Positions 1 to 64,000 of a stretch of 64,000 nucleotides of DNA are shown in pieces. Source of the DNA: Kalaharituber pfeilii. Taxonomy: Eukaryota; Ascomycota; Pezizomycetes; Pezizales; Pezizaceae. The stretch covers positions 248,001 through 312,000 of the forward strand of contig WHUZ01000018.1 of NCBI GenBank assembly GCA_015179045.1. Direction: 5' to 3'. The notes below the pieces were generated by a model that was not told the origin of the DNA, searched no databases, and was given only the letters and a program-made list of their open reading frames with translations. Within the stretch, counting starts at the first letter, position 1. Every line of letters starts with the position of its first letter. The position numbers were made by a program, and so were the translations under genes.

Positions 1-724
1 ATTCTGGACCCTTTACTCCTATTATTAGTGTCTCGGACTTGTCAGGGTCGATTAACTTCCACTGTACAAAGCAAATGAACAAATAACACCTGATATTCAG
101 TACAGATCTCATGACTACCACAATGCACAATAGACGTAATTATCTGAATTACAGAGTAGGCTGGGCTACTGAGCGGCAGGGTCATTAAAGATTCAACCTG
201 CAATGGTCACATAAATTATAGGTGCAGATGTGGAGCAGCAAATGCTAAGCAAGGTATTACGTTCCGATATTGATGTTGTTAATACTTCTAAGTCTTGCGA
301 TTTAGTGCACTTGACTTGCATCTTATGCCGTACCAGGAAGTTGGAAACGTAGTTACCTAACACTAACGTTTTGAATTATGGTTTCTGGTTCGTAAGGCAT
401 CTAGTTCAGTCATTTTGTGTGTATAGACTGGGAAAAGCAGATTAGATACTTCTAACACGGAGGAAGTCTACGTGGGCGATCCTGGAATGAACAAACTGCG
501 GCAGTGTCCGCATTTGCTCACCTCACAATGGCATGAACTAACCGTATGATATCAACTGCATTACAATTGCAGCAGTTATGGACTGACGCATAATTCATGT
601 AGGAAAATATTAGGCAGGGCCCAGATAGGCATTTGACGGGCAACAAGCTTGAAACAGAAGGTCAGGTGGTGGCTCCTGTATTCGTCATAGAGAGTAGTTT
701 GCAGGGCGTCCCTAGCAGGAGGCT

Positions 725-785
725 TTTTTTTTTTTTTTTTTAATATCACGTAACCCCGCTTGCAGCTGTTCGCCATGGCAGGGCG
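725..785 (-). mobile_element. Hairpin-A micro-insertion
   Basis: A poly(T) run is followed by the reverse complement of a hairpin whose stem is CCCTGC/GCGGGG and which ends TTACGTGAT before poly(A). It is flanked by an 11-bp direct repeat AGCAGGAGGCT (714-724 and 786-796). The hairpin is the 3' terminus of the Tad-like LINE at 5955-13137. Only that terminus is present. Confidence 0.85.
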
Positions 786-961
786 AGCAGGAGGCTAAGT
801 AGCCCTTAACCATAGTGGATGGAAGGGATAATGACCCATATCATAATGAAAGGCTAGATTGATAGCTGTTGGTACAGGAGTTGAGAGATATACTCTAGAT
901 CTTGCAGAGAATTCAATCTGCTAGCCTTGCAGATGGTACACGTATAAAAAAGTTAGGCATG

Positions 962-1020
962 TTTTTTTTTATTTTTTTTTATATCATTACTCGCATGCCG
1001 CCCTATGGGCTATGGCGAGG
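962..1020 (-). mobile_element. Hairpin-B micro-insertion
   Basis: Poly(T) is followed by the reverse complement of hairpin B (outer stem CTCGC/GCGAG, inner stem GCCC/GGGC, then TAATGATAT). The 12-bp target duplication AAGTTAGGCATG flanks it (950-961 and 1021-1032). The insert contains nothing beyond the hairpin and poly(A). The same hairpin ends the LINE fragment at 45934-47269. Confidence 0.85.
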
Positions 1021-1924
1021 AAGTTAGGCATGTGGCTGCAGATGGTGAGATACAAAATTATGATTTGAAGGTCAACGGACGCAGGTGAATAATTGAATGA
1101 TGCCTCACAACAAGCACATGACCAAGAAGCAGGATTGAAAGGACTCCTGGATTGAAGTTGCGAGACAACTTCCCAGGCCCAGAATACCATTTTGTGCCTC
1201 AGGTACAGTTAAGGCAACCTTGTGTGCAGGAAGTTGGGGTATGTTCGCAGAAAACATGTTTTGACTGTTACGCAGTGACAAAAAGACAGGCCATGCAACT
1301 GTCCCAGATCAGTTGGCTCCATGAACTGATGAGGATTGCGATATACCTGAGGGAGTACTCTCTTGAGGCCAGCTTGTATACATCCTTTCTACGAAGTTCC
1401 CCAAATGAAGTAGCTACGTAAACTTGCCCTCAAGGGCAGGGGAAGATTTGCTTTTACTGTCACGTTTAGGCTCACTTCAACACTGATGCTGACGTTGTCA
1501 GGATGCTTGTTGCAAAAGTCTCTGTGACCAGGATATCGAGAGGACTGATGGGAAAGAACAGCTAGGGTGGAACTAGGGGCGAGATTGATGATTTCATTTG
1601 AAGACTATGAATATGATGCCGCGGTGGTAGACCATAAAGTGATGAAAACATGTAAAGCAATTGAGGAAAGGCTATAGATATCAATCACCTGATTCTCTCG
1701 ACTCTACAAACAGTAACTTGTCGTGCCTCATGCGCCACCCTGTTCACAATGCTCCAGTCTTAGCCAGGTGCAGTTTGATGGATGTATGCAATTTTGTTAG
1801 CTCCCATATTACGATTAATACCAATTGCCATCATCATAATTGCCATCATCATTATTACCATCATGATAGCAATCATAGCCACGATAATAACCATTGCTAT
1901 AGTTATCAAAACTGCAATCGTCAA

Positions 1925-3240
1925 GCGAATCGCGAAGCGTGCTGCCATTCCAATTCCCTTCGTCGTCAACATCGTACGTAGTGCCATTCCTCTTGCCTTC
2001 ATCGTCAACGTCGTACGTAGCATCTTTCCAATTGTTCTCGTCGTTAACGTCGTAGGTAGTACCATTCCAATTGCCTTCATCGTCAACAGTGTTCCCAACG
2101 GGCCGGCCAGGCCAGGCCAAGGGTATGGCCTGGCCGGCCTGGGCCATAGAAATCTAGGCCTGGGCCGGCCTGAAACATTCAGGCCGGCCGTGAGGTCCGC
2201 CCGCGCCGGTCCAGGCGGCCTGAATGTTTCAGGCCGGCCCAGGCCGCCCAGGCCGGTCCAGGCCATTCAGGCCATTCAGGCCATTCAGGCCGGTCCAGGC
2301 CATTGAGGCCATTCAGGCTACAGTGTGAGTTAAGTTATACAGTAGCTATATACAGAACGTACTCTAAATTCTAGTCTAATGTTTAGGATTTTTCTTGCTG
2401 ATTTTACACCGCCAGTATCGCTTTCCATTCGCCATGCACAGCTTCACCATACTGTCAAATCCAACTTTGTCGCACCAGATTTTTGTAACCCAAATTCCAG
2501 AAGACTCGATATCGGCATCAGATGGGACTGCAGGAAATCATCGATGCAAGATCAAAACTTGAACTGCACTATGAAGAGTGAAGAATAGTAGAATACTAAA
2601 GGAATCATCATCGCCAGAACCGGTGGTTGGAATGTCTGTCTCCCTGCAGTACTAATAAGAAATTAGTATATAGTCAAGCGATACAAAAAAAAAATTACTT
2701 ACCTGAATACCTGCGAAAAGCGCTGCTCAATAAAAAAAAAAGTCTAGATAGTTATCCGAAAATATTGAAAGGTTCATATTCAATCCGTGTCCAAGTAACC
2801 TGAAGGTGGCCCCTGAAATAGCCTCATAACCAGCCCTCCTGCCCCTGAAATTGCTTAAACGGCCTGAATGGCCTGGACCGGCCTGGACCAGCCTGGGCGG
2901 CCTGGACGGCCTGGACCGGCCTGGGCGGCCTGGGCGGCCTGGGCAGTTTCAGGCCTGCCAAGCCAGGCCGCCAAGCCGGCCGGCCCAGGCGGCCTGGTCG
3001 GCGGCCTGGCCGGTTGGGAACACTGATCGTCAACATCGTACGTAGAGCTATTCCAATTGCCTTCATCATCAACATCGTATATAGAGCCATTCCAATTGCC
3101 TTCGTCGTCATCAATGTACGTAGAGCCATTCCAATTGCCTTCATCGTCATCAATGTACATAGAGCCATTCCAATTGCCTTCGTCGTCATCAACGTACGTA
3201 GAGCCATTCCAATTGCCTTCGTCGTCAACATAGTCCGTCG
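1925..3240 (-). repeat. Coding minisatellite encoding DDEGNWNGS units
   Basis: Tandem units of 36-39 nt occupy about 1925-2086 and 3034-3240 and are separated only by the MITE. They keep the reading frame and the core motif DDEGNW. The units differ by a few substitutions (GTT, SST and SMY variants), and those nearer 1925 are the more diverged. Confidence 0.8.
2087..3025. mobile_element. hAT-type MITE, copy 1
   Basis: The ends are inverted (CAGTGTTCCCAAC...GTTGGGAACACTG) and are flanked by a perfect 8-bp direct repeat ATCGTCAA (2079-2086 and 3026-3033). Terminal CAG and an 8-bp duplication are typical of hAT elements. The subterminal regions are dense tandem runs of GGCC/CAGG-rich motifs. The central about 450 bp is unique and encodes nothing recognisable. 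A second copy is at 35063-35995. Confidence 0.88.
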
Positions 3241-4045
3241 GACTGACCCACATGAGCTCATTGTCCAGCGGTTCCCGAGATGCCTTGATTCTCTCCTTTA
3301 ATCCATTTATCACCCGTCGACATATAGCCGTAGGAATGACGCTGACAAAAAACGCTATAGGCGCTACCACCACGCCCTGGCCCAACTTGGCGAGTAGTTG
3401 AGCAGGATATTTGAATGGGAAACCTCCATTTATCGAGAACATCAGGTTAATGCAAAAGATATGGCAATCGGAATACTTCACAAAGTATTTCGGGTACTTG
3501 AGAAGAAACGCATGTGCTATAGGTAAGGTTCGAGAAGATAAGATTAGCAGATTGCCATGTATTTTTCTCTAATAACCTACCTTTCTCCCGAACGAATTCC
3601 GGGCCATTTCTGTTCCATATATATCCACTTCCAGCATTGAGCGGCGCCTTGATGTATTGATAGGACTCCCATAATTCGCAATTGATGGCTGGCCCATAAA
3701 CAGCGACTTTGTTATAGGTTCCATCGTCATCCTTTAAGAGCTCAAAGAGATAGCTCTCATGGGTTTGTACGTTCGTCACCTACAGGTGTGTTATGAAGTT
3801 TCTGGTAAGTCAAAGGTCATGATTTTAATATAGTAATGTAAGATCGTCAATACCTCAAGAGCCCAATGCTGTGCCAATATTATAGGCGAGAGAAAAAAAC
3901 CTGCAACCTTCCTCGCACGATTGCTGCTTGTATTTCCGGAATTCTGTAGGGGTCTATAGCGAAGTTTGAATCGCCATCTTGAATTGCTGTACTTCTCCTC
4001 CGCTCCTGTTGGCAGAGGCATCTTGTCATCAATCTTTAGAGACAT

Positions 4046-5954
4046 AAGGTCGCCTTCGCTCCTGGAGAAAAAAACTAGAAACTGAAGACAAAGACATTGG
4101 GAAAGTCACGGTAATTGAAAATGGTATGCTGGGCGCAAGAAAGGAAGTGTACAGATAAGTAAACAGTTCTACTCAGAGGGAGGCGAGAAGCTTATGCAGA
4201 GATTACTGCATTTAAGTTGAATTGATCAAATATGTCTCCAATTAGCCTAGTCTAATCTCCTAACCAGAGTCATGTCTACGAATCGTTAACTAACATACAT
4301 ATCTCTCAGCACTATCCGCTAGTGCGTATCCCGAAATAGCTCGAGTTAGGAAACAGTCTATCTCCCCTGAAAGCGCAAACAAAACTCTGTTGTGGTGGTC
4401 GAGATATCACGCTTTTGGAAGTACAAGAATCATGACAGGAATTTGTGGAAACAAAGTCGAATAGAAGGATCCCTCAAACATGCTTGCACTTTGAGCCTTC
4501 AGTTCTATCGAAATTAGGTCTACAATGCCACGTCGTCGAACTCGTTATTGTTTTGTTTTTAATTTGACTGCAACCCCAAATTCACTGGATAGCAAGCCAA
4601 TAAACGCGTTGCTAGAATCTTTCACTATGTATGGTCGCATTCCCGAGATGTTGTCTTACGTGAATGGCGAAGGGCTCTCCAACTCAATAGCTACGTACAT
4701 GCTGTTGTGTCGCCTTACATGTCCTAGCGCTTAGCTTCCTATTTTCACCAAATGTAAGAAACTTTTTGTATATGATTCAGTATCACTAGAGATAGCTGTA
4801 TCAGGCCTGTCTCCCCAGTGCTAGCAATGGCTCTGGGATTCTGTCATGGATTCTGCGTACAGGATAATTCAAGGATGTTGAGGGTGAAATCCCCAGTAGT
4901 TGAATTACCGAGCTTAGGCGAACCCGTATACGAATCCCAAGTTACGAACCACTAGCGACAAGGCAGCTGAAAAAAGTTAACAAAGACAAAAGACCGTCTA
5001 TTGATAAAGAACCCCCCATCTTCGCTAGTGCAATGTTCCCAGCTTGCACCCGCCCTCTCTTCCGGAGCCCTTCCCTTTCCCCCCCCTCACTCTCAGCTCC
5101 GCGTTTACTACGAAGTGTAAAGGGCTAACATTCTTTTATATAAGAATGAAAGTTATTTTTTTCTACTTTCTTATATTTATTTAGGCATATGTAAACATCT
5201 GCCTCCGCCCCCCAAATGGAATTCTCCTGGTGTTTTCAAGTGCCACAGAATGCGTAGCTTCAGTGACTCTGCGCTGACTGTCTGCCAGACAAACGTTTCA
5301 CCCTTTTGCCAAAGATGGTAATAGTAATTCTGGCATTCTTGAAAATGCTTATCAGTAGAAATGTTTTCTATTAACGAAATTAACATATCTGGGAAATATT
5401 TTCGCATGCAGGTATGGGGCGCCCTCACAGGGCTTGTATGTGGTGTTGACTGTACTTGCAATGGTGGTGATGGGTTGAATTTTGCGTGCTGTACCTAGGT
5501 GATGTATAACGGTGTTATTCCGCACCACGATACTGCCGAGATAGGAAGCACTCTACGTGCAGCGGTCTGCTGGCGTTGCATGCTGTTCGAGACCCAGGCA
5601 TATTTCCTGTTACGACATCCCATACCTGTGTAAAGATCCCTGGCTTGCGAGAAAGTATACTTATTACCAATCGCAGAGTTTTCCTCACAGAGTGGGGATT
5701 CTACCTGCGGAATTTGACTTCGCAGAGCTATGGCTTCTGACCCAGGTTGATTCCCGTTATAAGGCCTAGGCCGGAGATAGTAATAATAGTAATGCCCATG
5801 GAGATACCGTAGCAGTTCAATACTACAACAGCTGACTTATGGCCGAGCGCGCAGTCTGGAGTCTTCTAAAATACACTTTCATGAGCGGTACTTTTACATA
5901 GGCGAATATTGTCTTACCTTAGCCCACTGCCACCTAGCTCATCTGGCCTGCCGA
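4046..5954. other. Gene-poor stretch
   Basis: Only short open frames without recognisable motifs are present. A small AT-rich inverted repeat lies near 5135-5180. The last 13 bases (5942-5954) are the left target duplication of the LINE. No promoter or RNA gene could be assigned. Confidence 0.5.
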
Positions 5955-6357
5955 CACCGACAACTACTTTCAGAGAACGAGCGCTTGGAGGAACGCCAAC
6001 TTCCCAGCGCACTCAGAACTCAAAATTACATTGGAGCGAAGCTCGGGACCGCCCGAGAAAGAATATCGACTTTATTTCTCAGAATTCAGAGGTTACAGAC
6101 TCGTTTCGTTCAGGTCAAGGTTTCAGAGTTTTCTGAGTTCCTCCCATACAAATCGCGACAAGCGAGGCACTCGTGCCCCGGCACACCCGCTTGGCACTGA
6201 GCTAGCGAACGGGGACCTAGAAGAAACAAGGGCAGAAAAGTGGACCACCTTCAATTTTGGGAATAGCGCCGAAGCTAGTCCCAAAGCGGCGACACCCAGT
6301 TAAGGGTAGACACAAGGAAGGCAGGAGAAGGCGGTAAGAGAGGAGGTAAATAGGAAA

Positions 6358-9333
6358 ATGTCGGTGGAAGAAGACACTTCCAAGATGGAATTCTTGGGAC
6401 CAGTAGGAGATGGATGGACGGGGGAGGTGTATGTGATTGACAGGAACAAGGTATGGTGTGTGGATGAGATCCACACATGGGAAAGGAAGGATTGGTGGTT
6501 GGCAAGGGTAGGGGAGGCAGGGGATATGAGTACAGTAAAAGAAAGGGTAGAAAGGGCATTAAAAAAGGGCGGAGAGTACGATGGGCAGCTAGATATGATC
6601 GACAAGTTGAGAAAGGATGCCATCGCAGTGGCTCAAAGAAGGGGGGTACCGGAGGTGATGTGGGTAGAAACTGGAGGTTTGACCGGGGTCGGAGAAGTAG
6701 CAGCGGTAGTCAGACACTGGAGTGCGGATGCAGCGATATTTAGAAAGTACGAGGAGGGGAAGGACGGGATTGTGATTGTGAAGGAGAAAGAAGCCATGGA
6801 GAATGCCACCAGGGAATGCATTACGGTGAAGAAGGGACCTATAGTGGTTTTCAAGAAACAGCAAGTCACCCCAAGGACGACGAGAGTAATGATGAGCTGG
6901 GGAAGGAGGGAAGGGACAGAAAGAGAAAGAAGTGCCTCTCCATGTGAGGGAAGAAGCAGAAGAAGTCAGGGGAGGAGGAGAGAGATCAAGGAGATTGGAG
7001 ACTCACAGCCGAATCTTGAGCCGACAGCTCAGATCTTACCGACAGTGCAGGAAGAAGAGAGAGGAGAGGTGGAGAGAAGGGACTCGGAGCAGGAGGGGGA
7101 GACCGAGGGAGGAGTTGATGAAGAGATGGAGGAGGGCGGAGAGGAGGGAGGAGAGGAGGAGGAGAATGAAGAAGAAAGCGAGGAAGAGGAGCAGGGGCAG
7201 GGGCTAGGTAAGGAGGGAAAGACAGTGTTAGCACTAGTGCATGCAGCGCAAGTGCTGGTCAAGAAGGAGGAGGTGCTGAAAGAAAAGGGAAAGAAGGGGG
7301 AGGCGAAGGCAGTGGAGGCAACACGGCAGCGGGTAGCAGCCGTTTTGGGAACGACCATATTTGAGAAGGGATGGAAAGAGTTGAGGAAGAGAATGGAGGA
7401 GGGGGAGAAGGGGATGAGGTATACGAGGAGGTGGGAGACAACAGGGGAGGAGGTGAAGAGGTGGAAGGAGGAGGCGAGAGAGGCATGGAGGCAGAAGAGA
7501 AGGGCGAAGGAAACGGAGATGGAGGAGAGAATGACAGCTCTGGAGGGGATGGTGAGAGAGATGCATGTAGCGATGGGGCTGGCCTCAGGGAAGGAGGAGA
7601 GGTGGCTAGAAAAAGAAAAGAAGAAGAGAGAGGAGGAAAAGGAAGAGGAGGAGAAGAGGAGGAAGAGGGAAGCAGAAATCCGGGAAATCCGGAAGTGGCA
7701 GGAAGAGACAGAGAAGAAAAAGAAGAGGGAGGAGGAGAGGCGCAAAAAGGCGGTAGAGGAAAGCCAGAGGAAGATTGCAGAAGAAAGAAGGGCAACGGTG
7801 GAGAGGGCGGAGGTTTTGAAGGAGGTGGCGGAGGTGATGGAGATGCCCGGAAGCTCACAAGTGAAGGTGGCAGCTCTAGAGGAGAAAGAGAAGAAGTTGA
7901 AGGAAGAGGCGGTGAGGGCAGCAATGGAGGCGGAAAAGAGGATTGAAGGGGAGGACTGGACAATAGTGAGGGGGAGGAGGTTGTGGAAGAGAACTTTGAG
8001 GACAGTGCATAAGGCGGCAGTACCGTTCGGAAAGGAGGGTGTGGAGGAGAGAAATATTTTGATGAAGAGGTGTGAGTCATTGTGGGAGACAACAGCGAAA
8101 GAGGAAGGCGAGAGAGGGTGGAGGGTGACGCGAGTGGAGAGGAACTCGGCGGCTTCCAAGTTCGAGAGGACTTGGTTCTTAGTAGACATCGGAGAGAAGG
8201 AGAGCCAGAAGGAGGTGATGGAGAAGTTCGCGGCATGGATGCGCCTGATCTTTGGAGAGGATCTCGTGAGAGTGGAGGTCCACAACAAGGATGCGGTCCC
8301 TCTGGTAATGAAGGGGGCTGACTATGAGGAGGGAAGGGAGGATGTGGAGGTGATGAGGAAGAAGTTGAAGGAGGAAAACCCAGACATCAAGTTCGGGTCC
8401 AGGCCACCAGTGCGCTTCGGTGCAGTACCACCCATGGGGAAACCGCGAGTTTCTCAGCTCAAGTTCGAGGTGGTGGATGCGGATGAGGCAGTGAAGGTGT
8501 TGAAGAAGGGTTTGGTGTGGAGGGGGCAGAAGAGAGTGGTAGAAAGATATAGGCCAGGGGGGCACATGCAGGCGGAGGTGCGGGTGAGTTACGCCAACAT
8601 GGCGGCCAACATGGTGGCAACAGCGGGGGTAGGAGGGCAGCAGCAGCAGCAGCAGGGGCAACAGCAGCAGCAGCAGCAGCAGACGTGGAAGGGAGGGGTG
8701 GGGTATAATGTGTACTCGAGGGGACAAGTCATTCCTCCGGGAATGGGTTTTGGACCACTGGGTGCAGGTCAGCAAGTGCAGGTAATAGGAACGCAGTTGG
8801 GCAGCCAGGGAAGGCAGGGGACGGGTTGCTTCAAGTGCGGAAAGAAGGGGCATCTGGCGCGGGAATGCAGGTTCCAGAAAGGCCAGATGGCATGTTATGC
8901 GTGTGGCAGGTGGGGCCACATCGCAAGAATCTGTCCGGAGCGACCAAAACCGGTTACTCCAAATCAGAGCCAGAAGAGGGAGAGAGTGGAGGAGACCCCA
9001 ATGAAGAAGAAGCAAGAGGAGTCAAGCAAGGCGGCAAAGGTAGGGGAGACGAAGGGGAAGGAGAAGGCGGTGGAGACCGATAAGATGAGGACCGGAGTGA
9101 AGGTCTCGGGAGTTCTGTCGGAAGACTGGGACGAGAAGGGGAAGCTGCTGGAGCTGAAGGGCTTCCTCAAGGCAAGAAAAGGGGGAGAGAGAATGGAGAT
9201 CGATGAGAGAGACGATATGGAGGGGTCAAGGCACCGACCGCGAGTGGTGCTGGGAGATTTGTTTGGAGGTATGGACCTGCCGGGAGATGGATGGGAGGCA
9301 GAGAGCAGCGGGGTACCGAGAGCCTTATGGTGA
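6358..9333 (+). CDS. LINE ORF1 gag-like RNA-binding protein
   Basis: A 991-residue protein. The first about 200 residues have no motif I recognise. A Glu-rich acidic tract lies near 230-290, followed by a long Lys/Glu-rich, probably coiled-coil region (about 300-560). A probable RRM-like segment (about 595-740) precedes a polyglutamine run near 761-780. Two CCHC zinc knuckles follow: CFKCGKKGHLARECR from residue 824 and CYACGRWGHIARICP from residue 846. Lys/Glu-rich sequence makes up the C-terminus. The family role is to coat element RNA and chaperone it to the target DNA. The stop (9331-9333) overlaps the likely ORF2 start as ATGGTGA, suggesting coupled termination and reinitiation. Confidence 0.9.
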   Translation: MSVEEDTSKMEFLGPVGDGWTGEVYVIDRNKVWCVDEIHTWERKDWWLARVGEAGDMSTVKERVERALKKGGEYDGQLDMIDKLRKDAIAVAQRRGVPEVMWVETGGLTGVGEVAAVVRHWSADAAIFRKYEEGKDGIVIVKEKEAMENATRECITVKKGPIVVFKKQQVTPRTTRVMMSWGRREGTERERSASPCEGRSRRSQGRRREIKEIGDSQPNLEPTAQILPTVQEEERGEVERRDSEQEGETEGGVDEEMEEGGEEGGEEEENEEESEEEEQGQGLGKEGKTVLALVHAAQVLVKKEEVLKEKGKKGEAKAVEATRQRVAAVLGTTIFEKGWKELRKRMEEGEKGMRYTRRWETTGEEVKRWKEEAREAWRQKRRAKETEMEERMTALEGMVREMHVAMGLASGKEERWLEKEKKKREEEKEEEEKRRKREAEIREIRKWQEETEKKKKREEERRKKAVEESQRKIAEERRATVERAEVLKEVAEVMEMPGSSQVKVAALEEKEKKLKEEAVRAAMEAEKRIEGEDWTIVRGRRLWKRTLRTVHKAAVPFGKEGVEERNILMKRCESLWETTAKEEGERGWRVTRVERNSAASKFERTWFLVDIGEKESQKEVMEKFAAWMRLIFGEDLVRVEVHNKDAVPLVMKGADYEEGREDVEVMRKKLKEENPDIKFGSRPPVRFGAVPPMGKPRVSQLKFEVVDADEAVKVLKKGLVWRGQKRVVERYRPGGHMQAEVRVSYANMAANMVATAGVGGQQQQQQGQQQQQQQQTWKGGVGYNVYSRGQVIPPGMGFGPLGAGQQVQVIGTQLGSQGRQGTGCFKCGKKGHLARECRFQKGQMACYACGRWGHIARICPERPKPVTPNQSQKRERVEETPMKKKQEESSKAAKVGETKGKEKAVETDKMRTGVKVSGVLSEDWDEKGKLLELKGFLKARKGGERMEIDERDDMEGSRHRPRVVLGDLFGGMDLPGDGWEAESSGVPRALW

Positions 9334-12300
9334 AAGTGGGGTACCTAAACGTCGGGGGGTCGTCCGTGGTAGGACATGTGTGGAGGGAGAATATCTTCAA
9401 GGAGGGTTGGGAGTTAGGTTTCGAGGGAGAAGTTTGGAAGAGAAAGGAGGAGTCCGGGTGGAAGACGGGATCGCATCCAGCCCTGAGGAGGGTGGGGGAG
9501 GTGGGGGCAGGAACGCGAGTAGTAGGATGGGAGAGAAGCAGTAAGAGGAGTGCGAGGGGGAGGAGGGGGGGAGAGAATGTAGTATGGGGTAGGGTGGGTG
9601 AGGTTTTGGTTGGGGGAGTATATGCTAATGGAGGGTGGAGGGAGGAGGAGTTTGAAGGGTGGGTGGAAGAGGTGACGAGGGTGGAGGGGAGATGTGTAAT
9701 CATGGGAGACTGGAATGCGCATAGCCCGATGTGGAGTTTAGAAGGAACTGGGGAGAACGGAAAGGGTAGGAGACTGAGGGAGAGAATGGAGGAGGCCGGC
9801 TTTACCTTGAAGGGAGAAAGAGTAGGGACGTGGAGGAGAGAAGTGGAAGGCAGGGTGCGAGAATCGAGAATAGACTTGGTGTGGGTAAGGGGGGTAGAGG
9901 GGGTGCAAGTAGAGCTGTGGGAAGGGGGCTCAGACCACTCAGGACTGGTAGTGGAGTGGGAGGAGGAGAAGGGAGGGAGAGAAATGGAAGAGAGGGTGAG
10001 AATTGATTGGGAAAGGGTGGAGAAAGAGGTCGAGGGGTGGGGCGGAGAATGGGGAGACGAAGAGAAGAAGAAGTGGCTTGAAAGGGTAGGAGAGGGGAGC
10101 GGGTATGAGAGACTAAAACGATGGAAGGAGTCTCTGGAGAAGAAAGTAAGGGTAGGAGGGAAGAGTAAAAGGTGGTGGACGGAAGAGATTGAAGAGATGA
10201 GGAAAGAAGTCAATAGGCTGGCGCGAGGGGGGGTGGGAGCGAGGGCGAGGTTAACAGAGGATGAGAGAGTGAGGGGGTGGAAGGCGGCGGTACAGAAGCT
10301 GAAGTGGAAGATCCGAGAGGAGAAGAAGAGGTGCTGGAGGGACTTCGTGGAAGAGGAGGGGCACAGTGACCCATGGAGAGTGGTGAGGGTAGCAAAGGAC
10401 CCTTTCGGAGGTAAGGAGAGAATGGGGGCGCTGGTAGATGAGGAGGGGAGAGATTTGGAAGAGAACGAGGAGAAGGTGAGGGCATTGGTGAGAAGGAATT
10501 TTGAATGGAGGGAGAGTGGAGAAAACGAGGGGAAAGAGGTAGGAGGGGACCAGGGGGTAGGAGAGATAGATGAGAGGGAGAGAAAAAGGGTAGAGAAGGA
10601 AGTGAGGGTCGCGCTACAGGGCACCAAGAATAACTCGGCTCCGGGACCAGACGGAATCGGGTACCGGTTGATCAAGGCGGCCTTGAGGACACCTATAGGT
10701 GATGAGCTGGTGAGGGAGATCACTGAGAATTGGATTCGAAACGAGATTCCGAAGGAGTGGAAGGAGATGCGGGTGGTCATGATACCCAAGCCGGGGAAGG
10801 ATATCAAGACCACGAAAGCATGGAGGCCCATCAACCTGATCAACTGCATTGGGAAAATTGGGGAGAAGGTGATGGCTAACAGGCTGCAGAAAGAAGACCG
10901 ACTTTTCCATAGGCTTCAGTTGGGAGCTCGGAAAGGAAGGAATGCCACTCAAGCAATGGCAAGAGCAGTGACAAAGGTACAGAGGTGCCTGCACAGGGGA
11001 GGAAGGGCAGCATGGGTGACAGCGGATGTCAAGGGTGGCTTTAACATCGTGAGGAGGGAGATAGTTCTGAGGAGGATAGAAGAGAGAGGGAGTGAGGAGA
11101 TTAAGAAGAAAATGGGGTGGCTGGAGAAATTCATGGGGGGGAGGGAGTTTGGGGTGTGGTGGGATGATGAGGAGAGGGGGAGAGGCAGGTCGAACGTGGG
11201 AGTGCCACAAGGGTCCCCACTCTCGCCAGTCATTTTTCTAATCTTCATGGCGCCCACAATCGAGAAAATGGAGGAGAGGGTGAGGAGGGTAGCCACTGGA
11301 GCGGAGGTGGAGGTGCTGTCATATGTGGACGATTTAGCTGCGACGATCCTGGATTGGCACGGCTATTGGGATATGGGACGATTGAGGGAGAAGGTGAAGA
11401 AGGTGATGGCAGAGGTGGCAGAGGAAGATCAGGTCCCGCTGGAGGAGTCGAAGTGGGAGATGATAACGTTTGGCGTAGGAAAGAGGCAGAAGAAGGAGGG
11501 GGAGTTTCTGAAGTGGCTGGGGGTCATCTTTGATGAAAATTTGACCTTCACGGCACACTGGAAAAACAGAGTCAGCAGAGCAAGAAGGTTGACCGGAGCA
11601 CTAGCGGGGTTGGGAAATAGGGATTGGGGAATAAGCCCGAGGAGCTGGAGACAGATTTATACGGGCATGATTAGAGCGGTGGCCATGTGGGGTAGTGAGA
11701 TAGGTTGGAGAGGACAGAAGGAGTGGAGAAGAGAAATGGAGAGAGTACAGCTGCAAGCATTAAAGAAGGCAGCTGGAGGGGGGAGAGGCACAGGGGTAGA
11801 GGGGGTGAACGCAGTGTGCGGAGTGGAGGGGGCGGAGGTGATCCTGGACGCAGCACAGGCAAGGGCGATAGTTCGGGAAGTGGAGGTACCATCGGAGCTT
11901 GCAGAACTATGCACAGGAGATTTCAGGAGAGGGAATGAGGAGAAGGAGGAGGGGACGAGGAACTGGAAGGACTGGGGGGTGCAGTGGGCCCTGGAAGAGG
12001 GGGATGGATATGAAAGCGTTTTGGACCGCTGGCAGGGGCAGTGGTCAAGGTTCTCGGAGGAGGGCGAGGAGATCTCATGGGGAGGAGAGTGTGAGAAGGT
12101 GAAAGTGGAGTGCGCAGAGAGGCTAGGTAGAAAGGGGGGAGGGAGAGAAGAGTGGGAGACCTCGGTTGAGGAAGCCGGAAGAGGGAGAGCGGTTCTCTTC
12201 TCGGATGGTAGTAAGGTCGAGGACAGCAAGGTGGGGGCGGGGGTGTGGGGGAGATCAGCGGTGGTGGCGGAGGTAGTAGGGAGAACGGCGACGGTTTTTG

Positions 12301-12953
12301 ACGGGGAGGTGAGGGGGGTGAGAAGTGCGCTGGAGAGTGTACCGGAGGAGGTACCGGTCCTGGTTTGCTTAGATTCTGAAGCTGCTGTCATGGCGATTCA
12401 GAAGGCAGGCAGGGAGGGAAAGGGAAAGACGGAGGATGTGAGAAGGGTGGTGAATGCAGTGGCGAGGAGAAAGAAGAAGGGGGGGGATGCGAAACTGTTG
12501 TGGGTAAAAGCTCATATCGGAATCGCAGGCAACGAGAAGGCGGATGAGTGGGCAAAGAAGGGGACGGGGATGCAGGGTAAGGAGGTGGCCACTGGAAGTG
12601 GAGTGCGCCAGAGGGTGAAAGCGTGGAGGAAGGAGAGGAGAGAAGTGGAGGGCTTTGGAAAGGGGAAGGTTATGGAGTGGAATAGGACAGCGGTGTCCAA
12701 CTTCACTGCCATGCGCCTGGAGAGAGGAAGGTGCGGGGTGTGGTTGAAGAGGATGGAGGTGGCGGAATCGGACAAGTGCAGCTGCGGGGAGGCCCAGACG
12801 GGGGCGCACCTAGCCTTCCAGTGCAGTCAGCAGAGGTTTCGCCCAGAAGGCTTTAGAGAATGGGGGGATATGGGGAAGAACTGGAAAAGGACAGCAGAGA
12901 ATGGGGAGGAGTGGGATGAGTTGGAAAGGTTCTTCTCCGGGATCAGGTTCTAG
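9327..12953 (+). CDS. LINE ORF2: endonuclease, reverse transcriptase, RNase H
   Basis: About 1208 residues from the ATG at 9327; an in-frame ATG at 9291 also exists. I prefer 9327 because the APE-type endonuclease begins at once (KVGYLNVGGS). Further endonuclease motifs are GDWNAH (127-132), SRIDLVW and SDHSG (202-206). Reverse transcriptase shows NNSAPGPDG (about 434), TADVKGGFN, PQGSPLSP (from 627) and the catalytic YVDD (666-669), followed by FLKWLGV. RNase H has FSDGSK (Asp960), an acidic DGEV, LDSEA and KAHIGIAGNEKAD (His1063). A Cys/His cluster (CSCGEAQTGAHLAFQC) near residue 1150 is typical of these C-termini. Together these would nick target DNA and reverse-transcribe the element RNA by target-primed reverse transcription. 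All catalytic motifs look intact. Confidence 0.93.
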   Translation: MVKVGYLNVGGSSVVGHVWRENIFKEGWELGFEGEVWKRKEESGWKTGSHPALRRVGEVGAGTRVVGWERSSKRSARGRRGGENVVWGRVGEVLVGGVYANGGWREEEFEGWVEEVTRVEGRCVIMGDWNAHSPMWSLEGTGENGKGRRLRERMEEAGFTLKGERVGTWRREVEGRVRESRIDLVWVRGVEGVQVELWEGGSDHSGLVVEWEEEKGGREMEERVRIDWERVEKEVEGWGGEWGDEEKKKWLERVGEGSGYERLKRWKESLEKKVRVGGKSKRWWTEEIEEMRKEVNRLARGGVGARARLTEDERVRGWKAAVQKLKWKIREEKKRCWRDFVEEEGHSDPWRVVRVAKDPFGGKERMGALVDEEGRDLEENEEKVRALVRRNFEWRESGENEGKEVGGDQGVGEIDERERKRVEKEVRVALQGTKNNSAPGPDGIGYRLIKAALRTPIGDELVREITENWIRNEIPKEWKEMRVVMIPKPGKDIKTTKAWRPINLINCIGKIGEKVMANRLQKEDRLFHRLQLGARKGRNATQAMARAVTKVQRCLHRGGRAAWVTADVKGGFNIVRREIVLRRIEERGSEEIKKKMGWLEKFMGGREFGVWWDDEERGRGRSNVGVPQGSPLSPVIFLIFMAPTIEKMEERVRRVATGAEVEVLSYVDDLAATILDWHGYWDMGRLREKVKKVMAEVAEEDQVPLEESKWEMITFGVGKRQKKEGEFLKWLGVIFDENLTFTAHWKNRVSRARRLTGALAGLGNRDWGISPRSWRQIYTGMIRAVAMWGSEIGWRGQKEWRREMERVQLQALKKAAGGGRGTGVEGVNAVCGVEGAEVILDAAQARAIVREVEVPSELAELCTGDFRRGNEEKEEGTRNWKDWGVQWALEEGDGYESVLDRWQGQWSRFSEEGEEISWGGECEKVKVECAERLGRKGGGREEWETSVEEAGRGRAVLFSDGSKVEDSKVGAGVWGRSAVVAEVVGRTATVFDGEVRGVRSALESVPEEVPVLVCLDSEAAVMAIQKAGREGKGKTEDVRRVVNAVARRKKKGGDAKLLWVKAHIGIAGNEKADEWAKKGTGMQGKEVATGSGVRQRVKAWRKERREVEGFGKGKVMEWNRTAVSNFTAMRLERGRCGVWLKRMEVAESDKCSCGEAQTGAHLAFQCSQQRFRPEGFREWGDMGKNWKRTAENGEEWDELERFFSGIRF

Positions 12954-13075
12954 GGCGCCGTGCGGTTTGCCGTCGGGGAAGTTTGCTTGCCGGGGTGCGA
13001 AAGTGTGGAGAAGAGGGGAGGGGGGAGAGGGGGTTTGTTAAGCCTGTCTCCGGGCTTCGAGGGCTTGCCCAGGGA

Positions 13076-13105
13076 CCCTGCCATGGCCACGTGCTACAAG
13101 CGGGG
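13076..13105 (+). promoter_or_regulatory. 3'-terminal hairpin A of the LINE
   Basis: CCCTGC can pair with GCGGGG (one G-T wobble) around an 18-nt loop. The poly(A) tract begins after a short TTATGTGATTT spacer. By analogy with stringent LINEs this is probably the structure the reverse transcriptase recognises. The same stem recurs in more than ten dispersed micro-insertions in this window. Confidence 0.6.
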
Positions 13106-13150
13106 TTATGTGATTTAAAAAAAAAAAAAAAAAAAAATCTGGCCTGCCGA

Positions 13151-13263
13151 GCCCACTATCACATGCTTCGCTTGCTAGTAATACCTGATGAACATTTACC
13201 TACGCTGGAGAAATTCAAATACTGCCTTAACAACGAAACAGAGCTGTATTGCTTGCATGAAGT

Positions 13264-13299
<36 letters not shown>

Positions 13300-13680
13300 T
13301 TCATTACTCGCATGCCGCCTATCAGGCTACGGCGAGATGAAGTGGTTGTATTGGATATGCCACATCCGTGCCACTGGGTCAATACGTCAATATTAACTCT
13401 ATAGTGCAAGAAAAAAAAAAATACAAGACCCGATTTCTACAGTAAAGTGTGCGTCGATTGCGTGTTCAATTATCGTACAATTGTAGCCCAATTATAAAAA
13501 TGTCAGGATGCTGTGTTCTACCAGGATATTGCGTACAACCGGCATATTGCGCACTTCCGGAACATGAGACTTTTTGCAATAGTAACATGGAAGTATTATG
13601 AAACTTTAGAGTAATGTCATTAACATACTCTGAAATATATTCTGAGCCCCAGCTTGCATCTATCAGAAACAATATAATGT
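13151..13680. other. Non-coding stretch with one hairpin insertion
   Basis: No gene is visible apart from the hairpin-B insertion at 13268-13336. Short imperfect repeats of a GTACAACCGGCATATTGCG-like motif occur near 13520-13560. Confidence 0.5.
13268..13336 (-). mobile_element. Hairpin-B micro-insertion with compensatory stem change
   Basis: A poly(T) tract of about 35 is followed by the reverse complement of hairpin B, flanked by the 11-bp repeat ATGAAGTGGTT (13257-13267 and 13337-13347). The inner stem reads GCCT/AGGC instead of GCCC/GGGC, so both sides changed and pairing is kept. The insertion starts exactly at the CTCGCC base of the hairpin. Confidence 0.87.
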
Positions 13681-14720
13681 ATATACTAAAATATATCTAA
13701 TTAGATAATAGAAAACCTCTGCTTATAAAATTAGATACACATTAACTAAAGTACTAATATACTTAACTTTATATTATTGTTAATATTTAAGAAAATATAA
13801 TAAACTATATATATGAGATTTTAAAATAAAATAAATTAATTATTATTTATCTAAAAATATAAGTATTAAAGTTAAATCTAATTTAAACTTATAAAATAAA
13901 TAGTAGTTAATTATATTTAAAAAGAGTTATTATTTAAGAATAATAAAAAAATATAAGTTAAGAAAAATAAAATAAATTTAAATATAAGTAAAAAATATTT
14001 TTAAGAATTATAATATAATTAATTTATAAAAACTAATATATTATTTCTATATTAAATTAAAGTATATAATATATAAAAAATATTAAAAGTTCTCAAAATA
14101 AAAAAAGTATTAAATTTAAAAAAGTTAGTTTAAATATCTTTTTTTTTATTATTATATAGTATTACTATTTTTTATCTTATTATAAACTCTTAATAAAAAG
14201 TTTATAAAGTTTAAAAAAGTTTTTTAAAATATAAATTAAAATAAAAATATTATATATAACTTTAAAAATATAAGAACTAGTATATATATATAGTTTAAAA
14301 AATAAAAATATAGTAAATATAATTAATTTTATCTATTATATAAATATTAAGTATATATATTAAATTATATACTATAATAATTTCTTAAATATAAATAGTA
14401 GTATATTATTTTATATTCTTTTAGTTATTATATAAAATTTTAAAACTATTAAAACTTAATTTTAACTATATAATTTTATTATAAAAACTTTTTTACTTAT
14501 ATTTAAGCCTATTATATTCTTTATTAATTTATCTACTTCTATTACTACTACTATATCTAAATATTTTTAGTAAGTACTTCTATTATAATACTTATATCTA
14601 TATTAAACTTAGTATATATAATTAAGTATATGAGTACTCTAGCTAGTCTATATCTACTTTTATAAGCAGAAGTCCTTTCTTATCTAAATAAATATATCTT
14701 AGTATAGTATACTATATCTT
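13680..14720. repeat. Extremely AT-rich block
   Basis: About 1 kb is almost wholly A and T, rich in TATA, TTAA and AAATA strings, with no reading frame of note. Edges are fairly sharp at about 13680 and 14720. It could be repeat DNA destroyed by C-to-T mutation (RIP-like), an AT isochore segment, or an organelle-derived insert. I cannot decide without alignment to other copies. Confidence 0.6.
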
Positions 14721-16288
14721 TCTCTGATGGTTGCAAACTAAGACACTAAAACTACTCTTTCATATATAATTGAGATGTACTTAAATTTCTGATATAATTG
14801 AATTACTTAGTAATTTGTAATAGTCTTATTTTCACTTATCTGAGGTTGTGCAATATTCCGGTAAAGTACAGTATGATCTAGCGGTCGTGGGTGTATTAAA
14901 GCTGCGGTACGAAATTGCCTGTTTGTAGGTTTGTGGAGCTTGACCCAGTATGCATAGATTGTGTTCATAAGTGGAGGTACATACAGCACTAGGTGTGTAT
15001 GTAGAGTTTGTTATAGTTACTAGCCTTGGCCGCACTTTGCCGCTAATGATTCTTGTTATTAAATTGGGCCAAATGTGTGCAATCACTGTGTAGGTAAATG
15101 TGGGAGTCTGGGCACGAGAACAGGTAATTTTGCAATTTCCTTCTACTTTAGGGGTTCAGCTTCCGAATGCAATTATTTGCATATATCTATGAGAGATTGA
15201 ACTATGCAAATAACTGTAAGGCTACTGCAGATTTGCATTCCTCCACCGGTATTTTTTACATAGGGTGGAATATGAGGCTCAAGTATCCCAGCATTCCATT
15301 ATTTTATTGCAGGTCTGTGGTGTAATCGTCAACACAATCAAGTTCGCAGCGAGGGAGGTAATGTGCGAATTGAAGTTCAACGATTTCTCGAAAAGGCATG
15401 GAATAATTTGTCGCATTAAACTTTTACAGAACTACTCGAGTAGGCACCCAAAGGCACGTAAGTGCTAGAGGAACACTGACCTACCACAGGGTCAAGGGTG
15501 AGTCTCCAAAAATCTAGATCGATCGCAATTGTAGCGGTAATCACTAGTAGACATGACAAGATGCTAGACTCGACTTGTTCAACCAACGGATGCGTGATCA
15601 AAATTGTCTGTCTCACGAGCAGCTTTCTCCGATACAGGAACCACGTAACTAGGCACAACAGCATGGTATAAGTTCAACAACGTAATAATTAGCTACCTTA
15701 GCTGCCCTGCCATAGCGACAGGGTTAAGCGGGGTAAAAAAAAAAAAAAAAAAAAAAGCAACCTCAGCTACTGGTATCTTTTACGAGGGTTCGGAGAATTT
15801 CTTTCACGCCGGGCAGACCTTCTTTGATCATAAGGTGAACCTCATATTAATTTGCTGAGGACTTGGGATACTGTTAGTGGTTTGATTGTTCATGAACTCA
15901 ATTAGGATGCGGAACGTTAAAGACACTTTGGGTTACAGTGGGGTACAAGTTCGTGTATCATGTTTAAACGATCAACCTACTTGAGGCTGTAGGCTGTATG
16001 ATTCTTCATATTTTCTTTATTACCTCAGCTATGCAGATTTCGATTTCAAGGTTTCAACTGGCAGAGATACGAGCAGGCTCTGCCAAATGTGCACCATACC
16101 TCTGAAGCAGAGCGCAATATGCATAGTTGCCCACAGATGTGTAATTTATGTTAGACAGTCGTGTTAGGATAATAGCTGGCTGTTAGCTGATCCTTCTTTA
16201 CCTCCGAAACCTAAACAGGCTCAGGCGACCTTCAGCATCTCAATCTCTCCCCAGTGCCAACTAAACAAGTGGTCAGCCATCATCAACT
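14721..16288. other. Intergenic stretch upstream of the membrane-protein gene
   Basis: No coding region is supported. It contains a hairpin-A insertion (15704-15755). A pyrimidine-rich stretch just upstream of the ATG at 16289 (CATCTCAATCTCTCCCC) is a plausible promoter-proximal or 5' UTR segment. Confidence 0.45.
15704..15755 (+). mobile_element. Hairpin-A micro-insertion (older)
   Basis: It begins GCCCTGCCATAGC, contains AAGCGGGGT and ends in about 22 A. The flanks AGCTACCTTAGCT (15691-15703) and AGCAACCTCAGCT (15756-15768) are a 13-bp duplication with two differences, so this is an older event than those with perfect duplications. Confidence 0.8.
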
Positions 16289-17246
16289 ATGCTCAAGTCA
16301 AGGGAATCAAAGACTCGGGTATTTGTACTGGTGATTTCTAGCTGCATCCTGCTTACTACGTTGTTATCCATCTTCATCTGGAGGACTACGACCATAATCT
16401 CCAACCGCAGCAAGAATGGGACTCAATGCGTAGCGATTCCCGGCAATCAGGACATGTACGGCCTAGGTATCCGACTCGGTCTATACCTCCACCTTATCAT
16501 TATTGCACTGTCGGACATTTTAGATAGCAACAAAAATTCTCTCGCTCTCACACCCAACACACTATGGTTTCTTATTGCATTGTTTGCTGCCCTGCTTACA
16601 ATGCTTCAGAATGCAGAAACTTATGCCATTGAAACCTATATTGTAATTTCTCTTGGTAATGGGATAACCTCGATATTGCTTGGCGGGACAATTAAAATAG
16701 ATCCGCTCACATTGGAGGAGGCGTATTTGACTTCTTTTGGGCGTTTCATGGTATGGGGTTTATGGAGGGTGTTAAGTACCTTATATTGGTGGTCTGCAAT
16801 AGATGTCTCTTCGAAGTCAGATCAGAGCACGTGTGGTAACTTTGTGTGGTTTTTCCTCCCAGTGAATCTCTTTGGAGGCTTTAGGACTTTTCACAAGGTG
16901 ATGAATGTATTTTCATGGGTAGGATTGATTCACTCAATTTTACCCTATTTCGTGGGCACGATCCTGCTCCTTTATTTATTGCTTCGGAGAATTGATACCT
17001 CGAAGTGGGCCAGCCAGGGTGTGTCAAAGTTCATGATTTGTATTGACTACTTGTTTGTTCCGATTGGTGAGTTGAGGAAGGTTGTTTTCGGGTAGGTAAA
17101 AAAGGACCTTTCTTACTGATCTTTTTAGCTGCGGGATAACGATGGAGTTATATTATACTGAGAATCGAACACGCTGACTCTCTTTACGATGTAGGACCCA
17201 CATGCGCGAGCAGGCCCAGAACCACGTTCAATGGCAACAAATGTGA
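16289..17246 (+). CDS. Multipass membrane protein of unknown function
   Basis: Exon 1 (16289-17091) encodes about 267 residues with roughly seven hydrophobic helices: residues about 11-31, 57-78, 91-107, 120-135, 150-170, 190-212 and 218-240. A GTAGGT donor at 17092 and a TAG acceptor at 17194, with a CTGAC branch motif, define a 103-nt intron. Reading on gives a short tail ending at 17246. The acceptor is uncertain, because other frames of the next 130 nt stay open longer. A Cys-containing loop (STCGNFVW) lies between helices 5 and 6. The overall layout resembles fungal integral-membrane proteins without assigned function. The segment at 17572-17937 may be a further exon of the same gene. 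Confidence 0.65.
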
Positions 17247-17571
17247 CCTCTACAAAAGAGATTGGAAGAATACCTATCCGATTCAGAATACTACACCAGT
17301 TCCAACATGTTCGTGTGATTCATACCTTTGAATTCTTCATTCACCTTCAAGTCGACATATACACTTTTACCTAGTTTACTCCATATTTAACTTCTATGAT
17401 GTAATCCCTCAAGTGTTACACCTTTTGATCTCAGAATTAACAATTGGAACTCAATTCTCCATAGGCTACAAACCAAGTCCAAAGCCGGTTCATTAACCAC
17501 ATAAAATACCACTACAAACTCGAACCTAAGATGCCGGTAGAGACAGAAACATCGCTCAACGCACTCTACTG

Positions 17572-17937
17572 GTGCCGGACACCATCGTCATTTATATCAA
17601 GAAACTCGGGCTAGAAGACTTTCCCTTTCTGATCTTCTGGGACCTTTCAACAGTCCTTTTTACCATAATGACCGTCGAGTTTTCCCTTGTGCTAAACAAT
17701 GTTGTGGATATTTACCACATAGGGTCTGCGGGTCAATTAATCCCGGTAGTCATGGGTATGGGGGGTGCACTGACTGCTGTCTGCAATGTCTATGTGGAAA
17801 AGCGAACAAAGAGACTGGAAAAGAAACGACCGGTTGAAACATTGGTTGATGGACTTTTGTGGCCGACAGTCGTAGCCGCGAGGTTGATGCATCCTGGGAT
17901 ACCTACCATGCATACGGTAAGTCTTGATCTATCCTAG
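17572..17937 (+). CDS. Membrane-protein fragment, possibly the last exon of the preceding gene
   Basis: About 120 residues are open with two hydrophobic helices (around residues 17-40 and 55-75) and a basic stretch VEKRTKRLEKKRP after the second. No ATG opens this frame; the first codon is GTG and an upstream stop lies near 17527. It therefore needs an upstream exon or is a remnant. Its position 325 nt after the previous model and its composition suggest it encodes the final transmembrane helices of the same gene. Splicing that joins them was not resolved. Confidence 0.4.
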   Translation: MPDTIVIYIKKLGLEDFPFLIFWDLSTVLFTIMTVEFSLVLNNVVDIYHIGSAGQLIPVVMGMGGALTAVCNVYVEKRTKRLEKKRPVETLVDGLLWPTVVAARLMHPGIPTMHTVSLDLS

Positions 17938-17946
17938 GAAGTTAAC

Positions 17947-18404
17947 AGGAGCATCCACAAGCTTTACATATAGCTGACACAAATTGTATAACTTGCTCAA
18001 TCACTAGGTGCAGCAGGACAGTGAGGATTGCGACTGATCGGTATCGCACGGCACTGAAATGAGAGCACGGAAATGATTACAGCCAGATAAAGGCCTGGAT
18101 GACTGTTTGGATGTTTTTTTTGTTTTTTTTTTAATTACTCTAAGGACTCTAAGGTGCAAAATCTTCGGTTTAAGTCCGTATTTTAGGTGTCGAGAATTTT
18201 AATGGTGGACTTCATCCTAAAAGGTAGATAATTTACATTCTAGATTTAAGTGCCTTTTTTTGTGAAAAAGTATCCGTACTCGTATACCGATTAGATACAA
18301 AGGATATACCGATTAGATACAAAGGAAATAACAAGGAAGAAAATCAAAGTGTAGTCTCCTCCAATGTCACCTCCCGACCCATCTCAGCAGCTCTACCAGG
18401 GGTC
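17947..18404. other. Non-coding stretch with a 22-bp tandem repeat
   Basis: No gene is seen. Two exact 22-bp units starting TATACCGATTAGATAC lie at 18283-18304 and 18305-18326. A T-rich run at 18113-18135 may be an old retro-insertion tail. Confidence 0.5.
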
Positions 18405-21400
18405 TTTTTTTTTTTTTTTTTGTTTGTTAAAAAAAAATCACATAACCCCGCTTACAGCGCCAAGCCATGGCAGGGTCCCTGGGCAAGTCCTCGAAGCCCG
18501 GAGACAGGCTTAACAAACAAAGAACTTTCTATCTACTTCTACACCCTGAATCCGGAAACCCTGATTCCAGAAACCTCCGGACGGTCCTTCCGGTTTCTGC
18601 CTCAGGGAGGCCCCACTATATATCCCCCTCTGCCCCCTCCCCTCTCCCCCACACCTTCGCATCCCGGCAAGCAAACTTCCCCGACGGCAAAATATTTCGC
18701 AGTTTCCTCCACACCTTCGCAACCTGCGAATTTTTCCCGACCCGGGTCGGTAAACCGCGCGGCGCACAAAAAAAAAACCCCTCCACACCTTCGCAAACCG
18801 GCCCGAAAATTATCGCACGGCGCGCTCCTAAAACTTGATCCCGGAAAAGAACCTTTCCAACTCATCCCACTCCTCCCCATTCTCTGCCGTCCTTTTCCAG
18901 TTCTTTTCCACATCCCCCCATTCTCTGAAGCCTTCTGGGCGAAACCTCTGCTGACTGCACTGGAAGGCTAGGTGCTCCCCCGTCTGGACCTCCCCGCAGC
19001 TGCACTTCTCCGATTCCGCCGCTCCCATCCTCTTCAACCACCCAGCACACCTTCCTCGCTCCAGTCGCAATGCAGTGAAGTTTGATGTCGCCACCCTACT
19101 CCACTCCATGACCTTTCCTCCTCCAAACCCCTCTATCTCTCTCTTCTCTTTCCTCCACGCCTTTATCCTTTGGCGCACCCCACTCCCGGTGGCCACCTCC
19201 CTCCCCTTCTCCATCGTCCCCTTCTTTGCCCACTCATCCGCCTTCTCATTTCCTGCAATCCCAATGTGAGCCTTAACTGTTAGAGATCTACAGTAATGTC
19301 GGAGTGTCGGAGGTGTCGGATATCAGAGAGGTCCGTGATAAAGGGTGGTAAGGGCCCGAGAGCAACCTCATGCTCTATGTATATAGGTGTATTACTTTGG
19401 CTACTCTCTCTACGAAGGAATAACAATCATCTCTTTCTACCAAAAGCTCAACATTAACCCACATCAGTTTCGCATTACCCCTCTTCCTCTTCCTCCTTGC
19501 CACCGCATCTACTACCCTCCTCACATCCTACGTCTTCCCCTTCCCCTCTCTGCCTGCCTTCTTAACCGCCATGACGGCAGCTTCTGAATCCAGACAGATC
19601 AGGACCGGTACCTCCTCCGGCACACTCTCCAAGGCTCTTCTCACTCCCTCACCTCCCCATCGAACACTGTCGCTGTCCTTCCCACCACCTCCGCAACCAC
19701 TGCCGATTTTCCCCCCCTACCTTGCTATCCTCGATCTTGCTACCATCCGAGAAAAGGACCGCCCTCCCTCTTCCAGCTTCCTCAACCGAGGTCTCCCACT
19801 CCTCCCTTCCCCCTTCTTTCTTCCCAGCCTCACCGCGGTCTCCACCTCCACCTTCTCACACCCCCCTCCCCACGAAATCTCCTCCCCCTCCTCCGAGAAC
19901 CTCGCCCACTGATCTTGCCAGCAGTCCAGCACTGCTTCATACCCATCATTCTCGACCACCGCCCACTGCACCCCCAGTCTCTCCAGTTTCTCGCCTCCTC
20001 CTCCCTCTCCTCACTTCCTCTGAAGTCGCCCGTGCAAAGCTCCGCCAGCTCTGACGGCGCCTCCACCTCCCGGACGATCGCTCTCGCTTGCGCGCCATCC
20101 AGGACTGTCTACACGTCTTCCACTCCGCAAACCGCATTCACCCCTTCCACCCGGCACCTCTCCCCCCTCCAGCTGCTCTCTTCAAAACTTGCAGCTGTAA
20201 TCGCTCCATCTCCTTCTTCCACTCCTTCTGGCCTCTCCACCGATCTTACTCCCCCACATCGCCACCGCCCTCACTATCCCTGTGTACGCCTGCTGCCAGC
20301 TCCGTGGTGACATCCCCCCATCCCCACTCCCGGTTTCCCAGTCCTGAGAGTGCCCCTGCCAGCCTCCTCGCCCTACTCAGCCTATTTCGCCAATGCGCAC
20401 TGAAGGTCAGCTTCTCATCGAAAATGACTCCCAGCCACTTCAGCATCTCCCCTCCTTCTTCCACCTTTTCCCCACTCCGAAAGTTATCATCTCCTACTTC
20501 GACTCCTCCAGCGGGATCTGATCTTCTTCCGCCACCTCCACCATTGCCACCTTCACTTTCTCCCTCAGCCGCCGCATATCCCAGTACTCGTGCCAGTCCA
20601 GGATCGTTGCTGCCAGGTCGTCGACATACGATGGCACTTCTACCTCCACCCCCATCGCCACCCCCCTCAGCCTTCTCTCCATCTTCTCAATGGTGGGTGC
20701 CATGAAGATGAGGAAGATGACCGGTGACAGTGGTGACCCTTGCGGAACCCCCACGTTCGACCTGCCCCTCCCTTTCTCCTCGCCGTCCCACCACACTCCG
20801 AACTCCCTGCCTCCCATAAGCTCCTCCAGCCACCTCCGCTTCTTTCTCACCCCCTCGCTCCCCCTCTCCTCAATCCTTCCCAGGACCACCTCCTTCCTCA
20901 CGATGTTAAAGCCTCCTTTAATATCCGCCATCACCCATGCTGCTCTCCCCCCCTGTGCAGGCACCTCTGCACCTTTGATACTGCCCTCGCCATCGCCTGG
21001 ATCGCATTCCTCCCCTTGCGTGCTCCCAGCTAGAGCCTGTGGAAGAGTCGGTCTTCTTTCTGCAGCCTGCTGGCCATGACTTTCACCCCGATCTTCCCGA
21101 TACAATTGATCAGGTTGATTGGCCTCCACACTTTCGCCATCTTGATGTCCTTGCCCGGCTTCGGTATCATGATAACCCTCATCTCTCTCCACTCCGCCGG
21201 GGTCCTGTTCCGGATCCAGTTTTTGGCGATCTCCCTCACTAACTCATCTCCGATGGGAGTCTTCAGGGCAGCTTTGATCAATCGGTATCCGATTCCGTCA
21301 GGTCCCAGTGCCGAATTGTTTTTAGTGCCCTGCAACGCAGCCCTCACTTCCCCTTCCACTCTCTCCCTCTCCCTCTCGTCCCCCTCCCCCTCCGCTTCCC

Positions 21401-21547
21401 CCTCCCCCTCCGCTTCCCCCTCCCCCTCCTCCTCCCCCGCCTCTGCCTCCCCCTCTTCCCTCCACGCAAAATTCCTCTCCACCAGCGTCCTCACCTTCTC
21501 TCCATCCCCCTCCAACTCCCTCCCCTCCTCATCTTTCAACCTTCCCC
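18405..21547 (-). mobile_element. 5'-truncated, decayed copy of LINE family A
   Basis: Read on the minus strand, this is the 3' half of the same LINE as 5955-13137. It runs from ORF2 sequence upstream of the RT (about 21540) through PQGSPLSP and YVDD (20760-20620), RNase H (about 19740 and 19230) and the Cys/His C-terminus (18990) to hairpin A and poly(T) at the left end. Frameshifts and stops break ORF2 into at least five pieces (21539-21030, 21192-20494, 20464-20246, 20066-19717, 19214-18828). An in-frame expansion of GEGEAEGE-type codons occurs near 21370-21430. A solo LTR interrupts RNase H at 19278-19453. I found no clear target duplication. Confidence 0.88.
19278..19453. mobile_element. 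Solo LTR, 176 bp, inside the LINE copy
   Basis: The insert starts TGTTAGAG and ends CTCAACA and is flanked by the perfect 5-bp direct repeat TTAAC (19273-19277 and 19454-19458). TG...CA ends and a 5-bp duplication are standard for LTR retrotransposons. The intact LINE at about 12490-12520 shows continuous sequence at the equivalent place, confirming insertion. A TATATA-like box at about 19378-19384 could be the LTR promoter. No internal region remains. Confidence 0.88.
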
Positions 21548-21822
21548 ATCAAATAGTGGTACAAGCAAAGTTATCCAGATAAGACATCAAGCTTTCTTGC
21601 TACAGCGTACCAAGCAGACAAGAATCAAAGACTTTCTTTATTGTACATATACCTACACTCCTAATCAAAGAACAGATACTGATTGCCTGTATAACAACAG
21701 CAAAAGAGGACTAGTGATTGAGTAGAATTTAGTGTATGGCATCAGCAAGTTTATGTAGGCATTTGGTGTCGATATAGCTAGCATTGTGTATATTATATGG
21801 CTGAATCTCTACTCTACTTGAT
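21548..21822. other. Unassigned stretch
   Basis: No gene or repeat could be assigned between the truncated LINE and the inverted-repeat end at 21823. Confidence 0.4.
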
Positions 21823-21893
21823 ATAAGAATATATTCGATATAAGAATATTTGCCTGCCACCCGACGATATTCTTATGTCGAGAGTGTACTGTA
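21823..21893. mobile_element. Single terminal repeat of a TA-flanked DNA element
   Basis: This matches the right end of the element at 33487-34476: GATATAAGAATATATTCG, CCCGACGATAT and an end reading CGAGAGTGTACTG next to TA. The partner left end is not found nearby, so it is a truncated or rearranged copy. It abuts the repeat-tail fragment at 21894. Confidence 0.65.
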
Positions 21894-23520
21894 CGTACAA
21901 TGATGACGACGAAAGCAAGTGGGATGGTGCTACGTAAGATGTTGACAACGAAGGTAATTGGAATGGAATTGCGCACGATGTTGATGATGGCAATTGGAAT
22001 GGTACCACGTTTCGAGATTGGCTTGGCGATTGCCGCTCTGATGACTATAGCACTGGTTATTATCGTGGCTATGACTGCTATGAGGATGATTGCAATTGGC
22101 ATTTGTCGTACCATGGAAGCTATTCGAATTGCATAGGTCCCTTAAACTGCACCTAACTGAGACTGAAAAGTTGTGAACGGGGTGGCAGATGAGGCACGAC
22201 AAGTGAGAGGATCAGGTGATTGATTTCTATAGTCTTCCCAATTTACTTTATCGTTTTCACCACTTTACGGTCTATTACTGGGGTTTCATACTCATAGTCT
22301 TCAATTGAAATCATCAATCTCGTCCTAAGTTCCGCTTATGGATGTTCATTCTAGTCAGTCATCACGATATCGTGGTCACAGATACTCTCGCACCAAGCAA
22401 CCTGAGCTAACAGGTCTATGACAGTTGCATGACCTTTCTTTTTGTGTTAGTGTAACTCTTAAAACATGTTCTCTGCCAACATACCCCCAGTTTCCTACGC
22501 GCAAAGTTGCCTTGTCTTTACCTGAAGCACAAATGGTATTTCGACCTTGGGAGATTATCTGATCCAGTAGTCCTTTCAACCCTGCTTCTTGGTCATGTGC
22601 TTGTTCGTGAGGTATCATTCAAATATTCACCTGCGTCCATAAGACCTTCAAAATCATAATTTTGTATGGTCACTATCTGCAGCCAAATGCCTGACTTGTT
22701 TATACATGCACCATATGCAAGGCTAGCAGATTGAACTTTTCGCAAGATCCAGAGTATATCTCTCAACTCCTATACTAACAACTATCAAACTAGCCTTTCA
22801 TTATGATATGGATCATTATTCCTTCCATCCACTATGATTAAGGGCCTCCTGCTAGAGACGCCCTGCAACTACTCTCCATGAGAAATCTAGTAGCCACCAC
22901 CTGACCTTCCGTTTTAAGCTTGTTGCATGTCGAATGCCTCTCTGGAGCCTGCCTGATATTTTTCCTACATGAATTATGTGTCAGTCTGCAATTGTATGGG
23001 AGGTCGTGGGCACTACATGGCCTTGGGTTTGTTTTTCGTTACTGCTTGCAATAGGGTTATATTTTCTTATCTCTTTTGCATGTATCTCGTCATAGCACTA
23101 ACGGCGTTATACGAGTAATGACATATTTTATAAAAAAAAAACGTCCACGTCCGTGTTAGAAGAGTCTAATTGCTTTTTTCCTACTCTATAAAGACAAGGT
23201 GACCTAACTAGATGTAATACGAACCAGAGACCATTCGTGCTACGGGCATGATATACGAGACAAGTGCACCATTGCGCAAGACCTAGGAGAATTAACAAGA
23301 TCAATATCGGAACCTAATATATCGATTATTTGCTCCACATAAGCACCTTTGATTTATGTGACCTTTGCAAGTTGAATCTTCAATGACCCTGCCGCTGAGT
23401 GGGCCGATCTACTCTGTAACTCAGGCAATGACGTCTATTATGCATTGTAGTGTTCATGAAATCTGAACTGAATATCATGTGTTATTTGTTTCTTTGCTTT
23501 TTACAGTGGGTTTACAATAC
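21890..23520. repeat. Inverted segmental duplication, right arm
   Basis: This arm matches the reverse complement of 60-2086. It lacks the hairpin insertions found in the left arm at 725 and 962, giving empty sites near 22850 and 22690. Apart from the coding remnant at 21894-22153 no gene is visible. A possible degenerate hairpin-B relic (CTCGTCATAGC...ATACGAGTAATGA) sits at 23088-23140. Confidence 0.75.
21894..22153 (+). pseudogene. Tail fragment of a DDEGNWNGS-repeat gene
   Basis: The plus strand encodes two or three units of the same repeat (DNEGNWNG, DDGNWNGTTF). A tail like that of the gene at 1815-4045 follows (RDWLGDC, then STGYYRGYDCYEDD). An in-frame TAA lies near 21934 and the 5' part of the gene is missing. 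Inference: it is the diverged partner of the left-arm gene, carried in the inverted duplication. Confidence 0.7.
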
Positions 23521-23897
23521 AGCTGAAGAAGACTGTCTGGTGAATGAGTTGCCAATTGGTGTTTGGCAAGTAGCTAGTTGTTGACCACTGGCTGGTTGAC
23601 GTGATATCTTTTGTGACGTGGGCAGTTCAGCGGCCATGCTCTGAGATTCAGTGTGTAGTGGGGTTTTTGGTGTGGCGGTCAGGTGATGACTAGTGCTATC
23701 GGTGTTGACCACCAGCAGATGTATTTAGTGCTAGCGGAAAGTTCCGCTGCATGTTTCTGTGTAATGGTTTCAGACAGGCATGAAATAGCTTCGGCGTATA
23801 AGGCAATACACTACAAATTAATGCTGCGATAATGCATTTGGCTTGTAATTAAGAATTCGCCTGGTTGGACTTTGCGCAGCCCAGCAATGACCATAGC

Positions 23898-24451
23898 CGC
23901 CACCATCACCAGAGCCACAGGCGGCACCACCATCCCCACCACCGCCTCCGAGGAGAGCGACGAAGGGGAAGAAGACGGGGAATCCGAAGCCGATGCCAAA
24001 GCCAAAGGTCAGTACCGGCATCGTTGTACATGGGGTTGCGTTGAGAAGGGACTTAGGGAAGGTGCAACGATGGCTGGGAGAGGACAACAAGGACCTGAGG
24101 AAGATTGTTGGGGTTCGCTGGTTGAGAAGGAAGGACTTACTGGTTGGGGAAGGAAAGAAGACGAGTTCGGTGGTAGTTTTTCTGGAGGACCAGCAGGACG
24201 TCGACAGGGTCAGGCTCGGAGGAAGATGGTTGAGGGCGTGCCGGTATGAAGCCGAAAGGGGACGGGGGTGAGGTAGACTGCTGGCCGCTTTCCCTCCCGC
24301 AAGACAAATGGAAACAGCGGGAAATACATGTATTTAGGACAGGGTTGAGGCTTGGGGTATTTAGGCGGGAAGCTTCGGTCGTGGTTATTAATTTTCTCTT
24401 ATTTATATAGCACAGTATCGCCATAGCCCTTAGGGCGGCATGCGATTAATG

Positions 24452-24490
<39 letters not shown>
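23898..24490 (+). mobile_element. Internally deleted LINE derivative (ORF1 piece plus hairpin-B tail)
   Basis: A 593-bp element is flanked by the 9-bp repeat GACCATAGC (23889-23897 and 24491-24499). A frame ending at 24271 reads like LINE ORF1 (IVVHGVALRRDL, then KKTSSVVVFLEDQQ) with no zinc knuckles and no ORF2. It joins directly to a 3' region ending in hairpin B (about 24417-24452) and poly(A). A shorter copy disrupts GTPase gene 2 at 38920-39208, so this deleted form was mobilised at least twice. Confidence 0.8.
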
Positions 24491-24492
<2 letters not shown>

Positions 24493-24797
24493 CCATAGCA
24501 GTATACTCAGCTCAATGGTCACCCGGCTACTGTAGATCTAAAAAATGGATACTACTTGATCAGAATTGTCAGTCTCTACTAAGATCGCATTCTTCATCCG
24601 CTACTCATATGTATTCGTTCTGAAGGTTGCAGCAGTATAATCAGTTACAGTACTCAGCGATCTCTTTAATAAGGTAGTGTGATCCTCTCATACTTGCTCA
24701 CTCCAGTGCACGCCCACCCCATGGCTATTCCTAATCCAACGCTGAATCCTGTTGTGGGCAGCATTCGCTAATGGTAGTTTAACAGCTCTCATTCGGG

Positions 24798-24860
24798 TTT
24801 TTTTTTTTTTTTTTTTTATAATCACGTAACCCCGCTTGCAGCTGTTCGCCATGGCAGGGT
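24798..24860 (-). mobile_element. Hairpin-A micro-insertion
   Basis: Poly(T) plus reverse-complement hairpin A is flanked by the 11-bp repeat TCTCATTCGGG (24787-24797 and 24861-24871). The insert begins at ACCCTGCC, one to two bases from the start point seen in other copies. Confidence 0.85.
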
Positions 24861-25018
24861 TCTCATTCGGGGTGATCTCATACACAACCGAGGTGCAAAG
24901 CAACGAATTGTTTTCAGCTCTGATGAACCCATCACAAACCTTGCATTTTATGGGAAATCATTTAGAACGAACGAGAAACAGAGCTAGAAGTTGTGGCAGT
25001 AGCCTAGGTGCAACTGGG

Positions 25019-25087
25019 CGCCCTGCCATGGTGAACAGCTGCAAGCGGGGTTATGTGATTTAGAAAAAGAAAAAAAAAAAAAAAAAA
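25019..25087 (+). mobile_element. Hairpin-A micro-insertion
   Basis: GCCCTGCCATGGTGAACAGC leads into the GCGGGG stem and an A-rich tail. AGGTGC occurs on both sides, so a duplication of 6 bp or a decayed longer one is likely. Comparison with unit 3 (about 43820) shows the interrupted native sequence. Confidence 0.7.
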
Positions 25088-25206
25088 AGGTGCTGAACCC
25101 ACATATGTGACGATCTCTCACATAAAGGACCTGTCGATTGGTTTTGGTAAACTTGCTTCTAACTGGTTTGCTGTTACTGCATGCAATTACAATAGCCAAG
25201 TGCGAT

Positions 25207-25208
<2 letters not shown>

Positions 25209-25245
<37 letters not shown>

Positions 25246-25287
25246 AGATCGTAACCCCGCATACAGGCTACCACCCTATAGCAGGGA
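25209..25287 (-). mobile_element. Hairpin-A variant micro-insertion
   Basis: A long poly(T) is followed by a variant hairpin (CCCTGC stem; loop containing TGGTAGCCTGTATG). A perfect 14-bp duplication GCCAAGTGCGATGT flanks it (25195-25208 and 25288-25301), the longest in the series. Confidence 0.87.
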
Positions 25288-25589
25288 GCCAAGTGCGATG
25301 TGAGCTGCCACTGCCAAGTATATTCATGTGATAATGTCGTTGCTACGAGCATAATACATGTAGGATGCAATCATACCTAAATTTGTTGCATGTATGTGTG
25401 CCGGGCCATTCGTAACAAACGTTCCAGTGGCCACTAGCCCGGACTACTCAATGGAACGCTGGTTCGTGACTGGCCCGGGCCACTCAGAATTTGAATTTTC
25501 TCATTCTACCTACAATTCACCCTCTCAAACTCACACACACACACTCGCGTATCCACACATCCACTATTTGATAAAACAGCGTCACTAAA

Positions 25590-25895
25590 GACCTCTCCCT
25601 GCCACAGGAAAACACAGCTCTACCAAGGACCCCTCCAGCGACAGGAAAAAACAGCTTCATTAAGGACCGTCTCCGGCGAAAAAAAAAAAAAACAGCAGCA
25701 GCAAGGACCCCTCCGGCGACAGGAAAACACAGCTTCATCAAGGACCCCCAGCGACAGGAAAAAAACAGCTTTATCAAGGACCTCTCCAGTGACAGGAAAA
25801 ATCAGCTTCATCAAGGACCCCTCCGGCGACAGGGCAAAAAAAAATACAGCGTGATGAATGACCCCCTCCGGCGACAGGAAAAACAGCTTCAAGAT
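25590..25895. repeat. Minisatellite within Ginger-like copy 1
   Basis: About eight irregular units of 31-38 bp carry the core GGCGACAGGAAAA and CAGCTTCATCAAGGACC. The array interrupts the integrase-like frame just after the DVHCNL motif. The same array with fewer, more regular units lies at about 30120-30330 in copy 2. Confidence 0.8.
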
Positions 25896-26238
25896 TGCAA
25901 TGAACATCTTGAATAATGTCAAATGCTCGATCTTCTATAATAACCTCACGATGGTATTCGTTTTGGGGAGGATTCGCTTTGCGCATTAGAACGCCATCCT
26001 CATTAATAAAAAATTTCTAATTTGTTAATATCTTATTAATCTCATTATAGGTTATACTTACCTTAGCAAGAGTTTTAACATTATTCTCAGCTGCTGAAGA
26101 CACGGGCCGTTCTGGATCACGACAGAAAATTCGGATTTCACGTAACTTCTGAGGTTCCATTTGATATCTATTTGTATGATCCCGAGATTGAATATATAGC
26201 TCGAATTGATGGCGAATTTCGGGTGTAAAAGGCTCCAT
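25870..26238 (-). pseudogene. Integrase-like gene, N-terminal part (copy 1)
   Basis: Exon 1 (26238-26062, 59 codons) starts MEPFTPEIRHQFELYIQSRD and ends KTLAK. A 45-nt intron with a GTAAGT donor (26061-26017) joins in phase to KFFINEDGVLMRK and EDRAFDIIQDVHCNL. The DIIQDVH segment resembles the start of the H2C2 zinc-binding domain that precedes DDE integrase cores. The frame then runs into the minisatellite, so the catalytic domain is absent. The reading frame is well conserved between the two copies. Confidence 0.6.
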
Positions 26239-26662
26239 AGGTAAAGATTGTTAAGGAATGAGGCTGAAAAGTAATTACCAGTTTAGGTAAATAAGATAGG
26301 CTTGGCGTTGTATACTAGAGAAGTGTATGGTACAGAATGCGATATATGTAGAATACATTCAAAATACCGACAGCATGGAAAAATATCAAGTTTAAATACT
26401 TGAGTAAATAAAACAAAAAAATAAACAAATGATTTAGACAATTACAATTCCGAACCTTCTAGTATTTTAACAGCCACCAACATACCAACATTCTGTTGTA
26501 GTTCTGTGCGCAGAACAAAAAGGTCAATGCGTTGTACTAGTGTGTGATCACGAACCAGCGTTCCGTTGAGTAGTCCGGGCTAGTGGCCACTGGTCCGGGC
26601 CAGTGGCCACTGGAACGTTGTTACGAATGGCCCGGCACATATGCACATAACAGTATTTTCCC

Positions 26663-26699
26663 TATCGCCATAGCCCACAGGGCGGTAAGCGATAAATGA

Positions 26700-26732
<33 letters not shown>
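26663..26732 (+). mobile_element. Hairpin-B micro-insertion
   Basis: TATCGC/GCGATA outer stem, GCCC/GGGC inner stem and a poly(A) of about 30 are present. The insert starts at the hairpin base. No clear target duplication is seen, probably because it lies beside the end of the Ginger-like element. Confidence 0.7.
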
Positions 26733-26736
<4 letters not shown>

Positions 26737-27378
26737 TAGGCAAACTTACCACATGTGGTATCTCTCTTGCTATCGGCGAACTATTGAAGTGATATCTGTG
26801 TACGCTGGGATCTCGAGTATTACTCTAGCAGCCCCTGTCCTGGAATTGACATGGTAGCGTTGTCGGTTACCATATGGCTGGAAACACTGGGGAGTAGAGC
26901 CTTTCATCAAATGCACATGTAGCTACCACCTACTTTCCAACCTACCGTCAACAAATATCAGGCAGCAGCGCTGTTTGGCAAATCGTACCATGTATCAAAA
27001 TAGCACGCACGTACATGAGATTATCCTTTAGGACTGACTATTATCTATTGATGACACCATTATACAGAACTTTGTATCTAGAGGCTATGTATGAGACTAA
27101 CTTGTATCGCGGTCTAATGTCCACATTATAAGATATTGGCGACGACCTCTATATACCTTGTTCAAGATTGGGCATCAAAAATGTGGGCATTGATTCCCTC
27201 ATAGACGTTTAACCCTTCCTCGGCACATATATCTATTCCGTTTTTGTTCTTCTTTCTTTCCAGCGAGCCCTTGTTACGCCTGGACCCTCTCAACTAAGCC
27301 GCGAGCCTTCACTGTTCTCATTATTGGACGTGCGCTGTTGTTGTGGAATAGCCTCCATTGAATTTCCTCACCTTGTCG

Positions 27379-27560
27379 AAATAGATAACCACTTAGTGGT
27401 TGACTAAGCCACACTCGAACCTCTCATATTGGATACCCTGTCATATTGGATGAACTCTGCCTGCCAGAGCCAATTGGGCCGGTGAGGATCATTGCATATT
27501 TTGTCTTATTGGATAAAACCTGCCGGTCCAGACCTTATCCAATATAACAGGTTCGACTGT
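27379..27560. mobile_element. Palindromic insert in the GTPase 1 upstream region
   Basis: Units 2 and 3 read directly through at the matching place (TTATCGAATTCC). Unit 1 carries about 180 extra bases containing inverted motifs CTCGAACCTC/GAGGTTCGA-like and ATATTGGATA/TATCCAATAT. TCGAA flanks both sides. It is probably a small MITE whose exact ends I cannot fix. Confidence 0.5.
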
Positions 27561-27711
27561 ATCGAATTCCCTAGTACTTACTGTATGCCCCCACATACAT
27601 CGTTAAGCATCTGCGATAGCCTAGCACCGCAAGCATCAACCCTGTGTTAGAATTAATACCTTGTTTTAGGCCTTCCTCAAAGATCTACAGTGAAACCCCT
27701 AAGAACCTACT

Positions 27712-29581
27712 ATGGCGCCACACAGCTCTGTCAGCAAGCTTGAGCCACCTGGAGCTTCCCCCGAGAACCCTGGAAGCAAGATTCGTCGTAGGTATCATTA
27801 TCCCCTGTTCACATGACTCACAAAACACTCGGCAAAGCTTAATAATACCGTTGATAGTCCAACACTGGCAAATAGACAGGAGGATACCAGCAATGCCATC
27901 CGAATTGCGGTTATGGGAGTTACAGGTGCTGGGAAAAGTACATTTATTCAGACCATTACTGGTGATCCGAACATCAAAATTGGACATAATTTGGAGTCAT
28001 GTATGTAGAAGTTGTTCCTATAGTGCAGTATTGGCTATTATACAGATTACTGACATAAATCATTGGAAAGGTACGCAGGATATCAAATGTTGGCCTTGGA
28101 AATATAATGGAATTGATATTATGTTCATTGATACTCCTGGTTTCAATGATACCAACAGGAGTGAAGGTGAAATTTTACGTGACCTCTCAAATTGGCTCAT
28201 GAAATCATACCAGAACAATGCAAAACTCTCTGGAATCATATATCTGCATCGCATCAGTGACAACCGGATGGAAGGTGCAGCATTACGCAATTTGCGAGTA
28301 TTCCAAAAGCTATGTGGAGAGGACAGCCTACGACACGTTATTTTAATTACAACACACTGGGCGGGTGTACCTAAGGCTACAGCAGAAGCTCGCGAGAAGG
28401 AGCTTGTTGAAACGTACTGGAAGGGTATGAAGGAAAGGGGCTCAGAGGTGAGGCGATTTGAAGGCACTAAAAGCAGTGCTATTAAGCTCATTTCAGAGTT
28501 CCTTGATCGGAGGTTAGAAGAAACAACTTTGCAGATTCAACGAGAAATGGTTGAAGAGAAGAAGAATTTAGCAGATACTGGTGCAGGCAAGGTTGTGAAT
28601 GAGGAGATGCTGAAGCTAAAAGCAAAATTTGAGAAGGAAATGAAGGATCTGAGGAAGCTTATAGAAGAAGCATTGAAGGAGAAGGATAAAGAATATCATA
28701 ATATCTTGAACGATGAGAGGAAAAGGGTTACTATAGAGATTGAAAGGATAAGGAAGGGAGAGGAAGCAATGAAGCTCCAACTGAGAGAGCAACAGAAAGC
28801 GTTTGAGGAGCAGCAGCAGAAGTGGAGGCAGCAGCAGCACCTGGAGCAGCAGCGCCTGGAGCAGGAGCGACTGAAGCAGCTGGAAGTATTGGAAAAACTG
28901 GAGCGGGCGATGGAGGAGGAAAAGCTACACCAGCGGAAGACCCTTCAGGAGCAGCAGAAGCAGCAGAAGGCTCTTCAGGAGGCTTTTCAGGAGCAGCTAC
29001 AGGCTTTTCGGGAGCGGCAGCAGCAACTAGATACGCAGCGACAACAACTGGAGCAACAGCGACAGGAACTGCAGGAGCAGGGACTGCAGCAGCTGAGGGC
29101 GTTTCAGGACGCGCAGCAGCGGCTGGAGCAGCACCAACGGCAGCTGGAGAAGCAACGCCAAGAGGAACGCCAAGACTACGAGAAACAACAGCAGCGGCTG
29201 GAGAAGCAACGCCAAGAGCAACGTCAAGAGCACGAGAAGCAATGGCAGGAGCAGCAGCAGCGGTGGCAGGAGCAGCAGCGGTGGCAGGAGCAGCAACGCC
29301 AAGAGCAACGCAAAGAGTACGAGAAGCAGCAGCAGGAGCAACAATGGCGGCAGCAGCAGCAGTGGCAGCAGTGGCAGGAGCAGCAGCAGAAACTGGAGCA
29401 GGAACGCAAAGAGCAACGCAAAGAGTGCGAGAAGCAGCAGCAGGAGCAGCAGTGGCAGCAGCAGCAGCAGCAGCAGCAGTGGCAGGAGCGGCAGCGGAAA
29501 CTGCAGCAGCAGCTGCACGAGCAGCAGGTGAAAATAACATACTTAGAGCAACGGAAACGGTCCTGGTGTCCTATAATGTAG
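27712..29581 (+). CDS. AIG1-like P-loop GTPase 1 with Gln-rich coiled coil and CaaX end
   Basis: Three exons: 27712-27791, 27858-28000 and 28071-29581, giving 577 residues. Introns of 66 and 70 nt have GT-AG ends at positions conserved in the two paralogues; the second has a CTGAC branch motif. Splicing restores the switch-I Thr in ESCTQDI. Visible G motifs are GVTGAGKST (G1, residue 47 on), DTPGFND (G3, residue 95), TTHW (G4-like) and FEGTKSSA (G5-like). This pattern fits the AIG1/septin-like TRAFAC class. From about residue 260 the chain is a charged coiled coil, very rich in Gln (EQQR/QQLE units). The C-terminus reads RKRSWCPIM: Cys followed by three residues ending in Met, with basic residues before it, a candidate farnesylation box. 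Inference: a membrane-anchored GTPase. This is the only undamaged copy of the three. Confidence 0.82.
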
Positions 29582-29781
29582 TCACTGACAAGCCTGTATC
29601 GAGAAACAACTTCAGATATATTATTGCAGTCATTTTTCTGTCTGTTTCATCGAAGGGCCTGTCGGGTTATGCTTGGTTTTTTTAGAATCTTTCTCTCTTG
29701 GTCATTCTCTTGCGTGAACACCTTTTCAGCCTTTTTGTTTCTTTTCTTTTTGGCGGAAGGAAGGTTCAGCTCACAACCGTA

Positions 29782-29894
29782 TTTTTTTTTTTCTTAATAT
29801 CATTAATCGTGTGCCGCCCTTGGGGCTATGGCGATGTTTAGTTACATGAGATTATAAACAAGAAAAGGAAAGAAGTAAACAGGAAAGGGTGATT
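29782..29894 (-). mobile_element. Short truncated LINE-B tail
   Basis: Poly(T), hairpin B and about 55 nt of adjoining 3' UTR (matching 45985-46020) are flanked by CACAACCGTA and CACCACCGTA (one difference). Unlike the micro-insertions it extends upstream of the hairpin, as expected for ordinary 5' truncation. Confidence 0.75.
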
Positions 29895-30324
29895 CACCAC
29901 CGTAGCAATTAACTAATGTAGATGTGCCGGGCCATTCGTAACAAACGTTCCAGTGGCCACTGGCCCGGACCACTGGCCACTAGCCCGGACTACTCAATGG
30001 AACGCTGGTTCCCGGGCCACTCAGAATTTGAATTTTCTCATTCTACCTACAATTCACCCTCTCAAACTCTCACACACACACTCGCGCGTCCACACATCCC
30101 ACATCCACTGTTTGAAAAACAGCGTCACTAAAGACCCCTCCCTGCGACAGGAAAAAACAGCTCTACCAAGGACCCCTCCAGCGACAGGAAAAAACAGCTT
30201 CATCAAGGACCCCCAGCGACAGGAAAAAACAGCTTTATCAAGGACCCCTCCGGCGACAGGAAAAAACAGCTTCATCAAGGACCCCCAGCGACAGGAAAAA
30301 ACAGCTTCATCAAGGACCCCCAGC

Positions 30325-30730
30325 GACAGGAGGGTTATTAATATGCCAATACGTTTTATTTTTACCAGCATGAGCTAAAAGATTGCAATGAACATCTTGA
30401 ATAATGTCAAATGCTCGATCTCCTATAATAACTTCACGATGGTATTCGTTTTGGGGAGGATTCGCTTTGCGCATTAGAATGCCATCCTCATTGATAAAAA
30501 ATTTCTAATTTGTTAATATCTTATTATAATATCTTATTATAGATTATACTTACCTTGGCAAGAGTTTTTACATTATTCTCAGCTGCTGAAGACACGGGCC
30601 GTTCTGGATCACGACAGAAAATTCGGATTTCACGTAACTTCTGAGGTTCCATTCTATATCTATTTGTATGGTCCCGAGATTGAATATATAGCTCGAATTG
30701 ATGGCTAATCTCGGGTGTAAAAGGCTCCAT
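30325..30730 (-). pseudogene. Integrase-like gene, N-terminal part (copy 2)
   Basis: Exon 1 is 30730-30554 (59 codons, starting MEPFTPEISHQ), followed by a short GTAAGT intron and a second exon to about 30325. Against copy 1 it differs by only a few residues. The segment DVHCNLLAHAG has the His-x5-His spacing expected at the start of the integrase zinc domain. No catalytic Asp/Glu motifs remain. Confidence 0.6.
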
Positions 30731-31007
30731 AGGTAAAGATTGTTAAGGAATGAGGCTGAAAAGTAATTACCAGTTTAGGTAAATAAGATAGGCTTGGCGT
30801 TGTATACTAGAGAAGTGTATGGAACAGAATGCGATATATGTAGAGAATATATTCAAAATACCGACAGCATGGAAAAATACTTGAGTAAATAAATAAAAAA
30901 ATAAACAAATGATTTAGACAATTACCATTTCGAACCTTCTAGCATTTTAACAGCCACCAACATACCAACATTCTGTTGTAGTTCTGTGCGCAGAACAAAA
31001 AGGTCAA

Positions 31008-31050
31008 ATTTTTTTTTTTTTTTTATTTTTTTTTATTTCATTACTCGCAT
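31008..31050 (-). mobile_element. Minimal hairpin-B fragment inserted in the Ginger-like copy
   Basis: Only a T-rich tract and TTCATTACTCGCAT (the last about 14 nt of the LINE-B tail) are inserted. They are flanked by a perfect 13-bp repeat ACAAAAAGGTCAA (30995-31007 and 31051-31063). Copy 1 of the Ginger-like element has the empty site. It is the only B-type micro-insertion that stops inside the hairpin. Confidence 0.87.
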
Positions 31051-31159
31051 ACAAAAAGGTCAATGCGTTGTACTAGTGTGTGATCACGAACCAGCGTTCC
31101 GTTGAGTAGTCCGGGCCAGTGGCCACTGGAACGTTGTTACGAATGGCCCGGCACATAGA

Positions 31160-32756
31160 TATAACAGGAATTCAACGGCAAACATGAATGCAAGTAACTA
31201 TAGCAGTACAAGCCCTGCCATTGCGATGTTCTCGTGCCAACACCATTGTGACTAGCGATAAGCGCAGTTATGTGATAAACAAAAAAGAACAAAAAAAGAA
31301 CAGCAGTAAAAATAGCTAAACAACCATCATAAACTAATTATCGTCATAACCCTCAAGCAATGAGGTCACATAATTTCCCATAATTCCAATAACTTTCTTT
31401 TCTAATACCAATAACAATGAAGAACGCTGCAAAACAGTCAAATTTTCCCGCACGACGCCCGTGAGAGTTTAAGTTCCAAAGAAACTTCTCTCTCCTTGCC
31501 ATATCATGAAACAAAGAAAACAAAGAAAACATGGAATTCATCTTCTACTGAACTACGTCCCCACCGACAAACCCCCAACTCTCGGGGAACTTTCTAATAT
31601 TTTTCTTTTTCTATACGTAACGAATGAATACTTGTTCGTAGTTTCGCCAAAGAGAGAGCCACATTGCCACGGTATCTGCGATATGCAGCGAAATGTAGGT
31701 GTAACTTAGGGCCCCACTTGGAGCTTGACTTTTGTATGGGGGCCGTTCTTAGGCCTCTATATCTTCAGCGCGTCATTCATTGCATTATTCTTGATGACGT
31801 GAAGTGCTAGTAGCAAGTGCATCATAATCTTTCATCATCACCTTGTAAGAGCATCAATCTTCACCCTACGTCACTATGAATACCATGTGGATATCATGCA
31901 TCATCTGTAGATGGTCCGGACATCTCACCCCCAACTATCCACATCAGCATAAACAATCGTTCGCATGCCAAGGCGTCCAATGCGTCAGACGCACTAAAGC
32001 CATAGGACGTCAACCGCCTATCCAGTCACAGAATCTTTCCGACGCTGCCTTTCGGAGTCGGCTATCCTCCTCAACGCGTGGCTATTCTCTATGACTTCTG
32101 GAATTTGGCTCTTTCAATTATAACATCCTCAACTACAGCCCGATATTCACTGCATTCCCAAATGTAGCCTGACATTCGCTGTGTTATCAACTACAGGCTT
32201 ATATGACATCCGTTATCAATTACGGACTGCGTCCTCAAGTGTGACCTGAATTAGTAGTCGGCTACTCGCGCCTCCCGCGCTTATTGCACAGATTTCATTC
32301 TACCGCGCCATAATATCATGTTTGAGAACCAACTGTTCATTGATTGATTACTAGCTATGCCGGTCTATATACAGGTGCCCTTTCATTATTCCACCATTCC
32401 ATGCCATCATCTGTCGTCCTACCGCTCCACCGTATTCTCATCCCGCCTCAGATTACACCCTTGAGCGACCTGCCATACCTGTCAAATTCTGCCCATTCTG
32501 CCACATCCCGCGCGGTGGATATGGACCTGCAATACCTGTAAATTGCCGTCATTCTATCACATCTCGCGCCATCGTGTAGGACCTGCCGTACATCTCAAAT
32601 TCGGCTCATTCTTCCATATCTTGCGCCGTCGTATAGAACCTGACATAGCTGCCAAAACGCGTTCGGCAAATATGCAATACTGCCACTTGGTCGGCATATG
32701 TCCCTAGCTATATGGCTCATTCCTACTATTAAACTTATTGCTGTTCAACTCCAGGT
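31160..32756. other. Gene-poor stretch between units
   Basis: No gene is supported. A decayed hairpin-A relative lies at about 31210-31290 (CCCTGCCATTGCG..., AAGCGCAGTTATGTGAT) between AGCAGTA repeats. A degenerate 57-bp tandem repeat occupies about 32469-32660. Confidence 0.5.
32469..32660. repeat. 57-bp degenerate tandem repeat
   Basis: Units begin CCTGCCATACCTG, CCTGCAATACCTG, CCTGCCGTACATC and CCTGACATAGCTG at 32469, 32526, 32582 and 32639. Each contains an ATTCT...CACATC-type centre and a CGCGCC motif. It is non-coding as far as I can see. Confidence 0.6.
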
Positions 32757-33224
32757 TCCTGCTGCAGGTACTACTAACTGCTCCAGCTGTTACCTAGGGC
32801 TTGGGGGGAAGGGCTTGCGCCACTGGAAACACAAGATCAGCAAAAACGCCAGTCCGGAGTGCCACTGGTACGGCGAGGACTACGAGACTACCCGCCACGT
32901 GCTAACGCAGTGCAGGGTTTGGAGACAGAAATACCCAAGGGGCGAAGACGACCTGTGCCCCCCCATAGGCGCCGGAGATGGGGACAGAGACACACTGATG
33001 GACATAATGGATTGGGTGGTACAGTAGAGCGAGCCGTTACTTTCGGAAGAGATACGGGTTTCCATTTCTACCTTTTCCTTCCCTTTACGCTTATTTTCCT
33101 CGTCACTTGTCATCTTTCATCATATTTACACCTCTTCCCTTTCCTTATTTCATATACTTCATCTTTCATTTCATTATGTACCTAGACCTCGCCATAGCCC
33201 ATAGGGCGGCATGCGAGTACTGGT

Positions 33225-33260
<36 letters not shown>
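32757..33260 (+). mobile_element. 5'-truncated LINE-B fragment (ORF2 C-terminus and tail)
   Basis: The frame ending at 33027 matches the end of the LINE ORF2 at 46062 (HWKHKISK, then SPECHWYGEDYETTRHVLTQC) but carries Tyr where the second Cys of the zinc cluster should be. A pyrimidine-rich 3' UTR, hairpin B (33190-33217) and about 30 A follow. The 5' end is estimated from a short GGTTC repeat seen on both sides. Confidence 0.75.
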
Positions 33261-33262
<2 letters not shown>

Positions 33263-33486
33263 TTCATCATGCTCAGTCTGGTTGCATCATCCTATTAAAC
33301 TGTTCCAGCTGACCGATGTAACGTACCATCCAGCGGCTTGAGTGGCCCAGCGACCTGATGAGTCTAACCCCTTTTTGCAACAACGTAAACTTCAACTCAA
33401 TTCAGCAATATTTTAGGGGGGCACCTCATACATACTGCAATATTGCCAGGTTGAGGTAATTGACTACGATAAAAATATTGGACATA

Positions 33487-34476
33487 CAGTATACTCTCGA
33501 TACACGCATGTCCGATATAAGCATATATTCGTTATCAGAATAGTCTTATGTTTCGATGATTAGTCATGTGTACATGTATATGCTTATAAACAAGCAAGAC
33601 TCTAAGCTCAATCAGGAAATCTTATCGATAAGGCTACCCTTTTCTTATCATCTTCAACCCCAGTATATTCTACGTACAGTACAGGTCACCCTGGGTATAA
33701 TGAAGGCCAAGAATTTGACCAGTTTTCTTCACTATAGCCTGTTTTCACTATAGTGAGAGGTCACGTGCTGGTCCCCAAAATTTTCAGTGTATGATATTCA
33801 GACCTCAACTGTGAATTCAGTTCCTTACCAAACTGCCAGTATCATGTCTTCTTGACACTGCTTTGGATGCCCAGCTGTAGAGAAATGGAAGATGTGTCAA
33901 GCTCGCCAGGAAGTGGGACAATGGCCAAGAGAGATGACTTCCGAAGACTTATGCAAATTATTTCCTAATCCTGATGGCAAGCTGCGGATACACTAAATTT
34001 TTTTTTTCTTTTTTGTATTGAGTTACCTTGAATTAAATTACCACTCTGCTAAGCCTATTACATAAGGCAGTACTGAGGCCACCCCCCGTATTTCACTATA
34101 GCAAGTAATTTTACCTTTAATTACTGTAGTCCTGAAAAGTTCTTCACTTTTACTATGCGCCTCTTTTCACTATAGCCAGGGCGTTTTAGCTGCGTGCGCA
34201 ACCGATCGCGCCGATTCCTCCACTATAACCAGGGTCACCTGTATTGTATAGCACAATATAGTCACCTTTCGAGAGTAGAATTATTTAAGTGATAATTCTT
34301 TTTGACCCTTGATTATGTCTCATACCTCTAGTTCAAAGCCTATGAAACGTCAAAACTGGAGTGAGCTTGAGTGAATGTATTCATGGCCGCGCTTAGTCAT
34401 CCTTTGATATAAGAATATATTCGTTATAAGCATATACGGACCGCCCGACGATATGCTTGTATCGAGAGTATACTTG
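33487..34476. mobile_element. TA-flanked DNA element (Tc1/mariner-like), host of a nested element
   Basis: Inverted ends share GTATACTCTCGATAC and a GATATAAG/CTTATATC region and are flanked by TA (33485-33486 and 34477-34478). No transposase remains. A second TA-flanked element sits inside at 33682-34241. Confidence 0.65.
33682..34241. mobile_element. Nested TA-flanked MITE
   Basis: A 560-bp insert with inverted ends CAGGTCACCCTGGGTATA and TATAACCAGGGTCACCTG lies between TA dinucleotides. The imperfect inverted ends (about 25 bp) resemble pogo/Tc1-type termini. The motif TTCACTATAG recurs several times inside. It is non-coding. Confidence 0.65.
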
Positions 34477-35062
34477 TATTGGACCAATTGAGTATATGAA
34501 TTAACAAGATCAATATCGGAATCTAATATCGTATTAACTCAACGGTAAGAAAGTAACTTTTGATAGCATAGCATTGCTTATAAGACGGGAAAGTATTGGA
34601 GAGCTATGCCGATATCAGTGGCTCACCAATAAGACGGCATATTGGCCAGGCCGATATGCGAACCGACCAATTCGTGGCTGGGTTGGCCCCGTAAAAAACA
34701 TCATGTTTTCACGCGGCCGGCCAGTTTGCCGACGGGAAAATGTTCGTCGGTGGGCCAGAACAGGGGACGCGTACGTACCAGTGGGATGCTACTGAGTTGC
34801 TAATGATGTTGGGCAAGTAGCTACTGATTGATTCCTTTTTTGGTTACGTACTCCATAACCCCGCATACAGGCTCTCAGCCTAGGCTACTGTTGATGACTT
34901 CGCTGGTTGAGGAAAAAACTTTCAACACCAGGGCCTTTGAGTGGCCATGCCCTGCCATTCTGCAGTATTAAGTGGCAGTGTCTGGTGATAACTGGTCTTG
35001 TCGGTGTTGATCACAAGGTGACATACTTAGTGCTAGGGATTTCCCCTGGATCTTTGTGTACG

Positions 35063-35995
35063 CAGTGTTCCCAACGGGCCGGCCAGGCCAGGCCAAGGGT
35101 ATGGCCTGGCCGGCCTGGGCCATAGAAATCTAGGCCTGGGCCGCCCAGGCCGGTCCAGGCCATTCAGGCCATTCAGGCCATTCAGGCTGCAGTGTGAGTT
35201 AAGTTATACAGTAGCTAGCTATATACAGAACGTACTCTAAATTCTACGTATACCTCATTCTCTAATGTTTAGGATTTTGCTTGCTGATTTTACACCGCCA
35301 GTATCGCTTTCCATTAGCCATGCACATCTTCACCATTGTGTCAAATCCAACTTTGTCGCACCAGATTTTTGTAACCCAAATTCCAGAAGACTCGATATCG
35401 GCATCAGATTGGACTGCAGGGAATCGTCGATGCAAGATCAAAACTTGAACTGCACTATGGAGAGTGAAGAATAGGAGAATACTAAAGGAATCATCATCGC
35501 CAGTACCGGTGGTTGGAATGTCTGTCTCCCTGCAATACTAATAAGAAATTAGTATATATACAGTCAAGCGATACAAAAAAAAATTACTTACCTGAATACC
35601 TGCGAAAAGCGCTGCTCAATAAAAAAAAAAGTCTAGATAGTTATCCGAAAATATTGAAAGGTTCATATTAAATCCGTGTCCAAGTAACCTGAAGGTGGCC
35701 CCTGAAATAGCCTCGTAACCAGCCCTCCTGCCCCTGAAATTGGCCTGAATGGCCTGGACCAGCCTGGGCGGCCTGGGCGGCCTGGACCGGCCTGGACCGG
35801 CCTGGGCGGCCTGGGCGGCCTGGGCAGTCTGGACGGTCTGAAACCGCCCAGGCCAACCTGGACCGGCCTGGACCGGCCTGGGCCATCTGGAACCTTGGCC
35901 TGGCCGGCCTGGGCTGTTTCAGGCCTGCCAAGCCAGGCCGCCAAGCCGGCCGGTCCAGGCGGCCTGGTCGGCGGCCTGGCCGGTTGGGAACACTG
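35063..35995. mobile_element. hAT-type MITE, copy 2
   Basis: A 933-bp element with the same CAGTGTTCCCAAC ends as copy 1 is flanked by a perfect 8-bp repeat TGTGTACG (35055-35062 and 35996-36003). The core about 35260-35690 is nearly identical to copy 1, while the GGCC-rich subterminal arrays differ in unit number. Unit 1 lacks it at the matching place near 23750. Confidence 0.9.
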
Positions 35996-36666
35996 TGTGT
36001 ACGGATCAGAATGAGATGCATTGTGCATGCAAAGACAATACACTACAAATGTATGCTATGTTATTGGATTTATCTTTAATTAAGGATTTGCCTGGTTAAT
36101 TTTATGCGGGGCCAGCCATTGAAAGCTGGCAGAAGCGCTAACACCTTTGTGGATTGGCAAAGTAAATACGTAACTTCTTCTAACTGGTCAGTTGCTTCCA
36201 TGCAAGTACTCCACAACATGTGAGCTGCAACGGGCACCGACCTAAGGGTGGTAACGTTCATGTGTCGTATACTAAATGCATGATGTATAGCGGTAGTGAT
36301 GATTGAAAAAAAAAAGAAAAAAAAAATGCGTGATGCAGGTAATAGTCTTTCCTTACGAGAAATCTTACGTGAATTACCAGATGTAATATCTCTCTTGCTG
36401 TCAGCAAGCTGTTGAAGTGAAATTAACCCCTCTTCTTAAATTGACAGGGACCACGTTGTCTATTACGGAAGACTATAGTTTCACTAATTGCGCACGTAAC
36501 TACCAGCATGCTATCAACAAATATCAGGCGGCACAGTTTGGCAATCTTCTATGCCCTGGGTGGTGATTGTCATCACTAAGGAGGATTTCCAAAGAGCCTG
36601 AATAATGCACATATGGTCAAAATAGCATGCACCTACTAAGAGATTGTCTTTTACAACTGAGTTTTA

Positions 36667-36745
36667 TCCCTGCCATAGGCTGGTAGGCTGTAAGTGGTGC
36701 TACGTGACGAGAAAAAAAACAAAAACAAAAAAACAAAAAAAAAAA
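36667..36745 (+). mobile_element. Hairpin-A variant insertion shared by units 2 and 3
   Basis: It begins TCCCTGCCATAGG, has the TGGTAGGCTG loop and ends in an A-rich tail. Flanks ACTGAGTTTTA and ACTGACTATTA form a decayed duplication. Unit 3 has an insertion at the same place (44481-44533). Unit 1 has the uninterrupted site near 27035, so the event predates the split of units 2 and 3. Confidence 0.8.
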
Positions 36746-37214
36746 CACTGACTATTACCTTGTTGATGACACCACTATACATGACTTTGTATCGTGATCT
36801 AAGTGCCAGATAATTTGCTTTTGCAGGATATGACCTGCATTTACCTTCTTCAAGTTCGGGTATGATTAATAGGGTATTTACTCCTCATTGACTTTTAACT
36901 CTACCTCAGCGTACATGTTCTGTTTTGTTTCTCTTTCTTTCCGACAAACCTCTATTATTGCTGGGATTTCTCAAATAAGAAGTTGCGAGCCATCCTTTTC
37001 CTCATTTTTGGTCCTTACCGGACGTGCAATACCCTTGAAGTAACCTATATTGAATTCTCTCACTGACTTATCGAATTCCCTGGTACAGTATACTCCTATA
37101 TATATCACTATAGCATTTATGAAAGCACCAGAAACATGAGGTGTGTGTTAGAATTAACGCTTTGTTTAGGTCTTCCTCATAGATATACTGTGAAACCAGC
37201 CATAAGAACCTATT

Positions 37215-38849
37215 ATGGCAGCGCAAGGTTACTCAGGGAACAGCTTTGTCAGTGGGATCAAGCCGCTGCGACCTGAAGCATATCCCGAGCACTGCAGCAG
37301 GTATCATACCAGTTCACATGACTCATGAAGCACTCGGCGGAGCTGAATAATGCTGCTAGCAGCGAAACACATGCAAATGGACAGGAGACTATCAGTGGTA
37401 TTATCCGAATTGCAGTTATGGGGGTTACAGGTGCTGGGAAAAGTACATTTATTCAGACTATTACTGGTGATCAGCGAATCACAATTGGACACAATTTGGA
37501 ATCTTGTAAGTAAAAATTGTTCCTATAGTACAGTATTGGCTATTATACAGATTACTGACATAAATGATTGGAAAGGTACGCAGGATATCAAATATTGGCC
37601 TTGGAAATATAATGGAATTGATATTATGTTCATTGATACTCCTGGTTTCAATGATACCAACAAGAGTGAAGGTGAAATTTTACGTGACCTCTCAAATTGG
37701 CTCATGAAATCATGCCAGAACAATGCAAAACTCTCTGGCATCATATATCTGCATCGCATCAGTGACAACCGGATGGAAGGTGCAGCATTACGCAATTTGC
37801 AGGTATTCCAAGCACTATGTGGAGACAACAGCCTACAACATGTTATTCTAGTTACAACACACTGGGTGGGTGTACCTAAGGCTACAGCAGAAGCTCGCGA
37901 GAAGGAGCTTGTTGAAACGTACTGGAAAGATATGACGGAAAGAGGCTCGGAAGTGAGGCGATTTGAAGGCACTAAAAGCAGTGCTATTAAGCTCATTTCA
38001 GAGTTCCTTGATCGGAAGTTGGGAGAAACAACTTTGCAGATTCAACGGGAAATGGTCGAAGAGAAGAAGAATTTAGCAGATACTAGTGCAGGCAAAGTTG
38101 TGAGCAAGGAGATGCTGAAGATAAAAGCAAAATATGAGAAGGACCGGAAGGAGCTCATGGAGAGCATGGAAGAAGCATTAATGGAGAAGGATGAAGAATA
38201 CTATAGTATCTTGAATGACGAGAAGAAAAAGGTTATTGCAGAGATCGAAAGGATAAGGAAGGGAGAGGAGGCAATAAAGCTCGAACTGAGGGAGCAGCAG
38301 AAAGCATTTGAGGAGCAGCAGAAAGCGTTTGACGAGCAGCAGCAGCGACTAGATACGCAGCGACAACAAGTGGAGCAACAGCTGCTGCAACAGCTGTTGC
38401 TGATGCAGCGGCAGGAGCAACAGCAAATGGAGCAGCCGGAGCAACAGCAAATGCAGCAGCCGGAGCAACCGCAAATGGAGCAGTTGCAGCAACAGCAAAT
38501 GCAGCAGCCGGAGCATCCGCAAATGGAGCAACAGCTGCTGCAACAGCTGTTGCTGATGCTGCGGCAGGAGCAACAGCAAATGCAGCAGCTGGAGCAACAG
38601 CCAATGCGCCAGCTAGAGCAACAGCAAATGCAGCAGCCGGAGCAACCGCAAATGGAGCAGTTGCAGCAACAGCAAATGCAGCAGCCGGAGCAACAGCAAA
38701 TGCAGCAGCTGGAGCACCCGCAAATGCAGCAGCCGGAACAACAGCAACTACAGCAGCTGGAGCAACAGCAACTGCAGCAGCAGGGCGGCAACGGGAGCTG
38801 TGGCAACAGCAGCAGCGGCTGGAGCAACAACGCAAGCGGAATGAACTAG
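37215..38849 (+). CDS. AIG1-like P-loop GTPase 2, C-terminus altered
   Basis: Exons 37215-37300, 37363-37505 and 37576-38849 give 500 residues; introns of 62 and 70 nt sit at the same positions as in GTPase 1. The G1 (GVTGAGKST), switch-I Thr, G3 (DTPGFND) and TTHW motifs are intact. The tail is a highly repetitive Gln-rich region (QQQMQQPEQ-type units). Near 38785 the coiled-coil frame shifts by one nucleotide. The annotated frame ends with a Gly/Ser/Asn-rich stretch at 38849, while the heptad-like frame continues to a LINE-derived insertion at 38920. Beyond the insertion the old frame reads QRPQSCSIT without a stop where copy 1 has its CaaX box and stop. The G domain could still be made, but the original C-terminus is lost. 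Confidence 0.75.
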
Positions 38850-38919
38850 ACTACCAGAAGCAGCTGGAGGAGATACAGGAGGAGCTGCGCATACTGGCCG
38901 AGTTCCAAGCGAAACAGAG

Positions 38920-39208
38920 GCAAGCTCGGTAGTGGTATTTCTGGAGGGCCAGAAGGACATAGACAAGGTCAGACTCGGAGGAAGATGGTTGAGGGCGAGT
39001 CAGTACGAGGCCGAAAGGGGAAGGGGTTGAGGCCGAAGACTGGACGTTCTCCCCCCCGCAAGACAGAGCGACAGCGGGAACCACATGTACTTAGGGAGTG
39101 AAGGGTCAGGATTGGTGTTGTGGTTAACTTTCTTTTATTTTTAGCTTAACATCGCCATAGCCCATAGGGCGGCATGCGATAAATGATATAAAAAAAAAAA
39201 AAAAAAAA
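38920..39208 (+). mobile_element. LINE-derived deletion element in the 3' end of GTPase 2
   Basis: This is a 289-bp, 5'-truncated copy of the element at 23898-24490: the last part of the ORF1-like frame, a 3' region and hairpin B (39149-39182) with poly(A). AAACAGAG flanks both sides (38912-38919 and 39209-39216). Confidence 0.8.
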
Positions 39209-39680
39209 AAACAGAGACCGCAATCGTGCTCCATTACGTGGGCTGAAGCCCGAGGTTGATGGTAATGAGTCCGTATATAGAAAGAAACAATTTGGGGAAT
39301 ATTATTGTAGTCATTTTTCTGTCTGTTTTATTGAGTGCCCTGGTGTATTATGCTTTGCTTTACAGAATTTACTCTCATATTCATTCTCTTGTGTGGGCAA
39401 CTTTGTGGCTTGTGTGCACATGACTTGAGTCAATGCTTCACCAGCTCGATGGGTGCTCAGCGTATATGTTAGGGGAGCTAAAGAATGATATATGGTAATA
39501 GAAGGATTCGAATATGAGATTGTGGTGATGGCCGATGGACGGGGTAGGAGGAAATGCAAAAAAGGACTGGAAAGGTGTTGGAAATCATGACTAGCTAAGG
39601 CGTATGGGCTGCACCCCAGTCCGAGAGACGTGCGACAATGTCCGGAGGGACATACAATCACCGGTCGGACATGACTGTTG

Positions 39681-39735
39681 ATCTCCCTGCTGTTAGCCTG
39701 TATGCGGAGTTACGTGACTCAAAAAAAGAAAAAAA
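39681..39735 (+). mobile_element. Hairpin-A variant micro-insertion
   Basis: It starts ATCTCCCTGCTG, contains TAGCCTGTATGCGGAG and an A-rich tail, and is flanked by a perfect 10-bp repeat ATGACTGTTG (39671-39680 and 39736-39745). Confidence 0.85.
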
Positions 39736-39745
39736 ATGACTGTTG

Positions 39746-40085
39746 TCTTATCGGATGTGGAGATACAAGATAGGCAAGGCGGATGGGCCAGCGTGCAGGT
39801 GGTGTGAGGACGAGGAGGAGACGACGACACAAATATGGGACAGGTGCCGGGAATGGAGAAGAAGATGGCCAGGCGGAGTAGAGGCGTTGCTCCGCCCACC
39901 GGAGTGGCGCGAGGGAGAAGGGGATCCGCTGGCGGAACTGATGAGGTGGATGGAACGCTAGGGACGGACTGGCTTTTACTTTCCTACTCTATCACTTTCT
40001 TCCCTTTTCTTTTCATCTCTTTATCGGATGTTAGTGGGGGCTATGACGCGGGCCGTGCGCCCTCCATACTCGGCAGACCGAATAC
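39746..40085 (+). mobile_element. 5'-truncated LINE-B-like fragment
   Basis: The frame to 39961 encodes the ORF2 C-terminus (MWRYKIGKADGPACRWCEDEEET, with the last Cys in DRC). A pyrimidine-rich 3' UTR and a degenerate tail hairpin near 40043-40065 follow, without poly(A). It is an older relative of the element at 45934-47269. Confidence 0.7.
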
Positions 40086-40138
40086 TTAGCTCATGGTTTT
40101 GTATGCAACTTCGTTGTTATGTATTTCTAACTCACTGG

Positions 40139-40215
40139 TATTGGAACGCTGCGTAAGAAATTTGCACCATTCCAAGAGGCGAATAGCGCACACAATTTAT
40201 GCAGCGTTCCAATAC
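40139..40215. repeat. Perfect 15-bp inverted repeat
   Basis: GTATTGGAACGCTGC at 40139-40153 pairs with GCAGCGTTCCAATAC at 40201-40215 across a 47-nt loop. It could be a small MITE or a cruciform. No duplication was identified. Confidence 0.6.
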
Positions 40216-40237
40216 TTTCCGAACCAGCGAGAATATA

Positions 40238-40572
40238 CAGTGCGTAGGCAAAAGTCTTCGGGACTATGTAGTATAAGGAAAAGCGTTTTACCAAACCTTT
40301 GAGTCACGAGCATGCATCCAAGAGGACCCCCCTTTGGAAAACACAACAACTCAACCAAAAGTACTCCTTTTGAATTCTGGGAAAGGATACAGCTTCTGTG
40401 ATGCCCATTCATGTGCTCTATTATTTTTTTTTGCAATTCTTTAGGCACTTTATTGATTTTTTAGTGATTTTTCGGACAGTACTGAAAAAAGAGATGCAAG
40501 GAGGGTCCACCCAGATGCACGTCTTGCTTTTCCTTATACTGCATAATCCCGAAGACTTTTGCCTACGCACTG
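40238..40572. mobile_element. Tc1/mariner-type MITE
   Basis: A 335-bp element with inverted ends of about 50 bp starting CAGTGCGTAGGCAAAAGTC lies between TA dinucleotides (40236-40237 and 40573-40574). Terminal CAGTG...CAAAAGT and TA targets are typical of Tc1-like elements. No transposase is encoded. Confidence 0.8.
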
Positions 40573-41729
40573 TATGTATGGCTTTGGAAGCCACGTCATG
40601 TACTCGGGGGTAAGGTTAGTCTTCAAAAGCGCATACAATGTGACAGGGATAGTTGCTAGGATAGAGTTGACCTGTTGGTTATGTAATACTTGTTATTCTA
40701 CACGTATTTTCTGTACTTAAGTAGTTTCCTACACGCTTCACAGAGTAACACGCTTTAATTCTTTGTTTTTCAACCAACTTACAGAACTCCATTTCTCAGG
40801 CACAGCCTCGAATCACCTGCTGGAGCCTGCATACATAAAATGAAAAGTTCAGTCATGAAATTCACAATCGAGAAACTACTCAAGTTCAGCATGTCAGAAT
40901 TATTATTGTACGCGATGAATGCACAAACAAGGTGGAAAACCTCAGGAAGAGTGGGATAAAATAACAAAAGAACAGGTCTTATCATTAGTTAGAAGTGCGC
41001 CAGATTAGCTTTGCTGTTATGGCTGTTGGGTGATAATTATGCAACAATTTATTGACTTGTATGCAGTTAAAATTACGTGTGTTGTATTTTTGTGTAAAGC
41101 CCATACAATTGTTCTGAAGACTTTTCGACAAAAAGTCAACCTACTCGCTATTGTCCCTTACCTATTAGTGACCGAGCACCTATTAGCGACCGATCTCTTG
41201 GCACTCCTCCTCGTACAACTTCCACATGCAATATCTTCAACGTCAGGAATGCTAGCAACATGAGGTAAATTGCAGAATATACAGCAGGCATGCCTGAACA
41301 TTTGGAGGATATTTGATGGCCACACTATATATACATCTTTTGTAATTCAATAATATGCAGAGAAAGTATAGCATTCTACCCCCCCCTTGCATAGTAAAGG
41401 ATAGCATATACTAAACACTATGTGACTATCCTCAACAATGGCTCCTCGTACTCTCAAGTGACTATAGAAAAAGAGTAGCTCACCTAAATGATAGTAGGAT
41501 AAGTCACTGTGGATTTCTGTAACCTCAAAAGCAGTTACTTGTAAGGAATACAGCAAGGGCACGTGACTAGAAGATAACCCGTAGTATTCGTGAGTACGGA
41601 GGCACACGATATGAGAGAGAGTAGCTGTATCGTTACTATTGAGTTGACCAGTGTGGACTCGTTACAAGAGAGCGAATGAGCAGATATTTGTAGACAAAGT
41701 GAACGAGTACTGAACGATCAGATAATGAC

Positions 41730-41766
<37 letters not shown>

Positions 41767-42820
41767 AGCATTGCTAACATTATGACGAAAAGAGAACATG
41801 AGGAAAACCACTAAGATAGTCAGCAGTGCTACCCTTCGATCCGTTGAGACGATCCCTACGTTAGTACGCAGCCGGTCGCTTCATGTTGGGTCGCACTGAG
41901 GTCATGATCATGCTGATCCGTCGTTCGGCCGCTGCTATCACCGGCTGTATTCGGCCATCCAACTCCCTTCGGCAACCCGCTTCGGCTTGCCAGTTATCAC
42001 ATTACTAAAATATCTAAAAGTACCGGAAGTGCTAAAGCTGCCAGTATGTCCTTCTGCGCACATAATATGCCCACTACAATCAATATACCACTCTAAAAGC
42101 AGCATTTCTATGCTTTAGATATAATTAATAGTGTTTTGTATAACTAAAGTAGTAGATATATGATGAACCAATTCTTTAATTGCTATATTCTATCAGCAAG
42201 CACAAATTTATACCAATTGCTGCTACTTTAATATCAGAGTACTATTACTCTCTATAGACCTTATCCTGAGTGCTCTACATATGCTAGTCCTCTGCGTAGC
42301 CCATATAGCACTCATTTATACGACTGTGACGCCAACGCCAGTACTGTCAGCTCATATATATGTGCAATCACTGACTGCCCGCCGTATGGTTGCAGTGAAC
42401 CTATAACAAGATACTAACCACCCTGACAGAAGTTCTTGCAGCTAATTATACCTATGAGGTCATTATAGGATAGTGTATATCTAGATGCAATTCCACTTAC
42501 TATATTGCTATAAGAAATACTAAATTTTTGTTAGTATTGCTTCCTATATCATTCTATATAGATGTGCATGGCAGTAATACTATTATTCTTACCTCCTCTA
42601 TCAACTATAGTATATGCTATCAATATTAACATAGTAAGAAGTTCATCTCATCAATTAATCCTGTCAGTTAGGTATATGCTATTATAGCTGTTAGGATACT
42701 TCTATACCAGCTAATTCTGCAGCTATATACGATCGTTAATATAGATATCTATCAGGTCTACCAATCCTATTATCCTACTAGAGGCTGTCGCATTCATAAG
42801 AGTATTTTCGGGTCAATCGT
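40573..42820. other. Gene-poor stretch, partly AT-rich
   Basis: No gene is supported. A (CA)n microsatellite lies at 41729-41764. From about 42000 to 42790 the sequence is AT-rich with TATA-heavy strings, possibly decayed repeat DNA. Confidence 0.5.
41729..41764. repeat. (CA)n microsatellite
   Basis: About 17-18 uninterrupted AC dinucleotides. Confidence 0.95.
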
Positions 42821-42872
42821 GCCCTGCCATGGCGAACAGCTGCAAGCGGGGCTACGTGATGTAATAAAAAAA
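42821..42872 (+). mobile_element. Hairpin-A micro-insertion (type example)
   Basis: A 52-nt insert begins GCCCTGCCATGGCGAACAGC, completes the GCGGGG stem and ends in TAATAAAAAAA. A perfect 11-bp repeat GGGTCAATCGT flanks it (42810-42820 and 42873-42883). Its short tail and perfect flanks make it the cleanest example of the class. Confidence 0.9.
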
Positions 42873-43227
42873 GGGTCAATCGTAGTGATGCTATTACCTT
42901 TCCTGCTCCCTGCTAACGCATAATATACCAGTCAATTGCACTAAAGTGCAAGACCTAAGGAATTACAAGATCAATATTGGAAACTAATACCGTATTAACT
43001 CAATGGTAAGAAAGTAACATAAAATAGCACCGTATTCGCTTATACGAACGGGAAAGGTCTGGTAAGTTACGCCAATATCAGTGGCTTACCAATAAGATGG
43101 CATTTTTGCTAATAGCTAATTGTATAGTAATGTGAATTTTTATTGAAGAGGTTATTACACATGAAGAGGAGGAACAATGGTCACGCACTATTGGCAAGCA
43201 AAGCATGTAACAGATGGGCTAGGTATG

Positions 43228-43289
43228 CTTTTTTCTTTTTTTTTTGTTCACATGACCCCGCATACAAGCATCAGGCCTATGGCAGGGAT
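43228..43289 (-). mobile_element. Hairpin-A variant micro-insertion
   Basis: A T-rich tract and reverse-complement variant hairpin lie between AGGTATG repeats (43221-43227 and 43290-43296). Confidence 0.8.
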
Positions 43290-43848
43290 AGGTATGTTGT
43301 TGGAGAAAGGATATAGAGTAATTTCTCTAATAAGGGAGTAATTTAGGAGCCCACGGACTGCGCCTATAATTTACGTAACTTTTGTAGGTTGAACCTCCGG
43401 TAGGCCTTATACTACTCGTGAATGGAAAGAGGTCTTTCGTTCTTGTCGAGTAAAATTGCCGTATGGGGGTGTTCTGGCCCAGGTATCTGGTAGTACTTGT
43501 GCTAAAACAGTGATCGCGAGTGGGCTGGGCAGTTCGCAAATCCCAATGTTCATCGGCGAGTCAGAACAGTTGCCAATAGTATTGGGCAAGCAGCTTCTTA
43601 TTGGTGACTCGTTGGTTGAAAAAAAAACTTTCACCACCTGGGCCGTTCAGTTGGCCATGCCCTACCATTCTGCAGTGTTTTAAGTGGCGCGGTCTGGTGA
43701 TACACAAACACATGCAAAGACAACACCCACGGATGTATGCTATATTATTTGCCTGGTTGATTTTATGCAGGGCCAGCCATCATCACAAAACAGTCATCGA
43801 TAGCTGGTAGCATAGCCCAGGTGCAACTAAGCAATCAATCCACGTAGC

Positions 43849-43909
43849 CGACCTGCCATAGCAAACAGCGATAAGCGGGGTTACGTGAAATTAAAAGAGG
43901 AAAAATATA
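43849..43909 (+). mobile_element. Hairpin-A micro-insertion
   Basis: CGACCTGCCATAGC leads to AAGCGGGGTTACGTGA and an A-rich tail. The perfect 9-bp repeat CCACGTAGC flanks it (43840-43848 and 43910-43918). Confidence 0.85.
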
Positions 43910-44480
43910 CCACGTAGCTGGGTGACGATAGCTCACATACAGAGCTACCACTTTGCAGATTGGCAAAGTAAATATGTAACTTCTTCTGACTGGTTAGTAG
44001 TTTGCTATACTGCCAGCAAGTACAACATGTGATCTGCAACGGGCAAGGGTGGTAATGTTCATGTGTCGTTACTACGAGTACTAAATGCTTATACAGCTAA
44101 TAGTTCTTTTCCCTATGTGAAACTTCATGTAAAATACCAGATGCAGTGTCTCTCTCGCTATCAGGGAGCTGTTGAAGTGATATCTGTGAGGCAGAAATCT
44201 CCAGAATCCCGACTATTACTTTATCAGCCCCTGTTCTAAAATTGACATGAATCATGTTGTCTATTACCGAATAGCTTGGACTACTAGGGTTTCATTAACT
44301 ACTTATGCAGCTACCATAACCTTCCAGCATACTATCAGCAGACATCAGGGGGCACAGTTTGGCATCATAATTTCTATGCTCTAGTTAGTGATAGTCATCG
44401 CTAAGGAGGATTCCAAAGAACCAGAATAATGCATATATGGCCAAAATAGCATGCACCTACTATAAGATTGTATAACTATT

Positions 44481-44533
44481 ATCCCTGCCATCGACTGGTA
44501 GCCTGTATGCGGGGTTACGTGACAAAAAAAAAA
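44481..44533 (+). mobile_element. Hairpin-A variant insertion, partner of 36667-36745
   Basis: TCCCTGCCATCGACTGGTAG leads to TATGCGGGGTTACGTGA and poly(A), in the same position as in unit 2. CTATTA recurs on both sides. Confidence 0.8.
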
Positions 44534-45933
44534 GAACGGCTATTAGCTTGTTGATGACACCACTATACATGACTTTGTATCGTGATCTAAGTGCCAGGTA
44601 ATTTGCTTTTGCAGGATATGACCTGCATTTACCTTCTTCAAGTTCGGGTATGATTAATAGGGTATTTACTCCTCATTGACTTTTAACTCTACCTCAGCCT
44701 ACATGTTCTGTTTTGTTTCTCTTTCTTTCCGACAAGCCTCTATTATTTCTGGGATTTCTCAAATAAGAAGTTGCGAGCCATCCCTCTCCTCATTTTTGGT
44801 CCTTACCGGACGTGCAATACCCTTGAAGTAACCTATATTGAATTCTCTCACTAACTTATCGAATTCCCTGGTACGTATACTCCTATATATATCACTAAGC
44901 ATTTATGAAAGCACCAGAAACATGAGGTGTGTGTTAGAATTAACGCCTTGTTTAGGTCTTCCTCATAGATATACTGTGAAACCAGCCATAAGAACCTATT
45001 ATGGCAGCGCAAAGTAACTCAAGGGACAGCTTTGTCAGTGAGATCAAGCTGCCGCCACCTGGAGCATACCCCGAGCACTGCAGCAGGTATCATACCAGTT
45101 CACATGACTCATGAAGCACTCGGCGGAGCTGAATAATGCTGCTAGTAGCGAAGCACATGCAAATGGACAGGAGGCTATCAGTGGTATCCGAATTGCAGTT
45201 ATGGGGGTTACAGGTGCTGGGAAAAGTACATTTATTCAGACCATTACTGGCGATAAGAAAATCACAATTGGACACAATTTGGAATCTTGTACGTAGAAAT
45301 TGTTCCTACGGTGCAGTATTGGCTATTGTAAGGATTACTGACATAAATGGGTGGAAAGGTACGCAGGTTATCCAAAGTTGGCCTTGGACGTATAAAGGAA
45401 TGAATATTACATTCATTGATACTCCTGGTTTCAATGATACCAACAAGAGTGAAGGTGAAATTTTACGTGAACTCTCAGATTGGCTCATGTACACATACCA
45501 GCAAGATGCAAAGCTCTCCGGCATCCTCTATCTCCATCGCATCAGTGACATCCGGATGGAAGGATCAGCATTGCGCAATTTGCGAGTATTCCAGAAGCTA
45601 TGTGGAGAGGCCAGCCTACAACACGTTATTCTAGTTACAACACACTGGGCTAGTGTGAGTGAGGCTACAGGGGAGAGTCGTGAGAATGAGCTTCTCAATT
45701 CATACTGGAGAGGTATGAGGGAAAAGGGATCTAAAGTGATGCGATTCAAAGGGACAGAAACTAGTGGCATAGAGATTATTTCGGAGTTTCTTAATTCCAA
45801 CTTGGGAGAGACAAGTTTGGAAATTCAGCGAGAGATGGTTGATCAGAACAAGAATTTAGCAGATACTAGTGCAGGCAAGGCTGTGAATGAGGAAATGCTG
45901 AAGCTAAAAAAGCAAAATACGAGAAAGACATGA

Positions 45934-47269
45934 TTTTTTTTTTTTTTTTTTTTATATCATTACTCGCGTGCCGCCCTGGGGGCTATGGCGAGATTAGTTA
46001 CATAAGATTAGATACATATGAAGGTAGAAGAAAAGGAATAAGAAAAGATCCTGCGTGTCTCCTATGCCCCTGCCCACTCCAAGATGTCTCTAAGTGGGTC
46101 TGTGTCCTTGCTCTTCGGAGGAGTGACCAAGTCTTGCATGCCTCCTGGCCACTTTCGTTTCCATGTCCTGCACCTAGTGAGCACATGTTCAGTAGTCTCC
46201 TCCTCCTCCCCACACCATCGACATTCTGGGCTGTCTGCTTTCCCGATTTCGTACTGCCATTTCCGTAGTAACTTGCCGCCCAGTATTCCTGCTAGTGTGG
46301 CTATGTGTTGACTTCCAAGTCTTGTCAAGGGACGGTAGCTGAGCCCTAGCCGGTTTCTCTCTGTGGCGCGCTGATGTCTCGAGGTTTGTCGTATCCCATC
46401 TTCTGTTATGGTTTCATCTTGGTAGGGGAGGCATGTGCCTATTTTCGCAGCTGTGTCTGCCTCGGTGTTCCCTTTGACTCCTATATGGGACTTGACCCAC
46501 ATCACTGCAACGTCCCAGTCACCTCGGTCTGTTCTCGCTTTCCAGGCGTCTCTAACCAGTTTTGCCGGTCCTTTGTGGGTGGGCTCTCCCTGGGCGATCT
46601 TTAGAAGCTTGGATATCGATACCTTAGAGTCGGTTATGATCAGGAGTTCCCCAGCTTGATTGCGTAATGCTTCGCTCATGGCAATGAGTTCTGCATCATT
46701 GACAGTAGTCTGTTCCCCTAGGTATGTGGAAGTAGAGGTGTCTTTTGCGTAGGTGCCTAGGCCTGTCTTGTAATCTATCCTGCTCCCGTCAGTGTAGACG
46801 GAGTTCCACCCCTCGTCCTCGGCATTGGCTATGGCATTCTCGAACTCGAGCTTGTCTGCGTCCGCAGGTAGTGCTGGTAGGATGGCTAGTGGTAGGGGGT
46901 TGTTGTGTGAGAGAGACCCCCGTAGGTACCTGCACTCATTATCCCTGTTTTGGATTATCTCATCGTGGAACCGTAGGGCCCTGGCTTCTACCCTCTGGCG
47001 TTCTCCTTCTAGGAATGTTTGGGCTGATTCTAGGTTGGCTATTCCTTCGACTACGTCTCGCCTGGTACCCCACGGGGCTGCAGTAATCTTCTGTGCTACT
47101 GTGTATTGCCATTTTTCTATGTCTTTGATCTTGGTTGCTGGTGGAGACTGTCTTGAGTAGTCCTGCCATGCCCAGCATCCCCATGTGGCGATTGTGCGTG
47201 CGATGCTTGTATATATCTGTCGTTTCTTGCCTGGTGTGAGGCGAGTTAGTCTCGATGCCACTCCCCATG
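45934..47269 (-). mobile_element. 5'-truncated LINE (family B) inserted in GTPase 3
   Basis: A 1.34-kb fragment in reverse orientation is flanked by a perfect 13-bp repeat GAGAAAGACATGA (45921-45933 and 47270-47282). Left to right on the plus strand it shows poly(T), hairpin B, 3' UTR and the 3' part of ORF2. Its intact frame and perfect flanks suggest a recent event. It identifies the source family of the hairpin-B micro-insertions. Confidence 0.92.
46062..47261 (-). CDS. LINE-B ORF2 C-terminal part: RT thumb, RNase H, zinc cluster
   Basis: About 399 open residues, 5'-truncated. The first 60 residues (TPGKKRQIYTSIARTIATWG) match the post-RT region of Tad-like LINEs. RNase H motifs follow: VYTDGSR near residue 170, an acidic NDAELIA, LLIITDSK and VKSHIGVKGNTEAD. 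The C-terminus carries CRWCGEEEETTEHVLTRC, a CCHC-type cluster. No endonuclease or RT catalytic motif is present, so it is inactive alone. Its sequence is clearly distinct from LINE A's ORF2. Confidence 0.88.
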   Translation of the reverse strand: MASRLTRLTPGKKRQIYTSIARTIATWGCWAWQDYSRQSPPATKIKDIEKWQYTVAQKITAAPWGTRRDVVEGIANLESAQTFLEGERQRVEARALRFHDEIIQNRDNECRYLRGSLSHNNPLPLAILPALPADADKLEFENAIANAEDEGWNSVYTDGSRIDYKTGLGTYAKDTSTSTYLGEQTTVNDAELIAMSEALRNQAGELLIITDSKVSISKLLKIAQGEPTHKGPAKLVRDAWKARTDRGDWDVAVMWVKSHIGVKGNTEADTAAKIGTCLPYQDETITEDGIRQTSRHQRATERNRLGLSYRPLTRLGSQHIATLAGILGGKLLRKWQYEIGKADSPECRWCGEEEETTEHVLTRCRTWKRKWPGGMQDLVTPPKSKDTDPLRDILEWAGA

Positions 47270-48133
47270 GAGAAAGACATGAAGGAGTTCAGGAAGAGTA
47301 TGGAAGAAGCATTAGAGGAGAAAGATGAAGAACTTGTGACTATCCTGAACCATGAGAAGGAAAGAGTTACAGCGGAGATTGAAAGAATAAGAAAGGGAGA
47401 GCAAGCGATGATGCTCAAGCTGAAGGAGCAGCAGCTCCAACTAGAACAGCAGCGACTAGAGCAGCAGAAATGGTTTGAGAAGGAGCAGCGGAAACTGGAG
47501 CAGCGGAAACTGGAGCAGGAGAGAGCGTTTTATGAGCAGCAGCAGCGCATGGAGAAACAACAACTAGAGCAGCAGAAAGCATTTCATGAACAACAGGCTA
47601 AGCTGCAGCAGCAGTACCTGGAGCAGCAGCGACTAGAAAACGAGTGGGCGCTTCAGAAGCAACTAGAGCAGCAGCGACTGGAACAGCAGCGACTGGAGCA
47701 GCAGCGACTGGAGCAGCAGCGACTAGAAAACGAGCGGGCGCTTCAGAAGCAACTGGAGCAGCAGCGACTGGTACAGCAGCGACTAGAAAACGAGCGGGAG
47801 CAATTGGAGCAGCAGCGGCTGGCAGAGCAGCGACTGGAGCAGCGGCAGCTGGTACAGCAGCGACTAGACAACGGGCAGCGACTGGTACAGCAGCGACTAG
47901 AAAACGAGCGGGCGCTTCAGGAGCAACTGGTAGAGCAGCGACTGGAGCAGCAGCGGCTGGTACAGCAGCGAATAGACAACGGGCAGCCACTGGTACAGCA
48001 GCGACTGGAGCAACAGCAACAGGAAAAAGAGAGGGCGCTTCAGCAGCAACTGGCACAACAGCGCCGGGAACAGGAGCAAATGAAGATAATTATGCAACGG
48101 AGGCGAGCTCTTTTGAGCAGAATATTCTCCTAG

Positions 48134-50676
48134 TCATTTTCTGCCTCTTTTATGTAGTAGCCTGGTGGATTATGCTTTGCTTTACAGAATTTACTCTCTT
48201 ATTCATTCTCTTGCATGGACAACCTTGTGGCTTGGAGGAAATGCACATAAGGACTGGAAAGGAGCAATTTGTTATAGTTATTTAGCCTCTTTTTTTTTTT
48301 TCAATTTCCTGTTTCGAGCTTGTACATTGATCTTATGCCTAGCCTCTCTTATTAATAGCGGTATTCAGATTTGACGTTCTCTATATAAAGTGAAATCCGG
48401 CAAACAAACCAGTTTATCTGGACTGAGATCTGAGTACCCTCTTGTAAAAATCGGACTGGGTTATGAAATTGGAAATCGATTTTGACTGAAAATCTGCCCA
48501 GATGCATGCGGAGTCCTTAATACTGCATCGGGGCCTGCAATATGCATCATATACGCGAAGCCGTATGCAGTTGTCCAAAAAATGTGACTGGATTTATCTC
48601 ACGGAGGAACGCGAAAGGAATCCGGTTAAAAATACGAATGATATGAACTATTACCTATAACAACAAAACTGCATAGATGATTAAAGACTATGATAGACAT
48701 CGTTTGACTGTGAGCGGATACGTACTACAGAGCCTCGTCCTGTAGACCCTAGCTCTATCAGACGCACCATCGTCATGTGGTAAAGTATAGTGAATATGGC
48801 CCAGGATCTGGCTTGGCTTCCCGGAGACATCACTTTGAACCCTCAGTACTGCGCGCAGTTCTCTATCGGAGAAAATAGTTGTCCGATTCCGATAACGCAG
48901 CTCTGTACTTCTATTTTTAACAAAAATCACGTTATTTTGCGCTCAGTCTGGTTGCTGTTGTCTCGGAGACTTTTTCTCAACCCCGAAATCTGCGCCTATG
49001 GCAAGCCCAAGAGTGGCGAACTTGGCCATGGTTTTGGAAACTTCTATGTATGATGCGCAACCGAAAAAGCAAACGGAGTACGGATAAAGATTATAGACCT
49101 TAATATAATGATAGGAAGTAACGTGCCCGATTTCTTTGGCTGGGCACCAGACCCTTAGAGATACACGTGCTACACCTAGCTGGGATCGACAAATTGGGGA
49201 GCCGGAGGGCGGAGATAATGCTGTGAAACATGGATTACTAATTGGTCGCCGATATTACTGTAACCCAGAAACCTGGAGTGAGTTAGGCTGGTAGGAGTGA
49301 GCCTCAGTTGAGAGCTAAATACTATTATGCACTCCTGTTCACCTGATCGGAAGGCATACTCCGTACAGTTGTCTCCAATGAAGTCACAATGCGCAATTCG
49401 ATAAACGAGATCTCTCATAAGAAACGTGCTTAGCGAATTTGGAGTGGAGTACTCTTTTGTCAAATTCGTGCGACCATCAGCTGGGGGACCTCTTACCTTC
49501 TAGAGTATAGTCGGCAAAGGAAAGCTTAGCGTGCCGGGGGTCCGGTGAGGTGCGGTAACTCCGAAAGACACTGTGTGATACCGATACATAAAGGAGAAAT
49601 CTAGAAAATGGGTAAGAAAGTCGATATGCTAACACTGTAAATCCGACTGAAAGGCTACAGGAGGCCGGACTGTGGATAAAATCGAAGGAACTTGTTCGGT
49701 TTTGGAAAGCTAGCACAAGTATCAATCTGATGTATACTTCCCGCTCATGCCCTGAAGGAGGATCTGGACACTGGACTAATTTCATTCAACAAGCGCTTCG
49801 CCTTTTTATGTATCAGAAATTGTCAGCCAGCATTAGCCTGGTTGGAACAATCAGCCTGGCTGCTACCTTGTTGAGCATAAATGGATTGATCGCCCCAATT
49901 CCCAATATATCGTACGGGTACATCCGAAGACATTTACACTACTTGTACCCTTAAGCGAGTATTCAGCACCACATTTTCGCCCTGACTCCTTGCGGGAGCA
50001 AAATTGACTATTAGGTGCACCTGATTCTCAAGCACCTGGGAATTTGCCCGAGCTGCTTACCTACCACTACCCTTATTTTATTTCTGCCAAGCACTCTATT
50101 CTATACCGGAACCTTGCGATACTGCGGTGTAACATACGAGACTAGGTGTAACAAGGGAAAACTGTACTTGACCCCCGCTTGCACTTTTCATGTCTATTCC
50201 CGCTTCATTTTCTAACTACCTGACCTCCTGATCAGCCCGTACACAAATTTTCTTAACAGAAGTGATGAATCAGGCGTGAGCGACGAGTTTGCGACTGTTA
50301 AAGTTTGATTCAGCATAGGCATCCTGTTGACATCCATATCATCTTGAACCACGCATACAGTACATTACGGCCTCATTTGATCCTCCGCCTCCACGAATCG
50401 CAACCACCTTTCGGATTTGGCACTCCATCACCCGCGCGCACGTCGAAGTGTCGGTAGCTGAACTTCGCTCAAGTCCATAGTTGATTCCCTGCACTACAAA
50501 TTAAGCTTAAAGCTGGTTCCAGACTTGGCGCGTGTTTCGCGGTCAGTAGATTTGTATCAAGTTAGTGCGCCGACAACAACAAAAGAGAACTCTGATTATA
50601 TTCATCCTTCCTGAGCGGTAACTCGTACTGCCGACACTCCACTCCTGCGCCCGTCGACTGCGATACCCCCCGAAAC
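48134..50676. other. Intergenic stretch upstream of the Kelch gene
   Basis: The first about 140 nt are the unit-3 3' flank. The remainder has short open frames only, on both strands, with no recognised motif. The Kelch gene's promoter presumably lies within the last few hundred bases, but no TATA box could be assigned. Confidence 0.45.
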
Positions 50677-53029
50677 ATGTCCAACCAAGACCCAACAGAC
50701 GGGTCCGACAAAGCAGCTACCGATTCCCGCTACGAAATTGAGCGCCCCGAGCTTGCTGACGCCCGCTGGATAGATGATGTCTGTATCGCCTACAACATGA
50801 TGAGTAAGTTCTTGTTCTCCGTATATTCCTTCTATGCTACCTCCCACACTTCCGCCTGATGCAAGGCTAACATTACATACTGTCTGACCTATAGTTGCCC
50901 AGGATGGCAATATTCTGTATTTCCTGGGCGGGCTCCAAGTTACCACCTCCAGCCTCTACCTCTCCAGCTCGCACCTGTACATCATGGACCTGACTGCTCC
51001 GATCGACCTTTCATCCGACCACACCTCTTTCATCAAAGTCCGGCGCATCCCAGACCATGTCCCGCGGGTAAAATGGGGAAATATGTTTGTGGAGAATAAT
51101 ACGTTGCGGCTGTTCGGCGGCATGCACGAGTACTTCCCCATCTTCAACGCCAACGGCTCCCGGAGCTACGAGGAGCGCGTTCCGATTGCAGATAAACTTT
51201 GGACTTATGACATCAAGGAAGACAAGTGGGACAATGGCGAGGCAAGCTCAAAGATCGGGATGGATACGGTGGGACGGGCACTGATAGCGTGGGATAGAAA
51301 AGATGGGGTAAATGGAGAAGGGTGGATATACGGTGGGACGGTGGAGACCGGGGACTGGATTGTGGGAAAGGATGCGACCGGCACAAACAAGAAGTTGAAG
51401 GACTTGAAGGGCTTTATTAAGGTGACTGGGGTCGAGGAAAGCCAGACATGGCGCCTCGAAAGGTTGAATGACAACGAACAGCAAGTCGGAGCAGCGGAGC
51501 AGGGGGATTTACTGCTACTGGAGGAGTTGGGGGAGAAAGGAGTGTTGGTGATGGTGGGAGGGAGGTCGTCCAGCATTCTAGTGAGTATCATTACTGACCA
51601 ATCAACGGTATATATTGCGGAGAGATGCTCATTATTGTGATCAGAAATCACTCAAAGAAATCCAAGTCTACGATATCGCCAGCTCGACCTGGTATACCCA
51701 GCCGACGACCGCCGACAAAGGCAACTACCCCCACGAGCGGCAGGAAGCGTGCGCCGTAGTCGTCTCCGCCCCCGATAAGTCCTCGCACAACATATACGTT
51801 TACGGCGGCTTCGCTATCCCCGGAGAGCCCCCCTTCAGCGATTTATATATCCTGACCCTCCCCGCTTTTCATTGGGTGTATGTTGGAACGGGGACAGAGC
51901 TCCCAAAGGTTTGCCACAAGTGCGGTGTTGTGAATGAGAGGTATATGGTATCTTTTAGAGGGTTGGGAGTGCAGGGGGCTGGGTGTGATAGTAATGGGGG
52001 ATCCAAATACTAGATTTAACGAGGTTGGAGTGGACCGGGAGAATGGAACCTGTCGTCAAGAATACAAAGAGGGACGGTAAGACGGATAACGTGAAAAGGC
52101 AGGGAGAAAACGAGAAGAGTGGTAATACCGGGTATGAGGTCCCGGAAAAGTTGTACCGGATCATTGGCGGAAAGTGAGTATCTTCCCATCTATCTCAAGC
52201 TTGGATGAAGAGCAGTGATTAATACTTATTACTCCGATCTAGTGCACAAGGCGGCGCGACCTTTACCGCCCCAAGAAGCAGCTTTGTCGACGACCGCCTC
52301 CAAGAGATATTCCGCGTCCCTAAAACAACCGGCACCGGCATCACCTCCCCCACCATAACCCCCACCTTTGACAGCTCGGCGGACTCCTCACCCACTCGCA
52401 AACTCTCCACTGGGGTGATCGCTGCCGTGGCTCTGGGCGCCTTCGTACTCATTTTCATTCTTCTCTCCGCACTATATCTGCTCCGTCGCATCCACCGCCG
52501 CCGCGCCAGCTTGGCTACGCACGGCCCGCAGCCCGCTGAGCTAGAACCGAAGTATCCGCCGCCGACTGAGCCAGACCCGAAGTGTCCGCCACAGGAGATG
52601 CCTTCACCGTATACAGGACAAGACGGCGTGACCTACTACGGATCGCCGGTGGAGCTCCCCGGATACGGCCCGAATGATGGGCTATTGCGGTCCGACGGAA
52701 CACCCGAGACTCATGGTACGATCGGGGCGGTGCCACATAAGGGGGAGGGGATAGATCAGGGATGGAGCAGGGACTACGGGTTGTATGGTGTGCCGCCGCC
52801 TTCGGCACCAGATTCGGTGTGGGACGGGAATGTTAATGAGCGTGTTGGTCAGCCTGCGTATCATTATGAACAGGAAGAACAAGGGGGAGGGCTGGTGTAC
52901 GGTGACCAGGATAGGCGATCGGTATCGCCGATGGGGTCAGAAAGTCATCTGGAACCGATGTATAGGAGGGAGGGAGAGGGCAATGGGGCACCGACGACGG
53001 AAAAGGAGCAGCGGTATCAACGTCGATGA
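50677..53029 (+). CDS. Kelch-repeat protein with one transmembrane helix; apparent 1-nt frameshift
   Basis: Exons 50677-50803, 50895-51580, 51645-52173 and 52243-53029; introns of 91, 64 and 69 nt have GTAAGT or GTGAGT donors. Glycine-pair kelch motifs are visible (ILYFLGG, LRLFGGM, GWIYGG, VMVGGR, IYVYGGF, RIIGGN), with Tyr and Trp at blade positions (KLWTYDIKEDKW, STWYTQP). A hydrophobic helix (VIAAVALGAFVLIFILLSALYL, about residue 505) is followed by a basic stop-transfer RRIHRRR. A Pro/Gly/Tyr-rich tail of about 180 residues follows. Exon lengths sum to 2129 nt, one short of a whole number of codons. The frame breaks at a run of five G (51996-52000), after which ILDLTRLEW continues in another frame. 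Either this is a pseudogene or the run is a sequence error. No signal peptide is evident. Fungal relatives are thought to be surface or polarity proteins, which is inference. Confidence 0.8.
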
Positions 53030-53685
53030 GGAGCGGCTGCGGGGGGGGGGGAGGGGAAAATAAGTAATACTGGTGTCGGCGTGTGGTGGGGGAGGTGGGG
53101 AGGTTTAATGAAGTTAGATTGGAGAGTGACTAATGTGCATGAGGACAGGAGCGCGACTTTGATTTGGTTGTGTGTGTTCCGACGATCTACTTTCTATTTT
53201 ATTTATTTACTTATTTTATTTATTCATTTTTTTTAGAGGAAACCATATTATTCTTTCCCGTAACCTGCTAGAGGAGTTTCTTATCTTATCTTGTTTCTTT
53301 TTCTTTTTCTTTTTTTTTTTTTTTTGCCAAAAAGATACCAAGGGCACCGAGTCATACTGTACTATCTAACATTTCCTTTCTTTTTTTCCTTTTCTTTTTT
53401 TCTTTCCTTTTCCTTCTCTTTTGTATACTTGATTGTCATCCGTGCATGTCTTGTGGAAGGTGCATATTGTAGGTTCACAGTTTTCTTAATTAAATTTTGT
53501 TTTATTTTATGTTTTTTGTCGTGATAATATGGAATAGAACGGAATAAAATACCATCTAATATTGGGATCGGGAAGAAAAGGAAGAAAAAAAGGGCCAGTT
53601 TGTGGGAGCTGGGAGCTGGGAATGGGGAGGAGGGAGTGGGGGGGGATTTAAGTAACGATTTGAATGTTGAAAAGGGAAGATATAC
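53030..53685. other. 3' flank of the Kelch gene, T-rich
   Basis: A G-rich run at 53040-53056 is followed by pyrimidine-rich sequence with several T tracts (53217-53240, 53297-53325, 53382-53420). No gene is seen; it probably contains the 3' UTR of the Kelch gene. Confidence 0.5.
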
Positions 53686-53970
53686 CGTATTAACTCACAT
53701 AAGAGCAAGAAAACAAACGCGCGCTAGTTCGGTCTTGGCAGGACTCAGGCGCCATTAATCACGCTAGCGCGCTGTTCGTGAAATCTTGGCATTACTAAGC
53801 ACGGCTAATCTCCAGCTTCTCTACGAATCTCCGTGGTGTTGAGGTTAGCATCGCGGTAATTCGGGGATCATTACGTGCCCGTGCGTGATACACGCGCACT
53901 GGCGCTGAGAACTTTGCCAAGACCGAACTAGCGCGCGTTTGTTTTCTTGCTCTTATGTGAGTTAATACGG
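53686..53970. mobile_element. TA-flanked MITE with perfect 56-bp inverted ends
   Basis: A 285-bp element whose first and last 56 bases are perfect reverse complements (starting CCGTATTAACTCACATAAG), between TA dinucleotides (53684-53685 and 53971-53972). It is non-coding. Perfect ends suggest recent movement. Confidence 0.88.
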
Positions 53971-53981
53971 TATGCGGGATA

Positions 53982-54602
53982 CCGTATTAACTCACTTAAG
54001 AGGTACCCCCCTTTAGCGCACTAGCGCGCATTTGTCAAGGTCTTGGCAGCCAGTACCGCGCTAATAGTGCCAAGACTACGCGCTAATGTATTTCTGAGGT
54101 ACTAAACGCGTGCTCTATAGTAAGGTACGGAGTTACAATAATCATAAACTACTTTAGTCTGGTTACAAACTACTGGTACCTAAATAGTCCCGTGATTACC
54201 CTTAATTCTAACAATATGCCTTCAGTTCTTGATAATCCTATATTTGATGGCCCAGTACATGATCTTACATCAATACCTAGGTATGAAATCAATTCTAGTT
54301 TGAACCAGGGCAACCTGTTTTAACTTTTGGGTTTTGTTCCATTTACTAGCTCTATGTCTTGTATGTTTTTCTTACTATCTCCTTTGTATGTAATTTTGCC
54401 TTCGCCATAGCATGAGAACAGCTCGGGGGGAGCGCACATTGATCTGTAGTTATTTTCCTCATTATACCGGTAGCCTATGATTCGGAGGTACGGATACTAA
54501 TACTAATTTATAGGCGCACTAGCGCGGTCTTGGCTGCCAAGACCTCGGCAAATGCGCGCTAGAGCGCTAAGGGGGGGGTACCTCTTAAGTGAGTTAATAC
54601 GG
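53982..54602. mobile_element. Second TA-flanked MITE with related ends
   Basis: A 621-bp element with about 70-bp inverted ends starting CCGTATTAACTCACTTAAG and ending in the complement, with a few mismatches, between TA dinucleotides (53980-53981 and 54603-54604). Only 9 bp separate its TA from the TA of the previous element. The first 14 bases are identical to that element and the interior is unrelated. Short frames inside encode nothing recognised. Confidence 0.85.
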
Positions 54603-54606
54603 TACT

Positions 54607-57320
54607 CATATTTTTTTTTTTTTTTTGGGGGGGGGGAGGTGGAGGGGAAGGTTTATTTATACAAGTGGTACGACAGGTGCGTACGTATGTAGAGGGACGG
54701 AATGGGTATTAGCGGGTATACCCAAGTTCTTGGTATGGGAGATATGGAATCTGGGGTCAGGGGAACCTGTTTAAAAGTTCAGGGTAAGGGATTTTTTTCG
54801 TAGCGTTATATCCTGGTATGTAACCTTTTGGCTATGACAGAGCACAACTGATGTGCGTGAAAGAATAACTATGTACACTACAGGACTATTTTCCTCCTAT
54901 CCTAGTCACTTCCGCCACCGCCACCACAACGTCCTTGAGTTTATCCACATCTCCCTTTTTCAGCCTCAGGCCTTCTTCTTAAGTCTTTCCTACACCCTTC
55001 TCTTCGGCTCCTATAACTCAATCCATCTCTTCTTCCCCATCATTTTAACATTCTTCTGACAGCCTCAGGGAGCCTCCTCTATATCCGCAACTTCGAACGT
55101 TACCATACTTGAGGCCGCCTTTCTCAGGCTGGCGGGTCCATCCCATCGCTATATGGCTTCCGGTTCCTAGTGCACATTGCCAGGTTTCTCCTTCTTGATG
55201 TTGGTTCTATTCTGCGCGTCTGTGACCGAGTCCTTTTGTTACTGGTACTCGCTGAGCTACCACCTTAATCTTTCGTAGGTCCTTGATCCGGCATCCCACC
55301 ATATCCTACTCGCGCTTTGCTATTGATCTTATCTCTCCCATCCATCTCGGCTTCCTTATTGAGCCCTGAACTCTGTCTCTTGCCCCTTTCTTTCCATCTC
55401 CTTCTCTTTATGCTTTCTTTCTACCTCCTTCCTTAGTCTCTCCGCATGATTTTGCTCCTGGAGCATAGCCAACCGCATCTGGGGCGTGCATGCTCACCCG
55501 CATCTCTTCCATTCTTCTGACCATCATCTATCCCCTTCCCTCTTCCTTTCCAGTCATTAGTTTTCTTGCTCCCTCGTAATCCTTCCTCGGGTGCCAGATT
55601 GAGTCCAAATTGATGCACATCATTCTTTCCCACCCCATCTTTACCTCCTCATATTTATCCTACACGGTCCTCCGTCCTTATTCCATATAGGCCTCCATCC
55701 GGAAGTGTCCCTGTTGCTACTATAGCTTGTACCGCCTTCTGTCCGAGTTTGGCCTTGTTTTCTTCTCCTTTCTTTAGCAAATGCAACCGCTTTGTCTCCT
55801 AATTCCGTATCGTCTCTGACCTCCTCCTCCTTTTCCTCAACTCCACGTGTCCCCCTCCTTCCCCGCATTGCATTCCCTGTCTTTTACTTCGTTCTCTCTC
55901 TCCTTGATTTCCCTGTCTGGCGGAACCTCTCGCTATGTATTATTCCCGTCCGGCTGGGGGTCGGGGATCTCTAGTCTCATCAGCATTGTCTCCTCCGGTT
56001 CGTTGTGTTGAGCCGACGGGAGTAATTCTCGCGCCAAGTGATAAATGAATTATGGGGCGGAAGGATTAACTGTAGCGCTAATAAAGAGGTGCCTGTAGCG
56101 TCGGATCATCTTTAGTCAATCAATCGTCTAATCTTCTCCGCTCGATACTTGTGTTTTATATCATGTTATTTCCTGTCGGCAGCGATGGTAGTGTTGGCAA
56201 GATCGGGGCCACCAGTTGATTTAGCAGTGACCCTATATGTGTTCACCCTTGGGATATGAATACCTCTCTCTGTCCTGGCACTGCTGTTCCAAACAGGTTT
56301 ATCTTGCCCCGGCTTCTATTCTCTTCCTCCCCTCTATCCTCATCCTCATTTTCTTCTTCCAAACATCGCAAATGGTGATGCTACCCCTATTCCTCCTTTG
56401 CTGGGGACCACTCTTGCCTCACCCCCCTCGTTCTAGTCTTTCTTAGGGCTTTGTACTCCATTGTGAAGCATATTCCTGCCTTCTGGTTGTTGACCACAGT
56501 AATCTTTCTTGTCTCTTCCTCATCTTCCTTGTATCTCCTCTGCACTTGCGTCCCATCTCTCTCTAGCTCCTTGTGCAAGGCCTCTTCCATGATCCCCCTT
56601 ATTAGAAGCCTTTGATTTAGTTTCTCTCTGAATTCTTGGTGAGAGAATCTCACTCAGCCTCTCTAGCCTACACGTTTTATCACCCCTGTCCTTTCTTTAT
56701 CGCAATTCCCACTCTCCGCTGCATGTCCATAATCAACGTGATAGTACCCTTTTGGAATTGTTTCACTTCTTTATCGTCCTTTCAATTGCCTCCCCTCTTC
56801 CACCTCCCATTTGCCTCCTCTTCTGGTATAGAATCCCTTGACTTCCCATTTTGTCGTTTCCTCTAGTGTGAACTGGCTCTCTCGTTGGTCAATTTGCTTG
56901 TCTTTGTTGCACCGATGGACAAATTCTTGCGGCCTCACGCGGATGGGCTGTTGAACCAGCGGATGATTCTGTCCGAGTATAGTTCCTTTCACGCTCTTGA
57001 TACTTTCTCTCTATTCCATTCCTTTTCCCTTACAGTACAATTCGACTGTTCTTCCTTCCTGTCTAAGATCCCTTGGATATCGTAATGAGGCAAACAGTTC
57101 TGTACGTGATTTGTTGTGGCTGCTTAGCTTGCGGCTCAGGCGGGCCACTTCTCTTCATGTGGCTTCGTGCGACAGCGTCTAGGTCGAATACATTGTTAAT
57201 GCCCTGCCGTCCCGAGCCCAGACAGTAGAGATACTTTTCTGCTTAGGGTTTTTTTTTTTATTCTCCTTTTCAACATCATCACTGGTATACCATCCTAAGG
57301 GCTATGACGGGGTTTAGGAA
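54607..57320 (-). mobile_element. Decayed LINE-like relic(s), minus strand
   Basis: The minus strand is purine-rich with broken Lys/Glu-rich frames (55868-55641, 56653-56387, 56992-56771) like the ORF1 coiled-coil regions of the LINEs here. Degenerate hairpin-B-like tails with T runs occur at about 54791-54840 and 57248-57320, each at the left end expected for a minus-strand copy. No domain can be named. Confidence 0.4.
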
Positions 57321-58188
57321 TATTTGTTGGTGAGGGCTGCAGCTGTCAGTGGCTTCCTAAACAACCTAGACCTCATAATATTCGATCTTGTGAACGAAAA
57401 ATTCGTGCTGCAAATTTGATAGTGTTATTACTCAGGCGGTGCTGAGCTTCGTTTTGATGTCTTTCTCCGTGTCGGTGGTTGGAGAGAATCTGCCAGGGGG
57501 TATAGTGACGGTTGCTTCCTTCAGTATTTCGGAGATAAACCACAAACGGCTGGCTTCGCTTGCCCTTCTTTGGATAGGGCAGATTTGATATAATTTTCTG
57601 GCTCGCCAGTGCATCATTGATGCATACTTGACTATGTTCCACATCGACATCTACTGGGGCTGTGAGGGGACTTGGGTCTGGCCCCTCGTATGCAATGGGC
57701 TCGAGGCCGAGAGCACGAGGCGAATAGCACGAGGCAGAGTGAGATGTATATTGAAGTCTAGAGGAACAAAATTCCAGGAGTTCCCCCTCCCTGGAAGGAC
57801 CCTCCATACCATCTCGCTATCGCTACTACCCCAAGAGGTAACATCTCGCTACCACGCTATCGCTACTACCCCAAGAGGCAACATCTCGCTACTACCCGAA
57901 GAAGTAACCTCACAGGGGCGGAGGGATGTTCATCATAGAACTCCACCTCTGAATGAAACTCTGCTTTGAATTCATTCCGAGTCCAGCTGGAAAATGGCCC
58001 CTGTTTTGTTGATATCACGAGCTTTATTGGTCCCAAGAGAGCTCCGGCTTTAACAGTAAAATTATCTCAGGCAGTAGCCAGAGTAAGTCATATTTTACCG
58101 TTCAGATCCTGCCATTCAAAGCTCACATCAGAAGCCTCAGTTCCTTCGGGGAAGTTGAATTCACGTTCGGATTGAACTCTTTTGCGAA
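57321..58188. other. Unassigned stretch with a 41-bp tandem repeat
   Basis: About two and a half units of an ATCTCGCTA/CTACCCCAAGAGG-containing repeat lie at 57811-57915. Open frames on both strands have no recognised domain. Confidence 0.4.
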
Positions 58189-58247
58189 TCGCCATAGCCC
58201 GAAGGGCGGCAAGGGATTAATGATATAACAAAAAAAAAAAAAAAAAA
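58189..58247 (+). mobile_element. Hairpin-B micro-insertion
   Basis: It starts TCGCCATAGCCCGAAGGGC, continues to GGGATTAATGATAT and a poly(A) tail, and is flanked by a perfect 11-bp repeat TCTTTTGCGAA (58178-58188 and 58248-58258). The inner stem is GCCC-GAA-GGGC. Confidence 0.87.
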
Positions 58248-58699
58248 TCTTTTGCGAAGAAGGTCCAGGGGAAGTGTCACTATAGGCTCCCAGACCATAA
58301 GCGCCTTGGTCCTTCCACCACATGTGAAGGTGGATTGGAAATCATGCCCAATCTTTCTCGTCCCTAAGTCCCTGACAAGCACCATGATTGTGCTGCCGAA
58401 CCTTCTGACCAGTCCAAGGAAGCTTGTGCTAGCGGCGGCAGTTCAATAGATCGTATGAATATCTCTATCCTTGAGGAAATATTGCTCTTTGTTGGTGTGA
58501 AAAAATCGCAACACATCTCCTCAGGTTCACTTCTTTAGATTCTTGTTCCCGAGGTCTTCAGTAACTAGCAAAGGGTCACTGGTGATATTATCCCTAATTA
58601 AAAGTTCTCCTTGGTTGGCGCGAACCAATCTTAAGACGTCTCCTAAGGCCCACTTCTCCGGATCCTTCTCTTACTCTGAAGGTCCTTTGGAAAGACCAC

Positions 58700-59045
58700 T
58701 TAGGCTTTCTTGGTGGTGGCCGTGCTGGGACAAGGTAGAGCCTGGGATGCAGATGGTGCCAGGAGCAGGAAGAGACGGCGACACATATTTGGAACAGGTG
58801 CGGGGCGTGTAGGAAGAGATGACCAGGAGGTTGGAGATGATATGTAGGCTCCCGGCGGCACGGGATGGGGAAGCGGACCTTATAATGGAACTGATGAGAT
58901 GGATAGAGAGATTATCATCGGGATTCTTAGTTCGCGCTTCTTCCGTTCCATTATTTTGCGTATCTTTTTCATCTTTCCTTATCTTCTTTATCTCCTTTGT
59001 AATTAATCTCGTCATAGCCATAGGGAGGCATTGGGATGTCGAGGA
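58700..59045 (+). mobile_element. Decayed LINE-B 3' fragment
   Basis: Sequence such as GGAACAGGTGCGGGGCGTG and GGAACTGATGAGATGGATAGAGAG matches the ORF2 end of the fragment at 39746-39961, with frameshifts. A pyrimidine-rich 3' UTR and a degenerate hairpin (CTCGTCATAGCC...GAGGCATTGGGA) follow. Confidence 0.6.
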
Positions 59046-59129
59046 ATGAGGTCCGGAATGCCGGCAATTCTCCCACAGCCTTACACCCGACTTGCGCAAC
59101 GAATGGAGCAATGAAGGTTCGAGACATTA

Positions 59130-59765
59130 TATTTCGTAGTGTATATAGAATATATTGCAGTTGAGCTTGTGGCAGAATGGCGGCGGAGGCTAATGGATGC
59201 TGGGGCTGTGAAGCTTGCATGGGTCAAGGCCCATGTGGGGATAGAGCGGAACGAGAAGGCAGATGAGAAGGCGAAAGAGGGGGCCAGCTGCATGAGGTAC
59301 GATGGGCAGGCCACTGAGGGTGGGCTGCATCAGGAGTTAGTTCGAAAAAGCAAGGAGGAGAGGGAACAAGCTGGCTTTTGGAAGGGGAAGATTATGAAGT
59401 GGAAGAGGAGAGGAGAGCGCTCACGAACTACACATGGCTGCGGAGGAAGATCAGCACAAGTGGTGTTTAGATGCACTGAGCTGGAGCAGCGCTAGAGGAA
59501 GGACAAAGATGGTGCGCAAGTGGGAGACTTACTTGCAGAGGATAAAGGGTGGAAGCAGGGCGGAGCAGAGGGCAACCCGGTCGTGGTATGGTTCGCCGGC
59601 CTCGATTGGGCTAGTCGGATGCTGGAGCCTGGAGGGCGCGCTGGGCGCCCAAATTGTGTACGTAGAATAGAGAGTAGCAGCTTTAACGTGACCCGGGGTA
59701 TGGGCCCCTGCGATAGGCTGGTGGGTTGTATGCGGGGTTACGTGATCAGAAAAAAGGAAAAAAGG
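59130..59765 (+). mobile_element. LINE-A-like RNase H relic
   Basis: A frame at 59139-59495 encodes LAWVKAHVGIERNEKADEKAK, the last RNase H motif (Trp-Val-Lys-Ala-His and Asn-Glu-Lys-Ala-Asp), close to the LINE A version. The following zinc-cluster region is frameshifted. A variant hairpin-A tail (CCCTGCGATAGGCTGG...ATGCGGGGTTACGTGA) with a short A-rich tract ends it at about 59722-59765. Confidence 0.65.
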
Positions 59766-60335
59766 ACGGAAGAAATTGTTGTATGTAGGTTATCTGTGAG
59801 GAGGAGATACTTGGTGGGAGCAGGGCAGAGACTGTTGGGAGCAGGTATGCGTGAGGGAGGAGTATGTCGGTGAGGCAGCCTCTGGGCTCTGGGCCCATTT
59901 AGGTGCTGCCCCAAAAGGAAGTCTATGCTAGGGTCTAAGACTGCCCAGTACGATTTTCCAACATACCCCCCCAGCTGCAGTACAGAATATGCCCAGCTTG
60001 TCGTACTCGTCCCGCGCAATTTGCACCTCTTTGAAGAGAGAAGTATAACTTGTTATTGCTGTGTAGGCCGAAGGGCGGCCATACGGATATGAGTGGGAAT
60101 TGACTAAGGGTGAGCTTGAAACCTTGTTTTTGCGCGCTACTTGAGGAATTGCGTGAGGTGGCGTGCGCCGCGAAGCCAGTTCCGCGTGCGAGCGTCACAG
60201 GATCTACAGCAAGAATCTATTGGCTACCCAAATGCATCTGTATATTACTGCGTATCTGCATAGCGGCAGCCTGTTGTGAGTAGTCTCGGCACCCGACACT
60301 CGAACCTGGCATGGTTTGAATACAAAAGTAGTATT

Positions 60336-61748
60336 TGTCAACCAGACTAAGTATTTGTTGGTATTCCGGTTACGAGACTAGGTATAGTGCAGGCGCGGGC
60401 CAGTTGTGTGCTAATTGCTTGAACACCCTTACCCATGCAACCAGCCTACCAGCTAAACCAGACTACCCTCGCCCCAACCACCCAGGCCCTGTTTGGTTGC
60501 AGTAGGTCGTATCAGATAGTTTATGATAGACCTAGCATCAGTTTGAATGACTAAGGCGGGATACGACGTAAGAGGTGCAGTTGGAACTGGGGAAGTATTT
60601 GTTTGCTACAATTTGACTACAGATATGCAGTGCACAAAAAAAAAACGGCAACTTGAAGGTTCGTTTGCTACATACTCATTGTACAAAAAAAAAAAAAAAA
60701 AAGAAAGAAAGAAAAAAAAGAAAAATTGGATCCCGCGGCCACCAATGTCAAACTTGTCAATTGCAGCTATTGCATTCCGAGTCCCAAGCTACTACAGTTA
60801 TCACTATCATTGTCTATGCCTTCTGCTGTAGTACTGAATCAGCCTACCCAAAATGTCTGAACTGCAAGCAAGTGGACCTTCCAAAGAACACTGCGGGTTT
60901 GGTGGAAAATAAACCTCATGTAAGTACACATTTCCTTGCAATGCGGAAGAGTTTTGTTGTACGATAACAGCATCTACTCTGTTATTTCTATTCCAATAAT
61001 AGGTTCAGAGTGAGGATATTGTGAGGGTTGAGTTCTGCCATAATAGGGGTGCAGTGCGATGTCAATGTCATGATGCGGTGCAATAGTGTGATGCTGTTTG
61101 CTAGCAAGCGAAATGATACATGGCTATACTCACCTCTGTTGGACAGTTCCAATTTTTGCGGGCGGAAACTCACAGTTTAGTTCCGTGCGAAACGACCCTA
61201 GCGAAACGTAGATATCGTTTGGCTGCCGTAGTTTCCACTTGAAATCTCGGCTATGTGGTCAACCAAACAGGCCTTATTTCTGCTAGCCTCATCCCCAGAA
61301 GTGGCCCGGGTTCCAAATTGCGGGCCGATCGACAATAGAATGGGTATCATTGGGCAGCGAGACCACATCTGCTTAGTCTGGTTGACACGACATCGCGCCC
61401 CCGACCGTAGACGGCTTGGCACGAGGCCAGACCGTGAACTTGGCATGAAGTGAGTGCCGTGACTAGGCTCATAACATCTGCATACCTGCTTCATTGAGCT
61501 CTGCGATCTTCTCCATGGACGCTGTTTCTTTGCATGCTCAAGCAGATAGGGTGGGATGAATATGCTCCTGAGAGCGTATGTAGTAGGTAAGAAGGTCCAT
61601 TTGCCCCGCCTCATGCCATCATTTGCCGTTCTATTAGTACTCGCGAGGCCAATTGTGTAAGGTCGAAGTATTCTAAAGTTTGAATATGTGCATACAATGC
61701 ACGCACTGGAGAGATCATGTTTTGTCCTTGTTCACTAGTCTCGTAACC
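60336..61748. repeat. Nested inverted-repeat pairs, possible DNA elements
   Basis: Three pairs are seen: GTCAACCAGACTAAG (60336-60350) with its complement at 61373-61387; GGTTACGAGACTAG (60366-60379) with its complement at 61735-61748; and a GGCCCTGTTTGGTTG-like end (60485-60499) with CAACCAAACAGGCC (61260-61273). The last resembles ends of Harbinger-type MITEs. No target duplications are convincing and nothing is encoded. Confidence 0.45.
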
Positions 61749-61749
61749 A

Positions 61750-62671
61750 GCCCGCTCACAGCAAAAACGCCTGGCAACAAGCAAGGCTACAAATGGTCTG
61801 CTCTCCGAATCTCGAGACTAGTAACCTCGCACGAGAGCATTGCCCCTCAGGTGACTGACCAGCCTCCCACTCGCCTAATGTACTACATCTATATGTACAT
61901 CTTACTAATTTGCGTGCAGTTGCCTGCATGCAGCTCGGCCTCCCTGTGTTGTGAATGCAGGCAGGAGGGGACGCACTGTTGGTAGTCTAGTTGTGGTCTC
62001 GTAAATCTGGTTGCACTACCCGCACAAATCCCAAGGAAGCGACAACGCGCAAAAACCTGTTTGTCCCAACAGCAACGTGAAAATTTTTTCAGCAAACCAA
62101 CCGCACGCACACAAATTCAGATCACGTAATCACCGCCCCTCTCGACTGTACTTACCAACCCCTCCCACTCATCGCCAGCCCTCTCTTCCTTCCCTCCTCT
62201 TCCTCTCCTCAACCGCGCAACCCACCACCACAAGGCCTTCAGGCCTTCTTTTTCTGAAGGATCTCAGCACCTCAAACTGAGATCTCCTTTCTGCATTTCT
62301 TTCCCATCAACTTCGTCTACTCTATTACAAGAGGGTCCATAGAAAGATTGTGATCCAGTACGGTCGGCACCGGCTGGGGGTCCCAGGGTGCCGACCGGAC
62401 TGTTCTTGTGTATGTATGATGTCACAATCAATTCAGACAGGTGGGTTTAGGCTCTTTCTTTGCCAGCAGTACATAGCGGGGCCTTCAAAGATTTGAGGTC
62501 AAAGGCTGACTGTGCAAAGTCCTGTATAGCTGCGCAAGCGGTCAGTTCTATGCTCCAAGATCTCAGTTGTTGCAAAAGCAATCGAATACTACGTTTACTA
62601 CGCCGTCATCCCATCATACGAACAAGTCAATGTACTCAAAATCTTACAGCCAAACAAAGCAATGGGTTCCT
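61750..62671. other. Unassigned stretch with one strong palindrome
   Basis: No gene is supported. The palindrome at 62356-62402 is listed separately. A pyrimidine-rich segment lies at 62140-62260. Confidence 0.45.
62356..62402. repeat. Near-perfect hairpin, 16-bp arms
   Basis: CAGTACGGTCGGCACC pairs with GGTGCCGACCGGACTG with a single mismatch around a 15-nt loop. It could be a collapsed element (two ends with almost no interior), a regulatory dyad or a terminator-like structure. No neighbouring gene helps to decide. Confidence 0.8.
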
Positions 62672-63830
62672 TAGAAGGCCGAAAGCGAGTTCATAAGGTC
62701 TGTCCCACCTTATCAATGAGCCGGACGCCGTGAATAGGGCTTTCTTGCTATTTTGTAAGTTTATGTACTGCCTGATATAGCAAGTGGAAGGGCTTATTAA
62801 TGACAGATGATTCTTCTCGACCAGATTCACTGACTTCATGGTAGGATTTACGTACAAAGGTCAAAAAACGAAGATGAAGTCCATTTCCAGAACCGAAGGC
62901 TGATTTATGAGGGACTGTTCCACCCTTATGGAGAAAGCTGGAAGTGACGGAGTGGATGTCGTCTTCCGTTACCAATTCCTCTGAAGATTGCTGCGATCAG
63001 CACACAAACAGATCTCGAAGACCCCAAGTTTAAACCCGATGAGCCAATTCACAAGGACTGTCCCACCTTGCGATGAAAGCTAGTCAGCGCGTACAAGGTC
63101 ACATTGTTATTCCAGGCCACTATGTTATCATAACAATATCATGAGCAGAGAAAGGAAAGAAAATATCAAGTCCATTTCAGAACCGAAAGCTGATTCAGAA
63201 GGGTCTGTCCCACCCGTATGAAGAAAGCTGGAGGGGACGGCGTGGACGGTACTTACGTTACGCAATTTGTCTAAAGAATGTTACGATCAGCACAGGCATG
63301 AATTCGAATGCCTATAGTTGAACACAACAACACCATGAGCCAATTTACAAGGCCTGTCCCACCTTGTGGAGAAAGCTGGGTGTGTTATGTTGGTTATCCT
63401 GGCCACTATGCTGTCATAACACAATAACATGAGCAGGAAATAAGTATCATATCAAATCCATTCCAGAACCGAAAGCTGATTCAATAGGGTCTGTCCCACC
63501 CTTGCGAAGAAAGCTGGAGGGAACAGGTGGACTGTATGTTACGTTACCCAATACATCTGAAGACTGCTCCGATCTGCACAAAGAAATCGAAGGCCTAAAG
63601 TTCAAACGCAATCAGCCAATTTACAAGGACTGTCCAACCTTGTGAAAGAAAGTTGAGGGTGTTCAGAGTTTGCGTCGTTATTCTATGCCACTTTGTGATT
63701 ACAGCAATATCATGAACAGAGAAAGGAAAAACAAGTCCCTTCCTCATTCGAAGGCCAATTCGCAAGGGCTGTCCCACCTTGTGGAGAAAGCCGGAGGTGA
63801 GTGAGTGGGCTGCGCCATGCGTTTATTGTT
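62672..63830. repeat. Tandem repeat of about 290 bp
   Basis: Diverged units contain CCAGAACCGAAAGCTGATTC (near 62885, 63175 and 63462) and, about half a unit later, GAGCCAATTTACAAGG. Each half also has a CTGTCCCACC...GAAAGCTGG block, so the unit is an old internal duplication of about 145 bp. Edges are near 62672 and after 63800. No long reading frame persists. It could be satellite DNA or a non-coding transcript array. Confidence 0.75.
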
Positions 63831-64000
63831 CTGGTAAGTACTCTACATGCAGATTCTCTCTTGTCACTAGGGAAATAGAAACTGATTGTATTGGAACAGT
63901 GTAACCAACAGCTGAAGAGTAATGCTCTCCGAATCCAAACGTGTATTCTGAGCGAAAGGCTCTTGAGACTAGGTCATCATAATTCATTCTATCTCCACTT

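What the first reader, a model, noticed from the sequence alone, without database searches (positions are those of the whole stretch)
725..58247. A class of retro-insertions made only of a LINE 3' hairpin plus poly(A)
At least 15 dispersed inserts of about 45-80 nt contain only hairpin A or hairpin B and an A tail. Most have target duplications of 6-14 bp, many perfect (for example 714/786, 950/1021, 13257/13337, 25195/25288, 42810/42873, 43840/43910, 58178/58248). Nearly all start within one to four bases of the 5' base of the hairpin stem (GCCCTGC or CTCGCC). Random 5' truncation would not give a fixed start point. Either reverse transcriptase stops on leaving the hairpin, or the hairpin RNA exists as a separate template, that is, a SINE reduced to the LINE recognition structure. 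LINE ends are known to act as RT recognition hairpins; dispersed hairpin-only copies are what seems unusual.
Basis: partly seen in the sequence, partly recalled or inferred. Interest (0 to 1): 0.87.

Follow-up and report, generated by a model that had tools for sequence, protein, structure and literature searches.

The report
Hairpin-only LINE inserts in a fungus
A fungal genome carries a large number of insertions of about 60 bases that contain nothing but the last hairpin and the A-tail of its LINE retrotransposons and that start at the foot of the hairpin, so the few dozen bases that end a LINE seem to be enough for a mobile template.

Summary
The window is from a 78-Mb fungus (one gene's only database relative: Kalaharituber pfeilii, 89%). 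Three hairpin types (A, B and a third, C) end LINEs, one of which is full length in the window (5955-13136). In the held DNA I found 297 hairpin copies; in 74 the target duplication ends at the hairpin foot, giving inserts of 46-87 nt. Of 269 copies not selected on their 5' side, 135 had a callable start; 57 of these fall in a 7-nt span at the foot (8.1 per nt), against 0.04-0.22 per nt over the next 300 nt of LINE. Hairpin-only and truncated-LINE inserts share duplication length, tail length and target bias, so the same machinery made them. No promoter motif was found, and every subtype counted genome-wide also occurs on LINEs, but the share without LINE flank runs from about 20% to 90% between lineages. 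Best explanation: LINE RNA reduced to its folded 3' hairpin plus poly(A), perhaps by nuclease trimming of a protein-bound RNA, serves as template. RT stopping at the hairpin exit is not excluded. Closest precedent: Drosophila suffix. A new, extreme variant of a known kind.

The parts
725..785 (-). hairpin-only insert, type A (61 nt); duplications 714-724 and 786-796
   Evidence: counterpart without the insert at window 22802-22912, 83% with two gaps
963..1020 (-). hairpin-only insert, type B (58 nt); duplications 950-962 and 1021-1033
   Evidence: uninterrupted counterpart at window 22643-22757
5955..13136 (+). full-length LINE A (7182 nt), ORF1 6310-9333 (zinc knuckles), ORF2 9207-12953 (endonuclease, RT, RNase H); 14-bp duplications 5941-5954 and 13137-13150
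   Evidence: an ORF2 copy at 100% identity on another contig
13074..13114 (+). hairpin A at the 3' end of the full-length LINE
13268..13336 (-). hairpin-only insert, type B (69 nt); duplications 13257-13267 and 13337-13347
15704..15759 (+). hairpin-only insert, divergent A-like hairpin (56 nt); 9-bp duplications with one mismatch, 15695-15703 and 15760-15768
   Evidence: recognised by eye
18437..18476 (-). hairpin A at the 3' end of a LINE copy
   Evidence: LINE 3' UTR upstream
24798..24860 (-). hairpin-only insert, type A, starting with A (63 nt); duplications 24787-24797 and 24861-24871
25209..25286 (-). hairpin-only insert, type C (78 nt); 15-bp duplications 25194-25208 and 25287-25301
31008..31050 (-). 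insert holding only the last 16 nt of hairpin B plus A-tail; 13-bp duplications 30995-31007 and 31051-31063
39681..39735 (+). hairpin-only insert, degraded type C (55 nt); duplications 39671-39680 and 39736-39745
42821..42872 (+). hairpin-only insert, type A (52 nt); duplications 42810-42820 and 42873-42883
43228..43288 (-). hairpin-only insert, type C (61 nt); 8-bp duplications 43220-43227 and 43289-43296
43849..43909 (+). hairpin-only insert, type A (61 nt); duplications 43840-43848 and 43910-43918
   Evidence: recognised by eye
45934..47269 (-). 5'-truncated LINE B ending in hairpin B (1336 nt; RNase H ORF 46062-47288); duplications 45921-45933 and 47270-47282
58189..58247 (+). hairpin-only insert, type B (59 nt); duplications 58178-58188 and 58248-58258
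22643..22912 (+). related segment lacking the 784 and 1019 inserts (empty sites)

Best explanation
The inserts are made by ordinary target-primed reverse transcription by the resident LINEs, but the template is a short RNA: the 3' hairpin plus the poly(A) tail. Shown: duplications, tails and target bias like those of LINE copies; start at 0-2 nt from the foot of the stem; hairpin subtypes that also occur on LINEs; no promoter motif found. Inferred: LINE RNA is cut or trimmed from its 5' side (5'-to-3' exonuclease or endonuclease) until the folded, protein-bound hairpin stops it; the remnant still carries what the LINE protein needs to bind and prime, so it is copied to its end and inserted. 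The inserts would then be genomic footprints of the LINE protein on its RNA.
For: Sharp peak: 57 of 135 called starts in 7 nt, 8.1 per nt against 0.04-0.22 per nt over the next 300 nt; 58 real against a mean of 0.1 under swapped flanks. In type A, 15 of the 30 starts called between -60 and +35 are at one single base, the one before CCCTGCC, and 7 more at +2 or +3, as expected where insert and target share a base or two. Same machinery: median duplication 13 bp and median tail gap 22 nt for 67 hairpin-only and for 53 truncated-LINE inserts, similar Y^AA site bias. The hairpin is supported as RNA structure: for type B 95.7% of cells paired, covariation 0.147 against 0.066 shuffled and at most 0.063 slid. 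Hairpin-only copies occur in A, B and C. 9 of 41 type A hairpin-only inserts (6 of 30 distinct sequences) have a hairpin identical to that of a LINE-flanked copy among only 36 such copies held. Two ORF2 copies at 100% identity without stops exist. Empty sites show insertion.
Against: No RNA data: the hairpin-poly(A) RNA has not been seen, and protein binding and trimming are inferred. Some inserts are shorter than the hairpin (window 31050: 16 nt; L044, L070), which RT stopping or RNA nicking inside the hairpin must explain; density at +5..+30 is 0.54 per nt, higher than upstream (some of these 14 are caller artefacts at nested copies). The share of copies without LINE flank differs strongly between lineages, which trimming alone does not predict. 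134 of 269 copies had no callable start. 32 of 41 type A hairpin-only inserts have no identical LINE-flanked hairpin in the held DNA. The number of pairs with double changes in hairpin B is not beyond shuffles (106 of 500).
Confidence: 0.58

Rival explanations
1. The template is intact LINE RNA, and the reverse transcriptase lets go exactly as it leaves the hairpin, because the protein loses its hold on the RNA once the hairpin is unwound.
For: Would give a fixed stop in all lineages; some inserts end inside the hairpin, so early termination seems to occur.
Against: When RT reaches the foot of the 5' arm, the 3' arm is already in the cDNA hybrid, so no hairpin remains to define that position (inference). 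In type A, T precedes the start in 21 of 39 inserts (p about 0.0003 against the 26% T of their duplications), a weak hint of run-off with added purines; type B does not show it (T in 3 of 12 and 4 of 14). Like the best explanation, it does not account for the difference between lineages.
Confidence: 0.25
2. Some hairpin-only copies are a true SINE: a few source loci make hairpin-poly(A) RNA as a discrete transcript and the family multiplies on its own.
For: In lineages with G before the stem, copies without LINE flank far outnumber LINE-attached ones: 90 of 100 listed G-form copies and 121 of 151 of the CTTGG variant. Many hairpin-only variants have no identical LINE-flanked hairpin in the held DNA.
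Against: No B-box core or A-box-like motif in 74 inserts, no tRNA in 273 scanned upstream stretches, no TATA excess (3 of 62 against 2 of 62 control). All four subtypes counted genome-wide have LINE-attached copies. Starts at the stem foot appear in A, B and C, whose hairpins differ in sequence.
Confidence: 0.15
3. They are just the shortest tail of ordinary random 5' truncation.
For: Truncated LINE copies with starts spread from -12 to about -1300 exist.
Against: Bins next to the peak are nearly empty: -25..-3 holds 5, -100..-25 holds 4, the 7-nt peak 57. With equal thresholds (score 11 or more) the bin -4..+4 still holds 32 of 50 (A) and 22 of 71 (B) calls (this set includes the 28 copies selected on the 5' side).
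Confidence: 0.02

Closest known systems
Suffix, Drosophila (3' end of the F element)
   Same: A short dispersed element that is only the 3' end of a LINE, with poly(A) and without the usual Pol III promoter; F-element mRNA cut sites at the very start of suffix are reported (PMC1868783: sections 3 and 8 and passages seen).
   Different: About 300 nt with a short reading frame; here about 41 nt plus tail, non-coding, in three LINE hairpin types, start at a stem foot.
Stringent-type LINE 3' stem-loop (L2 clade; plant L1)
   Same: Hairpin at the LINE 3' end with compensatory changes; the LINE protein of the L2 clade binds such a stem-loop (PMC4176376 abstract and discussion seen; PMC3747384 passages seen).
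   Different: There the hairpin is a recognition site within LINE or SINE RNA; hairpin-only genomic copies are not described in the parts I saw. Binding was not tested here.
5'-truncated LINE copies
   Same: Similar duplications, tails and target bias.
   Different: Start at a fixed point instead of scattered starts. Ohshima's review gives 100-1000 bp for truncated members (PMC3747384 passage).
tRNA-headed fungal SINEs sharing LINE tails (e.g. Mg-SINE)
   Same: LINE tail shared with a LINE (PMC3747384 table passage).
   Different: No tRNA head found here.
R2Tg minimal templates
   Same: 67 nt of 3' UTR suffices for insertion (PMC12222951 passages seen).
   Different: Engineered, site-specific; 50 nt failed there, whereas here about 41 nt plus tail is inserted naturally.

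Membership tests
SINE (Pol III-transcribed) | short, LINE-mobilised, with target duplication and LINE-like tail | tested here: met
SINE (Pol III-transcribed) | internal Pol III promoter or tRNA head | tested here: not met
   0 of 74 inserts with B-box core or A-box-like motif; 0 of 273 scanned upstream stretches with a tRNA; no Rfam match in the window
SINE (Pol III-transcribed) | own lineage separate from the LINE | tested here: inconclusive
   subtypes counted all occur on LINEs, but 80-90% of copies in G lineages lack the LINE flank and 32 of 41 A inserts have no identical LINE-flanked hairpin held
randomly 5'-truncated LINE | scattered 5' ends | tested here: not met
randomly 5'-truncated LINE | same insertion signature as LINE copies | tested here: met
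suffix-type LINE-3'-end element | LINE 3' end only, fixed start, poly(A), no Pol III promoter | tested here: met
suffix-type LINE-3'-end element | transcription of separate copies | not testable with these tools
   no RNA data
stringent-type LINE tail | hairpin at LINE 3' end supported by compensatory changes | tested here: met
   for B (cells and score beyond shuffles, number of pairs not); RNase H ORFs upstream of A and B, of C
stringent-type LINE tail | bound by the LINE protein | not testable with these tools
   needs a binding assay
Tad1 clade | placement of the RT in a tree with Tad1 | not tested
   domain order endonuclease-RT-RNase H of LINE A is compatible; the clade name is recalled

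The most novel reading that the evidence does not exclude
A LINE's 3' hairpin plus poly(A) is a complete natural retrotransposon template: a headless, promoterless mobile unit of about 60 nt generated from LINE RNA by structure-limited trimming and inserted hundreds of times at least (thousands if this window is typical, an extrapolation), so that the genome records the footprint of the LINE protein on its RNA.
Probability: 0.5. Interest if true: 0.82.

Novelty: new variant of a known kind. Interest (0 to 1): 0.72.

Why it matters
It gives natural evidence for how small an RNA a LINE can mobilise, suggests that RNA processing rather than RT failure may set some 5' ends of LINE copies, and provides many independent insertions whose start can be compared with the hairpin sequence. 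It makes the old question of what makes LINE copies short directly testable. It also means that very short A-tailed repeats, easily missed by repeat annotation, may be LINE products in other genomes.

Tried and rejected
tRNA heads, A and B boxes and TATA boxes: none above control (B-box-like motifs upstream in 2 of 297 copies against 8 downstream). 24 of the 297 copies had too little upstream sequence for the tRNA scan. Rfam on the window: no match at gathering threshold. A self-cleaving ribozyme at the hairpin foot was considered; the insert is too short for the families I recall and Rfam gave nothing. An untemplated or cap-derived G at the start of type A was considered and dropped: 4 of 20 fetched G-form copies carry LINE sequence before the G, so the G can be templated. 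A hairpin-only lineage without LINE counterpart was sought with the CTTGG variant: 30 of 151 copies have GGG before the stem, so not found there. Microhomology at junctions did not separate hairpin-only from truncated LINE inserts. Paper searches gave no report of hairpin-only copies; searches returned no paper at all. The sorting of A copies by simple text patterns was rough (it called window 25020 and 43852 LINE-bearing); one search replaces it with an exact AGGG flank. One search was a placeholder script that computed nothing.
Full report
What is in the window. The window lies in a 78.03-Mb assembly of 360 contigs. The one host protein that I searched has a single relative in the protein collection, from Kalaharituber pfeilii, at 89% identity, so this is probably a truffle-like fungus (its family is recalled, not tested). 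A full-length LINE of 7182 nt occupies 5955-13136 with a perfect 14-bp duplication. Its ORF1 has zinc knuckles and its ORF2 has endonuclease, RT and RNase H domains. A second ORF2 at 100% identity without stops sits on another contig, which suggests recent activity unless it is a duplicated segment. Hairpin A lies at its 3' end. Hairpin B ends a truncated LINE at 45934-47269, downstream of an RNase H ORF. RT itself was shown only for LINE A.

The seven duplication pairs named are there, one of them shifted by one base. I count 11 hairpin-only inserts with a recognisable duplication, two of them recognised by eye, plus one insert of only 16 nt of hairpin B; 36668 and 44483 look like one insertion in a duplicated segment. 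So the class is confirmed, the count of 15 slightly high.

Genome-wide counts. Exact 21-23-nt 3'-arm patterns occur 204 (A), 537 (B) and 304 (C) times, reversed controls 0. For the commonest A hairpin, 280 copies have G and 295 have another base before CCCTGCC (97 A, 2 C and 1 T in the 100 listed). The LINE bases AGGG precede that base in 252 of these 575. Among listed copies the flank is present in 10 of 100 G-form and 76 of 97 A-form copies, Fisher p about 8e-24 (listings matched by hand). For C, 174 of 217 copies have the GGT flank. For the CTTGG variant, 30 of 151 have GGG and a purine before the stem. Lack of the flank is an upper estimate of hairpin-only copies, since mutated flanks are missed. 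Of 20 G-form copies fetched, 16 showed no LINE before the hairpin and 4 did. B was not counted this way.

5' ends. I searched the window and loci L001-L118 with profile HMMs of the three hairpins and kept 297 copies after an E-value cut of 0.02 and removal of overlaps and duplicates: 107 A, 145 B, 45 C. Starts were called from target duplications, with swapped 3' flanks as the null. Near-foot calls needed score 9, far calls score 11, which favours the foot; with equal thresholds the peak remains (A 32 of 50, B 22 of 71, C 2 of 8). For C alone the evidence is thin, and its null is high (7 null against 8 real calls at score 11). Leaving out 28 copies selected on the 5' side (20 G-form, 8 DNA-query hits), 269 remain, 135 with a call: 57 at -2..+4, 5 at -25..-3, 4 at -100..-25, 18 at -300..-100, 14 at +5..+30, 37 beyond -300. 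The 134 uncalled copies include LINE-bearing copies longer than the sequence held, old copies and some with poor tails (partly cut output). Ten swapped-flank replicates gave 0 or 1 near-foot calls against 58. In all held DNA 74 hairpin-only inserts were called (41 A, 29 B, 4 C), 63 with perfect duplications of 9-16 bp; of 62 with enough flank none shared its 5' flank with another.

Where exactly. In A, 15 of 30 near calls start at the base before CCCTGCC, which pairs with the U after GCGGGG, and 3 more one base earlier; in B starts cluster at CTCGCC/ATCGCC and two bases before it; in C at the T or C of TCCCTGCC. So the start follows the foot of the stem within about 0-2 nt in hairpins of different sequence.

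Same machinery. Hairpin-only (67) and truncated-LINE (53) inserts have median duplications of 13 bp, median gaps of 22 nt between hairpin and second duplication, and a similar bias around the first nick (C or T before in 82% and 75%, A after). 13 of 70 inserts passed a loose test for an uninterrupted counterpart in the held DNA; two of these, inside LINE C, align at 96-98% without gaps.

The structure. In 70 distinct B hairpins, 95.7% of cells pair; C-G to A-U at the foot (50 and 13 sequences) and C-G to U-A next to the loop (59 and 7) are double changes; covariation 0.147 against 0.066 shuffled (0 of 500) and at most 0.063 when slid. The count of pairs with double changes is not beyond shuffles (106 of 500). 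Free-energy z-scores are modest, -0.1 to -2.8. A-hairpin pairs hardly vary.

Origin. No tRNA in the 273 upstream stretches scanned, no B-box core or A-box-like motif in 74 inserts, TATA in 3 of 62 against 2 of 62, no Rfam match in the window. 9 of 41 type A inserts carry a hairpin identical to that of one of the 36 AGGG-flanked copies held; 32 do not. All four subtypes counted genome-wide occur with and without LINE flank. So the class seems to arise repeatedly from LINE RNA, at lineage-dependent rates that I cannot explain.

Mechanism. A defined RNA 5' end at the stem foot explains blunt starts in three hairpin types. RT stopping on leaving the hairpin is less natural, because the hairpin no longer exists when RT reaches the foot (inference). 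A weak hint of run-off is the T before the start in 21 of 39 A inserts, not seen in B. Inserts ending inside the hairpin show that RT stopping or nicking within it may also happen. I give the trimmed-RNA template 0.58, RT stopping 0.25, a true SINE 0.15.

Known relatives. Suffix of Drosophila is the nearest precedent: LINE 3' end only, no Pol III promoter, with reported cut sites in F-element mRNA at the start of suffix that the authors attribute to RNA silencing and that were reduced in an Ago2 mutant (PMC1868783). LINE proteins of the L2 clade bind their 3' stem-loop (PMC4176376). An avian R2 needs only 67 nt of 3' UTR (PMC12222951). None of the parts I saw describes natural hairpin-only copies.

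Noticed in passing
window 45133-48133: A 1336-nt truncated LINE B sits between two ORFs (45133-45933 and 47240-48133) that look like halves of one AIG1-like, coiled-coil gene (AIG1 match weak, below Pfam's cut-off).
   Followed up: partly
window 654-1100 and 22640-22915: Related segments; the one at 22.6 kb lacks both hairpin inserts present at 0.7-1.0 kb.
   Followed up: yes
window 36620-36800 and 44440-44600: Similar flanks suggest a segmental duplication carrying one and the same type C insertion twice.
   Followed up: partly
L037 about 1480-1545: A type A hairpin insert lies inside a type B hairpin (nested hairpin insertions).
   Followed up: no
window 2100-2330, 2850-3000, 35660-36050: Stretches of GGCCTGG-type repeats (GGCC-rich).
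   Followed up: no
window 25600-25900 and 30000-30330: Imperfect tandem repeats of a unit like ACAGCTTCATCAAGGACCCCTCCGGCGACAGGAAAA.
   Followed up: no
genome-wide, A hairpins: The base before the stem predicts the LINE flank: present in 10 of 100 G-form and 76 of 97 A-form copies listed; reason unknown.
   Followed up: partly
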